Source of the DNA: Desulfobulbus propionicus
Lineage (GTDB): Bacteria; Desulfobacterota; Desulfobulbia; Desulfobulbales; Desulfobulbaceae
Length of the DNA stretch: 64,000 nt
Assembly: GCA_002748755.1 (NCBI GenBank)
Contig: PDTD01000012.1
Location: forward strand, 1 to 64,000
Direction of reading: 5' to 3'
A model generated the notes under the pieces. It was given only the letters and a program-made list of their open reading frames with translations, searched no databases and was not told the origin of the DNA. Of this stretch, positions 1 to 64,000 are shown piece after piece (position 1 is the first letter of the stretch; every line of letters starts with the position of its first letter). A program made the translations under genes and the position numbers.

Positions 1-2
1 AT

Positions 3-653
3 GCGGATGATGCACTCTATTACACAGCCCCCCGGTTTGTGCATCATCTAGACGCTGTGGCTCGCCGTGAAGTGACAGAAATATATGCGGCTCACCTGCG
101 AAACGGCACTGCTATCCTGGACCTGATGAGCAGCTGGAACTCACATCTTCCCGACTCTCTGGAAGGTTGTACTGTCGTTGGTCTTGGCCTGAACCGTGAA
201 GAAATGGAACACAATTCCCGTCTTTCAGAGATTGTTATCCACGATTTAAATAGAAACAAACGGCTGCCTTTTAAAGAGAATACATTTGATACCGTGATAT
301 GCACAGCCTCCATTGAGTATCTGACCCATCCCCTTGAAGTAATTAATGAGGTTGCCAGGGTGCTCAGACCACAAGGAAAATTTATCACCACTTTTTCTGA
401 CCGGTGGTTTCCTGGAAAAGAAATATCGCTCTGGTCAGAGCTGCACGAGTTTGAAAGGCTCGGTCTTGTTCTTGATATGTATAGACAAACTGGTTGTTTC
501 AGCCAACTTGAGACGAAGTCAGTCCGCGGACTGCCAAGACCGGCAAATGACCCGCATATTTCCACTAGGTTACTGTCAGATCCTGTTTTCAGTATCTGCG
601 GTGTAAGGGCTCCCAGCTCACCCGTCTCCGGACGGTCACGATTGACCGTATAG
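3..653 (+). CDS. SAM-dependent methyltransferase, 5' end outside window
   Basis: The frame is already open at base 3 and continues to the stop at 651-653, so the true start lies before the window. The GTG at 39 is only an internal start-like codon; the residues before it (DDALYYTAPRFVHHLD) read as protein. About 216 residues are visible. It resembles small class I methyltransferases of the Methyltransf_11 type: a motif I strand AILDLMSSW, an acidic turn HDLN, the strand TFDTVICTASIEYL, and then EVARVLRPQGKF. The motif I loop lacks the usual GxGxG glycines, as in some divergent cytosolic members. The substrate cannot be told. No neighbour on this side gives context; the next gene is over 500 bases away. 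Confidence 0.75.
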   Translation, partial: ADDALYYTAPRFVHHLDAVARREVTEIYAAHLRNGTAILDLMSSWNSHLPDSLEGCTVVGLGLNREEMEHNSRLSEIVIHDLNRNKRLPFKENTFDTVICTASIEYLTHPLEVINEVARVLRPQGKFITTFSDRWFPGKEISLWSELHEFERLGLVLDMYRQTGCFSQLETKSVRGLPRPANDPHISTRLLSDPVFSICGVRAPSSPVSGRSRLTV

Positions 654-659
654 AGGGAC

Positions 660-690
660 TATCCTGCATTTCTCATGAGAAACTTTTGTG
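660..690 (+). repeat. Possible remnant of dispersed-repeat terminus
   Basis: The bases TATCCTGCATTTCTCATGAG, starting 7 bases after the methyltransferase stop, resemble the forward left end of the dispersed family (TAGCCCGGATTTCTCATG). The bases after it keep a weak match (ACTTTTGTG). The rest of a copy is not recognisable. Part of the match is itself a short palindrome (TTTCTCATGAGAAA), so chance similarity is possible. Confidence 0.3.
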
Positions 691-1175
691 AACGAATTTG
701 AGTAGACATTAACCCTATAATTCTTTTTATACGGTGAATATGACAATACTGGAGTTTAATATTGACACCTCTTTTTCCTAATGATGGACACCGCTCTGCC
801 AATTGGTTGCAAAGTCCAGGTTGTCTTGAGAGATTTGCTCAAGATAAATGCGTTGCTGAAGGTGAAAATGGGGTTTGCGGGACCTATTTTTACCGCTTAT
901 TCAGCTCTTCGAGCATGTCGCGGAAAGCGATGTCTTATCACTATCACTGATAGTGAGAGCAAAACACAACCGGCTGCTGGAGATCAAGGCCGAACTGGGT
1001 AAAGAGGCTAGCTACCATTGGAACCGTTAACAGCAGTGGTAAAGGATCAGTAGGATCAGATGGTTATCGACGATCATGGTGCGAGCGTCTGGGTAAAATA
1101 CAGATGTAACAAAAACTGCTGCTATGGTATGATCGGTTACGATCACAAGATGAAAACCAAAGATGAGGAAATTTC
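691..1175. other. Non-coding stretch upstream of lemA
   Basis: About 480 bases hold no gene I can support. Two short overlapping plus-strand frames (762-950 and 781-1002) have no recognisable motif, no ribosome site and no family resemblance. The only structured signal is the perfect 9-base inverted repeat at 938-956. The ribosome site for the next gene (GAGGAAATTTC) lies at its right end. Confidence 0.5.
938..956. promoter_or_regulatory. tet-operator-like palindrome
   Basis: The 19 bases TCACTATCACTGATAGTGA form two perfect 9-base arms around one central base. The 13-base core CTATCACTGATAG is the same as that of the classical tetO2 operator (written TCTCTATCACTGATAGGGA on this strand), giving 17 of 19 identical positions. 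TetR-class repressors bind this architecture. No tetR or tet efflux gene is in the window, and the nearest downstream start is lemA, about 220 bases away, so a regulatory role is inference. Confidence 0.4.
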
Positions 1176-1763
1176 ATGAAAAGTCTATTTAAAACGTTTA
1201 TCCTGCTGTTTGCTTCCTTTTTACTCACCAGCTGCGGTTACAATTCTCTTCAGATGAAGGAGGAAAATGTCTTTAAGGCATGGGCGGATGTCGAAGCAAC
1301 CCTGCAGAGAAGGGCCGATCTGATACCAAATCTGGTTTCAACTGTCAAAGGGTATGCTGCCCACGAGAAGGAAACCCTGCAAGCGGTTATCGATGCACGG
1401 GCCAAGGCTACCTCCATTCAGGTTTCACCATCTGATCTGTCTGACTCGACGATGATGCAGCAACTTTCAGCCGCTCAAGGAGGGTTGAGCACGGCACTTG
1501 GCAAGCTGATGTTGATTGTCGAGCGATATCCTGACCTGAAGGCAAATCAGAACTTTCTTGACCTTCAGAACCAGCTGGAAGGAACAGAAAACAGAATCAA
1601 TGTTGCCAGACAACGCTATAACGGCGCCGTTCAAATATTCAACGGATCCATTCGTAAATTTCCACAAAACCTGACCAACAACTTTTTGCTGCATCTGGAA
1701 AGGAAGGAGTATTTTAAGGCCGAAAAGGGCGCGCAAGGAGTTCCAACGGTCAATTTTCAATAG
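1176..1763 (+). CDS. lemA: LemA family lipoprotein
   Basis: 195 residues. The N-terminus is a lipoprotein signal peptide: a basic start (MKSLFK), a hydrophobic stretch, then LLTSC with the lipidated cysteine at residue 20. The mature part has the LemA signature [23 protein letters not shown] near residues 30-50, followed by long amphipathic helices ([17 protein letters not shown]). LemA proteins form helical bundles anchored at the envelope; their biochemical role is poorly known. A good ribosome site (GAGGAA) lies 5-10 bases before the ATG. It is followed 10 bases later by a TPM-domain gene and then a second one, a pairing seen in many bacteria, so the three are probably one operon. Confidence 0.92.
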
Positions 1764-1773
1764 AGATAGGCTT

Positions 1774-2649
1774 ATGAAAACAGTATATCGTTCATCATAC
1801 CATCTGGTGATTATTTTTCTGCTCTTTCTGTTACTGCCTTCGTCAGTGTTGGGGCTCGAGGTTCCCCCGCTGAGGGCACGGGTGAATGATTATGCGGGCA
1901 TTCTGTCGAAATTAACCGTCAGCCAGCTTGAGACTATGCTTGCCACATTGGAACAGACTGACTCCACCCAGATCGCGGTATTGACCATACCGTCCCTGAA
2001 AGGAGACAATCTTGAGCAGTTTTCGTTGCGGGTTGTTGAAACATGGAAACTGGGTCAAAAAAATGTTGATAACGGTGCGCTGCTCCTGATCTCCCGCGAT
2101 GATAGAAAAATCCGTATTGAAGTTGGATATGGTCTTGAAGGGACGCTGACCGATATGATTTCTGGGCAGATTATCCGAAACATCATTGTTCCCGAGTTTA
2201 AAAAATCAAATTTTGATCAAGGGGTCGCCAATGGTGTTACTGCGATGATCCAGGTAACAAGGGGTGAATTTACCGCACCGGCCTCAACCGGCAGTGATGA
2301 TAAACCCGAACTTGGTGGTTTATTTCTTATTGCTGGGAGTCTGTTCACCTATCTAGGAATCATGTTCAAAAAAAGGAAAGTGGCAAGTGTGATTATTGGC
2401 GCTCTGGGTCTGCCGCTGATCGGTCTGCTCTTTTTTGATTTTAATATTTTTCTGTTGGGCGGTTTCATGCTCCTGGGCATGATCTTTCCCATTTTTTTCA
2501 GCCTGTTCTTCTCCCGTTCTGCTATCGGTACTTCTTCAAGCAGCGGCTTTCATTCAAGCGGCGGGTTTGGTGGTTCCTCCAGTGGTTTTGGCGGGTTCAG
2601 TGGCGGCGGTGGCAGTTTTGGTGGAGGCGGTGCCTCGGGGGGATGGTAA
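1774..2649 (+). CDS. TPM-domain (YgcG-like) membrane protein
   Basis: 291 residues. A signal peptide spans residues 1 to about 28, followed by a TPM domain (about 30-150) with the typical openings VNDYAGILS, TQIAVLTIPSL, and the segment DRKIRIEVGYGLEGTLTD. Two or three membrane segments follow (about 183-250), then a low-complexity Gly/Ser tail ending GGGGASGGW, which is characteristic of the YgcG group. TPM domains have been linked to photosystem repair in plants and to phosphatase-like activity; the bacterial role is unclear. It sits 10 bases after lemA and 4 bases before the next TPM gene. The Gly/Ser tail is simple-sequence DNA and opens a false upstream extension of the next gene in another frame. 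Confidence 0.88.
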   Translation: MKTVYRSSYHLVIIFLLFLLLPSSVLGLEVPPLRARVNDYAGILSKLTVSQLETMLATLEQTDSTQIAVLTIPSLKGDNLEQFSLRVVETWKLGQKNVDNGALLLISRDDRKIRIEVGYGLEGTLTDMISGQIIRNIIVPEFKKSNFDQGVANGVTAMIQVTRGEFTAPASTGSDDKPELGGLFLIAGSLFTYLGIMFKKRKVASVIIGALGLPLIGLLFFDFNIFLLGGFMLLGMIFPIFFSLFFSRSAIGTSSSSGFHSSGGFGGSSSGFGGFSGGGGSFGGGGASGGW

Positions 2650-2653
2650 CAAT

Positions 2654-3304
2654 ATGAAAACATTGGCAGAATCATTTTTGACAAAAGAAGAGCAGGAGCA
2701 AATCAATGCCTGCGTACAGGAACAGGAAAAAATAACCTCTGGAGAGATCGTGCCGATGATTGTTTCGGCCAGTCACAGCTATCCGCTGGCACCGATAGTC
2801 GGCGGCACCCTGTTCGCGTTGCCGTTTAGCCTGGTGCTTACCCGACGGCTGGGTGATGCCTTCTGGATAGGGCCTGATAATATGTGGCTGTTTCTCAGCC
2901 TTTTTGTTGTTTTTTTTACCGCAGCCTATCAAGTTATCAAACGATCCCGGACTCTGAAGCGTTACTTTCTGTTGCCAGACCGCGCGGTAAGCGAGGTTAG
3001 GGAGGCAGCGGTCTCCGCCTTCTTTACCGAGAAGCTGTACCAGACCAAGGCTGCAAACGGTATCCTTCTCTATATTTCCGTGCTTGAACGTAGGGTCTGG
3101 ATACTTGCAGATTCAGGTATTAACGAAAAGATTGATACCGATAGATGGCAAGGAATCGTTGATCAGGTTACGACTGGCATCAGAAAAAACCGTTCTTGTG
3201 AATCAATATGCGAGGCCATTACTGATATTGGTACGATCTTAAAAGAACATTTCCCCATCGAGGCGGACGATAAGGATGAACTGCATAACCTGATTATCCG
3301 CTGA
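2654..3304 (+). CDS. TPM-domain protein with two membrane helices
   Basis: 216 residues, with the ATG at 2654 chosen because it sits 4 bases after the previous stop. The frame is open further upstream, but that part overlaps the Gly/Ser tail of the preceding gene. No signal peptide is present. The N-terminus (LTKEEQEQINACVQEQEKIT then SGEIVPMIVS) is a TPM domain, interrupted by two hydrophobic helices near residues 45-65 and 75-95, and resumed by ILLYISVLERRVWILADSGI. This is the soluble-facing partner that commonly accompanies LemA and a YgcG-like protein. Function unknown beyond that association. Confidence 0.85.
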   Translation: MKTLAESFLTKEEQEQINACVQEQEKITSGEIVPMIVSASHSYPLAPIVGGTLFALPFSLVLTRRLGDAFWIGPDNMWLFLSLFVVFFTAAYQVIKRSRTLKRYFLLPDRAVSEVREAAVSAFFTEKLYQTKAANGILLYISVLERRVWILADSGINEKIDTDRWQGIVDQVTTGIRKNRSCESICEAITDIGTILKEHFPIEADDKDELHNLIIR

Positions 3305-3425
3305 AACCAGGATGGCTGGTGATCTGGTTGAAACAGAAAGACCGGTATAGCCCCCAATCAGCTCTACTGTATCCGTTTCCTCCAGAAACCGTGTGGCCTC
3401 ATCACCGGTACAATGCCCCTGATCA
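3302..3425 (-). pseudogene. Possible C-terminal remnant of an MBL-fold hydrolase
   Basis: On the minus strand, one frame reads QGHCTGDEATRFLEE and then a hydrophobic stretch ending GLSVSTR. The GHCTG.EA pattern followed by a helix and a final strand is what closes metallo-beta-lactamase proteins of the dihydropterin-synthase-like group. There is no start codon or upstream domain: the transposase remnant joins it at the 5' side, and the 3' side runs into the antisense of the TPM gene. It could be chance, since the piece is only about 40 codons. Confidence 0.25.
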
Positions 3426-3939
3426 GAGTTTTTGCTGCATCAAGTTTACTCGTCTCGCCATCCGCCCTCATAAGTCTGGACAAGAGAGGAACTGCAGAAT
3501 GTTTCTTATCGGTCGTGATGGCTAGAGCCATGCTGGGCCAACACTAGCCTCGTGCATAAACAGGCCGGTTGATTTTATTGCCCTGCTGGTGAAAGATCTC
3601 GCTAACCGGAGTCTTTTTCGAGTTTCGGTAAATAAATGAGTCGTCAAAGATCAAAAACCAATGTGGTTGCGGGTAAACCCGTACAACCATCTTGGCAGGT
3701 TGCACATCAAGTGCAACCCACGAGCACTTGCCACCTTGTAGCCACTTAAAAAAACGGGTCCAGGGGCGTAAGGGGTGTCTTGCGAGCCAGGCTTGGGTAA
3801 GGAATCCTGACGGCGTGATCATGGCTCCTATCAGCACCTCAATACATGTTGGCACGGAACGAAGTGATAGTGCCCTGGTGAGATATGTGATACTATGAAA
3901 TGGGATTCTGGGGATGGTAGCGCATCCTTTGTTTTCCAT
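3418..3939 (-). pseudogene. Decayed DDE transposase, N-terminal part
   Basis: The first 131 codons (3939 down to 3544) read like the N-terminus of a DDE transposase: ARHPLRPWTRFFKWLQGGK, then WFLIFDDSFIYRNSKK, EIFHQQGNK and RPVYARG. The DD pair in LIFDD fits the first catalytic aspartate. The frame then meets TAG where a CAG (Gln) is expected. Translation beyond it continues sensibly as CWPSMALAITTDKKHSAVPL and on to SKLDAAKTLIR before similarity ends near 3418. So the copy has an in-frame nonsense change and has lost its 3' half. No terminal inverted repeats are seen. It is a fossil insertion sequence, family uncertain (IS4/IS701-like DDE). Confidence 0.7.
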
Positions 3940-4465
3940 TGTGGCCTCTAAAAAAAGGTTAAGGCTTTCCTTTCTGAAGGCCGTGCTTTCTCTAGAGAAA
4001 AGAGACTACAGCTTGTTTATATTTTTTTCTTCTGAGAAAACATGGCTGCCACCGTTTATGTATTATGCCAACAATGTAATTGCATTTTAAAACTTTTTTT
4101 ACGCCCAGTCCCTACTGACAAGCAATGGGCAAAGGAATAGGAAACTCTAAACTCCAGTCAATATGAGAAGGGTGGGCAAGAAAGAAGGTCCTCACGAGAG
4201 AAGAGGATTCGCCGGGTGAAATGATTCCATAAACGTCGGATGTACCCGGCTGTCTCTGCTTGATTGGCGTCCAAGCCGGGCAGCACCTTGTTTCTATAAA
4301 AGGAAAAAAGCACCTGCTTACAGTCTGCCTGGTCAAAGCGGGCACCTTGTAGCCAGATATTCTGGGAATGCACAACAAGCTGTATGCCCCCCTTGGTAAA
4401 ACGGACAGGAAAGGAAGCGTTGCAAAAATGATTTGTTTGCCAGTATAATGACCCAAAGAAAAAGC
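3940..4465. other. Non-coding stretch before the FmdB-like gene
   Basis: About 525 bases. The left part probably holds the upstream flank of the dead transposase: A/T-rich, with a short inverted motif around TTTCTCTAGAGAAA near 3998-4011. On the minus strand a 71-codon frame (4158-4373, GTG start), open further upstream, reads plausibly (LQGARFDQADCKQV, later RRLWNHFTRRILF) but matches nothing I recognise, has no clear ribosome site and overlaps the antisense of the next gene when extended. I do not call it a gene. Confidence 0.4.
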
Positions 4466-4960
4466 ATGCCCATATACGAATTTTATTGCGCTGACTGTAA
4501 CACCCTGTTCAACTTTTTTTCCCGGCGCATCAATACCGAAAAGCGACCGAATTGCCCGCAATGTGGCAAAAGACAGCTGGAAAAGATGCTGTCGACCTTT
4601 GCAACCCCAGGCAAGGCAAAGGAAGATGAAAAAAAGGATCCCTTTGCCGGAATGGATGCAGCCCAAATGGAACAGGCCTTTGCTGGTCTTATGCATGAAG
4701 CTGAGCAGGTGCATGAGGAGGATCCCAGACAGATGGCAGGCCTGATGCGGAGATTTACCGAGAAAACCGGACTGCACTTGGGGGAACGACTGGAGGAAGC
4801 TCTTTCGCGGATGGAGGCGGGTGAGGATCCAGATCAGGTCGAATCTGAAATGGGTGATCTGTTGGACGATGATGACGCCTTGCACCTCAAGGCAATGAAA
4901 AAGAAAATGAAAACCGGTCTCAGACAGCCTGTTTATGATGATAAACTATATGAACTGTAA
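4466..4960 (+). CDS. FmdB-family zinc ribbon protein
   Basis: 164 residues, starting at the ATG of MPIYEFYCADC, the invariant opening of the FmdB putative regulatory family; an upstream in-frame ATG adds residues that do not fit the family. The zinc ribbon uses CADC (residues 8-11) and CPQCG about 20 residues later. After residue 55 the protein is a long acidic helical tail with DPFAGMD and several EE/DD clusters, longer than the 70-110 residues usual for the family. FmdB proteins are small nucleic-acid or protein-binding factors of uncertain role. It stands alone, with no gene within 400 bases downstream. Confidence 0.85.
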   Translation: MPIYEFYCADCNTLFNFFSRRINTEKRPNCPQCGKRQLEKMLSTFATPGKAKEDEKKDPFAGMDAAQMEQAFAGLMHEAEQVHEEDPRQMAGLMRRFTEKTGLHLGERLEEALSRMEAGEDPDQVESEMGDLLDDDDALHLKAMKKKMKTGLRQPVYDDKLYEL

Positions 4961-5373
4961 GCAGTTTTTATTGTTTTTTCTTCTTTGAAGAGGTGCAGCT
5001 GTCACAAATGCATCGGCAATGCAATCGTCTGTTTGTGGTTGGGGACTTGTTTGTCAATCTTCTTATAATAATCTTAAGATGTTCTTGTTGTGTTCTTCAG
5101 ATTACCGGAGTTGCAATTCTTCTGAACAGATTGACGCCATCAGGTCCCCAACCGCAGGCAGACGGTTGCGGGTAGCTCTCAAGCCCCCATGCCTCTGTAC
5201 CTTCCCCCATCACTGCTCTGAGTTTGCCTATCCACGGCAGTGTATTGACCTTACTGAGAGGGTGCTGTCGCTGGCTTAGCTTACCTGTTTACGACCAAGA
5301 ATAATTGCATTTGGCATCTCCGATGGGGCACCCAATCAGGCATATTGCTGGATAGTTGAAATACACATGGTTC
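4961..5373. other. Non-coding stretch upstream of repeat copy A
   Basis: About 410 bases with no supported gene. Two short plus-strand frames (4993-5175 and 5019-5279) are rich in Cys and Ser and lack any family resemblance. No strong promoter or terminator is visible. Confidence 0.4.
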
Positions 5374-5581
5374 AGCCCGGATTTTTACCAGCTCAGGCGG
5401 TACAAGGTTCGGGAGTTTTTTCATAATACTTGGGTCTAAATGTTGCCAAAATACTGCCGAAGATGGCACCGCCTGAGCTGAGACAGTTTGTCGAAATTTG
5501 TGACCGCTCACGGACATCACAGACAGCTGGTTTTATCCCTTTTTGTAAATGCAACAAAATGGGCATGAGAAATCCGGGTTA
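5374..5581 (-). repeat. Dispersed 225-bp repeat, copy A
   Basis: A reverse-orientation copy. The ends AGCCCGGATTTTTACC and ATGAGAAATCCGGGTTA are inverted repeats of each other. Inside, CAGCTCAGGCGGT near the left end pairs perfectly with ACCGCCTGAGCTG about 90 bases on. The other half carries the small-hairpin region common to the family. The copy ends 31 bases before the start of the PFK-2-like gene, so it forms that gene's upstream region. A minus-strand frame reading AVPSSAVFWQHLDPS here is repeat sequence, not a gene. Confidence 0.88.
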
Positions 5582-5612
5582 GGTGGCTTTTCGTATCAGC
5601 ATTGGGGAACAG

Positions 5613-6842
5613 ATGAAAAAACAACTGGTCATAGCCATGGTCGGCCTTCCCGCCCGAGGCAAGTCAACCATGGCCAAAAAATTGAGCCGTACTTTGGAAC
5701 TGGACGGCGTTACGAGCCGTATTTTCAATAATGGTGAGTTGAGACGGCGGATGAACACCGTCCCAGGTAGCACCTCCCACCCGGATTTTTTTTCTCCTAC
5801 AAACCCGGAGGGTGTCTCTGTTCGGGAGAAAATTGCAGCCGTTAACCTGCAAAATGCACAACAGTTTCTTGCAGATACTGGGGATGTGGCCATCCTGGAC
5901 GCCAGCAATGTCACCCGGGATCGACGTGAGATCATTCAAAAGAGCTTTCCTGCCATCCCTGTGCTGTTTATTGAGTGCGTGAACGCGGATGATGAGGCCC
6001 TGGTAGCCAATTTGGAGAGAAAAACAGGGCTAAAGGAGTTGAGCCATTACACCAAAGAAGAGGCCTTGGCCAGCTTTGTTCAGCGTATCCAGTACTACGA
6101 ATCCATTTATGAACCACTCTCATTGGAACCTAACAGAATTCTGGTGGACAGCTTTGAAAGCTGTATCCTTCAGGAGCAGATTACCTGCCAGATGCCATAT
6201 TATGATCGGATTCGTGACATTCTGACCACCAGAATCGTACGCAACCTGTTTCTGGCGCGTCATGGTGAGACCTATTTCAATCTTGAAGATCGTATTGGGG
6301 GCAACAGTGAACTCACCGACAGAGGCCGGGAGCAGGCCGGAACATTGGCGGAACATTTTGCAACCCTGCGTATTCCGATTATCTTCACCTCCAATCACAG
6401 ACGGACAATGCAGACGGCCAGGGAAGTAGCCCAACGGCAGGATCACTGTTCCATCATTGCCTTGCCAGAGTTCAATGAGATTCATGGCGGTATTTGCGAA
6501 GGCATGACCTACACCGAGATACGGGATAAGATGCCTGATATCGCCCGTTTAAGGTCCCTGAATAAATATCGCTATGTCTATCCAGAAGGTGAAGGCTATG
6601 CAACCATGGAGGAGCGAGTCCACCGTGGTCTGAAAAAAGTGTTTTACCTGAACAATTATGGCGAAAATATTATGATTGTTGGGCATCGCGCGGTCAATCG
6701 TATGATATTATCCACCTTTCTTTCCCGCCAGGAAGAAGAAATACCCTACATTTACATGCCCCAGGATAGGTACTATCACATTCAGGTGGATCCCCACAAA
6801 CGAATGTTTGAGCTGATTAACTATACCAGTACCCTGGCATAG
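5613..6842 (+). CDS. Bifunctional PFK-2/FBPase-2-like protein
   Basis: 409 residues from the ATG at 5613, which has a GGGGA ribosome site; a GTG 30 bases earlier overlaps the repeat and is less likely. The N-terminal half is a 6-phosphofructo-2-kinase-type P-loop kinase: MVGLPARGKST Walker A, later DASNVTRDRRE, and FIECVNADDE. The C-terminal half is a histidine phosphatase: LARHGETYFN with the catalytic histidine, SELTDRGREQA, EFNEIHGGICEGM, and VGHRAVNRM with the second histidine. In animals and fungi the pair makes and breaks fructose 2,6-bisphosphate; bacterial fusions exist, but their substrate is mostly untested. It is monocistronic, convergent with the next small gene 5 bases away. Confidence 0.85.
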   Translation: MKKQLVIAMVGLPARGKSTMAKKLSRTLELDGVTSRIFNNGELRRRMNTVPGSTSHPDFFSPTNPEGVSVREKIAAVNLQNAQQFLADTGDVAILDASNVTRDRREIIQKSFPAIPVLFIECVNADDEALVANLERKTGLKELSHYTKEEALASFVQRIQYYESIYEPLSLEPNRILVDSFESCILQEQITCQMPYYDRIRDILTTRIVRNLFLARHGETYFNLEDRIGGNSELTDRGREQAGTLAEHFATLRIPIIFTSNHRRTMQTAREVAQRQDHCSIIALPEFNEIHGGICEGMTYTEIRDKMPDIARLRSLNKYRYVYPEGEGYATMEERVHRGLKKVFYLNNYGENIMIVGHRAVNRMILSTFLSRQEEEIPYIYMPQDRYYHIQVDPHKRMFELINYTSTLA

Positions 6843-6847
6843 TCTGC

Positions 6848-7198
6848 TCACTGTAAGGGTGTGGTTTCTCCCGAACCTCTTCGGTGCGATACCCCATGCC
6901 TTTCCTCTTTCTCGGCGATTATCTTTTCTGCTTCTTCCTCGGTAATGCCTAAGGCCTGGGCCAGTTCGGAAATGGTGTAGCAAGGTGACCCTTCGGTGTC
7001 GTATCCCCCTGGCTTGAGTTCAGGAAAGCTTTCTCGGGTTGCATACTCGGAGGCGGACATCAGCAGCTCCTTGACCGTAGGCGGCCCATGAACCAGCAAC
7101 CACTCAACGGCCTCTGACCAGGTTGTACTATCCACGGTGGGGTGTTTGAGTATTTCCATGGCTGTTTCAAGGTTCCAGTGATGTTGAAAGTCCGTCAT
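6848..7198 (-). CDS. Conserved hypothetical protein, 116 residues
   Basis: The start at 7198 (MTDFQHHWNLETAMEIL) follows AGGAAAAGGACG, a good ribosome site; the frame is open upstream, but that part lacks one. I do not recognise a family. The first half is helical with several Trp and His residues (STTWSEAVEWLLVHGPP). The second half holds YTISELAQALGITEEEAEKII, which looks like a short helix-turn-helix-type segment, and the tail is basic. It converges on the PFK-2-like gene with only 5 bases between stops and diverges from the SPFH gene. A small DNA-binding or adaptor protein is possible, but this is only inference. Confidence 0.7.
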   Translation of the reverse strand: MTDFQHHWNLETAMEILKHPTVDSTTWSEAVEWLLVHGPPTVKELLMSASEYATRESFPELKPGGYDTEGSPCYTISELAQALGITEEEAEKIIAEKEERHGVSHRRGSGETTPLQ

Positions 7199-7296
7199 AC
7201 GTCCTTTTCCTGTAAATTGTTTTGTGTGTGCCTGTACTGTATCGTATAATAAGCAGGGAATAGCATCTGTCATGTCTTTTTTAAGGATTATACATT

Positions 7297-8430
7297 ATGG
7301 GAGTGGATAACATTATCCTGCTTGAATCCCTTGAATGGTTTGATGAAAGCGGAGAAGAATTACTGCACAGACTACCGGAGCATGGTTCTGGAGAGATCAA
7401 GTTCGGTGCGCAGTTGACCGTACGTGAGAGTCAGGCTGCGGTCCTGTTTTACAAAGGCAAGGCCTGCGATGGTTTTGGGCCGGGGCGGCATACCCTGCGA
7501 ACCGGCAACATTCCCATTCTGACAAAGATCCTCTCCGCGCCTTGGGGTCTAGTCAGCCCCCTGCGGGCTGAGGTGTATTTTGTCAACCTGAAGGTTTTCA
7601 CCAACCTGAAATGGGGCACTGTCGACCCTGTGGCCTTTCGGGATAAGGAACTTGGCCTGGTGCGTCTTCGGGCCCACGGTGTGTTCAACATTCGTGTGGT
7701 GCAACCGGTCTTGTTTATCAATACCCTGGCCGGGACCATGGGGAAATATACCACTGAGCAAATTGAGGAATACCTGCGGCTGGTTATTGTCTCCAGGTTA
7801 AATGACTATCTGGGGGAGACCCTGGATTCCCTGCTGGATCTGCCGGGAAGTTTTGACAGGATTGCCGATGGACTCCAAAAACGGCTGACCCAGGACTTCA
7901 GACGCTTTGGTCTTGCTCTGGACAGCGTGTATATTACCTCCATAACCCCGCCGCCCGAAGTACAGAGCGCCATAGACGACCGTGCACGTCTAAGTGTAAT
8001 TACGGATATGGATAGATTTGTTCGCATGAAGGCTGCCATGGCCATGGAAAAAGCTGCAATGGACGGCGGAGAGGCCGGGGCTGGTATGGGGCTTGGACTC
8101 GGCATGATGATGCCGGCTCTGTTCGGAAATCTGCAGTCCTCCTCGCCACAAGCAGGGGCTGCGGTGGTTGGGGGAAAAACAGCCCAATGCGAAGAATGTC
8201 AGAATCATATTCAGCGGGATGCACGATTTTGTCCCTACTGCGGACATCAGCAGGTGATTTTGCAGCAGTGTGGTTCCTGTGGTAAAAATTTGACTCCTGG
8301 AGCCAAATTCTGTTCACGATGCGGACAGTCAACCCAGAAGAAACCCGGGGCTATGCACTGCCCCAAATGCCGTGCAGAAAATCTGACAGGTGCTGTTTTC
8401 TGTAATCAGTGCGGGGAGCAAATGGCGTGA
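7297..8430 (+). CDS. SPFH-domain protein with three zinc ribbons
   Basis: 377 residues. The N-terminal two thirds fit the SPFH/'virion core protein-like' group: ESQAAVLFYKGKACDGFGPGRHTLRTGNIPIL, VYFVNLKVFTNLKWGT, and the helix-rich section ending YITSITPPPEVQSAIDDR. After a Met/Gly-rich linker come three zinc ribbons, each a pair of CxxC knuckles: CEEC/CPYCG, CGSCG/CSRCG and CPKC/CNQCG. SPFH proteins of this type form membrane-associated scaffolds; the ribbons suggest binding to a partner or nucleic acid. There is no signal peptide. It is the first of five same-strand genes and lies 58 bases before the next, another zinc-ribbon protein. Confidence 0.85.
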   Translation: MGVDNIILLESLEWFDESGEELLHRLPEHGSGEIKFGAQLTVRESQAAVLFYKGKACDGFGPGRHTLRTGNIPILTKILSAPWGLVSPLRAEVYFVNLKVFTNLKWGTVDPVAFRDKELGLVRLRAHGVFNIRVVQPVLFINTLAGTMGKYTTEQIEEYLRLVIVSRLNDYLGETLDSLLDLPGSFDRIADGLQKRLTQDFRRFGLALDSVYITSITPPPEVQSAIDDRARLSVITDMDRFVRMKAAMAMEKAAMDGGEAGAGMGLGLGMMMPALFGNLQSSSPQAGAAVVGGKTAQCEECQNHIQRDARFCPYCGHQQVILQQCGSCGKNLTPGAKFCSRCGQSTQKKPGAMHCPKCRAENLTGAVFCNQCGEQMA

Positions 8431-8488
8431 GAAATTTCTACTGGCCGTTGATTGACAGCGGCAGCAGGTAGAGATCTTTGCCAATGCC

Positions 8489-9739
8489 ATGCCCATGAAT
8501 ATACAGATTGCCCAGGGATGCTCCCAGTGTGGAGCCCCAATCCTGGTGACGGAAAATGATCGTCTGATAGAATGTCCCTACTGTGGGGTGAAAAATTTTC
8601 TTTCTAGCAGGGGATCGTTTCGCTATCTGTTGCCCCCCGTGCTCTCACCGCCCCCTGCCGGAAGCTATCTGATGGTGCCCTACATCCGTTTTAAAGGGAC
8701 TATTTTCATGGTCTCCAGACGGGGAATAACGCACAAGGTAGTCGATACCACCCAGGTGGCATCAGCCCTCCCTGGTCTCTCACCCTCCCTGGGGGTCCGG
8801 CCTCAGGCGATGAAGCTGCAGCGCTTGACCGCACAATATCGGGCCCAATACTGTCCTCAATCTCTTCCTGCACAGGTGATCTTGGAAAAAGCGGTGCAGA
8901 TTTCTGAACTGACTGCTTCTCCAGCCTCTTTTTATCATCGGGCCTACATCGGCGAAAATCTGTCTATTATTTATCTGCCGCTGGTATCCGCTGGTGGCCT
9001 GCTCTATGATGCTGTGACCCGGGAACCCCTTCCGGCAAGGGAACCCTGGGCAGCATCCTTGAAAGGGCGAACCGTCCCCTTTCAGCATGCCTGGGAAGTG
9101 CAGAGTTTGGCGTCTCTTTGTCCTCATTGCGGGGCCATTCTCCAGGGAGCGTCAGACACCCTGGTCCTGCATTGCGGCATCTGTGGCAGGGCTTGGACCT
9201 ATGGAGAAGAGGAACACCTCCGGCAGGTCACCTGGCAGGTGCAGTCTGGTCTGTCGTCAACACTTTCTTTACCCTTTTGGGTTATCCAGGCACGAATTCC
9301 AGCCTTGAGCATTCGGACGCTGTCCGATTTTATTGTGCGCACCAATCAACCACTGCTGCCTCGCGAAGGGTGGCAGTCCATGCCCATGCGTTTTGTGATC
9401 CCCGGCTTCAAGATTCGGCCCAAATTTTTTTTACAAGCCGGCAAGCAGGGGACGCTCAACCAGTGGCGCCTTGCGGAAAAGAGTGGGGTCTTTGACGCTG
9501 ACCTCTTTTATCCGGTCACCCTTTCTGACACCGAAGCCCTGCAGTCTGTCAAGGTCATTTTGGCTGCCTGCGCCTCCTCCCCACAACATATGCACCCCCA
9601 TCTGCCCAAGGTACGATTGGAGGCCCCTCATCTCAGGCTCGTCTATCTACCATTTCAGGATCGAGGGCACGAGTGGTATCAGCAGGAAATGGGCATAACT
9701 ATTGCCAAGAATATCCTGCGCTTTGGCCGGAGTATGTGA
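8489..9739 (+). CDS. Zinc-ribbon protein of unknown function, 416 residues
   Basis: I do not recognise a named family. The protein opens with a zinc ribbon (CSQCGAPILV then CPYCGVKNFL, residues ~11-36), and has a second in the middle (CPHCGAIL then CGICGRAW, ~209-235). Between them are beta-rich segments with many prolines, and the C-terminal half ends IAKNILRFGRSM. There is no signal peptide or membrane helix. The start could be 8489 or the Met two codons later; no clear ribosome site decides. It follows the SPFH/zinc-ribbon gene by 58 bases, so the two may act together, perhaps in one membrane-linked complex. That link is from position only. Confidence 0.75.
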   Translation: MPMNIQIAQGCSQCGAPILVTENDRLIECPYCGVKNFLSSRGSFRYLLPPVLSPPPAGSYLMVPYIRFKGTIFMVSRRGITHKVVDTTQVASALPGLSPSLGVRPQAMKLQRLTAQYRAQYCPQSLPAQVILEKAVQISELTASPASFYHRAYIGENLSIIYLPLVSAGGLLYDAVTREPLPAREPWAASLKGRTVPFQHAWEVQSLASLCPHCGAILQGASDTLVLHCGICGRAWTYGEEEHLRQVTWQVQSGLSSTLSLPFWVIQARIPALSIRTLSDFIVRTNQPLLPREGWQSMPMRFVIPGFKIRPKFFLQAGKQGTLNQWRLAEKSGVFDADLFYPVTLSDTEALQSVKVILAACASSPQHMHPHLPKVRLEAPHLRLVYLPFQDRGHEWYQQEMGITIAKNILRFGRSM

Positions 9740-9844
9740 GGCGTACCGTTTTGACAGGAGCGGTGTTCCATGGTATAGAAACAGGTCATGTTCAGGGGCG
9801 ATGCTGTTTGAGGCTGCCACGGATCCAGATGAAGAGGTGGACGT

Positions 9845-10357
9845 ATGGAAGAACCCGCCAGGTGCCATGAACAGTTCATGGCCGTTGCGCTGCAGGAAGC
9901 TCGGCAAGCCCTGGAAGAGGGAGAGTTCCCAGTGGGCTGTGTTTTGGTGAACAACAAGAGCATATTGGGTCGCGGTCGTCGTTGCAACAGCGGGTCGGGT
10001 TCCCGCAATGAAATTGATCATGCCGAGGCCGTCGCTTTGCATCAACTCATTCGGCATCAACCGAATCTCGATCTCTCCACTGTCAGTGTCTACTGCACCC
10101 TTGAACCCTGCCTGATGTGCTATTCGACCCTGTTACTCTCAGGGATCAGGACCTTTGTCTGGGCCTATGAGGACGTTATGGGCGGTGGAATAAACCTGCC
10201 CCTGCACATGCTCAACCCGCTGTACCAGAACATGGAGACCGTCTTGGTCGGCGGCGTATGTCGGCAGGAGAGCCTGGCCCTTTTTCAGCAGTTTTTTCAA
10301 AAATACTCCTATTGGCAGGAGAGTCTCCTTGCCCGGTATACCCTTGCCCAACCCTGA
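9845..10357 (+). CDS. TadA-like nucleoside/cytidine deaminase family protein
   Basis: 170 residues. The zinc deaminase core is intact: DHAEAVAL with His as ligand and Glu as proton shuttle, then TLEPCLMC with the two cysteine ligands. The opening FMAVALQEARQALEEGEFPVGCVLV is like tRNA adenosine deaminases and guanine deaminases. After the second motif, the sequence YSTLLLSGIRTFVWAYEDVMGGG differs from classical TadA, so editing of the tRNA wobble base should not be assumed. The gene lies 14 bases before a radical SAM gene that is itself 13 bases before a TPR-methyltransferase, pointing to a shared operon. A small-molecule base or nucleotide is an alternative substrate. Confidence 0.8.
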   Translation: MEEPARCHEQFMAVALQEARQALEEGEFPVGCVLVNNKSILGRGRRCNSGSGSRNEIDHAEAVALHQLIRHQPNLDLSTVSVYCTLEPCLMCYSTLLLSGIRTFVWAYEDVMGGGINLPLHMLNPLYQNMETVLVGGVCRQESLALFQQFFQKYSYWQESLLARYTLAQP

Positions 10358-10371
10358 GAGGATCAGTTGTC

Positions 10372-11394
10372 ATGTCCTACCGACCCGTAGCCCGAACAGT
10401 GGGGTTCAGGCCTGGAGAACGCAACGTTTTCCTGCATCTGCTCACAGCGTGTAACCTCTCTTGCAGACATTGCTATATCAATATTGAGCAGCATGGCAGC
10501 CAGACCCTTTCCAGGGAAAGGGCTGTCCAGTGGTTGCGTTTGTTTGCCAATCCAGATGGGGAAACCAATCTTATTCTCCTTGGCGGCGAACCGACCATGC
10601 ATCCCCATCTTGCTGACATTATTCGGGATGCTGGAGAAATGGCTTACCGGGTCACGGTGGATTCCAATGGTTACCTCTTTCACAATCTGCTTGAACGGGT
10701 CTCTCCCCGGGAGCTGGATTACCTGAGTTTCAGTCTTGATGGCCCGTCGCCTGCGGTCAACGACCCCATACGAGGAACAGGGGTGTTTGCCGTGTGTACG
10801 CAAAACTTGCGCAAGGCCGTGGCAAAAGGGTTTACCTGCAGCCTGATATATACGGTTTCCGCGCTCAATATAGAGCATCTTCACCGGATGCCGGCTTTAC
10901 TCGAAGAGTGGGGGGTGCGACGATTTTTTATCCAGGTCATCGGGCTGCGGGGCAACTCAGCTGTGGCAACCGCCGCTGAGGAGGTCGGCTGGCAGGTCGA
11001 CCCGGAGAAATGGCTGGCAACGGTCCCGAAGGTGGCAGCAGAGGCTGCGGCCCGCGGCATTCATGTGACCTATCCCAAGGTCTATCTCGATCCGGGAGAA
11101 TCCTTTGAGTGTGCAGCTACAGTGGCGGAGAACTTTTTTGTTTTTCCCAATCGACGGGTCTATCAATGCCCTTTGTGCGAAGATTACCCCATCCATAGCT
11201 ATTCCATCGAAGAGGACCACAGGCTGGTGTCTCGTCAGGGGTTCAATGAAGACCGCTTTTTTCCCTTGTCCATCCCTGAAGGATGCGTGATGAACAAACT
11301 GTTGCAACCGGAAAATATTGCCTACAATACAGACGGCTCTCCCCTCCATCGGATCTCTTGTTGTCTTCTTAAACAGGAAATCCGCCCTGAATAA
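10372..11394 (+). CDS. Radical SAM protein with extra C-terminal cysteines
   Basis: 340 residues from the ATG at 10372, after the ribosome site GAGAGGA. The first cluster motif is CNLSCRHC (CxxxCxxC, residues ~27-34), followed by LILLGGEPTMHP (the GGE motif) and a TIM-barrel pattern (LDYLSFSLDGPSP). The last 90 residues hold more cysteines (FECAA, CPLCED, a lone Cys in EGCV, and a final CC), arranged like a SPASM/Twitch-type auxiliary cluster domain. Such enzymes often modify peptides or proteins. No obvious small precursor peptide is next to it. The deaminase upstream and TPR-methyltransferase downstream are likely co-transcribed. The reaction cannot be told from sequence. Confidence 0.85.
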   Translation: MSYRPVARTVGFRPGERNVFLHLLTACNLSCRHCYINIEQHGSQTLSRERAVQWLRLFANPDGETNLILLGGEPTMHPHLADIIRDAGEMAYRVTVDSNGYLFHNLLERVSPRELDYLSFSLDGPSPAVNDPIRGTGVFAVCTQNLRKAVAKGFTCSLIYTVSALNIEHLHRMPALLEEWGVRRFFIQVIGLRGNSAVATAAEEVGWQVDPEKWLATVPKVAAEAAARGIHVTYPKVYLDPGESFECAATVAENFFVFPNRRVYQCPLCEDYPIHSYSIEEDHRLVSRQGFNEDRFFPLSIPEGCVMNKLLQPENIAYNTDGSPLHRISCCLLKQEIRPE

Positions 11395-11407
11395 CGAGGT
11401 TTTTTTT

Positions 11408-12604
11408 ATGGCTGCCAGCAAGGATGATCTGCTCAACATGCAGGCAATGTACGAGCAGGCGGTTGAGCTGCACAGTGCCGGGAAACCCGAGAAAGCGGTG
11501 CCTCTCTATGCCGCCATTGTCAGAGAGGCACGGGATGCGGATACGGTGTATTACAATCTGGGGCTCGCCTGGTATGAACTGGGGGAATTTGCCAAAGCAA
11601 AAGACGCCTTTGAACATGCTCTGGCTCTCCAGGACAAGGATGCGGATTACTGGTTCAATCTGGGGGTGACCTGTAAACAGCTTGAGTTGTACCTTGAGGC
11701 TGCCCTGGCCTACAGGCGTGCGCTGGACAGGCGACCGGATGATCCCGATATCCTCTTTAATCTGGGCCGCTGCATGCAGGACAGCGGGGCCCTGGACGAA
11801 GCAGTCAGGGTGTATGAGCATCTTCTCGCGCTGGACAGTACCTGTATACCGGCCCTCAACAACCTGGCATATATTCATCATCTGCGGGGCAGTCTTAGGC
11901 AGGCGGAACCCCTTTATCGACGTCTGGTATCCTTAAACCCGACAAACAAGGCGGCAAATTATATGCTTAAGGCTATCCAATCCAGGCAGGTGCATGCGCC
12001 GCCTGAGGAATATATCCGGGTTCTGTTTGACCATTATGCAGAAGAGTTTGAACAGAATTTGCTCTGCGACCTGGACTATCAAGTACCTAAAAAAATACTG
12101 GAAGTGGTTGAAAAGAATCAACAAAAAAGAAGATTTGAGCACATCTTGGATATCGGATGCGGAACCGGTCTGTGCGGTGTGCTCTTTCGTGATCGCTGCC
12201 AGCACCTGAGCGGTGTCGATCTTTCGCCGAAAATGCTTGCGCTGGCGGGTCAAAAAAGGGTATACGATAGACTCTATGAGGCGGAATTGGTTGCCCACCT
12301 TCAAGAAAATGACGCAACCTATGATCTGCTGCTAGCAGCGGATGTTTTTTCGTACCTGGGTGACCTGCAGCCTGCGATGGCGGCTTTACGACAGCGTTGC
12401 CAGCCCAGTGGCCTGATCTGTTTTTCTGTGGAAGTAGGGGAAGCAGACTGGGAAATCCAGGCAACAGGCCGTTTCAGCCACTCGCAAGGCTATATCAGGC
12501 AGTTGGCTACAAGAGAAGGATGGACAGTGGAACACTGTTCCATCATGCCGATACGAAAAGAGGGGGTGGGGTGGATTCAGGGAGCGATCTTTCTCTTCTC
12601 TTGA
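11408..12604 (+). CDS. TPR-repeat SAM-dependent methyltransferase
   Basis: 398 residues; the ATG at 11408 is 13 bases after the radical SAM stop. Residues ~5-190 are four to five tetratricopeptide repeats (for example YYNLGLAWYELGEFAKAKDAF and ILFNLGRCMQDSGALDEAV). After a linker comes a class I methyltransferase: ILDIGCGTGLCGVLF is motif I with its GxGxG, GVDLSPKML binds the SAM ribose, and YDLLLAADVFSYLGD is motif II. The TPRs would recognise a protein partner or substrate. Fusions of this type are common, but their targets are unknown. It is the last gene of the 7.3-12.6 kb run and is followed by a hairpin. Confidence 0.87.
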   Translation: MAASKDDLLNMQAMYEQAVELHSAGKPEKAVPLYAAIVREARDADTVYYNLGLAWYELGEFAKAKDAFEHALALQDKDADYWFNLGVTCKQLELYLEAALAYRRALDRRPDDPDILFNLGRCMQDSGALDEAVRVYEHLLALDSTCIPALNNLAYIHHLRGSLRQAEPLYRRLVSLNPTNKAANYMLKAIQSRQVHAPPEEYIRVLFDHYAEEFEQNLLCDLDYQVPKKILEVVEKNQQKRRFEHILDIGCGTGLCGVLFRDRCQHLSGVDLSPKMLALAGQKRVYDRLYEAELVAHLQENDATYDLLLAADVFSYLGDLQPAMAALRQRCQPSGLICFSVEVGEADWEIQATGRFSHSQGYIRQLATREGWTVEHCSIMPIRKEGVGWIQGAIFLFS

Positions 12605-12618
12605 GTTCCCTGAAGAGC

Positions 12619-12651
12619 AATGGGTGTCTGCCGGGGGGGCGGACGCCCATT
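12619..12651 (+). terminator. GC-rich hairpin after the TPR-methyltransferase
   Basis: AATGGGTGTCTGCC is complementary to GGCGGACGCCCATT at 12 of 14 positions (the rest G-T), with a loop of about five G. It begins 15 bases after the stop. A pyrimidine-rich run (TTCTTTTCTTTTTCC) follows some 15 bases later, so it may be a terminator, though not a textbook one. The rest of the 12605-12928 gap holds no gene I can support. Confidence 0.5.
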
Positions 12652-12928
12652 GTGGTGCACGTTCTTTTCTTTTTCCTCTTAACCCACCTGGCGTGACTGC
12701 CAGAGATGCTTCTGTTGCCCAGGCTCATTGGCGTCAAGGGCGTCCGCTGCCATGAAGGTTGTCTCCCGATATTGCTTGTTTACCAGCTCAGCCCGTCTTT
12801 TTCATGAAGATGTCGGTGACTTCCGAGAGAACTCACTTGCCCCAGACACCGTTTTTTTTCATAGGTTCCCTGGGGAGGTTCCCACAGGGCGAAATAGGCA
12901 GATACTATCTCCTTGCAAACCTGGATAT

Positions 12929-13645
12929 TTACGAGCGGTTAAGAAGTGTGCCCACCAGAATCCCGGATTCATAGAGGAGTAAAAGGGGGACCATCAGCAG
13001 TACAGTGGCTGTTACCTCGCCTGCGGTCAGCGTAAAAGCGAGCATCAGGATGGCCAGATAGAACCACAGGCGTTTTTTTTGAAAATAGAGAAAAGAAACC
13101 AAGCCTGTTTTACCTGCAATGACCATAAGAAAGGGGATTTCAAAGGCCAGACTGAAGGTGAGGATCAACCGTCCGACAAAGGTGAGATATAGCCCGAATT
13201 TGGGCATGGGAATCAAATGGGGTCCGGCGTAGCCCATAAAAAATTTTAGGATCAACGGCAGGACGGCAAAAAAGGCAAACAGGCCGCCGCCTGCAAAAAG
13301 AAGGGTTGCCCAGAAAACAACAATACAGGCAGTTTTTTTTTCATCAGCCAGTAGACCCGGGGAGATAAACATCCAAAGTTGGTAGAGCAGGAAAGGAAAA
13401 CTGCCTATGCAGCCTGCCAGTAATGAAATTTTGATATAGCTGATAAATGCCTCTGTGAGTTTTGTATAGACCAGTTTCTCAAGTTCTGGATGTGCCTGAA
13501 AGAGGGGGGCCATACACAGCTGGGTAATCTGCTCCTTGAAGACATAGGCCACGCTGCTGCAGAGGATGAGAGCGATGATACTGGAGAGTACTCTTTTGCG
13601 CAGCTCCTCATGGTGGGGACGAAAGTGTTCCAGGGCTGTGGTCAT
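12929..13645 (-). CDS. tatC: Sec-independent protein translocase TatC
   Basis: 238 residues with the TatC opening ALEHFRPHHEELRKRV, in which the acidic/basic pair and HxxELR motif contact twin-arginine signal peptides. Six membrane helices can be traced: about 18-38, 72-95, 108-135, 155-180, 190-207 and 212-230. The segment EKKTACIVVFWATLLFAGGGLFAFF and the conserved FGLYLTF are present. TatC is the receptor of the twin-arginine export pathway, which carries folded cofactor proteins such as hydrogenases and dehydrogenases. The start overlaps the tatB stop by four bases (ATGA), so the two are translationally coupled. Confidence 0.95.
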   Translation of the reverse strand: MTTALEHFRPHHEELRKRVLSSIIALILCSSVAYVFKEQITQLCMAPLFQAHPELEKLVYTKLTEAFISYIKISLLAGCIGSFPFLLYQLWMFISPGLLADEKKTACIVVFWATLLFAGGGLFAFFAVLPLILKFFMGYAGPHLIPMPKFGLYLTFVGRLILTFSLAFEIPFLMVIAGKTGLVSFLYFQKKRLWFYLAILMLAFTLTAGEVTATVLLMVPLLLLYESGILVGTLLNRS

Positions 13646-14103
13646 GATCGACCATCCCCATGCCGATGACCAGTGGAAGGGGTTGGGGAGATGTCTGCAC
13701 CTGGCCTGTTTTCTTCTTGGCGGGAATGCTGGTGCTCTGCAGCGGGAGGGGCCTGGGCATCACTTTCCCAGGGCCGTTCGGCCGTGTCCATCTCGATGAT
13801 GTCCTCTGATGCCCTTGCTTCTGGCTCGGGTGGTGGCGGTCTCTCAGGGAGAAGCTGTGGGGAGGGATCATGTTCCAGTATGTGTCCCTTGAGGTCATCA
13901 GCGGCCCGGTATAATTCTTTTTGCACCTCCTTGATTGTTTCCTCTTCTTCTGTGAGATTCTCCTTGAACTGTTGGACGGTTTTTTTGAGTTCCAGAAGGC
14001 CCTTTGCCAGAGATTTGGCGAGTTCAGGCAATTTATCCGGCCCGACGACAATCAGGGCAACGGCTGATATGACAATCATTTCCGGGAGGCCGATTCCAAA
14101 CAT
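13642..14103 (-). CDS. tatB: Twin-arginine translocase subunit TatB
   Basis: 153 residues from the ATG at 14103 (MFGIGLPEMIVI), preceded by AGGAAAAACG; an upstream in-frame ATG would add a polar tail that hides the membrane anchor. One N-terminal membrane helix with Glu at position 8, the hinge VGPDKLPELAKSLAKG, and an amphipathic helix (ELKKTVQQFKENLTEEEETIKEVQKE) give the TatA/B plan. The long, proline-rich polar tail and the partner tatC favour TatB over TatA. No separate tatA is in the window. TatB hands substrates from TatC to the TatA pore. Confidence 0.88.
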   Translation of the reverse strand: MFGIGLPEMIVISAVALIVVGPDKLPELAKSLAKGLLELKKTVQQFKENLTEEEETIKEVQKELYRAADDLKGHILEHDPSPQLLPERPPPPEPEARASEDIIEMDTAERPWESDAQAPPAAEHQHSRQEENRPGADISPTPSTGHRHGDGRS

Positions 14104-15850
<1,747 letters not shown>

Positions 15851-15862
15851 AGTAGTGCGGCG

Positions 15863-15896
15863 GAAGCAGGTCGTCCGGGTTGCCGACCCCTGCTCC
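15863..15896 (+). terminator. Hairpin downstream of purA
   Basis: GAAGCAGGTCG pairs with CGACCCCTGCTCC across a 10-base loop, with a two-base bulge. It begins 12 bases after the purA stop. No T-run follows, so it may be a processing or attenuating hairpin rather than an intrinsic terminator. Confidence 0.4.
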
Positions 15897-16093
15897 TTGG
15901 ACATGGCCGCCCATTCCCTCTCTTGCCAAATGGTATAGAGTGATTAAAGAGTGAGAACACCATGGATGCGAACTTTACGCCCAGCGTATTCGAACAGAAA
16001 GCGAACAGGTGCGGAAAGACGTCTGCAATCCGTTCTAGATCGGATCGGATTTTTTTAAAAGACGAGAGTGCAGCAATGGCAACGATAAAGAGC

Positions 16094-16119
16094 TGCCCGT
16101 GTTTTTTGTAACGCGGGCA
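16094..16119 (+). promoter_or_regulatory. Hairpin in the rpoZ leader
   Basis: TGCCCGTGTT and AACGCGGGCA are complementary with one G-T pair, around a T-rich loop. It ends 22 bases before the rpoZ ATG. Because the T residues are in the loop and not after the stem, it does not look like a terminator; a leader RNA structure is more likely. A 49-codon frame (15962-16111) overlaps it but has no known motif. Confidence 0.4.
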
Positions 16120-16141
16120 ACAAGAATGTGGAGAACTCTAT

Positions 16142-16408
16142 ATGGCTAGAATTACGGTTGAAGATTGCCTGGCTCAGGTGGGCGACGATAATCGATTTTC
16201 TCTTATCCATCTTGCTGTTGAGCGAATTCGTCAGCATCGCGGTGGAGAGCCTTTCCTTATTGGAGGCAAAAACAAGGAAGTTGTCATGACATTGCGGGAA
16301 ATAGCCGCAGGTAAGGTCACTTTTGAAAACATTCATGAGCTTCCTGTGCAGAGGAAAGCCGGTCATGACGATACGGCTGAGCAGAGCCCCAGTGAAAATG
16401 AACAATAG
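16142..16408 (+). CDS. rpoZ: RNA polymerase omega subunit
   Basis: 88 residues beginning [31 protein letters not shown], which follows the omega signature (MARVTVEDC...NRFELV..AA.RARQ) closely. [24 protein letters not shown] is the second conserved block. Omega helps fold and load the beta-prime subunit and, in proteobacteria, forms part of the ppGpp binding site. The tail is acidic and variable. It is 18 bases upstream of dnaJ and probably co-transcribed with it. The ribosome site is GTGGAGAA. Confidence 0.93.
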
Positions 16409-16426
16409 CTTGGTCGTTATGAAATT

Positions 16427-17578
16427 ATGAGTGACTGTTATTATGACATATTAGGTGTCAGCCGGGATGCGGCGGGAGAGGAAATTAAAAAGGCCTATCG
16501 CAAACAGGCCATGCGATATCATCCTGATCGCAATCCTGGCGATACGCAAGCAGAAGCCCGTTTCAAGGAAGCCTCAGAAGCGTACGAGGTGCTTTCTGAT
16601 CCGCAAAAAAGACAAATTTATGACGCCTATGGCAAAGAAGGGCTGCGGAACAGCGGCTATAGTGGCCCAGGTAACAGCGAAGACATCTTTTCGCATATCA
16701 ACGATCTTTTTGGGGACATCTTTGGATTTGGCGGACGGGGCAGGCGTCGGGACCCCAATGCCCCCGTCCAGGGAGATGATCTACGCTATGATATCCGGGT
16801 TTCCTTTATGGACGCAGTGCATGGCGTTGAACGGGAAGTGGATATCAACAAACAAGAGACCTGCTGGACCTGTGAAGGCTCTGGAGCCCGGCCCGGGTTC
16901 CGCCCAGAAACTTGCCCGAGCTGTCATGGTCGTGGTCAGGTACTTCGCTCCCAGGGATTTTTCCAGGTTTCTTCAACCTGTCCCCAGTGTCACGGCAGTG
17001 GTCAGGTTATCACCGAGCCGTGCAGTGAGTGCCATGGGGAAGGGCTGATTAACAAAGCAAAGACCATCAATCTTCGTATTCCCGCTGGTGTGGATACTGG
17101 ATCCCGGATGCGTCTTACCGGTGAGGGTGCAGGCGGGCGCCGGGGAGGGCGGTCTGGAGACCTTTATGTGATTATTCACGTTGATAAACATGAATATTTT
17201 CAACGTGATGGTCAGCTCATCTTCCTGCAATTGCCAGTACCCATGGTCAAAGCAGCCCTTGGCTGCGAGGTCGAGGTCCCAACCGTTTACGGGACCACAA
17301 CCCTGCGCATCCCCGCCGGGACTCAGTCCGGTGATCGTTTTACCCTCCGTGGTGAAGGCGTGAAAAGTCTCAGGGGAAGTGGCAAAGGAGACATGGTCGT
17401 GGAGGCGCAGGTCAAAACTCCCACAGGTTTGAATAAAGAGCAGAAAGAATTGTTGCAGCGCTTGGACTCTTTGGGTGCAAAGGGAGAGGAAGAAGGCTTT
17501 TTCAGCCGCTTATTCTCCGGGCATAGGGGAAAGCAGAAAAAAAAAATAAAAAAAACGAATAAGGTGGCCAATGGGTAA
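16427..17578 (+). CDS. dnaJ: Chaperone protein DnaJ
   Basis: 383 residues with all four DnaJ parts: the J domain (residues 4-70, [11 protein letters not shown] and the HPD triplet in [11 protein letters not shown]), a Gly/Phe-rich linker with [11 protein letters not shown], the zinc-binding region with four CxxCxGxG-type modules ([32 protein letters not shown]), and the C-terminal substrate domains ending in a basic tail. It stimulates DnaK ATPase and delivers unfolded clients. dnaK and grpE are not in the window. The last 8 bases overlap the start of moaC, so the two are likely translationally coupled, although functionally unrelated. Confidence 0.96.
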
Positions 17579-18065
17579 TTCTTCCACGCTGACCCATTTT
17601 GATGGCGCCGGCAACGCTCGTATGGTTAATGTAGGGGGCAAAGCAGAGACCAAAAGGGTCGCAACAGCAACCGGGCGTATTACCATGTCCCGGGAAGCCT
17701 ATGATCTTGTACAGGCTGGTACTATACAAAAAGGGGATGTCTTGGGGGTCGCCCGTGTTGCCGGGATTATGGCTGCAAAAAAGGTGGATCAGCTCATCCC
17801 ACTTTGCCACCCTTTGATGCTCTCAGGAGTTGATATTCTTTTTACCCTTGTTGATGACGATCTTTGTATTGACATTGAGGCGACGGTATCCATTACCGGC
17901 AAAACAGGTGTGGAGATGGAAGCCCTGACTGCTGTTTCGGTGGCCGCTTTAACCATTTACGATATGTGCAAGGCTGTCGATAAATCCATGGAGATAGGGT
18001 CGATACAACTGGTGCGAAAAAGCGGGGGGAAGAGCGGTTCATTCGTCAACCCCGCATTTCTGTGA
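17571..18065 (+). CDS. moaC: Cyclic pyranopterin monophosphate synthase MoaC
   Basis: 164 residues. [29 protein letters not shown] is the MoaC opening; [29 protein letters not shown] includes the conserved lysines and the PLCHPL substrate loop; [26 protein letters not shown] closes the active site with the KxxD-type motif. With MoaA it converts GTP to cyclic pyranopterin monophosphate, the first intermediate of molybdenum/tungsten cofactor, used by formate dehydrogenases and related enzymes. It overlaps the dnaJ stop by 8 bases. moaA is not in this window. Confidence 0.96.
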
Positions 18066-18187
18066 TAGAATTATTCTGAACCTGTTTGGAGTTCAGGATG
18101 AGAAGACACCTCCGGAGCAGGCTGATCTTGCTTTGGCAGGTGAGGCGTCAAGGTACTGAACAATAGCCGTTATCTCGGAGCGCTTAT

Positions 18188-18550
18188 ATGAATCAGATAG
18201 ATTTAGGGGCCTTTAAAGAGCAACTTGAGGCAATGAAACTTGCCATTACCTCAGATGTAGAAAAAACGCTTACTGAGATGACCTCTCAAACCGAACAGAT
18301 ACCAGATCCCAATGATCGGGCTAGTGTGGAGTCAGACAGGAATTTTGAGCTACGGATTCGTGGGCGTGAACGTCGATTGATGGACAAGATCGATGAGGCG
18401 TTGGCCCGGATTGAAGACGGCTCGTACGGTATCTGCGCTGACTGCGGTGAGGAAATTGCAATCAAACGATTACAGGCGCGGCCGGTTGCCAAATTTTGCA
18501 TTGACTGTAAAACTCAGCAGGAAAAACGAGAAAAAGAACAGGGGCGATAA
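18188..18550 (+). CDS. DksA/TraR-family zinc finger transcription factor
   Basis: 120 residues. A coiled-coil N-terminal half contains DPNDRAS, matching the DxxDxA tip that DksA inserts into the RNA polymerase secondary channel. The C-terminal zinc finger is CADCGEEIAIKRLQARPVAKFCIDC (pattern CxxC then CxxC), followed by a charged helix. This composition suggests a real DksA-type regulator that works with ppGpp on rRNA and amino-acid promoters. It is shorter than E. coli DksA (151) and nearer YbiI/RnK-suppressor-like forms. It sits 5 bases before galT and about 120 bases after moaC; that gap holds a weak hairpin (CTGAAC/GTTCAG). Confidence 0.88.
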   Translation: MNQIDLGAFKEQLEAMKLAITSDVEKTLTEMTSQTEQIPDPNDRASVESDRNFELRIRGRERRLMDKIDEALARIEDGSYGICADCGEEIAIKRLQARPVAKFCIDCKTQQEKREKEQGR

Positions 18551-18555
18551 GAGGT

Positions 18556-19560
18556 ATGCCGGAATTACGAAAAGACCCTATTCTCGGTCGATGGATCATT
18601 ATTGCCAAGGAGCGTGGTAAAAGGCCTACTGATTTTCTGGTGCAGGAAGACAAGGTCAGAGGCGGGTTTTGTCCGCTTTGTCCAGGAAACGAAAAGACTA
18701 CCCCAGGAGAAGTGCTTGTTTTTGGCAGGGAAAATGGACCTGCGAACGGTCCGGGATGGACCTTAAGAGTTGTTCCGAACAAATACCCTGCACTGGTTAT
18801 TGAAGGAGAATTGGATAAGCAGGGAGACGGCCTTTATGATCGTATGAACGGCATTGGCGCCCACGAGGTGATCATTGAGAGTCCGCACCATAATCAGAAG
18901 TTTTCCGACCAGCCTGCTCATGAGATGATTCTGACCTTTCGTTCCTTCCGTGACCGGATACGGGACCTGGCTAAGGATCACAGATTTCGCTATGTCATGG
19001 TTTTTAAAAATTTCGGCAAAGCCGCCGGGGCATCACTGGAACATTCCCATTCCCAGTTGGTCGCCCTGCCCATCTTGCCGAGAATGGTCAGCGCGGAGCT
19101 GGAAGGCAGTCTATCCTACTACAAGTACAAAGATCGATGTGTTTTCTGCGATATTATCCGGCAGGAGATCCAGCAGAATGTGCGTCTGATATGCGAAAAC
19201 AATCATTTTGTCGTCGTCTCTCCATATGCCCCACGTTCTCCCTTTGAGATGTGGGTTATGCCGCGAAGACACAACTCTAACTACGCTGACCAGGATGACG
19301 ACACTTTGTATGCTCTAAGCGCCATATTCAGTGAAGCGTTGCGTAGATTGGATACCTGTATCCCCAATGTCCCTTATAATTTTGTACTGCACACCCAACC
19401 ATTACGCTCTGGAGCTTTGGAGCACTATCACTGGCACTTTGAAATAGTACCCAAGCTGACATCCATAGCAGGATTCGAGTGGGGAACCGGTTTTTATATC
19501 AACCCCATTCCCCCTGAAGACACCTGTAAATATCTCAAGGAGATACAGTTACAAAAATAA
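18556..19560 (+). CDS. galT: Galactose-1-phosphate uridylyltransferase
   Basis: 334 residues. MPELRKDPILGRWIIIAKERGKRP is the GalT start, followed by a zinc-knuckle pair CPLCPGNE. The catalytic region is SLEHSHSQLVALP (an HxHxQ triad; the second His is the nucleophile carrying UMP), and a second HIT-like half has YHWHFEIVPKL. It exchanges UMP between UDP-glucose and galactose-1-phosphate in the Leloir pathway; in anaerobes it may instead serve sugar-nucleotide supply or polyphosphate-type HIT chemistry. It follows the DksA-like gene by 5 bases, so it is co-transcribed. Confidence 0.9.
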   Translation: MPELRKDPILGRWIIIAKERGKRPTDFLVQEDKVRGGFCPLCPGNEKTTPGEVLVFGRENGPANGPGWTLRVVPNKYPALVIEGELDKQGDGLYDRMNGIGAHEVIIESPHHNQKFSDQPAHEMILTFRSFRDRIRDLAKDHRFRYVMVFKNFGKAAGASLEHSHSQLVALPILPRMVSAELEGSLSYYKYKDRCVFCDIIRQEIQQNVRLICENNHFVVVSPYAPRSPFEMWVMPRRHNSNYADQDDDTLYALSAIFSEALRRLDTCIPNVPYNFVLHTQPLRSGALEHYHWHFEIVPKLTSIAGFEWGTGFYINPIPPEDTCKYLKEIQLQK

Positions 19561-19729
19561 AGGGGGATTGGGAAAAAAACAGCGCCTGACGTCTCGCTTT
19601 GCGTATCTCTTGTGAGGCGGCAGTACTTTTCGCTTGGTGCCAGCGCTGGTTTGACCGCTCACTGCTTCAGGGCTACGATCAAACCGCACGCACAGTTACG
19701 CGCCCCTGGAAGGGGCATGAGAGGATAGC

Positions 19730-20086
19730 ATGGCAAAGAAGACAATCTTGCTCGTGGATGACGAACAGGGCATTCAGCTGCTCTACAGAGGGGAGTTTGA
19801 GGATGAGGGGTATGCTGTTGTCTCGGCATTGAATGGCAAGGAAGCCCTGGAAAAATTTCGGACGCATCAACCGGACCTGGTTGTCCTCGATATCAATATG
19901 CCCGGCATCAATGGGATAGAGGTTTTAAGCCGGATGAAAGAAATAAACGCGCATTTGCCGATTATTCTCTGTTCTGCCTACCCAGAATATAAAGCTGATT
20001 TCAACAGCTGGGCTTCTGAGGAATATATCGTTAAGTCCGCAAATATTGACGAGCTGAAGGCTGCTGTTCGTAAGTATCTTGATTAA
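19730..20086 (+). CDS. Single-domain response regulator (CheY-like)
   Basis: 118 residues consisting of one receiver domain and no output domain. The acidic pocket DDE (residues 10-12), phospho-acceptor Asp54 in VVLDINMPG, the conserved Ser in ILCSAYPE, and the lysine in IVKSANI are all present. GAGAGGATAGC precedes the ATG as ribosome site. The sensor kinase is not adjacent. It lies between galT and a FolE2-like gene, so its target cannot be told from context. Such stand-alone receivers usually act in phosphorelays or bind another protein. The residues after the Lys (KSANIDELKAAVRKYL) are typical of receivers from Desulfobacterota. Confidence 0.9.
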   Translation: MAKKTILLVDDEQGIQLLYRGEFEDEGYAVVSALNGKEALEKFRTHQPDLVVLDINMPGINGIEVLSRMKEINAHLPIILCSAYPEYKADFNSWASEEYIVKSANIDELKAAVRKYLD

Positions 20087-20121
20087 CATTGGAAAACGAT
20101 TTTTCCTTTTTTTGAACCAGC

Positions 20122-20823
20122 ATGCAAGACGTCCAGTCCAGTCCCGATTTCAGGTGTATTGACATTCGCAAGGTGGGTGTCAAGAATATTACCTACCCCG
20201 TTACTCTGCGGGATAAAGCCAAACAGTCTCAGCAGACGGTTGCCAGTGTCAATATGTATGTGCATCTTCCCAGACATTTCAAGGGAACGCACATGAGTCG
20301 TTTTATCGAAATACTCAATTGTTTTCATCATAAATTTGATCTCACAGTTTTGCACGCTATTCTGGAAGAAATGCGAAAGCGTCTAGATGCTGCAACCGCC
20401 CATTTGGAAATATCTTTTCCCTATTTTTTTTCTCCTGCAACCGGTCATCCCGGAACCATGTCCAGACGATATGATTGCAGTATGTACGGCTCACTGCAGG
20501 AACAGCTGGACCTGGTGGTCGAGGTTGAAGTACCAGTGCGCTTGAAGAGAGAAAACGCCGCCGACAAAAGTGGGGCGTCCACCGGGCTGTGGGGGAAAGT
20601 CCTGGTGGCCGTGCGGTTGAACCACTTTGTCTGGTTGGAGGATCTGATAGGATATATTGAACAAGGTGCTGTTTCCCCTGATTTCGGCGCCGATTCCCCG
20701 GAAGCCATGTGCCGACGTATTGGCCGAGTTCTGATCGCAGCAGCAGCCTTTTCCTGGTTCAATGTCAAAGTAGAACATGTGGAGCACGGGTATGCCACCT
20801 ACGCATCCCTGAAAGGGCCGTGA
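20122..20823 (+). CDS. FolE2/MptA-like protein lacking the zinc-cysteine motif
   Basis: 233 residues. The N-terminal half follows GTP cyclohydrolase I type FolE2: IRKVGVKNITYPVTLRD, then ASVNMYVHLPRHFKGTHMSRFIEIL, the typical tunnelling-fold segment. The C-terminal half keeps a strand pattern (VLVAVRLNHFVWLEDLIGYIEQ), but the expected zinc-binding stretch with its CPCS cysteine and the nearby HNQR-type segment is missing, replaced by LKRENAADKSGASTGLWGKV. Without these ligands it may not open GTP to dihydroneopterin triphosphate. It could be a divergent or repurposed member. It is 35 bases downstream of the receiver gene and followed by a 290-base gap. Confidence 0.75.
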   Translation: MQDVQSSPDFRCIDIRKVGVKNITYPVTLRDKAKQSQQTVASVNMYVHLPRHFKGTHMSRFIEILNCFHHKFDLTVLHAILEEMRKRLDAATAHLEISFPYFFSPATGHPGTMSRRYDCSMYGSLQEQLDLVVEVEVPVRLKRENAADKSGASTGLWGKVLVAVRLNHFVWLEDLIGYIEQGAVSPDFGADSPEAMCRRIGRVLIAAAAFSWFNVKVEHVEHGYATYASLKGP

Positions 20824-21110
20824 TCGGTATATTTAGGCTGTGCTTCGCATCAAATAACCGGCAACCTATATGTAATAACAAGGTGTTACAAACATCCTGA
20901 CAACTTTTGGCCTGGTATAAAAATGTGGGCTTGGTTGTTGCTGTCCTTGCCGCCTTCGAGTAAGATACTCATTTTCCAAAACACTGATCCCATTGTATGC
21001 TCTCCTGGCGCCCTTGGCCTGGATTGAGCCTACAGAATACAACGGTAGAAGACCTCTTGTTGCCTACCCTGTATAGGGTGCACAAACGGATATCAACGTC
21101 GTGAGTAGCC

Positions 21111-23189
21111 ATGAGTGAATTATTATTTGAAATTGGAACCGAGGAAATACCAGCCGGTTATATTCAACCAGCACTGCAGGCTCTTGGCCGGGGCATGGAG
21201 AGGAAGTTACGCAGTCTTGGGCTTGTTTTCAGGAACATACAGACCTATGGCACGCCGCGCAGGTTGACTTTGACTATAGAGGAACTGGAGAGCAGGCAGT
21301 CAGATCAGCGTCTGGAACATATTGGACCGTCACGGAGTACCGGTCTTGATGATCAGGGGCATCCAACCAAGGCCGCTCTAGGTTTCGTTCGCTCGAAAGG
21401 GAAAACCCCTGATGATCTGCAGGTGGTTGAGACTGAGAAAGGCGAGTATTTAATGGTTATTGAGGAGGTGCAGGGCCAGGAAACCGAGGTCTTGTTACCA
21501 GAAATTCTTTCCTCGCTGGTTCAGGAGGTGGTTTTCCCAAAATCCATGCGATGGGCTGATAGCAGTATGACTTTTGCCAGACCCATTCAATGGCTTGTTG
21601 CCCTTTTTGCTGGCGCGGTGGTTCCTGTGACCATGGAAGGGGTGACTGCAGGCGATACTTCCCGTGGGCATCGTTTTCTTGCTCCTGAGGGGTTCACCGT
21701 GACTGGTATTGAGCAGTATAAACAGGAGCTGGCTGAGAGATTTGTTGTCGTTGATGGTGAGCGACGCCGTGAGATGGTTGTTGACCAGGTGCGACGTGCC
21801 GTGCAGGAACAGCTGCAGGTACCCGGCGCTGAGCCGGTATTGCATGCAGGGCTAATTGATACGGTTACCAATCTGGTGGAAATGCCTTTTGGTATTTGTG
21901 GCTCGTTTGATGAGAAATTTCTCCAATTACCCAGTGAGGCACTCATGACCTCCATGCGCGAGCATCAAAAATATTTTCCGGTGGCAGACAGTACCACAGG
22001 CAGCCTGTTGCCTTATTTCGTAGCAGTGAATAATACGGATATAGCGGACAGGAAGTTTGCGGCCAGTGGCCACGAACGTGTTCTCAGAGCCCGACTTGAG
22101 GACGGACTCTTTTTTTATCAGGAAGACCAGACCAAGAGACTCGAAGATCGTATTGAAAGTCTGACAGGCATCATTTTCCAGCATAAACTTGGAACCATGT
22201 GGGAAAAATCAAAACGGGTGGCTGTTCTCGCCCAAAAGCTGGCTCAGGAACTGCGACCAGACCTGCAGGAGGAGGCGGTCCGGGCAGCTCGACTGGCCAA
22301 AGCCGATCTGCTCACCGAAATGGTGGGCGAGTTTCCCTCCCTGCAGGGCATAATGGGGAGGGAGTACGCAACCAAGGACGGTGAGTCTGCTGCAGTGGCC
22401 CAGGCCATAGAAGAGCATTATATGCCTGTACGGGCAGGTGGCGCTCTGCCTGCGAGTATCCTGGGCGCCATGGTGGGCATTGCTGACAGGCTGGACACCC
22501 TGGTTGGCTGTTTTGCCATCGGTGAACGCCCCACCGGGAACAAGGATGCCTTTGGCCTCCGCCGCCTGGCCATCGGCCTGGTCAATATCCTCAAGGGACT
22601 GGACATTTCCATACAACTGCCGACCTACATTGATGCTGCGCTCCAGGGCTATGCCGACCAACTGGATAGAGACGCACAGGTTGCCGGAGAAATCCAAGCG
22701 TTCATCACCCTTCGATTCGCCAACGAACAGGTCGCCTGCGGCTGTTCTCAGGAGGTGGTCGATGCGGCGGTATCAGTGGGCTGTGATGATCCAGTGGATT
22801 GTCTGGCTCGTATCGAGGCGCTCAATGATATGCAGAGCCAGGAACAGTTTGCCGTGCTTGCCGGAGCCTTTAAACGCATACGCAACATTATTAAAGGTAA
22901 CACCACCACAACAGTGGATGTCGGACTCTTGCAGGAGCAGGCGGAAAAAGATCTCTTTGAGGTTTTTGAGGAGGTGCAGACCGTGACCGCACCTTTGCTT
23001 ACGACAAAACAATACAAGCAGGCCCTGGCCGCAATGCTGGTCATGAAAGCGCCTGTGGACGCTTTTTTTGATCAGGTTATGGTCATGGATAACAACTTAT
23101 CTATCCGACAAAATCGCCTCAACATGCTCACCGCTTTGGGGCAGTTGATTCTCCAGGTAGGTGATATTTCCCGCATGCACGTGGAATAA
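21111..23189 (+). CDS. glyS: Glycine-tRNA ligase beta subunit
   Basis: 692 residues, full length for the bacterial alpha2-beta2 type. MSELLFEIGTEEIPAGYIQPAL is the invariant start; TYGTPRRLTL, FPKSMRW, FARPIQWLVAL and the HD-like segment with EHYMPVRAGG follow; the C-terminus is the anticodon-binding helical domain (FFDQVMVMDNNLSIRQNRLNML). The catalytic alpha subunit gene glyQ, usually directly upstream, is not here: the preceding 287 bases hold no gene and the gene before them is FolE2-like. It must lie elsewhere in the genome. A hairpin terminator follows the stop. Confidence 0.96.
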   Translation: MSELLFEIGTEEIPAGYIQPALQALGRGMERKLRSLGLVFRNIQTYGTPRRLTLTIEELESRQSDQRLEHIGPSRSTGLDDQGHPTKAALGFVRSKGKTPDDLQVVETEKGEYLMVIEEVQGQETEVLLPEILSSLVQEVVFPKSMRWADSSMTFARPIQWLVALFAGAVVPVTMEGVTAGDTSRGHRFLAPEGFTVTGIEQYKQELAERFVVVDGERRREMVVDQVRRAVQEQLQVPGAEPVLHAGLIDTVTNLVEMPFGICGSFDEKFLQLPSEALMTSMREHQKYFPVADSTTGSLLPYFVAVNNTDIADRKFAASGHERVLRARLEDGLFFYQEDQTKRLEDRIESLTGIIFQHKLGTMWEKSKRVAVLAQKLAQELRPDLQEEAVRAARLAKADLLTEMVGEFPSLQGIMGREYATKDGESAAVAQAIEEHYMPVRAGGALPASILGAMVGIADRLDTLVGCFAIGERPTGNKDAFGLRRLAIGLVNILKGLDISIQLPTYIDAALQGYADQLDRDAQVAGEIQAFITLRFANEQVACGCSQEVVDAAVSVGCDDPVDCLARIEALNDMQSQEQFAVLAGAFKRIRNIIKGNTTTTVDVGLLQEQAEKDLFEVFEEVQTVTAPLLTTKQYKQALAAMLVMKAPVDAFFDQVMVMDNNLSIRQNRLNMLTALGQLILQVGDISRMHVE

Positions 23190-23313
23190 AAAGCGTACCC
23201 TTCTCTCTGGCTATCGGTATCCGAATTCCCGGCAACATGACCAATCGCCGCATGATAAAGGGTGCCCTCCAGGGGCCAGGTAACATTTTTTTTATCTGGT
23301 GATCCCGATAGCG

Positions 23314-23336
23314 AGGCCGCTTTCCAGCGGCGGCCT
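23314..23336 (+). terminator. Intrinsic terminator for glyS
   Basis: AGGCCGC and GCGGCCT pair perfectly over 7 bases around a 9-base loop, followed on the plus strand by TTATTTCTTC. The right arm touches the stop codon of the convergent cytochrome gene, so the hairpin sits between the two genes and may act both ways. Confidence 0.65.
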
Positions 23337-23731
23337 TATTTCTTCTGGTGGCAAACCTTACATTTTGTCAATGCCTTGTTGGTCTTGCCATGACATCCCC
23401 TACATCTTGCATGGGCAGCGCCTTTGAATGTCTTGAGCTTTTTGGGCATATCCGAGGCTTTGTTGTGGCAGGATTCACATTTGGCTATTTGCATCCCCGG
23501 AACATAGGCTCTTTTTTTACCGGCAGTATCGGTGTCGTGATGACAAGTACCGCACTGCAGACGGGATTGATGGACAGCGTGGGGAAAGAATGCAGGCTTG
23601 GGTTTTTTGGCCGGGTCAATGGTTGATTCCAGCCACAATTCCGCAGGCCCTTTGTCCGTCGCCGGGGACACTCCAGGTCCGGCCACCAGCATGGCTGCCA
23701 TTATGGCACCGCTCATCATCAATTTTTTCAT
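23336..23731 (-). CDS. Tetraheme class III cytochrome c (cytochrome c3-like)
   Basis: 131 residues from the ATG at 23731, which opens a clear signal peptide (MKKLMMSGAIMAAMLVAGPGVSPA). The mature part holds four heme motifs, CGTCH, CESCH, CRGCH and CKVCH, plus early His residues (FFPHAVHQS) that supply distal ligands, as in cytochrome c3. It is therefore periplasmic and carries electrons between hydrogenases or formate dehydrogenases and membrane complexes in sulfate reducers. An upstream in-frame Met (23788) would bury the signal peptide. It is the last gene of a minus-strand run including ResB and CcsB, needed to attach its hemes, although repeat copy B separates it from them. Confidence 0.9.
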   Translation of the reverse strand: MKKLMMSGAIMAAMLVAGPGVSPATDKGPAELWLESTIDPAKKPKPAFFPHAVHQSRLQCGTCHHDTDTAGKKRAYVPGMQIAKCESCHNKASDMPKKLKTFKGAAHARCRGCHGKTNKALTKCKVCHQKK

Positions 23732-23843
23732 GTCATACCTTTCTGGGTGTGTCCCTCTACAATAAAAGATAAGCACAGATGGACACAAGGTGTTAAAGGA
23801 GGGATGTAATACAAAATATATCCAGTATGGTAGGGGAACAGCC

Positions 23844-24067
23844 TAACCCGGGTTTTTCATCAGCTCAGGTGCCACCAGGTTCGGTGGTTTTTGCTACTTC
23901 ATTCTATGTGGATCTGTGTGTTGCCAAAAGGTTGCCGAAGATGGCGTCACCTGCGCGCACCTTTGGTGACCATGAGTCGAAATGTGAGCCTATTCAAGGA
24001 CAGCACATCCCCCTGTTTGGTACTTTTTTCTCAAAGCAGACCAAATGTACATAAGAAATCCGCGCTA
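23844..24067 (-). repeat. Dispersed 225-bp repeat, copy B
   Basis: Reverse copy, 224 bases, starting TAACCCGGGTTTTTCATCAG and ending ATAAGAAATCCGCGCTA, so both outer ends carry TA. The arm CAGGTG pairs with CACCTG, where copy A has CAGGCG with CGCCTG: a paired change that keeps the stem. It lies between the 5' end of the cytochrome gene and the 3' end of ccsB, both on the minus strand, so it would be in their common transcript if they are co-transcribed. Confidence 0.88.
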
Positions 24068-24114
24068 ACTGGACGGACTCCATAGTGAGTGTTCATTTAT
24101 CTCAAAGCCTGTTT

Positions 24115-24969
24115 TTAGCCCGGAGCCCCGTAGCTGTGCAGACCTGAAAGGAGGTAGTTCACCCCGAAGTAGGTAAAGAGTACGGCCACAAAGCCTACGA
24201 TGGCCAGCCAGGCAATTCGCCGACCACGCCAGCCTTTGGTAAAGCGGGCATGGAGGGTGAGCGCGTACAAAAACCAGGTGATAATGGACCAGGTTTCTTT
24301 GGGATCCCAGCTCCAGTATGTTCCCCAGGCTTCGGCGGCCCAGATGGCACCGGTTATGATGCCAGCAGAAAGCCACATAAAACCAAAAATAATGGTTTTA
24401 TGGGTCAAGTCATCCAGGACATCCAAGGCTGGGAGGTGCAGATCTGCTTCTTTGAGGGTTTTCCCCTGTCCGCCTGCCTTCTTCTTGAGCAGATACATGC
24501 AGCCCAGTGCCGCAGCCACTGCAAAGGCCCCGTAGCCTATGAAACAGGTCACGACATGGGCAATGAGCCAGTTGGACTGCAGGGCTGGTAGGAGTGGTTT
24601 GATGTCGGCTGAGACGTGGCCGGAAAGTGAGGCATAGGCCATGGTGATAAATGCAAGAGGCATGGCAAAGGAGCCCAGGATGCGGACCTTGTATTTCAGG
24701 TCGATGAGCAGATAAAACAAGGTGGTTGACCAGGCAAAGAAGATCAGTGACTCATACATGTTGGTGAGCGGCGCGTGGCCCATACCCAGCTCATAGGATT
24801 CATGCCAGCGCAGGCCCAGTCCCCAGGTCTGTATAAGGATACCGAGAGCAGCGAGGACATAACCAATGGTGCCGGCAGTTTTTGAGCGAAAGACCAGTTG
24901 CCCGATGAACAAGGCAGTTGACAGCAGATAGGCTATCATGGTGAGGCCAAACAGTGTTGAACTATCCAT
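24115..24969 (-). CDS. ccsB: Cytochrome c biogenesis protein CcsB (CcsA/ResC family)
   Basis: 284 residues with eight membrane helices by eye. The heme-handling WWD-like motif appears as WGTYWSWDPKETWSIITWFLYALTLHAR, with the flanking His residues of the family (HVVTCFIGYGAFAVAAALG, and NRLRRHE-type LRWHESYELG near residue 55). The C-terminus ends in a periplasmic loop and the helix WLAIVGFVAVLFTYFGVNYLLSGLHSYG. With ResB it forms the System II heme exporter/cytochrome c synthase, moving heme outward and ligating it to CxxCH motifs. The gene follows resB by 45 bases on the same strand. Confidence 0.93.
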   Translation of the reverse strand: MDSSTLFGLTMIAYLLSTALFIGQLVFRSKTAGTIGYVLAALGILIQTWGLGLRWHESYELGMGHAPLTNMYESLIFFAWSTTLFYLLIDLKYKVRILGSFAMPLAFITMAYASLSGHVSADIKPLLPALQSNWLIAHVVTCFIGYGAFAVAAALGCMYLLKKKAGGQGKTLKEADLHLPALDVLDDLTHKTIIFGFMWLSAGIITGAIWAAEAWGTYWSWDPKETWSIITWFLYALTLHARFTKGWRGRRIAWLAIVGFVAVLFTYFGVNYLLSGLHSYGAPG

Positions 24970-25014
24970 ATTTCTCCTGGCGTATAAATAAAAAAATGGT
25001 ATGTACCGGGGCGG

Positions 25015-26400
25015 TTATCCGTGCAGGCTTTGCTCTGCTTCAAAGTTCTTGATGAGTTGTTGACATGTTTTTTCAAAACCAGCTGTATTTTTGTTGCTCG
25101 TACCCGCAATAAGCAAAGAAGCTCTGTTTTTTTCCACTTTGAGGTAGGCAAATATTTTCCTGTGAGCGGTGAAAAAAGCAATAGAAAGACCTGCCAGCAT
25201 CAGCATACACCCTGTATAGACTATCCATACTCCGGGATCTTTGGTGACCTGCAGAATAGTGGCATAGATCTGCTTGGACTGGAAGGTATAGGTCCCTGTC
25301 GGGCGCTCAAGGACGGCTTTCTTACCAAGGTCAACCCAGAAGGTATCTGCTTGCCCCTGGCCATCGTAAAACCAGATTTTGACACTACGAATGTCATTGC
25401 CAACGATCTGGTGATTGATGATACCGTAACTGATGCCAGCTTCCCTCCACGCCTGTTCTTTGGCAGGCAGGATAACGTCCTGGTGTTTGGCCGTTGTTTG
25501 CTTGGCCTTGTTTTTCTTCTCAATGGTCACAGAAAAACGCTGTAACCCCCTATAGGCTGACTGGTAGAGGGTAATACCTTTGTGTTGCAGGGGGTGGTTC
25601 ACCTTGACATCCACGTTCTCTTTGCCTGCCACAGGTTTCCCATCCTCCAGCACGGTAACCTGGGAAAGATAGAGTCGCGGCATGCCGTTGGGGTAAAAAT
25701 CGACTGTAAAGGCGGTACAGAGCACAGAAAAACCAAGGGGGATGGCGTGACCCGAACCTGAAGCAAAAACAGTGTCATTGTATTGCCCCTCCTGAATGGC
25801 CATAGAACCCTTAAAAGCAAAATTAGGGTTATGGAGCACTTTCTCTGCAAACATGCTTGATCCCAGCAGCGCCCCTGTCAGTATGACCAGGATGGAGAGG
25901 TGGACCACATAGACACCGAACCTGGTCCAGGCTCCTTTTTGGGCAAAAAACAGGATGCCGCCCGGCTTCTTCTGTTGCGTGGTTCTCCAACCATTTTGTC
26001 TGAACAAGGTGCTCACAGTGTCCGGGTCCGGGATGCCTCGCAAGGACACTTCCTGAGAAAAGGTCATTTTTTTTAACCGTTCAGGAGTCGTGTTCAGGTT
26101 GTCCTTGCGGATAATGGCGATAACCTGAGGGATGCGTTTTACACTGCAGACAATGAGGTTGATGGAAAAAAGAACAAGCAGGGTGAGAAACCACCAGGAA
26201 CTGTACATGACCGGTATGTCTAGGACATGTATAAAGCGAGCGGCCGTGGCGCCATATTGGTCAAAATAGAACTGTGGAGGTTGGTTTTGGGGGATGATGG
26301 TGCCGATTATTGAGGTGGCAGCCAGAAGAAAAAGCAAAACCAAGGCCAGTTGCACCGAGGCAAAAAAGGCCGTAACAGGGTGTGATTGTGATTTGGGCAT
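25015..26400 (-). CDS. resB: Cytochrome c biogenesis protein ResB
   Basis: 461 residues from the ATG at 26400 (MPKSQSHPVTAFFASVQLALVLLF); upstream in-frame codons to 26520 do not fit the family. The first helix, the motif IIPQNQPPQFYFDQYG, a pair of helices (LDIPVMYSSWWFLTLLVLFSINLIVC), and the large periplasmic domain ending with a last helix (YTGCMLMLAGLSIAFFTAHRKIFA) are the ResB plan. LYQSAYRGLQRF and HPLQHKGITLYQS are characteristic periplasmic strands. It works as the partner of CcsB in System II cytochrome c maturation. A ribosome site is not obvious (GAGG 12 bases upstream). Confidence 0.92.
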   Translation of the reverse strand: MPKSQSHPVTAFFASVQLALVLLFLLAATSIIGTIIPQNQPPQFYFDQYGATAARFIHVLDIPVMYSSWWFLTLLVLFSINLIVCSVKRIPQVIAIIRKDNLNTTPERLKKMTFSQEVSLRGIPDPDTVSTLFRQNGWRTTQQKKPGGILFFAQKGAWTRFGVYVVHLSILVILTGALLGSSMFAEKVLHNPNFAFKGSMAIQEGQYNDTVFASGSGHAIPLGFSVLCTAFTVDFYPNGMPRLYLSQVTVLEDGKPVAGKENVDVKVNHPLQHKGITLYQSAYRGLQRFSVTIEKKNKAKQTTAKHQDVILPAKEQAWREAGISYGIINHQIVGNDIRSVKIWFYDGQGQADTFWVDLGKKAVLERPTGTYTFQSKQIYATILQVTKDPGVWIVYTGCMLMLAGLSIAFFTAHRKIFAYLKVEKNRASLLIAGTSNKNTAGFEKTCQQLIKNFEAEQSLHG

Positions 26401-26649
26401 GATATGGTTGCAGACCTCGTACGGATCAGAATAGTAGTGTTTACGTTCAGAAAACTGGATCGTTGGGATGTGGGCGCCGATACTCTCCCAGGCAGCAGCG
26501 CATACTACACTCTCCTGCAAGTGTTCTTAATGGAAAGCGAGCAAAATGGCAATCGTTTGTTCTCTGCATACCCCGCATTTTCGCCTTCAAGGGGGTATTA
26601 TACAACGGTGTTCCAGACTGTATTCGACCTGCTTTCCAATTATCCTGGA

Positions 26650-26712
26650 TAGGGGGCGAATTTCTTGTGAACAGTGTCGACAGGGGTAAGTGTTGCCGAG
26701 AAATTCGGGTTA
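26650..26712. repeat. Mini-derivative of the dispersed repeat (63 bp)
   Basis: Starts TAGGGGGCGAATTTCTTGTG and ends GAGAAATTCGGGTTA, i.e. both terminal inverted repeats of the family with nearly all of the interior deleted, and with TA at both outer edges. The last three bases (26710-26712) are the complement of the glcF stop codon TAA, so the glcF frame ends exactly at the element's edge. Confidence 0.6.
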
Positions 26713-27993
26713 ATTTTCGCCAACCGTTTCAGTTTTTTCTCGTTGCAGCGCCTGATAGAGCAACTCCATGGTGTGAAGCACTTTGATTTGTATCTCTGCC
26801 TGCTCAAGGGCGTCCCGGAGCTGGATCATGCATCCGGGGCAGGATGTGGCCACATACTCGGCGCCTGATTGCTTGATATTGGCGGCCTTACGCTCTCCTA
26901 TTTGTTGAGATTGTTCATAATGGGTTAGAGAAAAGGTGCCGCCAAGGCCGCAACAGACAGCGGCCTCTTCCATTTCTGTAAAACGTATCCCAGGCAGGGC
27001 CTTGAGCAATTCACGTGGTTCCCTGGTTATGCCATTGGTTCGCAGGTGACATGGATCATGATAGGTCACGGTGGGCAAATCTTGAGAAGCCGACCGGTGC
27101 GCCAGACGTTTGTGGATTTCCTGACGATGAAGAAAAACATGGATATCCATCACCTTGCTGCTGAATGCTTCCACTGGACCGACCATGGTTTCCGGCAAGG
27201 CACGTATACCCGCCAGACAGGAAGCGCATCCGGTGAGAATATAGTCCACCCTGCGATTGGCGAAGGCTGCTATGTTCTGGTGAACCAACTTTTCAATGAT
27301 TGCTCCGTTGCCCGCTGAACGGGCCGGAATACCGCAGCAGCCCTGGCTGTGCGGAAAAGCAATGGAATACCCCAGGAGGCGGAGCACCTCGATCATGGCT
27401 GCCCCGATATTGGGGTAGAAGTAGGTAATGCCGCATCCGGCAAAGAGACCGATCACGGGCTTGTCTGGGCTCCCCGGCAGGAATTCGGGATAGATCGCAA
27501 AGAGGTTCTTGGCCGAAAACCGTGGTACTGTCCGTTGCTCCATACTGTGCAGGGGAAACCGAAGGCGCAACCCGCTGGAGGCAGGAATTTCCCGAAAAAG
27601 GGCAGGGGAGAGGCTTCGGGTAATCCCGGCAAGTTTGCGCATGAGGGGGGCAGAGCCGGTTATAGTGCTCACTGCCCGGCCAGTGAAAGACATGCCAGAC
27701 TGTCGATGTAACTCCCGGCGAACAGCTCCGACTATCTTGTCTGTGGGTACCTTGTTGGGACATTTGAGTACACAGGAACCGCACATCAGGCACATGGACA
27801 TGTCTTCTGTCAGCCGCTTTCCGGCCTGTACATCCCCGGCTAACATGGCCGCAGCCAACGCGAGTTTACCCCGCGCCACAGAGCCTTCACTCCGCTCCTG
27901 GTGGTAGGCTGGGCAGTGCGCTTGGCAGGCGCCGCAACGGACACATTGTTTGATTTCAGATGCGTACTCCTGCAGTGTCTTGTTGCGGATCAT
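26710..27993 (-). CDS. glcF: Glycolate/lactate oxidase iron-sulfur subunit (GlcF-like)
   Basis: 427 residues. Two [4Fe-4S] motifs lie near the N-terminus (CVRCGACQAHCP and CLMCGSCVLKCP), and two CCG domains lie later (CGITYFYPNIGAAMIEVLRLL ... HSQGCCGIPA, and CHLRTNGITREPRELL ... EEAAVCCGLGG). This is the electron-transfer partner of the flavin subunit GlcD, passing electrons to quinone or another carrier. The gene begins 4 bases after glcD on the same strand. The substrate (glycolate, D-lactate or another 2-hydroxyacid) cannot be settled by sequence. Its stop lies at the edge of a 63-bp repeat derivative. Confidence 0.88.
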   Translation of the reverse strand: MIRNKTLQEYASEIKQCVRCGACQAHCPAYHQERSEGSVARGKLALAAAMLAGDVQAGKRLTEDMSMCLMCGSCVLKCPNKVPTDKIVGAVRRELHRQSGMSFTGRAVSTITGSAPLMRKLAGITRSLSPALFREIPASSGLRLRFPLHSMEQRTVPRFSAKNLFAIYPEFLPGSPDKPVIGLFAGCGITYFYPNIGAAMIEVLRLLGYSIAFPHSQGCCGIPARSAGNGAIIEKLVHQNIAAFANRRVDYILTGCASCLAGIRALPETMVGPVEAFSSKVMDIHVFLHRQEIHKRLAHRSASQDLPTVTYHDPCHLRTNGITREPRELLKALPGIRFTEMEEAAVCCGLGGTFSLTHYEQSQQIGERKAANIKQSGAEYVATSCPGCMIQLRDALEQAEIQIKVLHTMELLYQALQREKTETVGEN

Positions 27994-27997
27994 GGTG

Positions 27998-29410
27998 TTA
28001 CAGAGAAGGGTTGACCAGCTGTTCAGGAGGTGTTTCCAGAAAGATCTTTCCGGGATTCATGATATTCTTGGGGTCCAATGCTTTTTTGAGCAGTTGCATA
28101 TACCTGAGTGTTGCCGGATCTATCTGCAGCCGTAAAAATGGTGCTTTGGCCGTCCCTATGCCGTGCTCTCCACTGATGGAGCCGCCCAGGGCAACAGTTT
28201 CCTTGAAAATCTCCAGCAATACCTTGTCCACAGTCTGCTGCATTCCTGGCTCCTGGAGATCAACCATAACATTAACATGGATATTACCGTCCCCGGCATG
28301 GCCAAAATTGACAATGGGCAGGTTATAGCTTTTGCTGATCCTGTCCAGAGCACGGATCATATCCGGCACCTTGCTGCGGGGCACCACGATGTCTTCGTTG
28401 AACTTGTCAGGATTGATCTTTCGCATGCTGGGGCTGACTCCACGACGAACATCCCAGATGGCCTCGGCCTCCGTGTGGTCTTCGGCAACCCTATGTTCCA
28501 GGAGATCAAGGGGCTCCATGAGCTGAAGAATGGCCCTGGTCTGTTTTTCCAATATGTCCGGGTCACCATCCACTTCTATGATCAAGAGGGCACGGCAGGC
28601 AGCACGCAGCGGCATTTCGGTCTTCCCCCGGATACATGCTATGGTGGAGGCATCCAGGAATTCCAGGGTAGTTGGAATGATTTTGTTGCGGATGATGATG
28701 GAGACAGCCCTGGCCGCTCCATCAATGGAGGCGAACTGAATCAGCATGGTCTTTTTGGCAGCAGGTCTGGGAAGAAGTTTAACGATGATACGGGTAACAA
28801 TGCCCAAGGTGCCTTCTGAACCGACAAACAACTTCGTCAAATCATAGCCAGCGACATTTTTCATGGTTATGCCACCGGTATGAATGATGTCACCGGTAGG
28901 AGTAACAACTTCCAGGCCAAGGATATAATCCCTGGTAACCCCGTATTTGACACAACGGGGGCCTCCCGCGCATTCAGCTACATTGCCGCCCATGGTACTG
29001 AATGCCTTAGAGGCCGGATCAGGCGGATAAAAGAGTCCCCGTTTGGCCACCTCTTTCTGGAGGTGTGCCGTAACTACTCCCGGTTCCAGGGTTGCGGTCA
29101 GATTGTCTTCGTCAATTTCCAGGATCGCGTCCATTTTGGTCAGTACAACCACAATACCGCCCTCCACTGGTAATGAGCCACCGGTACAACCACTCCCTGC
29201 TCCTCTGGGAAGAACAGGTATGTGATGTTGGTTGGCCAGTTGGACAATTGCCCTGACCTCTTGGCTTGAACAGGCGTACACAACAACATCGGGCATGTAC
29301 TGTTTCTGGGTGGCGTCATAACTGTGGGTCAGACGGTCAGACTCCTCGGTCAAAACATTCTCCCGGCCCACAATGTTGTGCAGGGATCTGATAAGGTGTT
29401 TCTCCAACAT
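27998..29410 (-). CDS. glcD: FAD-linked 2-hydroxyacid oxidase (GlcD-like)
   Basis: 470 residues, matching the length of GlcD. The PCMH-type FAD domain shows VLPRGAGSGCTGGSLPVEGGIVV, the motif NVAECAGGPRCVKYGVTRDYILGLEVV and GGITMKNVAGYDLTKLFVGSEGTLGIV. The C-terminal domain has FGHAGDGNIHVN and SGEHGIGTAKAP, the FAD-oxidase C motif with conserved His residues. It oxidises a 2-hydroxyacid to the ketoacid and passes electrons to GlcF. Its start codon overlaps the last base of the aroK stop (TAATG), and glcF follows 4 bases after its end, so all three are one transcript. Confidence 0.93.
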   Translation of the reverse strand: MLEKHLIRSLHNIVGRENVLTEESDRLTHSYDATQKQYMPDVVVYACSSQEVRAIVQLANQHHIPVLPRGAGSGCTGGSLPVEGGIVVVLTKMDAILEIDEDNLTATLEPGVVTAHLQKEVAKRGLFYPPDPASKAFSTMGGNVAECAGGPRCVKYGVTRDYILGLEVVTPTGDIIHTGGITMKNVAGYDLTKLFVGSEGTLGIVTRIIVKLLPRPAAKKTMLIQFASIDGAARAVSIIIRNKIIPTTLEFLDASTIACIRGKTEMPLRAACRALLIIEVDGDPDILEKQTRAILQLMEPLDLLEHRVAEDHTEAEAIWDVRRGVSPSMRKINPDKFNEDIVVPRSKVPDMIRALDRISKSYNLPIVNFGHAGDGNIHVNVMVDLQEPGMQQTVDKVLLEIFKETVALGGSISGEHGIGTAKAPFLRLQIDPATLRYMQLLKKALDPKNIMNPGKIFLETPPEQLVNPSL

Positions 29411-29931
29411 TATTTTATACTCTGTTGTGGGGATACCTTCCAGTGCTGCGCTACCTCAGCGGCAATGTCTTCCTGGTCCCTCAGCTGGCAGGAAATGGTC
29501 CTGTCTGCGTAGCGGTTATAGAGTTGCTGCCGCTCATCAAAGAGTTCCTGAAAGGTCTGGTCCTTTCTCTTGGCAATCCCGCGGTTATCGAAATTTTTTA
29601 TGCGACGGTTGATTTCTTCCAGGGAAACCTGGAGGAATACGATGGTGGAGATGGATTGCAGGTGACGCATGGCCCGGTCGCTGTATGCTGCGCTGCCACC
29701 AGTGGCAATGACATGATGAGTAAGGTTGAGTTTACAGATCTCCTTTTCCTCAATGTGGCGCAAATTCAGGTGATCGGTTTGATTCAGGATCTGCTGCAGA
29801 GATTGCTGTTGGTTAATCTGGATAAGCACATCTGTGTCTATAAATCCCATGGCAAGGTTTTTTGCCAGGATGATGCCGATGGTGCTTTTACCCGCACCAG
29901 GCATGCCGATGAGAGTGAGATTGGTTTTCAT
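29410..29931 (-). CDS. aroK: Shikimate kinase
   Basis: 173 residues. The P-loop GMPGAGKSTIG, the substrate Asp in GFIDTDVLIQ, the RHIEEKEICKL box (xRxxE) and VIATGGSAAYSD (GGG-type motif, here GGS) give a shikimate kinase; RRIKNFDNRGI is the lid region. It phosphorylates the 3-hydroxyl of shikimate with ATP on the way to chorismate. The usual lid Arg lies in NRGIAKR. It is the first gene of a minus-strand set with glcDF, an unusual partnership, and shares a base with the glcD start. GMPGAGKST with single GK is standard. Confidence 0.86.
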   Translation of the reverse strand: MKTNLTLIGMPGAGKSTIGIILAKNLAMGFIDTDVLIQINQQQSLQQILNQTDHLNLRHIEEKEICKLNLTHHVIATGGSAAYSDRAMRHLQSISTIVFLQVSLEEINRRIKNFDNRGIAKRKDQTFQELFDERQQLYNRYADRTISCQLRDQEDIAAEVAQHWKVSPQQSIK

Positions 29932-30903
29932 GTAAATCCGTTTTGTAGCGGTGCTGAATCTTGCGCCAGTGATATCAAATCACCGTAACTGATGGTACAA
30001 ACTCACGGAAGAGAATATGTTGATTGCGCATCGTTTCTGCAGGAAATATGATCAGAGAAAGATGCCTGCTTTGTAATGCTACTTCTAATAACCATTCCTC
30101 GGCGAAACGCTACCTCTTTGTGTTGTTGGCTTTCAAAAACAGCTTTAAAAAGCGCTGTTGGACATACGCCCTTCTTGTGGTCATCTCACATGAACACTTT
30201 GTTCATGAAAAGACGGGCATCGCAAGAATCCGGGTGATTGTTGTTACAATATCGGCAGTACCCACTTGTTCAAGATGTTTTTATGGAGAAAAACCATTCG
30301 GGTCGCCTTTTCTTTCATTAATTATTTTGACACTGCCATAAGTTCGGGTGTACTATTTGCATACGCCCCGGTAAGGTCGGAGCCTGTATGACACCAAGTG
30401 TCGTGGTGCATCAATAGGAGGAACCTGGCCAGGATATACGGTTGGGCAAGGTTGTGTGTACTGAAAAGGGGTTTGGCGAGCAGTCCAGAATCATCTCGAA
30501 AATCATCCTCGAAAAGAAGGCATGGTACTTGGATAGGGGTTGTACTGTTGATACATCTTTGGCATCTGTTGCAATGGAAAGGTCCTGGTAGGGGATTGCA
30601 CAGGATAGCGTCAATAAGTGGGATCTTGTATCACAGGGGAAAGGTTGACTCGGGACTACGATGTGATCCGGCTGGGAACCCCGGGGCGGCAATGGAGTCC
30701 TTTACCACCGATGTTGGCGATGATTTTTCTGAACACAGATTTTTTTTGCCTGTGGCGCAAGTTGGCCTACGGTTTGCATATTTGAGCAAGTTGGCCTACG
30801 GTGTACATATTTGACAATATCCTTGTTTGCTGCGATGATAAACAGTGTTTTACTCCAAGACGGCAAGATGTGCGGAAAAGGCCAGAAAGGAGCGCTGATT
30901 TTT
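29932..30903. other. Long non-coding region upstream of aroK and repeat copy C
   Basis: About 970 bases with no supported gene. Frames at 30024-30341 and 30398-30814 (plus) and 30411-30692 (minus) have no family resemblance or good ribosome site. The stretch contains a perfectly phased 29-base tandem duplication (30757-30814). Fragments such as CATGAACACTTTGTTCATGA near 30190 recall the family's small hairpin, but too loosely to call. Confidence 0.5.
30757..30814. repeat. 29-bp tandem duplication
   Basis: Two abutting 29-base units, 30757-30785 and 30786-30814, each starting GCAAGTTGGCCTACGG and ending CATATTTGA, with only two differences in the middle. Only two units exist. It lies 90 bases before repeat copy C. 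Confidence 0.9.
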
Positions 30904-31130
30904 TAGTGCGGATTTTCCATGAACAATGCGTCTTATCTGAGAAAAAAGAGACCAAAACAGATGAATGGACTGTTGGTGAGCGGGTTCTCATTTCGATAAA
31001 ATGTGCATCAACACGCAGCCCTGAAGGAACTATCTTCGGCAGTCTTTTGGCAACACATATGCCTCAGTAGGATGAGGTGCTTGAAACACCCGAACCTGGC
31101 GCCACCGGAGCAGATGAGAACTCCGGGGTA
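30904..31130 (+). repeat. Dispersed 225-bp repeat, copy C
   Basis: Forward copy of 227 bases, from TAGTGCGGATTTTCCATG to GATGAGAACTCCGGGGTA. The small hairpin region (TCTTATCTGAGAAAAAAGAG) and the ATCTTCGGCAGTCTTTTGGC segment of the long stem are well kept. It lies 114 bases upstream of the chemoreceptor ATG, on the coding strand. Confidence 0.88.
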
Positions 31131-31244
31131 GGTCTATGGAGTTCATTGAGGTTGCGTGGAATCACAGACGTTTTTTCATGGATCTGACAGGTGTTAACCA
31201 TTTGGAACAACTCCAAGGTACCCTAGTGGAAAAAAGGTGATAAA

Positions 31245-33275
31245 ATGAAAAGCTTTAACCGGAAAAGTTTGTCTTTACGAAATAAATACGTCTTTTTTAT
31301 CGCGCCTATTGTGGCCTTGGCGATATCGATTATTGCTATGTTCGGGTATCGGTATATGCAAGAAGAAATTACTGAGGGGCTCCATCGCGAAATGATGCTC
31401 CACGCCACAAAGACGTCTTTATTTCTGGACCAGCTTCTCATAAAAGAGCGCTCTTTGGCGCAAGGGCTGGCTGCTGCGACAGAAGATATTTTGAGCGAGA
31501 TGTATGTTGCAGAAGCGTATGAGCGTCTATTGACCCAATTTGTTAAGATTTATCCCGAAACGGCTGGCATGGGAATCTGGTTTAAAAAAAATGCATTCCC
31601 AGGGAGAAACAAAGCGGCCCCCTATGTGTTTAGAGACGCCAACCGCTTTGTCGCCAGCGATGAATATACCACAAATGATTTTGATATATGGACCAGTGAA
31701 TGGTACAAGGTTGGCACGAAAAACAGAGAAGGCGGATGGACAGCCGCTTATAAGGACGCAGTTTCAGGCGTTTCTATGACAACAATTTCATATCCGTTCT
31801 ATGACAAACAGGGCGCCCTGATGGGCTGTGTGACGTCGGATGTTGATATTTCGAGTTTAAAAAAGACTGTCAGCAATATGAAGGTCGGCTATGGCGGTAA
31901 GCCGTTTCTTCTGTCAGCTACTGGCACCTTTCTTGCCGGTGCGTCTGATGATCGTCTGCTGACGGAAAAGGCCCAGGATAATGCCAACAACCAGTTTGCT
32001 GCTGGCATACGATCCATGCTGGCTGATAAAAAGGCAGGCTTTTTTGAGTACAAGGAGGGCGACAATGCGTTTTTTGTCTTTCATGCGCCTGTCAATGAAA
32101 CCGGATGGTTTATTGTCTTGCAATTTAACAAGGACGTAGCCCTGTCCAATCTACATCGCTTGCTGAAACTGACGATTGGCATTGGCCTGGCATCTGTCAT
32201 CGTTTTGATTCTGGCTGTCCTTATTTTTACACGTATTGTGGTTATCAATCCGACAAGGAAGATGGTAGAGAGGTTCAAAGATATTGCAGAGGGCGAAGGG
32301 GATTTGACCATGCGCCTGGATATTGCATCAAAGGATGAGTTGGGAGAACTGACATCCTGGTTCAATATCTTCATGGAAAAGATGCAAGCCATTGTGAAGG
32401 AAATCGGTCAAAATACAGGATTGCTGGATAAGGCATCCCAAGGTGTAGCAGGGATTGCGCTGGAATTATCTTCCCATACGGAGTCTGCATCAGAGCGGGC
32501 CAACAACGTGGCGGCGTCAACTGAAAAGCTCAATGCCAATATTGCCACCTTTGCCGCTGCCATGGAGCAAGCGACGACCAATGCATCAGCAGTGGGAAGC
32601 GCGTCTGAGGAGATGTCTGCCACCATTTCCCAAATTGTAGAGAATGTACAAAAGGCGTCGCAAATATCCACCGCTGCGGTAGACCAGGCAGAAAAAACGG
32701 CAGAAAGGATGGCGGAACTGGAGCAGAATGCCGTGAAGATTTCAAGTATTACGGAAACGATTACCGATATTTCCGATAAAACCAATTTGCTGGCCTTGAA
32801 CGCGACCATTGAAGCTGCGCGCGCCGGAGAGGCGGGGAAGGGATTTGCAGTGGTTGCCACGGAAATTAAAGAGTTGGCAGCTCAAACGGCCGGAGCTACA
32901 AAGAGTATCAATGATCAGATCAGCGGAATTCAGGGAACATCAGCGCATTCCATTTCCGCCATAAATGATATTGCTCAAATTATCCATCAGGTCAATTCGC
33001 TGATAGGGGTGATTACCACATCGGTGGAAGAGCAGTCTGCAACAGCCCAGGAGATTGCCGAGAATATTTCGCAGTCTAATCAGTGCTTTATGGATATAAA
33101 TGCCAATATTAACCAGGGTGCGTCTCTCTCAGGTGAAATCAGCGGTGATATTTCTCAGGTGAGCGAGGTGTCCAGCCAGATTGCTGGGAAAAGTGCTGGG
33201 TTGACAACCCAGGCAAAACGCCTTGAGGGTCTTGCCGCATCCTTGGAAAAGATTGTTAATTCTTTTCAAGTATAA
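31245..33275 (+). CDS. Methyl-accepting chemotaxis protein
   Basis: 676 residues. A first membrane helix (~18-38) is followed by a periplasmic double-Cache-type sensor ([31 protein letters not shown] and [20 protein letters not shown], as in dCache_1), a second helix (~308-330), a HAMP domain ([27 protein letters not shown]), and a cytoplasmic signalling hairpin with the conserved tip [37 protein letters not shown]. It would bind a small ligand outside and control CheA. No che genes lie nearby. AAGGTGATAAA precedes the ATG. Repeat copies C and D flank it on both sides, in the same orientation as the gene. Confidence 0.94.
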
Positions 33276-33330
33276 GGACAAGGGTTTTAAGCCCACCCGG
33301 CAGGCCCAGCTGCCGTATTGTTTGAAAAGA

Positions 33331-33554
33331 AGCCCGGATTTCCCATGAAGAATCTGTTTCATTTGAGAAAAAAGTGAAAAAACAGATGGATGAGATGGCC
33401 GTGAGCAGCCTCAAATTCAGACAAACTGTTCATTTAAGATTAGGCCAAGCGGTGCCATCTTCGGCAGTTTTTTGGCAACACCTATACCCAAGTGGAATGA
33501 GGTGCCAAGATACTGCCGAACCTGGTGCCACCTGAGCTGATGAGAAATCCAAGC
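33331..33554 (+). repeat. Dispersed 225-bp repeat, copy D
   Basis: Forward copy, 224 bases, from AGCCCGGATTTCCCATG to TGATGAGAAATCCAAGC. The long stem is easy to see: GCGGTGCCATCTTCGGCAGT on the left and ACTGCCGAACCTGGTGCCAC on the right, imperfectly complementary, around a loop with CCAAGTGGAATGAGG. It starts 55 bases after the chemoreceptor stop. Confidence 0.9.
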
Positions 33555-34434
33555 GAAGGGTTCCTGATTATTATTTCGCTGTTATTATGAACTCAGTTGC
33601 TTCAGCTTTCATGTAACTGGTAAGGAGCACCCTTTTCAAGGTGGTATGCATTTTTTACATGATTCAAGTAAATACCCTGAAAGTACCGTCAAGAAAAAAG
33701 CTTTCCATTACCGCTGTTAAGAGTGTCTTTAACAAGAAGTATATTGCAATATACTGGTAGAAAATCGCTATTCTTTCAATGCGTTGGACATTTTTGACTT
33801 TTCTGCATTTTTTCCAGGGCAAACACTCTAGTATCATAGCAATAAATGGCGTAAAGAGGGGGCTTGGATATCTATGCATGCCACTCTGTACGAAAAAGAT
33901 CGAATTTAACAATGGCTAAAAGAAAATTTGGGTTGTACTTTTGAAATAGTCAAGTCCTCTAATGATACAAAAAGATGCAAAATACTTCCTCGACATTTGG
34001 TAGTAGAAAAGAGATATTAGGTTTCTTAATAGTTTCATTTGATTGAATGAACATTTAAAAAACTCCATATAATAAGCGACAACATCATGGATATCGGTAT
34101 GATGATATTGCTCTCAATAGGATGCTGCCAGTTTAATCTCTAACTTATTATTCATTATCAAACATTCCCTAAGAGAAAATACTCTTGTGCACTACCAAAA
34201 ATTTACACCTAGTACATCCTGATCTAATGATCATTCTATGATCCCAACGCAGTGGTGATTTATTGTACAAATCCAACAACTATTGTTGTTCAATTTATAT
34301 ACAGGGTCGTTTGTATATGAGTTATTTAACCATGGGTTTGTACACTAGGAAACTGGAAATGGCAAAAATATTCTTTATTTCCCAATAACTGGAAATATAT
34401 GGGATTTTGATTCAGATCTAAAACGAGAAGAACA
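33555..34434. other. A/T-rich non-coding region before the Crp/Fnr gene
   Basis: About 880 bases, clearly more A/T-rich than the flanking genes. The only frame of size (33664-33912, minus, 82 codons) lacks motifs. The right end contains two copies of AACTGGAAAT (34350 and 34387 region) and an FNR-box-like palindrome just before the regulator gene. It may be the remains of lost DNA or a large control region. Confidence 0.5.
34407..34420. promoter_or_regulatory. FNR-box-like palindrome upstream of crp/fnr gene
   Basis: TTGATTCAGATCTA matches the Crp/Fnr-family box TTGAT-N4-ATCAA at nine of ten specified positions. It ends 14 bases before the ATG of a Crp/Fnr regulator, a position suited to self-repression. 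The assignment is inferred; no experimental site is known to me. Confidence 0.45.
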
Positions 34435-35097
34435 ATGCAAAAAGATGCAGATTTGCAAAAAAGTTTTTTGTTTCAAGGGCTACAGGAAGATCAGCTTGCA
34501 TCCCTTGCAAATATTGCAGTCAGCCGAAGCTACGCCCGTGGAAAGACCGTTTTTATGGAAGGGGATCCCTGTATCGGCTTCTATATGATTACAGCGGGAC
34601 AAGTAAAAATTTACAAGACGTCCTCCACCGGCAAGGAACAAATACTGCACGTTTTTGGCCCAGGAGAACCCTTTGGAGAAGTACCAGTGTTCTACGGCAG
34701 GCCCTTTCCTGCAACGGCAACCGTCCTGGTGGATTCCGAGGTTCTTTTTTTCCCTCGAAAAGAATTTGTCGAGCTGATCACGGCCAATTCTTCCCTGGCT
34801 CTGAGCATGCTTGCCGTTCTCTCCCTCAGGCTTCGTCAATTTGTCACCAAGGTGGAGAATCTCTCACTGAAGGAGGTCCCTGCCAGGCTGGCCGCCCATC
34901 TTCTGTATTTGGCAGAGGAGCAGGGCAGGAAAGACAGAGTGGATCTGGATATTTCCAAGGGACATCTTGCCAGCCTGCTGGGAACTTCGCCGGAAACCCT
35001 TTCCCGTATACTGACCCGCATGAAAGAAGATGGCTTAATCAGAGTAGAAGGGAAGGTAATCTACCTGCTCGATAAAGAGGCGTTGGGGTTTGGCTGA
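34435..35097 (+). CDS. Crp/Fnr family transcription regulator
   Basis: 220 residues. The N-terminal cyclic-nucleotide-like domain (residues ~12-125) has YARGKTVFMEGDPCIGFYMITAGQVKIYK and FGPGEPFGEVPVFYGRPFPATA; a central dimer helix (~130-150) follows, then a helix-turn-helix DISKGHLASLLGTSPETLSRILTRMKEDGLI with recognition helix residues SPETLSR. It has no Cys cluster for an oxygen-sensing FeS centre (the only Cys is in DPCIG), so it is not a classical FNR; redox, nitrosative or sulfur signals are possible. It is convergent with the rhodanese/MBL gene, with repeat copy E in between. A Fnr-type box lies just before its start. Confidence 0.9.
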   Translation: MQKDADLQKSFLFQGLQEDQLASLANIAVSRSYARGKTVFMEGDPCIGFYMITAGQVKIYKTSSTGKEQILHVFGPGEPFGEVPVFYGRPFPATATVLVDSEVLFFPRKEFVELITANSSLALSMLAVLSLRLRQFVTKVENLSLKEVPARLAAHLLYLAEEQGRKDRVDLDISKGHLASLLGTSPETLSRILTRMKEDGLIRVEGKVIYLLDKEALGFG

Positions 35098-35189
35098 TAG
35101 TGGACGCATGAGGATGCTGCCCGCTTAGGGGGAGCAAAGATATAGCCGCAGCTCCTGCGCTCTGTGGTGAGCAATCCCGGTTTTACCTC

Positions 35190-35413
35190 AATCCATATTT
35201 CGCATGAACATTTTGTCTTATTTGAGAAAGAAGACACAAACAGATGTATGGAATGTCCCTGAGCAGGAGCACATTTCAACAGACTGTCCACCAAAAATCG
35301 GCCCAGGCGGCGCCATTTTCAGCAGTGTTTTAATAGCATAAAGAGGGTGCTATAATACCCGCCCAAAAAACTGAACGCCTGACAACGTCTTCACTGATGA
35401 GAAATTCGAGCTA
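35190..35413 (+). repeat. Dispersed 225-bp repeat, copy E
   Basis: Forward copy of about 224 bases, more diverged: left end ATCCATATTTCGCATGAACA, right end GATGAGAAATTCGAGCTA. The TTTGTCTTATTTGAGAAAG hairpin region and the GGCGCCATTTTCAGCAGT stem segment are recognisable. The long stem's right arm is damaged. It sits between two convergent genes. Confidence 0.8.
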
Positions 35414-35515
35414 TGGGGCATTCGTCTCGAGATCCTGCGCTCATCCATGGAGATCTGTCTCAGAAGTGATGTCTTGGGCGGGGTGTTGATTTCATTTCCC
35501 TGGGGGAGAGTACGC

Positions 35516-36676
35516 CTATTTTTTTTGCCCTTTCTTTTGAGCGTATGTACTGGCAGCGCACTCGTTTTTGCCCAGATCCAGTTCCTCCTGTTTGTCGTCA
35601 TCGGGATGTTCCAGGTTGGCATTAACCAGACGGATTTTTGCGTACTCAGAAGGTTGAGGACGGATATTGTCTTTGACAAAGCCCAGAAAGGCGGAGAGAC
35701 TGTCCATGCTATAGATGGCTTTGTTTCCCTCGATAACCTGGCCTAGCTCCCGAACGAATACCAAGGCCTCATTGGCTTCTTCCCAGGCCATGTAATGTCC
35801 AGGCAAAACTTGCAGTGCTGTGTCTAACCTCTTGACTTTCTGTATGGAATCAAAGAGCATCTCTGACCAGGCTTCTGCCTCGCCTCCCAGGTCCGGGCGG
35901 CCGACGGAATCAATAAATATCATGTCACCGGAGATGATAAACCGCTCATCGATGATAAAACAGGTTGATCCTGGGGTATGACCGGGGGTAAACAGCACCC
36001 GGACGATATCTTTACCGTCGCTGAAGGACAGTGTCTGGCCATCGACAAGTGGGATATATGAATTTTGTGAATCCTTGAAATCACCTGGGTTGGCATAAAA
36101 GGCGGCCCCGGTCTTTTTCGATATATCGCGGCTGCCTGCAATATAGTCTGCCTGCAGATGGGTTTCAAAAGTATGGGTTATGGTGCAGCCATGCTCTTTG
36201 GCGAAATCCAGGTAGAAATCTATAGCCCTGGATGGATCGAAAACCATCATCTCGGCCCCTGAAAGCAGACCGTAACTGCAGGACGCCTTGCCCGGACGAA
36301 TGAACTGGTACAGGCTGTAGGTGTCGTTTTGGGTTAGGAGTTTTGGTATAAGCAGATTGCCCCATGATTTGATCCCGCCAGCAAGGTAGCCTAAATCTGC
36401 AAACCCATGCCGGTCCAGAATTTCGGCCACATATTTTGCTGAGCCTTCCTTGGCGCAGACAATACGTATCCTGGCATCTTTGGGAAGACGGGCAACGGAT
36501 GCCTCCTCTATTTCCATAAAGTCATAATAGGATATATTAAGCATGGTAAAAGGAGACGGACTTTCGATCTGGAATCTGCTGAAATCTTTCTCGTTTCGTA
36601 CATCCAATACCGTAATATTTTCTTGGTTGCTCAACCATGTAAACAGTTCTTCCGCCTGATACCTAACAATAGCCAT
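35516..36676 (-). CDS. Rhodanese-MBL fusion, persulfide dioxygenase-like
   Basis: 386 residues from the ATG at 36676, after AGGAGACACTACCC. The N-terminal rhodanese domain (~1-110) has LDVRNEKDFSRFQIESPSPF and VCAKEGSA, with the active-site Cys ahead of a GSA turn. The rest is an ETHE1-type metallo-beta-lactamase domain: FETHLQADYIAG, LFTPGHTPGSTCF, FISGDMIFIDSVGRPDL and VLPGHYM, so the three ligands of the single iron (first His, HTPG His, Asp) are kept, while two other His of the first motif are Gln and Tyr. It likely oxidises glutathione- or protein-bound persulfide. In CstB and ETHE1-rhodanese fusions the order is MBL first; here it is reversed. It converges on the Crp/Fnr gene. Confidence 0.82.
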   Translation of the reverse strand: MAIVRYQAEELFTWLSNQENITVLDVRNEKDFSRFQIESPSPFTMLNISYYDFMEIEEASVARLPKDARIRIVCAKEGSAKYVAEILDRHGFADLGYLAGGIKSWGNLLIPKLLTQNDTYSLYQFIRPGKASCSYGLLSGAEMMVFDPSRAIDFYLDFAKEHGCTITHTFETHLQADYIAGSRDISKKTGAAFYANPGDFKDSQNSYIPLVDGQTLSFSDGKDIVRVLFTPGHTPGSTCFIIDERFIISGDMIFIDSVGRPDLGGEAEAWSEMLFDSIQKVKRLDTALQVLPGHYMAWEEANEALVFVRELGQVIEGNKAIYSMDSLSAFLGFVKDNIRPQPSEYAKIRLVNANLEHPDDDKQEELDLGKNECAASTYAQKKGQKK

Positions 36677-37068
36677 GGGTAGTGTCTCCTGAGTGACCAC
36701 GGGCTCTTACCTGAACCCATCAGTCAGATGTCTTGTGTTTTATGTTGTCTTTTCACATAATGTGAGGCCGAATTTCTTGTGAACAAAGGGTAGAAATGTG
36801 GGACTGCTTATGCCATCACAGAAATGTATTCTGCTCTTATCTTGCAAAAAAAAAGGACCTTGTCCATTAAAAAAAGAATAATTGACATCATGTGTTAGCG
36901 GAGTCCGGGTCAGCTTTTTCGCTATAATATACCACCTGGTGGAAAAAATAAAAACTGACAAGATGGTAGTTCTGGACTCGTGCAGCCAGAATCCATGGGG
37001 ATTGGTGCGTGATTGTAGGGCCTGGTTTGGGAAAAAGCCTGGTAGTTTTCCAAGGTTCGCCTTAGATA
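36677..37068. other. Intergenic region with repeat-terminus fragment
   Basis: About 390 bases. A 25-base fragment (36762-36786, GGCCGAATTTCTTGTGAAC) matches one end of the dispersed family, without the remainder. Just before it, CACATAATGTG is a perfect short palindrome. TATAAT with no good -35 box occurs at 36924. No gene is supported. Confidence 0.45.
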
Positions 37069-40000
37069 TCAGGTGTTGATTGGAGAACCGTATCCGCCCC
37101 CGCCAGGAGTTTCGATAACAAAAATATCACCTGGCTCCATGGACGCCTCGTCATTGCCTGCAAGTTGCTCAAGGGTTCCATTGCCACGGATAATGTAATT
37201 GTTACCGCACAAGCCGTCTTCTCCACCTGCCAAGCCGTAGGGAGGCGTACGCCTGTGAGAGGAAAGGATTGTCGCGGTCATCCTCTCAAGGAATTGTATC
37301 TTTCGTACGACCCCATCACCTCCTGCATGCCGGCCCCTACCGCCAGAACCCAGGCGAAGGGCGAATTCTTTGACCAGAACCGGGAAGCGGTGCTCTATGA
37401 CTTCGGGGTCAGTCATCCGGGTATTGGTCATATGAGTGTGTACTCCACTGGTACCGGGGTGGTCAGGTCCGGCGCCACTTCCTCCACAGATGGTTTCATA
37501 ATTTTGGTATCGTGCGTTGCCGTACATAAAGTTGTTCATAGTGCCCTGGGAGGAGGCCAGTATCCCCAGCGCCCCAAAAAGGGCATCTGTGACCGCTTGG
37601 GAAACTTCGGTATTCCCTGCGATCACTGCTGCCGGATATGTAGGACAAAGCATGGAGCCTTTTGGTATCCGGATTTCCAGTGGTTGCAGGCAGCCTTCGT
37701 TCAAGGGAATGGTATCATCGACCAGGGTACGGAACACATACAGCACCGCGGCCCTACATACCGCAGCGGGCGCATTGTAATTACCCTGGCTTTGGGCTGA
37801 GGTGCCGTTGAAATCAATCACGGCAGAGCGCTGTTCGTGGTTGACGCATACAGCAACCTGAATGTGGCTGCCATCATCCATGGGGTAGGTGAATGAACAG
37901 TCTTTCAGGCAGTCCACAGCGCGTCGTACCGCCTCAGTTGCATTGTCCTGCACGTGCTGCATATAGGCCTGCACCACCTGAAGGCCAAAGTGGTCGATAA
38001 TCTTTTGCAGTTCGTGCACCCCAGTTGTATTGGCGGCAACCTGGGCCGCCAGGTCCGCCATATTCTGGTCCACATTGCGGCAGGGAAAAGGGCCCGAGGC
38101 GAGCAGGGTTCGGGTTTCTCGCTCCCGCAACCGACCCTGTTCCACCAAGAGCCAATTCTCAATGAGTACTCCTTCTTCCTGGATATGGGTACTGTCTGGG
38201 GGGGAGGAACCCGGGGTTCGTCCGCCGATATCAGCATGATGTGCGCGAGAGCCGAGATATACGAGGACATGCTGACGGTCTCTTGAGAAAAGAGGTGTAA
38301 TAACAGTTACATCTGGCAAATGACTCCCCCCTTTGTATGGCGCGTTAAGCATGTAGACATTACCTGGAGCCATACTGCCGCTGTTTGCTTTGATAACGGC
38401 TTTGACCGACTCGCCCATGGAGCCTAGATGTACCGGAACATGGGGGGCATTGGCGATCAGGTTCCCCTGGGGGTCGAACAGGGCGCAGGAAAAGTCGAGG
38501 CGCTCTTTGATATTGACCGAGCAGGCGGTCTTGGACAGGGTAGCGCCCATCTGCTCGGCTATAGACATAAACAGGTTGTTGAACACCTCAAGCATAACCG
38601 GATCCGCAGCCGTTCCTATGGCTTCCCGCCTGGGTCTGGGTATGTATCTACTCATAATCAGGTGATTTCGAGCGTTGACCTCTGCCAACCATCCAGCTTC
38701 GATGACAATGGTCCCTGTGTCTTCAATGAGTATGGCCGGCCCCTGTATTTGTTGGCCGGGTGTACACTCATTCCGGTCAAACAAGGATGCAATCCGCCAA
38801 GCACCCCTGGTGTAGATTTGAACCAATTCCAGTGGTTCAGGCTGCCCTGTTCGGAGGGGAAGTTCGGGGTCACCTGGCTGTTCTGTGGAGCCCACCGCCT
38901 CCAGAGTAATCGCTTCGACCACAAGTGCACGTTCTGAAGGGATATAGCCAAACCGCTGCTGATGGATTTTTTCAAACTGCCTGCGCATGGTGGCCGGGTC
39001 TGCCAGGTCGGTCAGCAGGCAGGTATCTGTTCCCTGGTAACGTAGATGTACTGTACAGGAGATGCTGATCATTTCTTCGCTCACACCCTGATTGCGCACT
39101 GCATGAAAAACTGCCTGGCTAAGCGGTGTCGCGGCTTGCCGTATGGTATCCTGCAGGTCAGGCAGGGTGAAGTCCAGCCCCAACTGTTTTTCCCTCATAG
39201 CGCTGATATCAGCCAGTCCCATACCGTAGGCTGAGAGCACACCTGCGTACGGGTGAAGAAAGATCTTTTCCACGCCCAGAGCATCGGCAACCAGGCAGGC
39301 GTGCTGGCCGCTGGCTCCACCAAAACAGTTCAAGGTATATTCGGTGACATCGTACCCTCGCTGGACAGAAATTTTTTTTATGGCATGGGCCATATTTTCA
39401 ACAGCGATTCGGATAAAGCCGTCGGCCACGGCTTCGGGTGTCTGAGGGGCACTGTCTGTTGCCTCGGCGATACGAACTGCCAGTTGGTGAAACAGTTCGC
39501 CAACATGCTCTTTGTCCAGCGGCTGATCAGCCTGGGGACCAAAAACCGCAGGGAAGTGATGCGGCTGAATTTTGCCCAGCATGACATTGCAGTCGGTGAC
39601 GGTCAGGGGTCCTCCGCGCCTGTAGCATGCCGGTCCTGGATGCGCCCCTGCTGATTCCGGTCCTACCCGGTATCTGGTTCCGTCAAAATTGAGGAGCGAA
39701 CCGCCACCGGCGGCAACGGTGTGGATGTCCATCATGGGGGCCCGCAGGCGAACTCCTGCTACCATGGTTTCAAAACTGCGTTCAAATGTACCGTTGTAAT
39801 GGGACACATCTGTGGATGTGCCTCCCATATCAAAACCGATCAGTTTGTCGAATCCGCTCATAGCTGCGGTCCGTACCATCCCGATAACCCCGCCCGCTGG
39901 CCCCGAGAGTATCGCGTCTTTCCCGCGAAAAGTCGCTGCATCGGTCAGCCCGCCGTGAGACTGCATGAACAATAACCTAGTTCCTGAGGGGTCTATTTCC

Positions 40001-40683
40001 CGGCTGACCTGGTCAATATACCGTTGAAGCAGGGGGGAAAGGTAGGCATCGATTACCGTGGTATCCCCTCGAAAAATGAATTTCATCAGCGGGCTGACTG
40101 TATGGCTGACCGAGATGGTGGTAAAACCGATCTCTTCAGCCAAGGTGCTTATGAGACGTTCATGATCCGGGAACAGGTAGCCGTGCATAAGGCAGATCGC
40201 CAGCGAACGGACGCCTTTACGGTAATAGTGTTGCAATTGGGGGCGAAGTTTCTCCTGCTCAAGGGGAATACGCACCGTGCCTGCGGCATCGACCCTCTCT
40301 TCAGCTTCGATAACCGCTTCATAGAGCATTTCCGGCAGGACAATATGACGGACAAACAGATCGGGCCTGGTCTGGTAACCTATTCGCAGGGCATCTCGGA
40401 ATCCCTTGGTCGTTACAAGGATCGTACGGTCTCCCCGACGTTCAAGCAGGGCATTGGTTGCAACAGTGGTTCCCATTGTGATGGAGGCGATGCTCTCGGT
40501 GGGGAGGGGGGCGTCCAGAGGTATGTTGAGAATCTTTTTCATGCCTGCAATGGCGGCATCACTGTATTGCTCAGGGTTTTCAGAGAGCAGTTTACATCTG
40601 CTCAGGGAAGAGTCGGGATGCCTTGCTATGATATCGGTAAAGGTCCCGCCGCGATCAATCCAGAACTGGTATTTGTGGCTCAT
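37069..40683 (-). CDS. Fused hydantoinase A/B, 5-oxoprolinase family
   Basis: 1204 residues. HyuA half first: [18 protein letters not shown] (ATP-binding N-term), [72 protein letters not shown] and [17 protein letters not shown]. The HyuB half (from ~residue 680) has [34 protein letters not shown], then [23 protein letters not shown] and the C-terminal [11 protein letters not shown]. Such fusions, like eukaryotic 5-oxoprolinase, open 5-oxoproline or hydantoin rings with ATP; bacterial members also include acetone carboxylase relatives. The gene stands alone; no glutathione-cycle gene is near, so the substrate is undecided. Confidence 0.93.
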
Positions 40684-41152
40684 TATTCTGACTGAAAAAA
40701 ACAGGTTCGAGTATTTATCAAAAGCAACAATAGCGTATCACAACGATTTGTTCGAGCATATTGTCAGATAGTGTGTTTCTACTTGATTTTGACATCCTGA
40801 TCAAAGAGCCTTTACAATATATCAATGTCTTGTCTGTCCAACGGGCATCTTGCCTGGCAAGTCTCTCCGTTCACCTGCCGACTTCCGGGAGCGTTCCCCC
40901 AGCAAAAGCTGCCAGGGGAGGCGTGGTCGAGTGCACACCAATTGAACATGTTCACTGCAGCCGTCGTCTTTTGGGGGGCGTCCTCCTTTTGCTGCTCATC
41001 CGTCTCAATCACAGAAAAAACAGGTGATCCTCCATACCACGGATGATCTTCTGAAGGCTGAAGCCAGGCGCAACCATCTTTTTTAAACGAGCCCCTGTCT
41101 CCCTGTGGGAAGACAAAAATCTGTTGATATCAAGAAGCACAAGGAACGTGCA
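40684..41152. other. Non-coding region upstream of receiver pseudogene
   Basis: About 470 bases. Short frames (40761-41027, 40825-41046 plus; 40812-41012 minus) show no family motif. The right part may be the decayed rest of the hybrid kinase whose receiver lies downstream, but I cannot recognise kinase motifs in it. Confidence 0.4.
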
Positions 41153-41550
41153 ATGGACCGACCTGCAGCAATTCCCCGGGGAGATGGGCAGCATATTCTT
41201 CTAGTGGATGATGAAAAAGCAATCGCCGAAGTGACTGGGGATATGCTGCAACGGTTGGGTTACAGAGTGACCATTCGCGTCTCAAGTATTGAGACCCTGG
41301 AGGCTTTCCGGAACCTGTCCAGTCAGATAGATGACCATGTCCCAACTGACTGGGTTGCAGCTCTTTACAAGAATCAAGATGACCCAGCCCAGTGTTTCGG
41401 TCATCGTCTGCACCGGCTTCAGTGAGCAACTTGATGACACAATATTTGCCTGCCATTGGTGCGGATGCCTATTTTTGCAAACCTGTTCTGATGGAAGACC
41501 TAGCCTGTACGGTGCATTCTGTCCTGCAGAAGAGGAATGAGCGCCTCTAA
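41153..41550 (+). pseudogene. Broken receiver domain of a hybrid histidine kinase
   Basis: The piece can be read in three frames as one receiver domain. It begins PRGDGQHILLVDDEKAIAEVTGDMLQRLGYRVTI, the linker and start typical of a C-terminal receiver in hybrid kinases. After NLSSQID the frame breaks, and the next part (MTMSQLTGLQLFTRIKMTQPSVSVIVCTGFSEQ) resumes at 41331 in another frame; the stretch with the phospho-acceptor Asp is partly lost. A second shift near 41445 gives IGADAYFCKPVLMEDLACTV to the stop at 41548-41550, with the conserved Lys in CKPV. Two frameshifts and loss of the acceptor region make it non-functional. The kinase part is not recognisable upstream. Confidence 0.85.
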
Positions 41551-41562
41551 CTGTGACGGTTG

Positions 41563-41789
41563 TATCCCGGATTTCTCATTACCATTTTATTTCATTGGAG
41601 AAAAAATAGATACAAACAAATGGATGTGATGTCCGTAAGCGCTCTCTCGTTTCGGCACAAGGCCAACCAACGCGAAGCCCAGGAAGGACCATCTTCGGCA
41701 GTCTTTTGGCAATGCAAAGATCCAGGTAGAATGAGGCACCAAAAGCTCCCGAACCTGGCGCCACCGGAGCTGATGGGAAATCCATTCTA
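41563..41789 (+). repeat. Dispersed 225-bp repeat, copy F
   Basis: Forward copy, 227 bases, from TATCCCGGATTTCTCATTAC to GATGGGAAATCCATTCTA. GACCATCTTCGGCAGTCTTT and the right arm CTCCCGAACCTGGCGCCACC form the long stem. It begins 13 bases after the receiver pseudogene stop. A frame giving PSSAVFWQ and LPNLAPPELM here is repeat sequence. Confidence 0.9.
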
Positions 41790-42000
41790 ACCTATTGATA
41801 TACTGTTTGTATACTTACAAACCTTTCCACTTGGCATCAGTACGGTTTTAAACGCTTACCAAGTCAAGGCCAGGTATAAGAAGAAATAACATTGCAGCAA
41901 AATTATGAATATATTAAGTTTTATGCTCTGGCTGTCAATTGTCTCCGAATGAGACTGTGTTGCCACTACGTTTTCTAAGGGAAAGGAGCTGGCTACGTTT

Positions 42001-42516
42001 ATGAGTAAAATAGGAAGAAACCAACCCTGTTTTTGTGGATCTGGAAAAAAATTTAAGCATTGCTGCCGTACAGTGGGAGAAAGGGGGCAGGAAAGAGTAC
42101 CAGAGCAGAATCCCCAGGTCATACTGGCCAATGCTATTGACAAAATTCAGCAATCTGCCTATAGGCGCAAGGAAGATTTTTTTGAACTAGGTGTCTTTAT
42201 CTTTTTCAGCAACAGTGATGGGGATGCCTGGCTATTGGAGTTCACCGAGTCGGATGCCATGCAGCTCTCCCGGGGAGGAGAACCTCTGGAAGCGCCGATA
42301 GAAGAAAACTCAGAGACTATTGAGGCCAACTGGAGCCACACCTTCAAAGTAGAAAAGAAACAACTCAAACTCACTGCCTACGGGGATAAGGCAAAATGCA
42401 TACTCCACAATGCCCCTACCCAGAGAATTTACGCAGCTCTGCGTCGCATGAAAAAACGTTTTTCCCCTGAATTGATTGAGCAGGTGCACCTGCCCCTGCC
42501 AGAAACGTTGGCCTGA
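42001..42516 (+). CDS. SEC-C motif protein
   Basis: 171 residues. The N-terminus KIGRNQPCFCGSGKKFKHCC is a SEC-C zinc motif (CxCxnCC), the same small metal-binding unit found at the end of SecA. The rest is a helical/beta domain without other known motifs (EANWSHTFKVEKKQLKL, RRMKKRFSPELIEQVHLPLP). SEC-C proteins without SecA domains are commonly of unknown function, perhaps metal- or ribosome-linked. The gene lies 16 bases before a VanZ-like gene, a possible two-gene operon. The region upstream holds repeat copy F. Confidence 0.82.
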   Translation: MSKIGRNQPCFCGSGKKFKHCCRTVGERGQERVPEQNPQVILANAIDKIQQSAYRRKEDFFELGVFIFFSNSDGDAWLLEFTESDAMQLSRGGEPLEAPIEENSETIEANWSHTFKVEKKQLKLTAYGDKAKCILHNAPTQRIYAALRRMKKRFSPELIEQVHLPLPETLA

Positions 42517-42532
42517 CTTGTCCGCTCCGGTC

Positions 42533-42922
42533 ATGAGGACTCAAACGTCTTTGGTCAGAAGTATTCCCATGCTGTGTATCATGGGAGGGCTTTTTATTGC
42601 TTCTCACATACCTGGTGAGAGTCTTCGCCTGCCTGCATTGCTGACCATGGACAAAATACTGCATGTTGCTGCCTATATGGTGCTCGGCCTGTCCTACAGC
42701 TTTGCCTTTCCTGACGTTCTCTGGTCTCGTCATTCCCGAAAATTATCCCTGACAGTGCTCATCCTTTGCCTTCTTTTTGGCATCAGCGACGAGGTGCACC
42801 AGGCATTTGTTCCCGGTCGCAATGCCGACAGCCTGGATTTGGTTGCCGATGTCACAGGCGGCACTATCGCGGCCGTCCTGTATCCTTACCTGACCGCATA
42901 TATCCGCAATTCTTCTGCATGA
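42533..42922 (+). CDS. VanZ-like membrane protein
   Basis: 129 residues from the ATG at 42533; the frame is open upstream, but that part overlaps the SEC-C gene. Four membrane helices are visible (about 8-24, 38-56, 67-82, 100-120). SHIPGESLRLPALLTMDKILHVAAYMVLGLSY holds the DK..H pattern, and GISDEVHQAFVPGRNADSLDLVADVTGGTIAA is the signature EVHQxFxPxRxxDxxDxxxNxxG-type motif of the VanZ/teicoplanin-resistance family. Function in most bacteria is unknown. It ends 125 bases before the convergent hemB. Confidence 0.87.
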   Translation: MRTQTSLVRSIPMLCIMGGLFIASHIPGESLRLPALLTMDKILHVAAYMVLGLSYSFAFPDVLWSRHSRKLSLTVLILCLLFGISDEVHQAFVPGRNADSLDLVADVTGGTIAAVLYPYLTAYIRNSSA

Positions 42923-43047
42923 CCAGCTCCCTCATTCCTTCGGGCTAGCTACAAAAAAGCTTGCCTTACATGCCTATCTTTGCGCTGGCAGATCCCTGAT
43001 CTGGGCATACCATGCTTGCATACAATTCAGATGATGTGGTGACGGCG

Positions 43048-44025
43048 TCAAAAATTATTCAAAAGCTTGGCCATCTCCTTGGCATAGTAGGTAAGGATGA
43101 TGTCCGCACCAGCACGATGTATGGAGAGCAGGGTTTCAGCCATGACCGCCTGTTCATTGATCCACCCTTGGGCTGCTGCTGCCTTGATCATAGCATACTC
43201 TCCGCTGACATGGTAGGCAGCCACGGGCAGGTCGAATTCGTCATGGATCTGGCGGACGATGTCCAGGTAGGCAACTGCGGGCTTGACCATGAGAATGTCC
43301 GCACCTTCCTCCACGTCCAAAGTCGCCTCTCGCAAGGCTTCCCGGCTGTTGGCTGGATCCATCTGATACCCTTTGCGGTCCCCGAATTGGGGAGAGCACT
43401 CTGCGGCGTCCCGGAATGGGCCGTAAAAGGCTGAGGCATATTTCACAGCATAGGACATGATAGGGGTCATATGATAAGAGTTCTCATCAAGCGCGGCTCG
43501 TATCTCGCTGACACGGCCATCCATCATATCTGAAGGCGCAACGATGTCCGCACCAGCCTTGGCATGGGAGAGAGCTGTTCTGGCCAGCAGTTCCAGGGTG
43601 GCGTCGTTATCCACCGCATTGTTATGCAGGCAGCCGCAGTGTCCATGATCGGTGTATTCACATAGGCAGACATCGGTGACAAGAGTAAGCTCTGGAACCT
43701 TGTCTTTCAGTTCCCTGACGGCCTTTTGAATAATACCGTTGTTTGCATAGGCACCTGAACCCAGGCCGTCTTTTTTTTGAGGTAACCCAAAGAGGATGAC
43801 CGAACGGATTCCAAGCTCAAGGCACTCTTTTGCTTCTTCCGCAAGCTTGTCAATGGAGAAGCGATAGACACCAGGCATGGAAGGCACCTGCTCACGGATT
43901 TTTTTTCCTGGCACGACGAATAATGGGAGGATGAACTGATCAGATGATAAACGGGTTTCTCTGATCAACGAACGCAGGGTGTCATTTTGACGCATTCTTC
44001 TGGGACGATATTCCGGAAAAGCCAT
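43048..44025 (-). CDS. hemB: Delta-aminolevulinic acid dehydratase (porphobilinogen synthase)
   Basis: 325 residues from the ATG at 44025 with ribosome site AGGAGACCCCA; a long upstream open frame to 44235 does not fit the family. The N-terminus FPEYRPRRMRQNDTLRSLIRETRLSSDQFILPLFV is the HemB opening. TDVCLCEYTDHGHCG contains the three zinc-binding Cys of the zinc-dependent type, MSYAVKYASAFYGPFRDAA the first active lysine, and LMVKPAVAYLDIVR the Schiff-base lysine. It joins two aminolevulinates into porphobilinogen for heme and sirohaem, required for the window's cytochrome genes. It is 250 bases downstream of ntrX. Confidence 0.97.
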   Translation of the reverse strand: MAFPEYRPRRMRQNDTLRSLIRETRLSSDQFILPLFVVPGKKIREQVPSMPGVYRFSIDKLAEEAKECLELGIRSVILFGLPQKKDGLGSGAYANNGIIQKAVRELKDKVPELTLVTDVCLCEYTDHGHCGCLHNNAVDNDATLELLARTALSHAKAGADIVAPSDMMDGRVSEIRAALDENSYHMTPIMSYAVKYASAFYGPFRDAAECSPQFGDRKGYQMDPANSREALREATLDVEEGADILMVKPAVAYLDIVRQIHDEFDLPVAAYHVSGEYAMIKAAAAQGWINEQAVMAETLLSIHRAGADIILTYYAKEMAKLLNNF

Positions 44026-44277
44026 TGGGGTCTCCTGTTTGTTTTGGTCTATGAAAGTTACCCGGCGGAGCAAGAAGGTTGCCCAGGCCAGGATACGAGT
44101 GTTCCAGGGGCGCTGCAGCTGACCGCCCAGGTCCAGCCATGGTGACGGATGACATCCTGCGCCTGTGTACGGATGGCTGGTCCTGATTTGGCTGCATGGA
44201 TTCTTTTTTCTTTTTTGAACCATGCGGCCTGGCACCCCAGGCTTTCACATGTCATGGGTGCGGAGAAGTGTCGATGG

Positions 44278-45654
44278 TTAGGGTGTGTGCCTGCTTGCTT
44301 CTATTCCCAGTGTTTTCATTTTTTTGTGTAGGTGGCTACGTTCCATACCTACCTGCTCGGCGGTTTTGGAAACATTCCCCTCGTTTTCCCCGAGTTTTGC
44401 CTTGAGGTACGCGATCTCAAATGCACGTTTGGCATCCTTATAGTTGAGGGCATGCAGGCTGGAGAAGAGGGGATCTACCGGGTGCGGTGGAATCGGGGAT
44501 TGTCCGAGAAAGAGGGCCACATCCTCAGAGGTAATGGTTTCGCTGGGGCACATGATCACCAGACGTTCCACCATATTGCGCAGTTCACGGACATTACCGG
44601 GCCAGTGATGGCGGGTCAGCAGGTCCATGGCCCCAGGGGAGACGGATTTTTTCCCCAAGCCTTTTGTACGGTGTTCAGCGAGAAAATCTTCAACCAGTAA
44701 AGGAATGTCTTCTCGCCGTTCATCCAGGTCCGGTACAAGTATCGGCACCACATTGAGACGGTAGAAGAGGTCGGCGCGGAAAGTACCTTGCTCGATTTCC
44801 TGTTCCAGATTTTTGTTGGTCGCTGCGAGCACCCTGACATCAACGGTAATGGTTTTTGAGCCCCCGACCCGTTCGAATTTACGCTCCTGCAAGATACGTA
44901 AAACCTTGGCCTGGCTTTTCAGGCTCATATCGCCTATTTCGTCCAGAAACAGGGTAGAGCCGTTGGCCATATCAAATGTACCCTTTTTAGTTTCCAGAGC
45001 CCCTGTAAAGGAACCTTTTTCATGCCCAAAGAGTTCAGATTCGATCAACTCTTCCGGGATGGCGGCACAGTTAACTTCTACCATGGGGTGTTTTCCCCGG
45101 GGAGAGAGCCGATGGATGGTCTGGGCGACCAGTTCCTTTCCTGTTCCGTGGCCGCCCCTGATCAGTACCCAGGCATCGGTGGGGGCGACCCGTTGGATCT
45201 GATCTCGGAGCATGGCGATAAGCGTACTCTCACCTGTGATATCGGGTTTTTTGGGGCCACTTTCCCTAAGGAGCCTGTTTTCCCGTTCCAGTTGAGCTAC
45301 ATGGAGGCCTCTGGTGACAGCGTGGATGATCTTGTCGTATGAGAGGGGTTTTTCGATAAAGTCGAAAGCCCCTGTTTTGGTTGCCTGGACTGCGGTATCA
45401 ATGGTCCCGTGCCCGGAAATCATCACAACGGGAATTTCAGACTGCTTCTTGATTCTATTAAGAGCTTCAAGGCCGTCCATTCCTGGCATCCAGATATCAA
45501 GCAGGATCAGGTTAACATCCTCTTCTTCAAGAAGAGAGAGTCCTTCTTCTGCCGAGGCCGCTGAAAGTGGTATGAATCCTTCGTCTGCCAGGATGCCAGA
45601 AAGGGACTCACGGATAGGTGCTTCGTCGTCGATGATAAGTATTGTCTTTGCCAT
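44278..45654 (-). CDS. ntrX: NtrX-like sigma54-dependent response regulator
   Basis: 458 residues: a receiver (1-120; phosphoacceptor Asp53 in LLDIWMPG, DDE at 9-11, Lys in IEKPLS), a AAA+ activator (140-365; Walker A written GGHGTGKELVA rather than GESGTGKE; GSFTGA for the sigma54 contact loop GAFTGA; Walker B TLFLDEIGDM; arginine finger in FRADLFYRLNVV) and a C-terminal Fis-type helix-turn-helix (NVSKTAEQVGMERSHLHKKMKTLGI). It should activate sigma54 promoters when phosphorylated by the adjacent NtrY-like kinase, 39 bases upstream on the same strand. Nitrogen, redox or envelope signals are all reported for this pair. Confidence 0.93.
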   Translation of the reverse strand: MAKTILIIDDEAPIRESLSGILADEGFIPLSAASAEEGLSLLEEEDVNLILLDIWMPGMDGLEALNRIKKQSEIPVVMISGHGTIDTAVQATKTGAFDFIEKPLSYDKIIHAVTRGLHVAQLERENRLLRESGPKKPDITGESTLIAMLRDQIQRVAPTDAWVLIRGGHGTGKELVAQTIHRLSPRGKHPMVEVNCAAIPEELIESELFGHEKGSFTGALETKKGTFDMANGSTLFLDEIGDMSLKSQAKVLRILQERKFERVGGSKTITVDVRVLAATNKNLEQEIEQGTFRADLFYRLNVVPILVPDLDERREDIPLLVEDFLAEHRTKGLGKKSVSPGAMDLLTRHHWPGNVRELRNMVERLVIMCPSETITSEDVALFLGQSPIPPHPVDPLFSSLHALNYKDAKRAFEIAYLKAKLGENEGNVSKTAEQVGMERSHLHKKMKTLGIEASRHTP

Positions 45655-45693
45655 TGGTTTCCAGGTTAGGACGGTGGTGCATACGTCTCTGCG

Positions 45694-47922
45694 TTATTGG
45701 CTGTCCAGCGGAAGTTCAACACTAAACACGGTGCCAGTGGGTTGGTTGTCATACACTGATATGGAACCGTTATGCTCCGCCACAATGGTGTGGGCGATGG
45801 CCAGGCCCAGTCCAGTGCCTGATTTTCTGGTGGAGAAATAGGGTTCGAACAGCCGGATCTTGAGTTCTTCAGGTATTCCGGGTCCATTGTCCGCCACCTC
45901 TATCCGTATTGCGGTTTTATAGGGGGTGCTGAAGCGCAGGTTGACTTGAATGGCCCCTTCCCCGTCCATAGCCTGGACGGCGTTATCCAGCAGGTTGATC
46001 ACCGCCCGCTTGATCTGGATAGGATCAAAGGCAAAGGGGGGAAAGGTGTCTTTGAGATGCAGGGTAAACTGAATATCCTTATGAGCCTCCTGGTAGAGAA
46101 AAAAGGCTTCTTCCACTATGGTGGTGATCTGACCGATTTGGGGATTTAACTTGGGCATGCGGGCAAAATCTGAAAATTCACTGACCAGCCTCTTGATTTC
46201 ATCCACCTGATTAACAATGGTACTGACACACTGGTTGAAGATATCCTGATCCCTGTCAATGGTATGCAGATATCTTTTGCGTAGTCTTTGGGCCGAGAGT
46301 TGAATGGGGGTGAGCGGATTTTTTATCTCATGGGCGATCCTTCGAGCCACCTCCTGCCATGCCGCTAGGCGCTGGGCTTTTTCCAGCTTGGTGAGGTTGT
46401 CAAACACAATAACAAAGCCAATGGGATGATCCTGTTCATCCAGCATGCGGGTGATGTTGACCTGCAGGGAGAGGGTTTCCCCCTGACGAATGGTAACCCG
46501 TAAATGGCGCTCAATGGAGTGCTGTTTGTTATGAATCAGTTCGTTTAAAAAGCTATCCAGGGTCGCTTTATGCGATTTGGGCAGGAATTGATGGAAATTC
46601 TTGCCCAGCAACCTGTGTTCTTGGATATGCAATAATTCTTCAGCAAAACGATTAATGGTCGTAATTTTGTTTTTTTCATCCAGAGCGATAACCCCGGCAG
46701 CAACATTTTCCAGGATGGTTTCCAGGTATCGTCTTTGCTGCTCTGAGATGAGATTGCTTTCCTGCAAAGCCTTATGAGCCTCACCTAGTTGCGTATTGGA
46801 AGCTCGGAGGTCGGCTGTCATGGAATTGAAGGATTCAACCAGCAGACCCATCTCATCATCGGATTCTTTTTTCAAGTGAAAATTCAGGTCACCGTCTGCC
46901 ACTTTCCTGGTAGCCAAGGCAAGATCGTTGATGGGACCCGTGAGACTGCGGGCTATATAAAAACCAAACCAGATCGCCCCGAACAAGATCAGCAAGGTAA
47001 TGATGAGCAGCATGATTATAAGGCTTAGTTTGATCGGCGCCTTGAAAATCACGAGCTGTTTGTAGCCGGTGATACCTTCGGAAATGATTTTCATCTCCTT
47101 GAGTTTGGTGGCAGGAATGAGTAGGTAAGTTACCAGAAACCCAGTGTCGCCTCGGCTGGCTGACCATTCTAGTGGCTGTATGGCCTGGATGAATTCACCT
47201 GCACTCGTTTCTACGGAGGTTATTGTCGGTTCCTTCTTGTTGGCTGCATGCCGTATAGCTTCTGAAGGAATGGGCGGGACAAGGGTTCCCGCCAATCGAG
47301 GACCATTAAGAGACAGCAGGGGACTATGGTCTCCCTTGAGCAGGGTAATGGCATCTGGTGCTCCCGGCGAAGCCATTTCCAGGGTTTGTCTGAACAGGCG
47401 TTCTAGGGCAGGAAGATCGTCTCCGTTCAAGGCTTGAGTTGCGAGAAGGTGAGCCACCTGGGAGCCACTATTTATCGCTCTTTTTTCCGCATCATGAAAA
47501 ATGGATCGAGCCAGGTTGAGTGAGGCGTCAAGAGAATCTTCTACATTCGTGTTGAACCAGTAGTCCATTGAGGTGGAAACAAAACTCAAGCTGATAAGAA
47601 ACAGGGAAACCGTCGGGACGAGTGACAGGGCGACAAAGGAGACTGCCAGTCGAGTCCGAAGCTTGGCGCCCAGTATCTTTTGGTTCCGTTCAAAAACAAG
47701 TTCTACCAGGTTGCGTAGAACCAAGTACAGCATGAGCAGCAGCAGCAGACCATTTATATTGATCAGGGCAAAAATAAGGACCGTGCTGGACATGGGCAAG
47801 TGAAACTCTCCCTTGAGCAGGCCTTTTTGCAAGTAGCCAAGTAGAGGAATCAGAGCAAAGCAGAATACTATAACATATCGTATCAACCGCTGTTTTTTTT
47901 CCCGCTGCTCTAAAGTCAGCAT
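45694..47922 (-). CDS. ntrY: NtrY-like membrane histidine kinase
   Basis: 742 residues from the ATG at 47922, preceded by GAGGGAGTGTGGA; an upstream TTG is less likely. It begins with two or three membrane helices (~20-100), followed by a periplasmic segment (to ~290), a helix with LIIMLLIITLLILFGAIWFGFYIAR, a HAMP domain, a PAS domain (ETILENVAAGVIALDEKNKITTIN), the H-box RRIAHEIKNPLTPIQLSAQRL, and ATPase boxes DNAVQAMDGEGA, DNGPGIP and GTGLGLAIA. It phosphorylates NtrX in response to an unknown signal. It follows the DUF4390 gene by about 25 bases on the same strand, the usual order in Desulfobacterota. Confidence 0.93.
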   Translation of the reverse strand: MLTLEQREKKQRLIRYVIVFCFALIPLLGYLQKGLLKGEFHLPMSSTVLIFALININGLLLLLMLYLVLRNLVELVFERNQKILGAKLRTRLAVSFVALSLVPTVSLFLISLSFVSTSMDYWFNTNVEDSLDASLNLARSIFHDAEKRAINSGSQVAHLLATQALNGDDLPALERLFRQTLEMASPGAPDAITLLKGDHSPLLSLNGPRLAGTLVPPIPSEAIRHAANKKEPTITSVETSAGEFIQAIQPLEWSASRGDTGFLVTYLLIPATKLKEMKIISEGITGYKQLVIFKAPIKLSLIIMLLIITLLILFGAIWFGFYIARSLTGPINDLALATRKVADGDLNFHLKKESDDEMGLLVESFNSMTADLRASNTQLGEAHKALQESNLISEQQRRYLETILENVAAGVIALDEKNKITTINRFAEELLHIQEHRLLGKNFHQFLPKSHKATLDSFLNELIHNKQHSIERHLRVTIRQGETLSLQVNITRMLDEQDHPIGFVIVFDNLTKLEKAQRLAAWQEVARRIAHEIKNPLTPIQLSAQRLRKRYLHTIDRDQDIFNQCVSTIVNQVDEIKRLVSEFSDFARMPKLNPQIGQITTIVEEAFFLYQEAHKDIQFTLHLKDTFPPFAFDPIQIKRAVINLLDNAVQAMDGEGAIQVNLRFSTPYKTAIRIEVADNGPGIPEELKIRLFEPYFSTRKSGTGLGLAIAHTIVAEHNGSISVYDNQPTGTVFSVELPLDSQ

Positions 47923-47946
47923 TCCACACTCCCTCTTCAAAGGGGG

Positions 47947-48525
47947 TTAATAGCGAAACTCAATGGTTCGCCAGTCGGTTTCAAAATTCCACAAAGACGT
48001 AAACGGCAGCACGTAGTGCATACCCAGCGGCAGGGTGTTCTTGATCAGGGTCGCTTTTAATCGGATGGCATAGGGTGCTTCTGGCTGCAGTTCCTTCAAG
48101 GAGACCACCTGCAAGCCATTGAGTTCAGCCATGAACTGTTGCGCCTCAACAATGGATCGGGTGCGTTGCATCTTTCCTTTTTTATAGGACCTCTGGATGG
48201 TATATTCTTCTTTGAGACTGTCGTAGGTCAGGGTGTGGCTCAGTTTGGTGTCGACCAGGTCAGAGTCGAACCATTTATTACGAACTTTTGTAAGCTGAAG
48301 TTGAAAGACGAAGGTAATGGGCAAGCCGTTATGTACCCCTTCCATCATTTCCGGGGTAAAGGCGTTGGAAACCGTTGCGAAAAAGAGTAGATGACTGTTG
48401 GAAGTGGTAACAATGATGTCTTTAAGCTCTGGTGACGCAGCTTCTTTTGACGATATCGTCAATGGGAGAGCCAAGAGAATACACACCAAGATGCATACAT
48501 AGAATGGGCGGGGAACAAGATTCAT
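47947..48525 (-). CDS. DUF4390 secreted protein
   Basis: 192 residues with a signal peptide (FYVCILVCILLALPLTISSKEAA). The mature segment ELKDIIVTTSNSHLLFFATVSNAFTPEMMEGVHNGLPITFVFQLQL is the DUF4390 hallmark; later KLSHTLTYDSLKEEYTIQRS and the YVLPFTSLWNFETDWRTIEFRY end fit. The function is unknown, but this domain is typically found just before an NtrY kinase gene, so it may be the kinase's periplasmic partner. Together with ntrY and ntrX it is one operon. Repeat copy G lies upstream of its start. Confidence 0.85.
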   Translation of the reverse strand: MNLVPRPFYVCILVCILLALPLTISSKEAASPELKDIIVTTSNSHLLFFATVSNAFTPEMMEGVHNGLPITFVFQLQLTKVRNKWFDSDLVDTKLSHTLTYDSLKEEYTIQRSYKKGKMQRTRSIVEAQQFMAELNGLQVVSLKELQPEAPYAIRLKATLIKNTLPLGMHYVLPFTSLWNFETDWRTIEFRY

Positions 48526-48582
48526 AAATACGTGTATGTTAGGGCCGTGAGTGTGTAGTGTGTCTGGCGTGAGCTGTGTACC

Positions 48583-48613
48583 AACCCTGATCGCTCATCA
48601 GCTCAGGCGGTTC
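48583..48613 (-). repeat. Fragment of a reverse dispersed repeat
   Basis: AACCCTGATCGCTCATCAGC and CTCAGGCGGT are one end of a reverse-orientation copy, cut off at position 48613 where forward copy G begins. It is therefore a truncated element abutting another, consistent with one copy having landed in another. Confidence 0.7.
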
Positions 48614-48842
48614 TAGGCCGGATTGTTCATGAACATGTTGTCTCATTTGAAAAAAACGAGACAAAAACTGATGGACGTGGTGTCCGTAAGCGGTCTCGCA
48701 TTTCGATACAATGTGCACCAACGCTTAGCCCTTCTGCTGCCATCTTCGGCTGTATTCAGGCAACACATATAGAGCCTAGTTGAATGAGGTACTAAAAACT
48801 ACCGAACCTGACACCGCCTGAACGGATGAGAAATTCGGGCTA
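48614..48842 (+). repeat. Dispersed 225-bp repeat, copy G
   Basis: Forward copy of 229 bases, from TAGGCCGGATTGTTCATGAA to GATGAGAAATTCGGGCTA. TTGTCTCATTTGAAAAAAAC, GCCATCTTCGGCTGTATTC and the right arm TACCGAACCTGACACCGCC are all recognisable. It lies upstream of the DUF4390 gene, in divergent orientation to it. Confidence 0.9.
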
Positions 48843-48877
48843 GATGGAAAGGTTCCCGCAGGGCAGAGGTCAACGAT

Positions 48878-49048
48878 GATTTCGATAGTACCTTTTTTGC
48901 TGTCAAAGCAGTGCCGAAGCTGGTGCCGCCTGTGTAAACCTTTGGTGAACATTTGGGAGAGTTTTTCTCTCCATTAGTTCTTTCCTAACGATTTGTTTAT
49001 CTTTTCTATTTTTGATTTCCACAAATTGTTCATGAGAAATGCGGGCTC
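48878..49048 (-). repeat. Degraded reverse copy of the dispersed repeat
   Basis: The piece GCAGTGCCGAAGCTGGTGCC near the left and GTTCATGAGAAATGCGGGCT at the right end match a reverse copy; the middle is no longer alignable by eye. The right end coincides with a terminal repeat. It is a worn copy or a composite. Confidence 0.5.
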
Positions 49049-49461
49049 AATTTCTGTCCCTATATGTCCTTTGGGCTGTCTCAATAAACGTATATCACCT
49101 CGTTAGGCCTTTCTCTGCTGTGGCTCCATCACCCAATCCTCGGTGCAGCTTGAACCAGCATTGATACTGACACAACATCTGAGTCCAACATGTGCGCAAT
49201 ACTGGTTCTTTTACTCCAGACCCAAAGAAAGGAGTGGATCAGATAAAAAAGTGTGGCATATTTTCTTCAGACCTTCCATACTACCTGATCGTCTCTTTTT
49301 TGTCCATGGTTAGAGCCAGCAGAAGAACGCTTTCTGGCTTTCTGACCCCAAACTCATTGGGATTGCAGGTGGCTGTAAATTTTGCTAGATAGAGCAATAT
49401 TTTTGACAAAACCCCAGCCAAGTTACGCCACCCAGCGGCCGAAAGAAAGGCCGTTACCTGA
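49049..49461. other. Non-coding region between repeat copies
   Basis: About 410 bases with no supported gene. A short plus frame (49192-49392) lacks motifs. No promoter is obvious. Together with the copies on both sides it forms a 1.2 kb repeat-rich block between the DUF4390 and rfbB genes. Confidence 0.4.
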
Positions 49462-49677
49462 AGCCCATATTTTGGTGAACCTTTTGTCGTATCTGAAAAA
49501 AGTAAGAAACATACAGGTGGTGGGAGTACGCAGTTGCGTAATCTAACACAAGGTGCGCCTAATGTCAGCTGAGGCGATACCATCTTCGGTAGTCTTTTGG
49601 CGATCCCGAATACGCAAGGTGCGTGCGGTGGCCAAAACGAGCGAATCTGGTGAGGTCTGAGCTGATGAGAAATTGAA
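49462..49677 (+). repeat. Dispersed 225-bp repeat, copy H
   Basis: Forward copy, about 216 bases, from AGCCCATATTTTGGTGAACC to GAGCTGATGAGAAATTGA, more diverged than most. GCTGAGGCGATACCATCTTC and GTCTTTTGGCG show the long stem. It ends 48 bases upstream of the rfbB start and forms its upstream region. Confidence 0.8.
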
Positions 49678-49725
49678 GAAGGTGAAGGATCAATACGTTG
49701 ACTTAATACAAGGTAATACAGCAGA

Positions 49726-50796
49726 ATGAAAAAAAAAGTACTTGTAACCGGAGGCTGCGGATTTATCGGGGCCAACTTTGTACGCATTGTTCTGGACAAC
49801 TGTCCGCAATGGGAGGTTGTGAACCTGGATAAGCTGACCTATGCCGGCAATCCTGCGAATGTCGAGGATCTTTGGGCTTCTTCCCGTTACTGTTTTATTC
49901 ATGGAGACATCTGTGATCAGGAGTTGGTACGGAGCCTCTTTGCGGAGCACGCTTTTGATACGGTCGTCCATTTTGCCGCCGAATCCCACGTTGATCGTTC
50001 CATTGCTGGACCAGGCGCTTTTATCCATACCAATATCCAGGGGACATTCACCCTTTTGGAGGCTGCCCGTCAGGCTTGGCTGGCTCATGGCCCAGCCCAT
50101 CCCAACCAGCGTTTTCTGCATGTGAGCACAGATGAAGTCTACGGCAGTCTCGGCGATACAGGATTTTTCAGCGAGCAAACCTGCTATGATCCCCGTTCAC
50201 CGTATTCGGCATCCAAGGCATCATCGGATCACCTCGCCAGGGCGTATTTCCATACCTACGGTCTTCCGGTTCTGATTACCAATTGTTCCAACAATTACGG
50301 TCCGTATCAATTTCCTGAAAAGCTGATTCCCCTGACCATACATAATGCTTTGCAGGGCCAAGAGATACCGGTCTATGGTGATGGCAGAAATGTACGAGAC
50401 TGGCTGTATGTGCAGGATCACTGCGAAGCTCTTGTCGAGGTCATCCAAAGGGGTGCCATCGGTGAATCCTACAATATTGGCGGAAATAACGAAAAACAAA
50501 ACCTGGAAATTGTGCAGTTACTGTGCGATCTGCTTGATCAGAAGATCAGGCCGTGTGACTCCGGTCATCCCCGCCGGGAACTGATTACTTTTGTACCAGA
50601 TCGCCTGGGGCATGATAGGCGCTATGCCATTGATGCCGGAAAAATAGCGGCAGAGCTTGGTTGGAAACCTCGATATACCTTTGAACAGGGAATTGATCGC
50701 ACTGTTGACTGGTATGTGAACAACCGAAAATGGGTGGAGCAGGTAATAGATGGCTCCTACCGGAACTCTTATGAAACCATGTGCGGAAATCGTTAA
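49726..50796 (+). CDS. rfbB: dTDP-glucose 4,6-dehydratase
   Basis: 356 residues. The NAD-binding loop GGCGFIGANFVR, HFAAESHVDRSI, VSTDEVYGSLG and the catalytic YSASKASSD (Tyr and Lys of YxxxK) identify an extended short-chain dehydratase. LITNCSNNYGPYQFPEKLIPL and YGDGRNVRDWLYVQDHCEAL are the dTDP-glucose-specific blocks. It converts dTDP-glucose to the 4-keto-6-deoxy sugar, second step in dTDP-rhamnose supply for surface polysaccharide. rfbC follows 24 bases later; rfbA and rfbD are not in the window. An upstream AT-rich repeat copy replaces any clear promoter. Confidence 0.96.
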   Translation: MKKKVLVTGGCGFIGANFVRIVLDNCPQWEVVNLDKLTYAGNPANVEDLWASSRYCFIHGDICDQELVRSLFAEHAFDTVVHFAAESHVDRSIAGPGAFIHTNIQGTFTLLEAARQAWLAHGPAHPNQRFLHVSTDEVYGSLGDTGFFSEQTCYDPRSPYSASKASSDHLARAYFHTYGLPVLITNCSNNYGPYQFPEKLIPLTIHNALQGQEIPVYGDGRNVRDWLYVQDHCEALVEVIQRGAIGESYNIGGNNEKQNLEIVQLLCDLLDQKIRPCDSGHPRRELITFVPDRLGHDRRYAIDAGKIAAELGWKPRYTFEQGIDRTVDWYVNNRKWVEQVIDGSYRNSYETMCGNR

Positions 50797-50820
50797 GCGA
50801 TTTCGATGAAGGTGTGCACC

Positions 50821-51372
50821 ATGCTGATAGAAAAGACAGCCATTCAAGACGTACTTGTCGTGACCCCAAAGGTGTTTGGCGATGATCGCGGTTTTTTCTT
50901 TGAAAGTTTTAACCTCCGTGAATGGCGGGAAAAGAGCGGGGTCACCTTGCCCTTTGTTCAGGAAAACCATTCCCGGTCTAAAAAAGGCGTTCTGAGGGGG
51001 CTGCATTATCAGATTAAGCAGCCACAGGGAAAATTGGTCCGGGTGGTGGCAGGCGAAGTGTTTGACGTGGCTGTGGATCTGCGTCGATCCTCTCCAGATT
51101 TCGGGCAGTGGGTCGGCATCAGGCTCTCAGCAGAAAATAAAAAGCAGTTCTGGATACCGCCGGGATTTGCCCATGGATTCGTGGTGCTGAGCGAGGCTGC
51201 TGAATTTTTGTATCACACCACTGATTACTATGCACCGGAGCATGAACGGGCCATTGCCTGGAATGACGCGGACCTTGCCATTGACTGGGGATACGATGGA
51301 GAGCCGAAGCTTTCTGAAAAAGACAGCCTGGCGTTTCCTTTCGGCCAGGCCGAGGTCTATGAGGAGATGTAG
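50821..51372 (+). CDS. rfbC: dTDP-4-dehydrorhamnose 3,5-epimerase
   Basis: 183 residues from the ATG at 50821 with ribosome site AAGGTG; an ATG five codons earlier has none. DDRGFFFESFNLREW, VQENHSRSKKGVLRGLHYQ (the catalytic His), FDVAVDLRRSSPDFGQWVG, IPPGFAHGFVVLSE and the Tyr in YHTTDYY are the family's key motifs. It epimerises the 4-keto sugar made by RfbB. Its stop codon TAG (51370-51372) is also the first three bases of repeat copy I, so the reading frame ends exactly at the element boundary. Confidence 0.96.
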   Translation: MLIEKTAIQDVLVVTPKVFGDDRGFFFESFNLREWREKSGVTLPFVQENHSRSKKGVLRGLHYQIKQPQGKLVRVVAGEVFDVAVDLRRSSPDFGQWVGIRLSAENKKQFWIPPGFAHGFVVLSEAAEFLYHTTDYYAPEHERAIAWNDADLAIDWGYDGEPKLSEKDSLAFPFGQAEVYEEM

Positions 51373-51590
51373 CCTGGATTTCTCATGAATATTTTCCCCC
51401 TTTTGAAAAAATAGAGAAAAACTGAGGTGGGTGATGTCCGGGGGCAGGCTCAAATTTGGTCAAACTATTCCCCACCGCTTCCCAGGCGGTACCATCTTCG
51501 GCAGTATCTTGGTGGCACCTCTACCCTGGTAGAATGCGGTGCCCAAAATTCCCGAACCAGGCGCCATCTGAGCTGAGGGGAAAGCAGGGC
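51370..51590 (+). repeat. Dispersed 225-bp repeat, copy I
   Basis: Forward copy, about 221 bases, starting TAGCCTGGATTTCTCATGAA. Its right end is worn (GAGGGGAAAGCAGGGC). GCTTCCCAGGCGGTACCATC then TTCGGCAGTATCTTGGTGGC and, on the other arm, TTCCCGAACCAGGCGCCATC form the long stem. Its first three bases are the rfbC stop codon. It lies between rfbC and the convergent RNB gene. Confidence 0.87.
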
Positions 51591-51615
51591 GAGTAGGTGG
51601 TCTTGCCTGCTGTCC

Positions 51616-53616
51616 TCACCACTCTACCTTGAGAACATTATCAAGCGGATTGACATTGACAAGACGAATTTTAATCATATCTCCCGGGTCAACCGGAAAA
51701 TGGGGGTTGGGGGCAAGGTCGATATCAAACAGGCAGTCTGTCAGCAACAGGTTGACCCGTTTACTTCCCCTCCCGACCACCAGGGCATTCATTTTACTGC
51801 CGATTTTCGGTTCCAGATAACGTAAAATCCAATACCTGTGTCGTTGTTGTCGCACGCTGTTGGCTCTGCTGAGCTTCTGCTGAATGGTGCCGGTAAAGGA
51901 TTTGCACTCTTCGCTGGAAAAAAGGATACCATTACCACGGAGCATGTTACTGATTTGATGCTGCATGGCCAGATCAAGGAAACGCCGTATGGGCGAGGTG
52001 ATGGTGGTGTAGCTGTTGAGGCCCAGACCGCTGTGCGGCTTGGGATGGGAGGTCAGCTCACCACGGGAGAGAAAGCGTCTTTGTAGGGCAATGTCCTGCA
52101 GGCTGTTGTTGATGCCTTCTATGATGCGTTTTTTGGGAGGTGGCTGGGAGCGGAAAATGCCTGGAGCACCCCGGCTTGCCAGGAAATCAGCTGCCACGCC
52201 GTTGGCCAGAATCATGAATTCCGAAACCAGACTGCGGGCAGCTGTGTCCATGGGCGAGAGATGCACCTGGATATCATCCCTGTCCCGGATATCGATATTT
52301 ACGTCAGGGAAGGGAAGCAGCAGGGCGCCGTTGTCCACTCGCCGTTGTCGCAACAGTTCCTTGACTTTGTTCATCATGGCCAGTTCGGGATCTGTGGCGA
52401 TGAGTGTGTCAGCTTCCCGGTAACTGATCTGACGTTTGACCTGAATCACAGAAGGCACGATGCGGGTGTTCATAACCTGCCCATTTTCGGACAGCGTCAC
52501 GAGAAAACTGATGGCTGGTCTGATTTTTCCGAGGATCAGGCTGCATACCCCTAAAGATAGCGTCGGGGGAAGCATGGGAATGTGGCCTTCAGGGAAATAA
52601 AGGCTCGTCCCCCGCTCCTGGGCCTCGGCAAACAGGGCTCCGCGTGGGGATACGAAGTAGCTGACATCGGTTATGTGGATACCAGCAAGGTACCCCCGTT
52701 CCAGTCGCTCGACGTGGAGGGCGTCATCATAATCGCGGGTAAAGGTCCCATCTATAGTGATCAGGTTCAGCTCCCGGAGATCTCTGCGCTTAGGATCAGT
52801 CAACAACTCTTCTGCTGAAGGTTCTGTGAAGGAGTCGGCCCGTTGGAGACATTCTTCTGAAAAATCCACTGGCTGATCGGCCCTTCGTAATGGCAGGTTT
52901 TCATCACGATCCCACTTGCCGGCCCGTACAAGAATCCTGTGCCCCACATGGGGAGCGTTCAAGCCTGCCTGCTTGAGCAGATTCTTGATCAGCTTACTCT
53001 CCTTGGCATCGTTGCCCAGAAGCTCATATTCCTCCAACCAGGAGAGACATTTCTCCATGTCGGCCCATTGGCTTAGAGTCACGGTGTCGCCGTCCAGTAT
53101 CCGCCGCAGGTAGAGGGCCCCCTGTTGCAAGAGCTGTTCTTTTTCCTGCTGTTTCTGATACTCGTATTGAAGGTGTTCCACCTGTTCGGGAGTATGGGCA
53201 ATGATACGTTCGTTTTTGTATTTGAAATAAAACGGATCCGCTAATACGCTTCTGAGAAATGCGGCAAGGTCATCGTCATCAGGCGGATGCCCGGTGATCA
53301 GTTCCGTCAGAAAGGCGGTGGAAAAAATCAGGTGCTCTTCCTCGCAAACGATCTGCCATAATTCTTCCAGATTAAAATCTGCTACTCGTTGCAGCCGCCT
53401 TTCAGCTGTCTCCCTGAGCAGGGCCATGATCTCTTCCCTGCTTCGATCTGTGCTGTATTGTTGTTCTGTAGCAATGAATACCCGTGCCCGGGGCAGGGTG
53501 AACTCTTTGCCATTTTGATTGATGATATGGAGTCGTTTTTCCTGGACCTGGGTGATAAGCGCACAAACACATTTTCCCCCATCCAGATACTCAATGATGC
53601 TGCCTGCACTGATCAT
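51616..53616 (-). CDS. RNase II/R-family exoribonuclease (RNB domain)
   Basis: 666 residues. A small N-terminal part ([36 protein letters not shown]) and a winged-helix-like region precede the RNB domain. The catalytic core begins [21 protein letters not shown], which supplies the acidic metal ligands, and includes [18 protein letters not shown] and [13 protein letters not shown]. The C-terminal part has [14 protein letters not shown] and an S1-like end with [13 protein letters not shown]. It degrades RNA from the 3' end. It is closer in size to RNase II than to RNase R (over 750). No ribosome site is evident at the annotated start. Confidence 0.88.
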
Positions 53617-53891
53617 AGATCTAACACGTTGCGAAGTTTGTGGGTCATGGTAAGGTACAGTGGATAGCAGGAATAGGAGCCTTTGTCATTATTTTCTTAC
53701 TTCTATTTTTTTTCATTGCTTCGAATTCGTCCCTATTTTGAAGGGAGTCTTTTGGTTCAAATACAAGCTATCTGCAACAGCTTGTGACAGGCATGTTGTC
53801 GATATTCCGATGATAAATACCTGAAGGTCCCGCACGAATAGGATAAAGAACTCTGACCATCAACCAGGTTTGTCCAGACAGCTATACTCGT

Positions 53892-54851
53892 ATGGAACAC
53901 ATTCAATCTTCACCAAGCCAGGATCCAATACCATATCGTTCCGGTGTGGTTGCCATTGTTGGGCCGCCTAATGCTGGTAAGTCGACTTTGCTCAACTGCT
54001 TGCTAGGACAAAAAATTTCCATTGTTTCACCCAAACCCCAGACCACCAGAAACCGGATTGCCGGGATCCTGACTGGCAAGGCATATCAGATACTTCTCCT
54101 GGACACCCCAGGCCTGCATAAGGCCCAGGATCGAATGAACCAGGAAATGGTCCAGGTGGCCCTGGAAAGTGTCGACGAAGCCGATATGGTACTTTTTGTC
54201 GAGGACAGTTACGCCATGACCGACAAACGTCGGGATACAATCCTGGAGCAATACCAGGGTTATTTTGATCAAATCAATGTACCGGCCGTTCTTGCCTTGA
54301 ACAAGGCTGATCTGGTGGAGCAGGAGGCTCTTCTGCCGCTTACTCGGTGGTTTGTGGACCTGCATGGGTTTGCAGAAGTCCTGCCCGTATCCGCACTGCA
54401 CGATCAGGGAACAGAGCTGTTGGTCGACAAGATCACTGGCCTGTTACCGGAAGGCCCTCAATATTATCCTGACGATATCCCCACCGATGCCTCGGAACGC
54501 TTCATAGTGGCGGAAATAATCCGGGAAAAAGTTTTTTTACTGACCAAGGAAGAGGTACCCTATTCCACCGCCGTGGTTATAGACTCTTTTCAGGAAACCG
54601 ACTCGCATGAGCCAATCATTATTTATGCCACTATTCTGGTGGAACGAAGTTCCCAAAAAGGAATCCTGATTGGGTCTAAAGGGGCCATGTTGGCCAAAAT
54701 ACGCAAACAGGCAAGCCAGGATATCGTACGCTTGCTGGGGGTCCCTGTGCGTCTGCATTTGTGGATCAAGGTGCGTAAAAACTGGACGGGGAATGAAAGG
54801 ATGCTTAGGGAACTCGGACTCACCCGAAATGCTCATGAACATCGTGTCTGA
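53892..54851 (+). CDS. era: Ribosome-maturation GTPase Era
   Basis: 319 residues. GTPase motifs: GPPNAGKST (G1), a G2 T in PKPQTTRNRI, LLLDTPGLHK (G3), ALNKADLV (G4) and VSALHDQG (G5). A C-terminal KH domain (RSSQKGILIGSKGAMLAKIRKQASQDI and VRLHLWIKVRKNWTGNERMLRELG) binds the 3' end of 16S rRNA. Era is essential in small-subunit maturation and cell-cycle coupling. It is monocistronic here, with no close partner such as rnc or recO. The start ATG at 53892 lacks a strong ribosome site. Confidence 0.96.
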   Translation: MEHIQSSPSQDPIPYRSGVVAIVGPPNAGKSTLLNCLLGQKISIVSPKPQTTRNRIAGILTGKAYQILLLDTPGLHKAQDRMNQEMVQVALESVDEADMVLFVEDSYAMTDKRRDTILEQYQGYFDQINVPAVLALNKADLVEQEALLPLTRWFVDLHGFAEVLPVSALHDQGTELLVDKITGLLPEGPQYYPDDIPTDASERFIVAEIIREKVFLLTKEEVPYSTAVVIDSFQETDSHEPIIIYATILVERSSQKGILIGSKGAMLAKIRKQASQDIVRLLGVPVRLHLWIKVRKNWTGNERMLRELGLTRNAHEHRV

Positions 54852-55029
54852 ATTAAAAAAATATATCAGAAAAGCAGCTGGTTAGAAAAGAAATACTTTG
54901 TGGTCAATTGGTCCAGAATGTGCGCCAATACTCAAGAGTGGCTACATCAGAGGCGCTCGTTTTAGTGCACGCATCCTGCTGGGATATCGGAGTTCTCCAA
55001 CAGCCACCAAAGAGGGAATATCGTGCCCG

Positions 55030-55114
55030 TTGCTGAGATTGCTCACGGATGGCACATTCATCTGTTTGGGATTTTTTTACCAATGAGACAAAATGCTCCT
55101 AAAAAACGGGTTAG
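55030..55114 (-). repeat. Truncated reverse copy of the dispersed repeat
   Basis: TTGCTCACGGATGGCACATT, CATCTGTTTGGGA and CCAATGAGACAAAATGCTCC follow the end half of a reverse copy, ending AAAAACGGGTTAG. The other half, with the long stem, is not present; upstream sequence (54852-55029) cannot be aligned. Confidence 0.6.
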
Positions 55115-55186
55115 AGTTTTTTTAAAGCAGGTCAACATCTTCATCAGCAACATACATGGGGCGCAGCAGCCTCACTACTGGCTTCT

Positions 55187-56521
55187 CTACCGGCTGCCAA
55201 CAAGAGTAAGGCTTTTAATAATGAACAGGGCTGTCCGCAATTGGTTGTCCTGCGCCAACCGCCTGGCAGCGAGCGCTTGTGCTTCCTGTTCCTTATTCAA
55301 TTCCAACTCTTGGGTATCATCTGACGGCCTATCATCTGCTTTTGCGTCATTGACAAAATGACCTGGCAGATCCTTTTCCTTGATGTGGTTCTCCTGCTGG
55401 TCCGTTTCCTTTTGACTTTCGGCCTTGTTGAAGGGCACCGTGAGATCGGGTTGGATGCCTGTTGCCTGGATGGAATCACCACTGGGCGTATAATACCTGG
55501 CTGTTGTCAGACGTATACCTGCCCCGCCGGGGATAGGCAGGACTGTTTGCACTGATCCTTTACCAAAGGTACTTGTTCCCAGGATAATGGCTCTTTTATG
55601 ATCCTGGAGTGCACCGGCAACAATTTCAGCACCACTGGCAGAGCCGTCGTTGACCAAAACGACCAGGGGGTATGTGTTTTCGGACCCGGTGCTGTGCGCC
55701 TCATACGTCATTTGTTCCTGGCCGTGGCGTCCTCGAGTGGAAACAAGCAGCCCCTGGTTTATGAAGATGTCGGAGATCTTGACAGCCTGATCCAATAAGC
55801 CGCCTGGATTATTACGTAGGTCCAGGACCATTCCTTGTATAGGTTTTTTTTTCTTTGCCTGGTTCAGTTGCTGGCGAAAATCACGAGTAGTGGTGGCCTG
55901 GAAATGGGAGATTCGCATGTACAGGATGCCAGGTTCCAACTCAAATGAGCGTACCGATTGGAGTGGAATGGTATCTCTTTCCAGTTCAATATCCCGCATC
56001 CCCTGCCAGGCTTTCCTATAAATGGACAGGACAACGGTTGTTCCCTTAAAGCCTCTGAGTTTTTGTACTGCTTCCATCAGTGAGAGGTTCTTAGTGATTT
56101 CCCCGTTAATGCGAATGATTTGGTCTCCAGGTTGAATACCCTTTTTTGCTGCCGGAGAGCCTTCGATGGGGGTAATGACGGTCAGAACATTATCTCGTAT
56201 GGTTATTTCCAGTCCGATACCGTTAAAGCTGCCCTGCGTCTCTTCTTGCAGATCTGCAAAGTCTTCCGAAGACATATATGCGGAGTGGGGGTCAAGGGCA
56301 CTTAACATGCCTTTGATGGCTCCGGTAATGACCTCTTCTGTGTCTATCTCGTCCACATATTGTTCTTGTAGCAGGTTGAGAATGTTGGCAAATGTCTCCA
56401 ACTGCTGGTAGGCGTCCCTGTTTTCAGTAGAATCATCGGCCGTAGCCGGGGTATAGGCAAACAGCGTCCAGGTGAGGACGACTAAAAGGAGTATGTAGAT
56501 TTGTTTATGAAAAGAGGACAT
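55187..56521 (-). CDS. ctpA: Carboxy-terminal processing protease (S41, CtpA)
   Basis: 444 residues from the ATG at 56521, followed by a signal peptide (FHKQIYILLLVVLTWTLFAYTPATA). ITGAIKGMLSALDPHSAYMSSEDF is the conserved cap/leader; the PDZ domain is ~85-165 (GIGLEITIRDNVLTVI, AAKKGIQPGDQIIRINGE); the S41 domain has MVLDLRNNPGGLLDQAVKISD, NDGSASGAEIVAGALQDHKRAI (Ser nucleophile in GSAS) and LGTSTFGKGSVQTV (the Lys base). It trims periplasmic proteins. Another start, 30 bases upstream, is possible. It belongs to the ftsE-ftsX-envC-ctpA gene string, but two repeat copies separate it from envC. Confidence 0.94.
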   Translation of the reverse strand: MSSFHKQIYILLLVVLTWTLFAYTPATADDSTENRDAYQQLETFANILNLLQEQYVDEIDTEEVITGAIKGMLSALDPHSAYMSSEDFADLQEETQGSFNGIGLEITIRDNVLTVITPIEGSPAAKKGIQPGDQIIRINGEITKNLSLMEAVQKLRGFKGTTVVLSIYRKAWQGMRDIELERDTIPLQSVRSFELEPGILYMRISHFQATTTRDFRQQLNQAKKKKPIQGMVLDLRNNPGGLLDQAVKISDIFINQGLLVSTRGRHGQEQMTYEAHSTGSENTYPLVVLVNDGSASGAEIVAGALQDHKRAIILGTSTFGKGSVQTVLPIPGGAGIRLTTARYYTPSGDSIQATGIQPDLTVPFNKAESQKETDQQENHIKEKDLPGHFVNDAKADDRPSDDTQELELNKEQEAQALAARRLAQDNQLRTALFIIKSLTLVGSR

Positions 56522-56602
56522 GAGACAGCCTGGAGGAAAAAGGAGCTTCATTTTCTGTCGTGGCCCGCGCCATACATTAACACTATGCTGACAGGTCCGG
56601 TC

Positions 56603-56829
56603 TCGCCTCGGATTACTCATCAGCTCAGGCGATGCCAAGTTCGGTAGTCTTTGAGTAACTCAGTATTCTTGGGTGTCTGGGTTTTAAAAAATCTGCTGAA
56701 GATGGTACCGCATGGGCTGAGTGTTGGCGCACAGTTTGTAGAAATTTGAGCCCGCTCACGGAAAAAATATCTACTTGTTTTTATGTGTTTTTCTCAAAAA
56801 AGACAATATATTCATGAGAGATCCGGGCA
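56603..56829 (-). repeat. Dispersed 225-bp repeat, copy J
   Basis: Reverse copy, 227 bases, from TCGCCTCGGATTACTCATCA to TTCATGAGAGATCCGGGCA. It shares the derived block GGTACCGCATGGGCTGAGTG with copy K next to it, but not with the others, so J and K are sister copies. It lies 82 bases upstream of the ctpA start. Confidence 0.9.
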
Positions 56830-56987
56830 GGGAGAATTGAATCGTGCACGGAGCCCTCTGCTGCGGCATCAGTACGTATACTGAAGCGGACGATTTAAAA
56901 CGTAGTACAACATTTTAAAGTAACTGGAAACAGAGAGTGTGGCAATGTATTTTTTACAGGGCCTGTGTCGTGGGTTGCAAGCATGCC

Positions 56988-57210
56988 TCGCCCGGATTGC
57001 TCATCGGCTCAGGCGGTGCCAGGATGGGCAGTTTTTGGCCCTTCATTCCACTTGGGTACTGGGTTTTACAAAGACTGCCGAAGATGGTACCGCATGGGCT
57101 GAGTGTTGGTGCCCTTGTTGTTGAAATGTGAGCCCGCCCATGGACAGCACATCCATCTGTTTTGTCTCTTTTTTCTCACATGAGACAACAAGGTCGTGGG
57201 AAATCCGTGT
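56988..57210 (-). repeat. Dispersed 225-bp repeat, copy K
   Basis: Reverse copy, 223 bases, from TCGCCCGGATTGCTCATCGG to GTGGGAAATCCGTGTTCG. It carries the same derived segment as copy J (GGGTTTTACAAAGACTGC versus GGGTTTTAAAAAATCTGC). It ends 30 bases before the envC stop. J and K together form most of the 718-base gap between envC and ctpA. Confidence 0.9.
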
Positions 57211-57239
57211 TCGTGTGGATGGTGGAACCTCCAGAAGAC

Positions 57240-58406
57240 CTATTCGGAGGAGAATGCGTCGGGACACAGCCAGGGGAGCGGGTCTTCGGCTGTGGTTCCT
57301 TTGCGTATTTCAAAATAGAGTCCCCGGCCAAAAAGGGTGGCTATGTCGCCGGTTGTGGCGATGACCTGTTCCCGCTGCACGGTGTCGCCCTGTTGCACTA
57401 CAAAGTTCTCCAGTCTTGAGGTCACGGTAAAATAATTATAGCCATGGTCGATGATAATAGTCCTGCCGTAGCCTCGCATATACCCGGCAAAAATAACCTT
57501 GCCGGCTAAGACGGCATGTACCTTTGCCCCATCCCTTGTCTTGATGGTTATGCCTTGTGATACCTTTTTTTGCAAAGAATCACTGTCTTCCTTGCCGAAA
57601 CGGGAAAGCAGGATACCTTTTGCAGGCGGTTGCAGCGTCCCCATGTTGCGTACAAATACTTTTTTCTTGTTTTCTTCTTTCTTTTGCAGCCTGGCAATCT
57701 GAGCGGTAAGATCCTGCTCCGCTTTCCGCATTTCTTTCAAAGCCAGTTGATAGAGACTTTTTTCTGTTTTTGCTTTTTGCAGGAGCTGGTTTTTTTGCCT
57801 GGAAATATACAGCAGGGTCTTTTTTTCCTCTTCTGCGTTATGCAGAAAACTTTCCTGTACGCTTTTTTCCAGCTCATGGGCCTGCTTGGCCTGGAGAATG
57901 GACTGTTTTCTTTTTCGATACGCGCTGAAAACAGTGCTGTCATAGGAGACTAAATGTTGAAAGGAGTCATTAAATATAAGGAGGTCCGGGATGGATGTAC
58001 TGGAAAAGGCAATCCGTAAGAAACCATTGTTGCCCATGAGATAATATGCTCGCAAACGTTTTTCCAAATGGGCTTGCAGAGCTTTTTTTTCCGCATGAAT
58101 GGCATCGATTTCAGCCGCCCGGCTCTCAATGAGTCTTTCCTGCTCTCTAATTTTGTCCTGGATGGCCAGAACTTTTTCCTGTTGTGCAGCTATGTTGTCA
58201 TCTAACCGTTCAAGCTGGTCCAGCAGGCTGGTCTGTTTGCGATCACTGTCCTGTATTTTAGCGCTTTGATACTTCATTTCCTTGTGGAGCTTGCTGATAG
58301 TCAGCCTATGGCGCTTAATGGGCTGGGATTCCCCTGCCAGACAGTGGGAGGTTTCTGGGCAGCCAGCAAGGGTTGGTATGATAAGGAGAAGGGGTATCAG
58401 GCGCAT
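57240..58406 (-). CDS. envC: EnvC-like amidase activator (degenerate M23 domain)
   Basis: 388 residues from the ATG at 58406. A signal peptide with a lipobox-like end (LLLIIPTLAGC) is followed by a long coiled coil (~40-250) with many Lys/Glu/Gln. The C-terminal LytM-type domain (AKVHAVLAGKVIFAGYMRGYGRTIIIDHGYNYFTV) is recognisable, but its zinc ligands are lost: the usual HLHFE reads GLYFEIRK and the first His site is changed. That is what EnvC shows: no hydrolase activity, but activation of cell-wall amidases at division under FtsEX. It starts about 10 bases after ftsX. Confidence 0.9.
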   Translation of the reverse strand: MRLIPLLLIIPTLAGCPETSHCLAGESQPIKRHRLTISKLHKEMKYQSAKIQDSDRKQTSLLDQLERLDDNIAAQQEKVLAIQDKIREQERLIESRAAEIDAIHAEKKALQAHLEKRLRAYYLMGNNGFLRIAFSSTSIPDLLIFNDSFQHLVSYDSTVFSAYRKRKQSILQAKQAHELEKSVQESFLHNAEEEKKTLLYISRQKNQLLQKAKTEKSLYQLALKEMRKAEQDLTAQIARLQKKEENKKKVFVRNMGTLQPPAKGILLSRFGKEDSDSLQKKVSQGITIKTRDGAKVHAVLAGKVIFAGYMRGYGRTIIIDHGYNYFTVTSRLENFVVQQGDTVQREQVIATTGDIATLFGRGLYFEIRKGTTAEDPLPWLCPDAFSSE

Positions 58407-58416
58407 GAGGATCGAC

Positions 58417-59322
58417 TTACAGGTTGACCATTTTTCGTGTTGAAGAAAAGCTACCCAGTGAGCAGAGCAGGGTGGCAGCACAGATAAGCAGGACAACGGA
58501 CTGCATGGAGAGAAAGGTGAAGGGAAAAAAACGAAACAAAGTCGCTCCGGTAAATCGCAGATCTATCCAGGAGTAGAGCAGAAAGAGAGCCCAGACTCCC
58601 AGACCTGCTCCCAGCAGCCCCTGCATTGCTCCTTCAATGAGAAAGGGGGTGCGGATATAGTTATTAGTTGCCCCCACCAGTCGAAGCAAATCCAATTCTT
58701 TTTTCCGGGCCAGTAAGGTCAAGCGAATGGTGTGTGCAACCATGAATGTCGTGGTCATAACAAGCAGGACTCCGGAAAGAACGACAATAATGCGAATAAT
58801 CTGGATGAATGAGTAGAAGCGTTCTATCCACTCCTTGCCATACTGTACCTTGAGAACGCCGGGCAGGGTCTGCAGATAATCCGAAAAGCGTTTAATTCTG
58901 GAAAGACTGTCCAGCGTTTTGAAAGGATAAATCTCTATGGAAGGCGGCAGAAAGGTTGTGGGAATATCAACGAGAATATCTTTGTCCTCTCCCAGCTGAT
59001 CGCTGAATCTGTCAAAGGCCTCGGTTCTGGAGAAAAAGACAATTTTTTCCACCTGATCAAATTTGAGGATTTTTCGCCGATACTCTTCCTTGAGAGGGGG
59101 AGTCGGCTCCTCATCCAGGTAGATCACCAGCCGAAGGTCATCACCAAGTTTCTGGCTGACCTGCATGGCGTTAATATAAATGAGATAGAAGAAAGAAAAA
59201 ATCAAGACCGACAGGGCGACGGTGACAAGGGTCATGAACTGGGATTTCCAGGTCAGCTGCATGTTGCGGCCTGTATGGCGCAGGGCTGTTGAAACGAGGC
59301 TCATAGTTAACTGATTGCTCAA
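58417..59322 (-). CDS. ftsX: Cell division protein FtsX
   Basis: 301 residues: a first helix (FMTLVTVALSVLIFSFFYLIYINA), a large periplasmic loop (~60-175) with the usual LRLVIYLDEEPTPPLKEEY start, then three helices (IIVVLSGVLLVMTTTFMVAHTIRLTLLA, LGVWALFLLYSW, SVVLLICAATLLCSLGSF). RKKELDLLRLVGATNNYIRTPFLIEGAMQGLLGAGLG is the conserved coupling segment contacted by FtsE. FtsEX signals through EnvC to switch on septal murein amidases. Its start overlaps the ftsE stop by 4 bases (ATGA). Confidence 0.95.
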   Translation of the reverse strand: MSNQLTMSLVSTALRHTGRNMQLTWKSQFMTLVTVALSVLIFSFFYLIYINAMQVSQKLGDDLRLVIYLDEEPTPPLKEEYRRKILKFDQVEKIVFFSRTEAFDRFSDQLGEDKDILVDIPTTFLPPSIEIYPFKTLDSLSRIKRFSDYLQTLPGVLKVQYGKEWIERFYSFIQIIRIIVVLSGVLLVMTTTFMVAHTIRLTLLARKKELDLLRLVGATNNYIRTPFLIEGAMQGLLGAGLGVWALFLLYSWIDLRFTGATLFRFFPFTFLSMQSVVLLICAATLLCSLGSFSSTRKMVNL

Positions 59323-60068
59323 TAGGATTGAATAGTGTTGGCCGTCTCGTACTGGATGCCGTCGGGCTGCGGGGCTGCACGTACGTTCTCAACTTGCCGA
59401 CCATACCTGAGTTCTATAATCCTGCGTCCCCCCTGCTGGTAAATATCTCTGTCGTGTGTTGCGATGAGCAGGGTCGTCCCCTTGTTATTCATCTCGTTGA
59501 AAAGGTCCATGACACGCCCAGTCGTTTCCGCATCCAGGTTTCCGGTGGGCTCATCAGCAAGAATAATGTCAGGTTGATTGGCCACGGCCCGGGCAATGGT
59601 GACCCGCTGTTGTTCTCCTCTGGAAAGTTCGGCTGCAAGGGTATGTTTTTTTGCGGAAAGACCGAGTCGTATCAGAAGTTCCTTGGTCCTTTTGTGAATG
59701 AAGGAACGCTTGCGGTATACGACTTCCATGGCTATGGCAATATTGGCGGCCACAGTCCTCTCCGGAAGAAGTTTGAAATCCTGGTAAACCATACCGATTT
59801 TTCGGCGAAGTCTATAGAGCCTGTTTCGGGGTATTTTGGCAATATCCAGGCCAGCCACTTCGATCATGCCTTTGGTCGGTTTTTCTATCCTGCTGATCAG
59901 TTTGAGCAGGGTGGTTTTCCCTGAACCGCTGCGGCCGATAAGATAGACCATCTCACCTTTGTTGATTGAGAAGGTTACGTCTTCGAGGGCATGGACATCC
60001 GGGTTATAGGTTTTGGAAACCTTGATGAGGTCCATCATGGGCTGTGTGGGGTTGCTCGTTTGCGTCAT
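59319..60068 (-). CDS. ftsE: Cell division ATP-binding protein FtsE
   Basis: 249 residues from the ATG at 60068 (an ATG 10 codons later is closer to the usual FtsE length, a start at 60128 gives 20 more). GRSGSGKTTLLKLI is Walker A, MVYQDFKLLPERTVAANI the Q-loop region, LSRGEQQRVTIARAVANQPDIILADEPTGNLD the signature and Walker B, and IATHDRDI the switch His. This is the ATPase partner of FtsX. The signature reads LSRGEQQ in place of LSGGQQQ, normal for FtsE. It heads the gene string, with a 400-base upstream region. Confidence 0.94.
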   Translation of the reverse strand: MTQTSNPTQPMMDLIKVSKTYNPDVHALEDVTFSINKGEMVYLIGRSGSGKTTLLKLISRIEKPTKGMIEVAGLDIAKIPRNRLYRLRRKIGMVYQDFKLLPERTVAANIAIAMEVVYRKRSFIHKRTKELLIRLGLSAKKHTLAAELSRGEQQRVTIARAVANQPDIILADEPTGNLDAETTGRVMDLFNEMNNKGTTLLIATHDRDIYQQGGRRIIELRYGRQVENVRAAPQPDGIQYETANTIQSY

Positions 60069-60465
60069 CTCTTCAGTATCAGATTCTACCAGGATAAGGA
60101 GTAGCTCGTGCGTCTTTGCTGATAGCATACCTAAATCTTATTTTTTTTTCAGGTTTTTATTGCATTGCAAAGGGCGGAGGCGTTAGTAAAAGGGATGAAA
60201 AGAAGAAGCCAAAAACTACCTGGACACCAACATGTTGGTCCTCTCTGTTTGCAGCTCCGCATTTTTTACGGGCTTGGCCTACAGATCAAAAGATCGTATT
60301 TGGCTGCAGATCATTTTTTCTACTTAATTGTTTTTATATTATATTTTTTTATTTTCTACAAATCTTTATGAGGAGTTCAGGCTGGTGCGCCTGGGCGGGA
60401 GATGATGGGCGCTTCATAAGAGGGCGCTGTGAGAAGATGCAACATCAGTTGCTGTGGGGAGATGT
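60069..60465. other. Divergent intergenic region between ftsE and gph
   Basis: About 395 bases, A/T-rich in the middle (TTTTTATATTATATTTTTTT near 60331-60350) where a promoter could lie, but no pair of boxes convinces me. The short plus-strand frames (60116-60484, 60165-60371) have no motifs. Confidence 0.4.
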
Positions 60466-61137
60466 ATGCACTACAAGGCAGTGATTTTCGATCTTGATGG
60501 GACCTTGCTCGACACACTTCAAGACCTTGCCGATGCGGCCAATCAGGCTCTGGCGGATCTGGGTTTTCCCAGGCACCCGGTCGATGCCTACCGGTTCTTT
60601 GTTGGCAGTGGCCTGAACACCCTGATTGTCCGAATACTGCCTGAGGGAAAGAGGGACGAGCAGACGCAAAGGCAGACCGTAGAGAGATTTAAACAACGGT
60701 ACAGGCAAAACTGGAAAGCGACATCTGCGCCCTATGTCGGGGTACCGGCAATGCTTGATCAGCTGCAAGCCAACGGGGTCAAGTTGTGTGTTCTTTCCAA
60801 TAAACCGCATGATTATACCACCCTCTGCGTGCAGGAACTGTTGCCTCAGTGGACTTTTTTTCAGGTTCTGGGACAACGATCGGGTGTACCGAAAAAACCT
60901 GATGCCCGGGGTGCTCTTGATATTGTCCATTGTCTGGGGCTTCAAAAAAGGGATATCCTCTATGTCGGAGACACAGCCATTGATATGCAGACAGCGGCAA
61001 ATGCCCAGTTGGACAGCGTTGGCGTATTATGGGGCTTTCGCTCTGCAGAAGAGTTACAGGCGGCAGGCGCTCGGTATTTGATCAGCTCACCAGAGGAACT
61101 TGTTGGCATCGTTAAATCTGGCCCGGATTTCTGTTGA
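60466..61137 (+). CDS. gph: Phosphoglycolate phosphatase-like HAD hydrolase
   Basis: 223 residues from the ATG at 60466, after GGGGAGATGT. HAD motifs: VIFDLDGTLLDTL (motif I, both catalytic Asp), VLSNKPHDYTT (motif II, Ser/Asn), KKPDARGAL (Lys, motif III) and ILYVGDTAIDMQTAANAQLDSVGVLWGF (motif IV). It resembles Gph, which clears 2-phosphoglycolate after DNA repair. The last six residues (SGPDFC) and the TGA stop are encoded within the left end of repeat copy L, so the natural C-terminus was probably altered when the element arrived. Confidence 0.9.
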   Translation: MHYKAVIFDLDGTLLDTLQDLADAANQALADLGFPRHPVDAYRFFVGSGLNTLIVRILPEGKRDEQTQRQTVERFKQRYRQNWKATSAPYVGVPAMLDQLQANGVKLCVLSNKPHDYTTLCVQELLPQWTFFQVLGQRSGVPKKPDARGALDIVHCLGLQKRDILYVGDTAIDMQTAANAQLDSVGVLWGFRSAEELQAAGARYLISSPEELVGIVKSGPDFC

Positions 61138-61343
61138 ACAACTTTTCTCGGTTGAAAAAAGGGAAAAAAACGGATGGGTGCGCTGTCCTTGAGCCGGTTC
61201 ACATTTCGACAAATTGTACCCCAACGCTTAGGCCAGGCGGTCCCGTCTTTGGCAGTATTTTAGTAGCCCATATATCCAAGGAGAATGGGTTTATAGTAAC
61301 TCCTGTACCTGGCACCACCTGAGCTGAGGAGAGTTTCGGTCTA
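61119..61343 (+). repeat. Dispersed 225-bp repeat, copy L
   Basis: Forward copy, 225 bases, starting TGGCCCGGATTTCTGTTGAA and ending GAGAGTTTCGGTCTA. Its first 19 bases encode the final gph codons and stop. AGGCCAGGCGGTCCCGTCTT and TGTACCTGGCACCACCTGAG are the long-stem arms. It lies between gph and the DUF445 gene. Confidence 0.9.
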
Positions 61344-61517
61344 GATGATATGGTCGCTCCCGGATAGCATATCAAGAAAGTTGTTTCCTGGTCAAGGCGC
61401 AGGTCATACCGATGCCGACATCTCATCGAGGTATCCAGCAGCCAAGAGGCTGCGAAAAAATTGCTTGAACCCAAGCACCAAGTATCAACCCAAAGAGTAC
61501 ATACATACATACAGACA

Positions 61518-63116
61518 ATGTCAACTGATCTTTTTTCCCTGGCGACCTATGCCGGGCCACCGGTTATTGGTGCCTTTATCGGCTACCTGACCAACAAGGT
61601 CGCTATCCGTATGCTTTTCCGGCCCCTCAATCCCTGGCATGTTTTCGGTATCCGGGTGCCTATGACCCCGGGCGTAATCCCTTCTCAGCGCTACCGTCTG
61701 GCGGATAATATCGGCGAAATGGTAGGTAATCATCTCTTGACCAGTACCGAGATTGGGGCAGCCCTTTCAACCGAGACATTTCAGCATCATCTGCAGACCA
61801 TCATAGGCTCGCACTTGGAGGAGGTGCTTGATACGGAGTTTGACTCCCTTGCGTCCTCTCTTTCTCAGCAGCACAAGGATATCGTTGAGCAGGCCGTTGC
61901 CCGGTTCAGCGAACAGGCTGCGATACGACTGAGCACCTATTTTCGTACACCTGAATGGGCAACAGCACTCGAGAATGGACTGGCTGAGTTGGCGGATAAG
62001 ACTACTCATGTCTCTGTGTCTGACTGTGTCGACAGAAAGAGCCGGGCAACCCTTTATGCCGCATTGGCACAGGTAATAAAACCAGCTCTCTGTAGCGCGG
62101 AAACAGAAGAGCAGGTAGGCAGGTTTGTGGCCCAATGGTTTGGAGAAGCCGTTCGGACTGGTAAGACCCTTAATGCGGTGTGCCCTGACGAGATCATCCG
62201 TCTGCTCCATCAAGCAGTTGAGGAGCAGGCACCGAATCTGCTCGACCTGCTGGGACGACAGCTAACAACTCCTGAGATACGCCAAAAAATAGTTCAGGGT
62301 GTGTTGGGTGCCGTTGATCATTTTATCGAGTCTCTTGGCCCCATGGGTGCCATGGCCAAGGGCTTTATCGATGCGGATACCTTGGAGCGGAGCATCGATG
62401 CCTACCTTCAGGGAAAAGAAGAAGAAATGCTCTCCTGGCTGCAAGAGCCCCAGTTGGTGGAAAAGGCCACCAAAGCATTGCACCGCCAGGTAGATTCCTT
62501 TTTGGGTCAAAGTTTTTCCCAGCTCTACCAGCAACTCGGTGCCCAGGGACTTGATAAGGTGTGCCGGGCACTGGCACGGGCTATACTCGCGCCGTTCACT
62601 TATCAGAGAGAGGTGGCACCGCTGGAGTCATTCATAGAGGAGGTATGTGAATCCTTTCTGCAGGAAGGCGCCTTGACCGTGGACCAGCTCTTGGGCAAGA
62701 GTTCGTCCTCAGATAAAGAGCACGGTTTTTCTCTGCAAGCCATTCTCCTTGCCTGGAGCCGATCTGACACCATTGAAAAGGTTCTCAGGCAGCTCATCAA
62801 TACATCCGGACGACGTTTGCTGGAGGTTCGGATAGGTAAGCTGTCGCCCATGGTGCATGCCTCATTCCAGCAGGCCATGGCCGAATACGCGATTGTAGCG
62901 CTGAACAGGATATTCCTCAAAGAGGTGCCGGGATTGGTCCAATCTCTGCAAATTAGTACACTGGTTACCGAAAAGATCAACACCTTGGATCTGCTTAAAC
63001 TGGAAAAGCTTCTGCTCTCTATAATGGAAGAGCAATTCAAGTACATCAATCTTTTTGGTGCTTTATTAGGATTTGTTATTGGTCTGATGAACCTATTTAT
63101 TCTTCATCTTAAGTAG
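61518..63116 (+). CDS. DUF445 membrane protein
   Basis: 532 residues from the ATG at 61518; a short (ACAT)3 tract precedes it, and the longer frame upstream does not fit. DUF445 begins with a membrane helix and GAFIGYLTNKVAIRMLFRPL, then IRVPMTPGVIPSQRYRLADNIGEMVGNHLLT, matching the family's opening block. The middle is a long helical, coiled-coil-rich region with short repeats of the DUF445 unit, and a second helix closes the C-terminus (LFGALLGFVIGLMNLFILHL). The protein is anchored at both ends; its role is unknown. It lies 100 bases before the psd gene on the same strand. Confidence 0.88.
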   Translation: MSTDLFSLATYAGPPVIGAFIGYLTNKVAIRMLFRPLNPWHVFGIRVPMTPGVIPSQRYRLADNIGEMVGNHLLTSTEIGAALSTETFQHHLQTIIGSHLEEVLDTEFDSLASSLSQQHKDIVEQAVARFSEQAAIRLSTYFRTPEWATALENGLAELADKTTHVSVSDCVDRKSRATLYAALAQVIKPALCSAETEEQVGRFVAQWFGEAVRTGKTLNAVCPDEIIRLLHQAVEEQAPNLLDLLGRQLTTPEIRQKIVQGVLGAVDHFIESLGPMGAMAKGFIDADTLERSIDAYLQGKEEEMLSWLQEPQLVEKATKALHRQVDSFLGQSFSQLYQQLGAQGLDKVCRALARAILAPFTYQREVAPLESFIEEVCESFLQEGALTVDQLLGKSSSSDKEHGFSLQAILLAWSRSDTIEKVLRQLINTSGRRLLEVRIGKLSPMVHASFQQAMAEYAIVALNRIFLKEVPGLVQSLQISTLVTEKINTLDLLKLEKLLLSIMEEQFKYINLFGALLGFVIGLMNLFILHLK

Positions 63117-63215
63117 CACAAGACTGATTCAGGATGGAACAGGAATAGGTAGTTGTTTTTTTTACTGATTAGCGACACCAAAAACACGTTCTTTTGAGAA
63201 GGTTTTTCTTTATTT

Positions 63216-64000
63216 ATGCAGAGCATACACTATATTGAACGAAGTACAGGTATTCTGAAACAGGAAGTTGTTCCAAAAGAACAGTGGTTGAAATGGTTAT
63301 ATCATAATCCAATTGGTAAATCGGCACTGCATCTGGTGGTAAAAAAGAAATTTCTGTCTGCATGGTATGGGAGGAAGATGGATGCTCCGGCTTCCTCCAA
63401 GAAAATTCCTGGTTTTATCCGGCAAGTGCAGGTCAATATGGCTGAGTCAGCGGTCCCGGCAAGTGATTTTAAATCGTTTAATGATTTTTTCATTCGTCGG
63501 CTTAAGCCGGATGCCCGCCCCATTGATCCTCTTCCAGAAAGCATTGTCTCGCCTGCGGACGGAAAACTACTGGCCTTTGCAGACATGCGTGGATTTGATA
63601 CCTTTTTTGTTAAGGGGCAGGTTTTTTCCTTGGAAAAATTCCTGGGAAACAGGACGCTTGCTGAAAGATACACCAATGGCACGCTGCTGATTATTCGCTT
63701 GGCACCTGTCGACTATCATCGGTTCCATTTTCCGGCTGATGGTGTCATTTCCAGTTCCCAGGTGATCAATGGTTCGTATTGTTCCGTTTCCCCTTATGCC
63801 GTGCAAAACAGGCTGCGTATATATTGGGAAAATAAGCGGGCATACAGTTTATTAGAGACAATCCGAGCCGGAGATATCGTGCTCTGTGAAGTCGGCGCCA
63901 CCATGGTAGGTTCCATCGTCCAGGCCTATGAACCGGAAAGCCAAGTCCGAAAAGGACAGGAAAAAGGCTGGTTCAAGTTTGGTGGCTCCACGGTTATTGT
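63216..64000 (+). CDS. psd: Phosphatidylserine decarboxylase, 3' end outside window
   Basis: At least 261 residues, frame open to the window edge, start ATG at 63216 (MQSIHYIERSTGILKQEVV). SFNDFFIRRLKPDARPID, IVSPADGKLLAF, VKGQVFSLEKFLG, RLAPVDYHRFHFPADG (catalytic His) and CEVGATMVGSIVQ are the Psd motifs, and the sequence reaches KFGGSTVIV, the processing site where a Ser becomes the pyruvoyl group (GGST in place of LGST). It makes phosphatidylethanolamine. Only the last ~30 residues are missing. The ribosome site is GAGAAGG, 12-18 bases upstream. Confidence 0.92.
   Translation, partial: MQSIHYIERSTGILKQEVVPKEQWLKWLYHNPIGKSALHLVVKKKFLSAWYGRKMDAPASSKKIPGFIRQVQVNMAESAVPASDFKSFNDFFIRRLKPDARPIDPLPESIVSPADGKLLAFADMRGFDTFFVKGQVFSLEKFLGNRTLAERYTNGTLLIIRLAPVDYHRFHFPADGVISSSQVINGSYCSVSPYAVQNRLRIYWENKRAYSLLETIRAGDIVLCEVGATMVGSIVQAYEPESQVRKGQEKGWFKFGGSTVI

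Follow-up and report, generated by a model that had tools for sequence, protein, structure and literature searches.

Many bacterial MITEs fold well, and whether their folds serve the element, the host or nothing is the question to which the repeats described here speak. The window that we analyzed, a stretch of 64,000 nucleotides (64 kb) from Desulfobulbus propionicus (contig PDTD01000012.1), carries many copies of a short repeat with an apparent internal hairpin set, and we asked what these copies are, how they spread and at what stage their fold would matter. They belong to a real family of short mobile DNA elements without genes, which is present in very high numbers in a lineage of sulfate-reducing bacteria. 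As the explanation for the whole, we consider it highly probable that they form a MITE family mobilized in trans by an IS1380-type enzyme, with a fold that is selected while the element is mobile.

Copies, ends and insertion sites

A sequence-only reading of the window had claimed at least twelve near-complete copies, eight forward and four reverse, together with several fragments. A profile trained on 26 same-genome copies, in part the twelve window copies themselves, recovered all twelve at the claimed places and on the claimed strands (E 3e-26 to 2e-63), versus a best E of 0.21 for the same profile on the reversed, uncomplemented sequence used as a control. On the forward strand, these are the copies at 30904..31130 (E 2.7e-61), 33330..33556 (E 2.2e-63; closest of the listed window copies to the typed consensus, at 86%), 35189..35413 (diverged, E 1.4e-36), 41563..41789 (E 3.2e-61), 48614..48842 (E 4.3e-63), 49461..49680 (E 3.4e-26, the lowest score of the twelve, with a match at 49464-49673 and extrapolated ends), 51370..51592 and 61119..61343 (E 7.5e-51). 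On the reverse strand, they lie at 5373..5581 (E 7e-48; 209 bp with internal deletions), 23844..24067 (E 2.2e-57; a TTAG quartet on both sides), 56604..56830 (E 6.9e-52) and 56988..57212 (E 2e-60). The additional fragments are three further matches, all on the reverse strand: truncated copies at 48899..49047 (model positions 2-151, E 3.5e-10) and 54947..55106 (model positions 10-196, E 1.2e-14), and a weak match at 36776..36865 (model positions 18-108, E 7.7e-4) that may be due to chance. The window copies measure ca. 209-229 bp, and their ends can be aligned; past the ends described earlier, their flanks do not align.

The genome that contains the window measures 2.0 Mb; in 464 kb of it, we counted 103 non-overlapping copies and fragments (ca. 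3% of the DNA), and extrapolation from this census gives ca. 440 for the whole small genome. A 19-mer end pattern with up to 3 mismatches occurs at 274 sites genome-wide versus 0 for the reversed pattern. The terminal inverted repeats described earlier come close to this 19-mer, but their outer TA (exactly YTAR) is part of the target duplication: the true element end is CCCGGATTTCTCATGA, 16 bp inverted and set between 4-bp YTAR duplications, and the element proper is ca. 219 bp long once the outer YTAR is assigned to the target. Identical flanking quartets were found for 17 of 60 distinct own-genome copies (permutation mean 4.3), a set that favors well-preserved copies and draws many from best-hit lists, and for 18 of 33 copies in other genomes that were picked for no more than 3 mismatches per end (permutation mean 6.2). 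In both cases, p is 5e-5, the floor of the test, and a control gave identical quartets in 1 of 60.

The earlier suspicion of a MITE is borne out by terminal inverted repeats of 16-19 bp, a YTAR target duplication, a length below ca. 300 bp and a high copy number, and by ends that are common to an autonomous element (IS1380, found in the genomes G143, G015 and G153). The copies have no coding capacity and, as had been claimed, lack a transposase gene. Hammerhead-like letters at the right end (CTGATGAGAAA) are largely the IS end itself, and a relaxed Rfam search gave nothing relevant for them. Of 52 stretches in the genome scan, three come from alphaproteobacteria (two named Labrenzia); these lack a second end in the vicinity and resemble coding sequence. 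One 22-mer searched against viral contigs had no match.

That none of the copies breaks a recognizable gene holds insofar as they lie mostly outside long frames, but there is more contact with genes than had been stated. The end of the copy at 5373..5581 provides the TAA stop of the ORF at 5579-5935(-), and the end of the copy at 51370..51592 provides the TAG stop of the ORF at 50806-51372 (dTDP-4-dehydrorhamnose 3,5-epimerase), with a convergent RNB-domain gene (51616-53616) following this copy. In addition, a HAD-hydrolase ORF (60454-61137) terminates inside the left end of the copy at 61119..61343. Insertions directly behind a TAA or TAG stop account for 12 of 60 sites, compared with 8.8% of YTAR sites in a control. 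Because the duplicated TAR that precedes the element preserves TAA or TAG, stop codons can take an insertion, as spacers can.

Orthologous spacers are too short for the element in some relatives, at a divergence too high for base-exact empty sites. The spacer with the 51370 copy measures 243 bp here versus 15 bp in G006 and 4 bp in G002 (and 400 bp in G001), and the spacer with the 56603 and 56988 copies 601 bp versus 61 bp in G001, 35 bp in G003 and ca. 0 in G002; at the 61119 site, the spacers of G001 and G002 could not hold the element. The spacer with the 48614 and 49462 copies is 812-1034 bp long in four relatives and not clearly empty.

IS1380 insertion sequences as probable partner

Three genomes of the order contain insertion sequences of the IS1380 family that have the ends and duplications of the MITE. 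G143, which carries IS1380 (as split genes) and the MITE together, has the duplications CTAA/CTAA and CTAG/CTAG; in G015, CTAA/CTAA encloses an intact 477-residue frame whose protein matches NF033539 with E 2e-112, and the IS of G153 lies between TTAG/TTAG and has a broken gene. The IS1380 family (NF033539, PF13701) thus resembles the MITE in its ends, CCCGGATTTCTCATTA or close variants, in the 4-bp YTAR duplication and in a hairpin directly inside the left end. It differs in size and content, with the IS1380 elements found here measuring 1.57-1.71 kb and the MITE having no gene. Similarity is limited to ca. 19-20 bp of the end: no interior similarity of MITE and IS1380 was found beyond it, which gives no support to a descent of the MITE interior from the IS, a descent that MITEs are not required to have.

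When the ends were compared with insertion sequences of the same genome, IS1380 pieces with such ends were found, one of them cut by the end of contig C26, but no intact partner transposase. One unit of 694 bp in this genome (C20:130514-131207), which includes an IS1380 fragment, was considered as an intermediate of IS and MITE, but its flanks differ (CTAG versus TTAA), and it is probably a chance join. Transposases of the partner clade and the ends co-occur in 9/16 versus 54/257 (p 0.0015). Against this partner, searches for its clade (E up to 1e-20) found none in G003, G004 and G005, all of which are rich in the ends; the enzyme that mobilized their copies would still be of IS1380 type. Few copies occur in G058, where three IS1380 genes are open but none belongs to the partner clade, and the fetched flanks of these genes showed no pair of such ends. 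The MITE would have been moved into YTAR sites in trans by an IS1380-type DDE transposase. The IS1380 family is related to eukaryotic piggyBac, and one paper reportedly used it as the piggyBac outgroup. A published member, ISPsp9, is listed as 1718 bp long with 21/18 IR and a 5-bp repeat (PMC4133298). IS1380 would be an addition to the MITE partner families that we have known so far.

Hairpin fold between lineages and among resident copies

The fold places three hairpins on the paired ends: one on the left, a long one on the right and a third that is tiny. The folding energy of the consensus lies 9.5 standard deviations below shuffles. We assessed covariation between lineages in an alignment of 40 elements, comprising 32 of 34 oriented elements (two were left out for length) and 8 from other genera, with 30 of the 40 coming from three species placed by genome search in the window's own genus. 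Compensatory changes affect 30 of 65 pairs, which no shuffle reaches; pairing is 91.7%, and 162 double-changed cells compare with 50 in shuffles (reached by 0 of 500). With one element per lineage, 22 pairs covary versus 7.9 in shuffles (reached by 0 of 1000). Matched mutations have preserved the inner hairpins from species to species and from genus to genus, an indication that a single-stranded fold, perhaps of RNA, is under selection.

The picture among resident copies is different. No pair among the 60 distinct near-complete own-genome copies exceeds 83.5% identity, so all of them look old; the substantial divergence noted earlier is therefore real, but rather than activity over time, the own genome suggests an old burst. 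A 98% identical pair in Desulfogranum marinum may be an indirect sign of movement. In an alignment of 40 of the 60 copies (mostly the better preserved ones, including 10 of the 12 from the window), pairing is 80.1% versus 79.5% expected, and a change on one side of a pair is almost independent of the other side, with observed values of the slight pairing excess reached by 19 to 52 of 500 shuffles. In line with decay, RNAalifold alone found almost no common fold for own-genome copies (-1.2 kcal/mol). Judged by these alignments, resident copies decay almost neutrally and almost without covariation. The fold is thus kept by compensatory changes between lineages and hardly among residents, so selection would act while the element is mobile and not on a host function of single insertions.

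The mismatches left in the 40 elements, with the first three end positions left out, are biased toward one strand (110 A-C versus 31 G-U), and the reverse strand has the more stable folding energy in 39 of 40. With one element per lineage, the bias is 19 versus 7 (p 0.03, or 0.07 against base composition). These asymmetries suggest, more weakly, that selection works on RNA or ssDNA. Given the wobble pairs on one strand, the form under selection would be single-stranded and most likely an RNA, its strand being the opposite of the one called forward in the sequence-only reading. The copies show no orientation bias relative to neighboring genes, and host read-through therefore does not explain strand-specific selection. 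Such an RNA might shield against read-through or aid mobility. Promoter-like hexamers were seen on the presumed functional strand of 21 of the 40 elements and on the opposite strand of 4, with 10.6 in shuffles; most share one position in the element, but the possible internal promoter is only a lead because the 40 elements are related. It is a speculative and on balance improbable idea that the MITE carries its own small structured RNA on this opposite strand, with a multi-hairpin fold that the element needs for its spread by an IS1380 transposase acting in trans, e.g., for transposase recruitment or protection of the transposon from read-through. If true, a gene-less transposon would depend on an RNA beyond its ends.

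The same MITE could instead owe its fold to mutation, as an unselected by-product of palindromes renewed by template switching or intramolecular arm repair. The arms are indeed nearly perfect, and the insert in the apical loop is found in either orientation and also in tandem, which marks the palindrome as a mutation hot spot; symmetrical arms do not by themselves require a function. However, arm correction should be strand-symmetrical, at odds with the mismatch and folding-energy biases (though with one element per lineage the former is just those 19 versus 7), and resident own-genome copies show hardly any of it. We regard this by-product reading as possible but doubtful.

It is far less probable still that the host keeps the copies as regulatory elements, i.e., as terminators or for mRNA stability, because they affect neighboring genes. 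Their position mostly outside long frames and above chance behind stop codons would fit, as would the stability of the consensus fold, but the almost independent pair changes in resident copies, the lack of orientation bias and the short orthologous spacers of several related species speak against it. We give next to no credence to the REP-type option raised earlier, which our results do not support; a Y1 transposase (RAYT) would then move the elements. At L072, two ends do join into a minimal palindrome of 40 bp, but even this one is flanked by a 4-bp duplication (TTAG/TTAG), as other copies are, and ends of 16-19 bp match IS1380. To our knowledge, Y1 transposition makes no target duplication.

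Relation to known repeat families

The MITE family, probably mobilized by IS1380, is a new family of a known kind and unusually testable. None of 4227 Rfam 15 families matches in the window at the gathering cut-off, and a relaxed threshold across 8 related loci gave one weak hit, outside the element. Among the literature matches listed, judged by title and the start of the abstract, none describes it. The family is thus likely undescribed as far as Rfam and these matches go (ISfinder aside). Both halves of a test come together in it: moving lineages keep the fold by compensation and resident copies have almost lost it, which separates selection on mobility from host function. Owing to the strand bias, a role as RNA can be tested in a named strain, Desulfogranum marinum DSM 2058.

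The Porphyromonas gingivalis MITE with an internal minisatellite also contains tandem units, as far as the available text of PMC4596501 describes it. Besides the different organism, the likeness is limited to some copies from D. marinum and CSMAG_517 with a tandem unit of ca. 17 bp in the apical loop; none was seen in the window copies. RUP of pneumococcus is likewise an intergenic MITE tied to an IS by common ends and target, with IS630-Spn1 as its partner and 108 repeats according to the available part of PMC2229807, but it is 107 bp long, differs in sequence and combines a TA target with IS630 instead of YTAR with IS1380. ERIC/RU-1 and Correia/NEMIS are short structured MITEs as well, and their transcripts are described in the same part of that source as folding into long stem-loops and affecting neighboring mRNAs (PMC2229807). 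There, the stem-loop runs from end to end with TA ends, whereas several hairpins branch off an end stem here. The CIR elements of Caulobacter and Brucella come close in having two hairpin arms and a linker conserved between genera, but are characterized in that text by a GANTC motif and no TIR (PMC2229807), unlike the MITE described here with its clear inverted ends and target duplications.

Copies of the repeat and orthologous sites in relatives

The twelve near-complete copies that the sequence-only reading had grouped into one family were extracted with their flanks and aligned, which bore out the grouping: ends and interior are common to all of them and the flanks are unalignable. A profile built from 26 copies of this MITE in the same genome recovered all 12 in the window together with three further fragments (best E-value on reversed sequence, 0.21). 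In a census of 464 kb of the same 2.0-Mb assembly, i.e., the window and 20 stretches of 20 kb, we found 103 non-overlapping matches at E < 1e-3, of which 37 are near-complete, covering 3.2% of bases; extrapolated to 2 Mb, this sample would correspond to ~440 copies or fragments. Outside the window, each 100 kb holds on average 22 matches and 6.25 near-complete copies, compared with 12 near-complete copies in the 64 kb of the window, which is therefore rich in complete copies. Allowing up to 3 mismatches, a 19-mer of the end is found at 274 sites of the whole genome and its reversed pattern at 0, and the MITE consensus was matched in 7 of 96 genomes searched, own genome counted. The same genome also holds a second subtype (L172 7830-7966, L167 10664-10802, L159 15203-15341, and L158 11055-11207) that has only the right half of the MITE in common, with similarity starting at ATTTCTCCAA or a close variant.

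The impression of substantial divergence among copies was right, with a median identity to the consensus of 82% and a closest pair of 83% among 60 distinct near-complete copies of this genome. The proposed activity over time does not fit them, and these copies appear to be an old burst. Two copies are 98% identical in Desulfogranum marinum DSM 2058 (G003) and two are 95% identical in the MAG G005, whose label is Desulfobulbus propionicus DOLJORAL78_47_9 (DOLJORAL, we take it, for dolphin mouth).

Gene order of window positions 41401-61400 is kept in five relatives (G001, G002, G003, G004, and G006) at ~64-76% identity for most pieces, and spacer lengths could be estimated from protein matches. 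The spacer with copy 51370 measures 243 bp here and 15 bp in G006, 4 bp in G002, 112 bp in G003, 117 bp in G004 (where a 119-bp unit with end-like sequences is found), and 400 bp in G001. For copies 56603/56988, 601 bp here compares with 61 bp in G001, 191 bp in G006, 35 bp in G003, 214 bp in G004, and ~0 bp in G002; for copy 61119, 323 bp here compares with 111 bp in G001 and ~0 bp in G002. The spacer of 48614/49462 (1200 bp versus 812-1034 bp in four relatives) is not decisive.

Target site and IS1380 elements with the same ends

The MITE proper reads CCCGGATTTCTCATGA...TCATGAGAAATCCGGG, and its target is the 4-bp sequence YTAR, which is duplicated. The bases on either side of TA agree between the two ends of a copy. 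Identical flanking quartets were seen for 17 of 60 copies in the own genome (permutation mean 4.3) and for 18 of 33 copies from other genomes that had been selected for well-preserved ends (permutation mean 6.2), in both cases at p 5e-5, the lowest value the test can give; in a control four bases further outward the count was 1/60. Minimal units of two ends face to face occur at L072 2644-2683 (genome G095; 40 bp, TTAG at both flanks) and L067 2531-2584 (genome G058; 54 bp).

Counting frames of 100 codons or more, the TAA or TAG serves as the stop codon at 12 of the 60 MITE sites, compared with 154 of 1753 YTAR control sites (8.8%; p 0.0066 for an odds ratio of 2.6). Once rejoined, 19/60 sites fall within a frame of 150 codons or longer, versus 71% of control sites. 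Selection is the likely cause of this pattern; a MITE that inserts at a stop codon leaves the stop in place, since the duplicated TAA or TAG stays before the MITE. No orientation bias relative to neighbouring genes was detected in the own genome (28 versus 21) or in A2, an alignment of 40 MITEs from several lineages (18 versus 13). A 118-residue ORF at window 5579-5935(-) has no Pfam match, takes its stop codon from a MITE end, and may not be a gene.

Of 257 genomes of the order, 54 contain the end pattern with up to 2 mismatches (reversed control: 6 matches in 5 genomes). The suggestion to compare the ends with those of a full-length IS proved fruitful in relatives: a PF13701 search of 21 genomes revealed elements of 1.57-1.71 kb carrying both ends. 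Their target duplications are CTAA/CTAA and CTAG/CTAG in G143, CTAA/CTAA in G015 (477-residue frame intact), and TTAG/TTAG in G153, where the element is broken; for a second G015 copy only the left end was detected. Both G015 proteins are IS1380 family transposases in NCBIfam (E 2e-112 and 5e-112). The own genome holds IS1380 pieces, two of which adjoin such an end, one of them cut by a contig end. IS and MITE match in ~19-20 bp of the end only. Both are present in G143, where 5 additional stretches surrounding its ends yielded 3 oriented MITEs, and the end pattern is commoner in genomes with this transposase clade (9/16 versus 54/257, p 0.0015, a count to which the IS itself contributes). Against an IS1380 partner count the MITE-rich genomes G003, G004 (Desulfobulbus sp. 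CSMAG_517), and G005, in which no transposase of this clade was found at E 1e-20, and G058, where the fetched flanks of three open IS1380 genes showed no pair of such ends.

In four IS1380 elements, the left end is followed immediately inward by a hairpin (z -4.9 to -7.2), and the signal at the right end is weaker (z -1.2 to -5.0). The sequences of the left hairpins differ, and the layout of the MITE may be a copy of that of the IS ends. In three G143 copies (L127 2256-2330, L139, and L251/L252), the transposase is split at the same point into two overlapping frames, with a run of eight A in both copies read, possibly reflecting frameshifting or slippage, or a common indel; the G015 relatives have a single frame. 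The 20 matches in genome G152 share a 493-residue open frame that is weakly PF13701-like (E 8.5e-7) and probably belongs to another IS group; no such ends were found at the three loci examined (L135, L145, and L152).

Conserved fold and strand asymmetry

The own-genome consensus folds at -93.9 kcal/mol (z -9.45) into paired ends, a left hairpin, and a long right hairpin, and single copies fold more weakly (median -61 kcal/mol). These copies keep 80.1% of pairs versus 79.5% expected from independent sides, and 19 to 52 of 500 shuffles attain the five observed values. In A2 (complete elements, 30 of them from three species assigned to the window's genus and 10 from other genera), the paired share of cells is 91.7% versus 85.6% in shuffles, and both sides carry compensated changes in 30 of 65 pairs (162 cells versus 50). 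Slid structures fall to 29-39%, and 0/500 shuffles attain any of the five measures, a significance that is overstated because A2 consists of related rows and takes its structure from one of them. One element from each of eight lineages still gives 22 pairs versus 7.9 and 36 cells versus 10.9 (0/1000 shuffles), and the 10 elements from other genera alone give 27 pairs versus 14.3 (0/1000). Since elements across lineages keep their pairs and resident copies hardly do so, the fold has been kept during movement and is now being lost in residents.

An insert of ~17 bp, reading GGTAAGCGTAGACTCC or the complement of this, is found within the apical loop of the right hairpin in either orientation (L175, L177, L178, L179, and L200 versus L208, L214, L217, L226, and L193). 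L217 has 2 tandem units of it and L193 has 3; we read this as loop inversion and a minisatellite within the MITE.

An A-C mismatch reads as G-T on the opposite strand, and mismatches in A2 are unequal on the aligned strand (A-C 110, G-U 31), compared with 174 and 197 in decaying copies. The bias amounts to 70 versus 24 per lineage and pair (p 2e-6), 29 versus 10 by pairs (p 0.003), and 19 versus 7 with a single element per lineage (p 0.03; 0.07 allowing for base composition). The reverse strand folds better in 39/40 A2 elements (median 20 kcal/mol), 54/60 own-genome copies (median 9.5 kcal/mol), and 3/3 from G143. This asymmetry of mismatches and folding speaks against selection on a double-stranded cruciform and against mere arm correction as the source of the pairing, and for a single strand, RNA or ssDNA, as the selected form. 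Promoter-like hexamers on the reverse strand are only a lead, and we consider it rather unlikely that the MITE would make an RNA needed for its spread.

Taxonomic spread and relation to known families

Using a 22-mer from the right end to scan a single genome of each species, we found 49 of 52 matching stretches in records named Desulfogranum, Desulfobulbus, Desulfobulbaceae, Desulfocapsaceae, or Desulfosediminicola; the other 3 are alphaproteobacterial and look like chance. The window's genome (2.0 Mb, 91% completeness) and G005 (1.3 Mb, 68%) are small compared with three congeners (4.8-5.8 Mb, 100%), and genome reduction possibly goes together with heavy MITE load in these two; G003, at 5.4 Mb, is likewise rich in ends.

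No Rfam family matches the MITE, and literature searches on MITEs together with IS1380, and on MITEs or repeats of Desulfobulbus or Desulfogranum, returned no publication on it among the matches listed. Bacterial MITEs with structure are already known as a kind, and RUP is one that has been attributed to an IS (both from passages of PMC2229807). We therefore file the present family as likely new, within the known kind of structured, IS-attributed bacterial MITEs.
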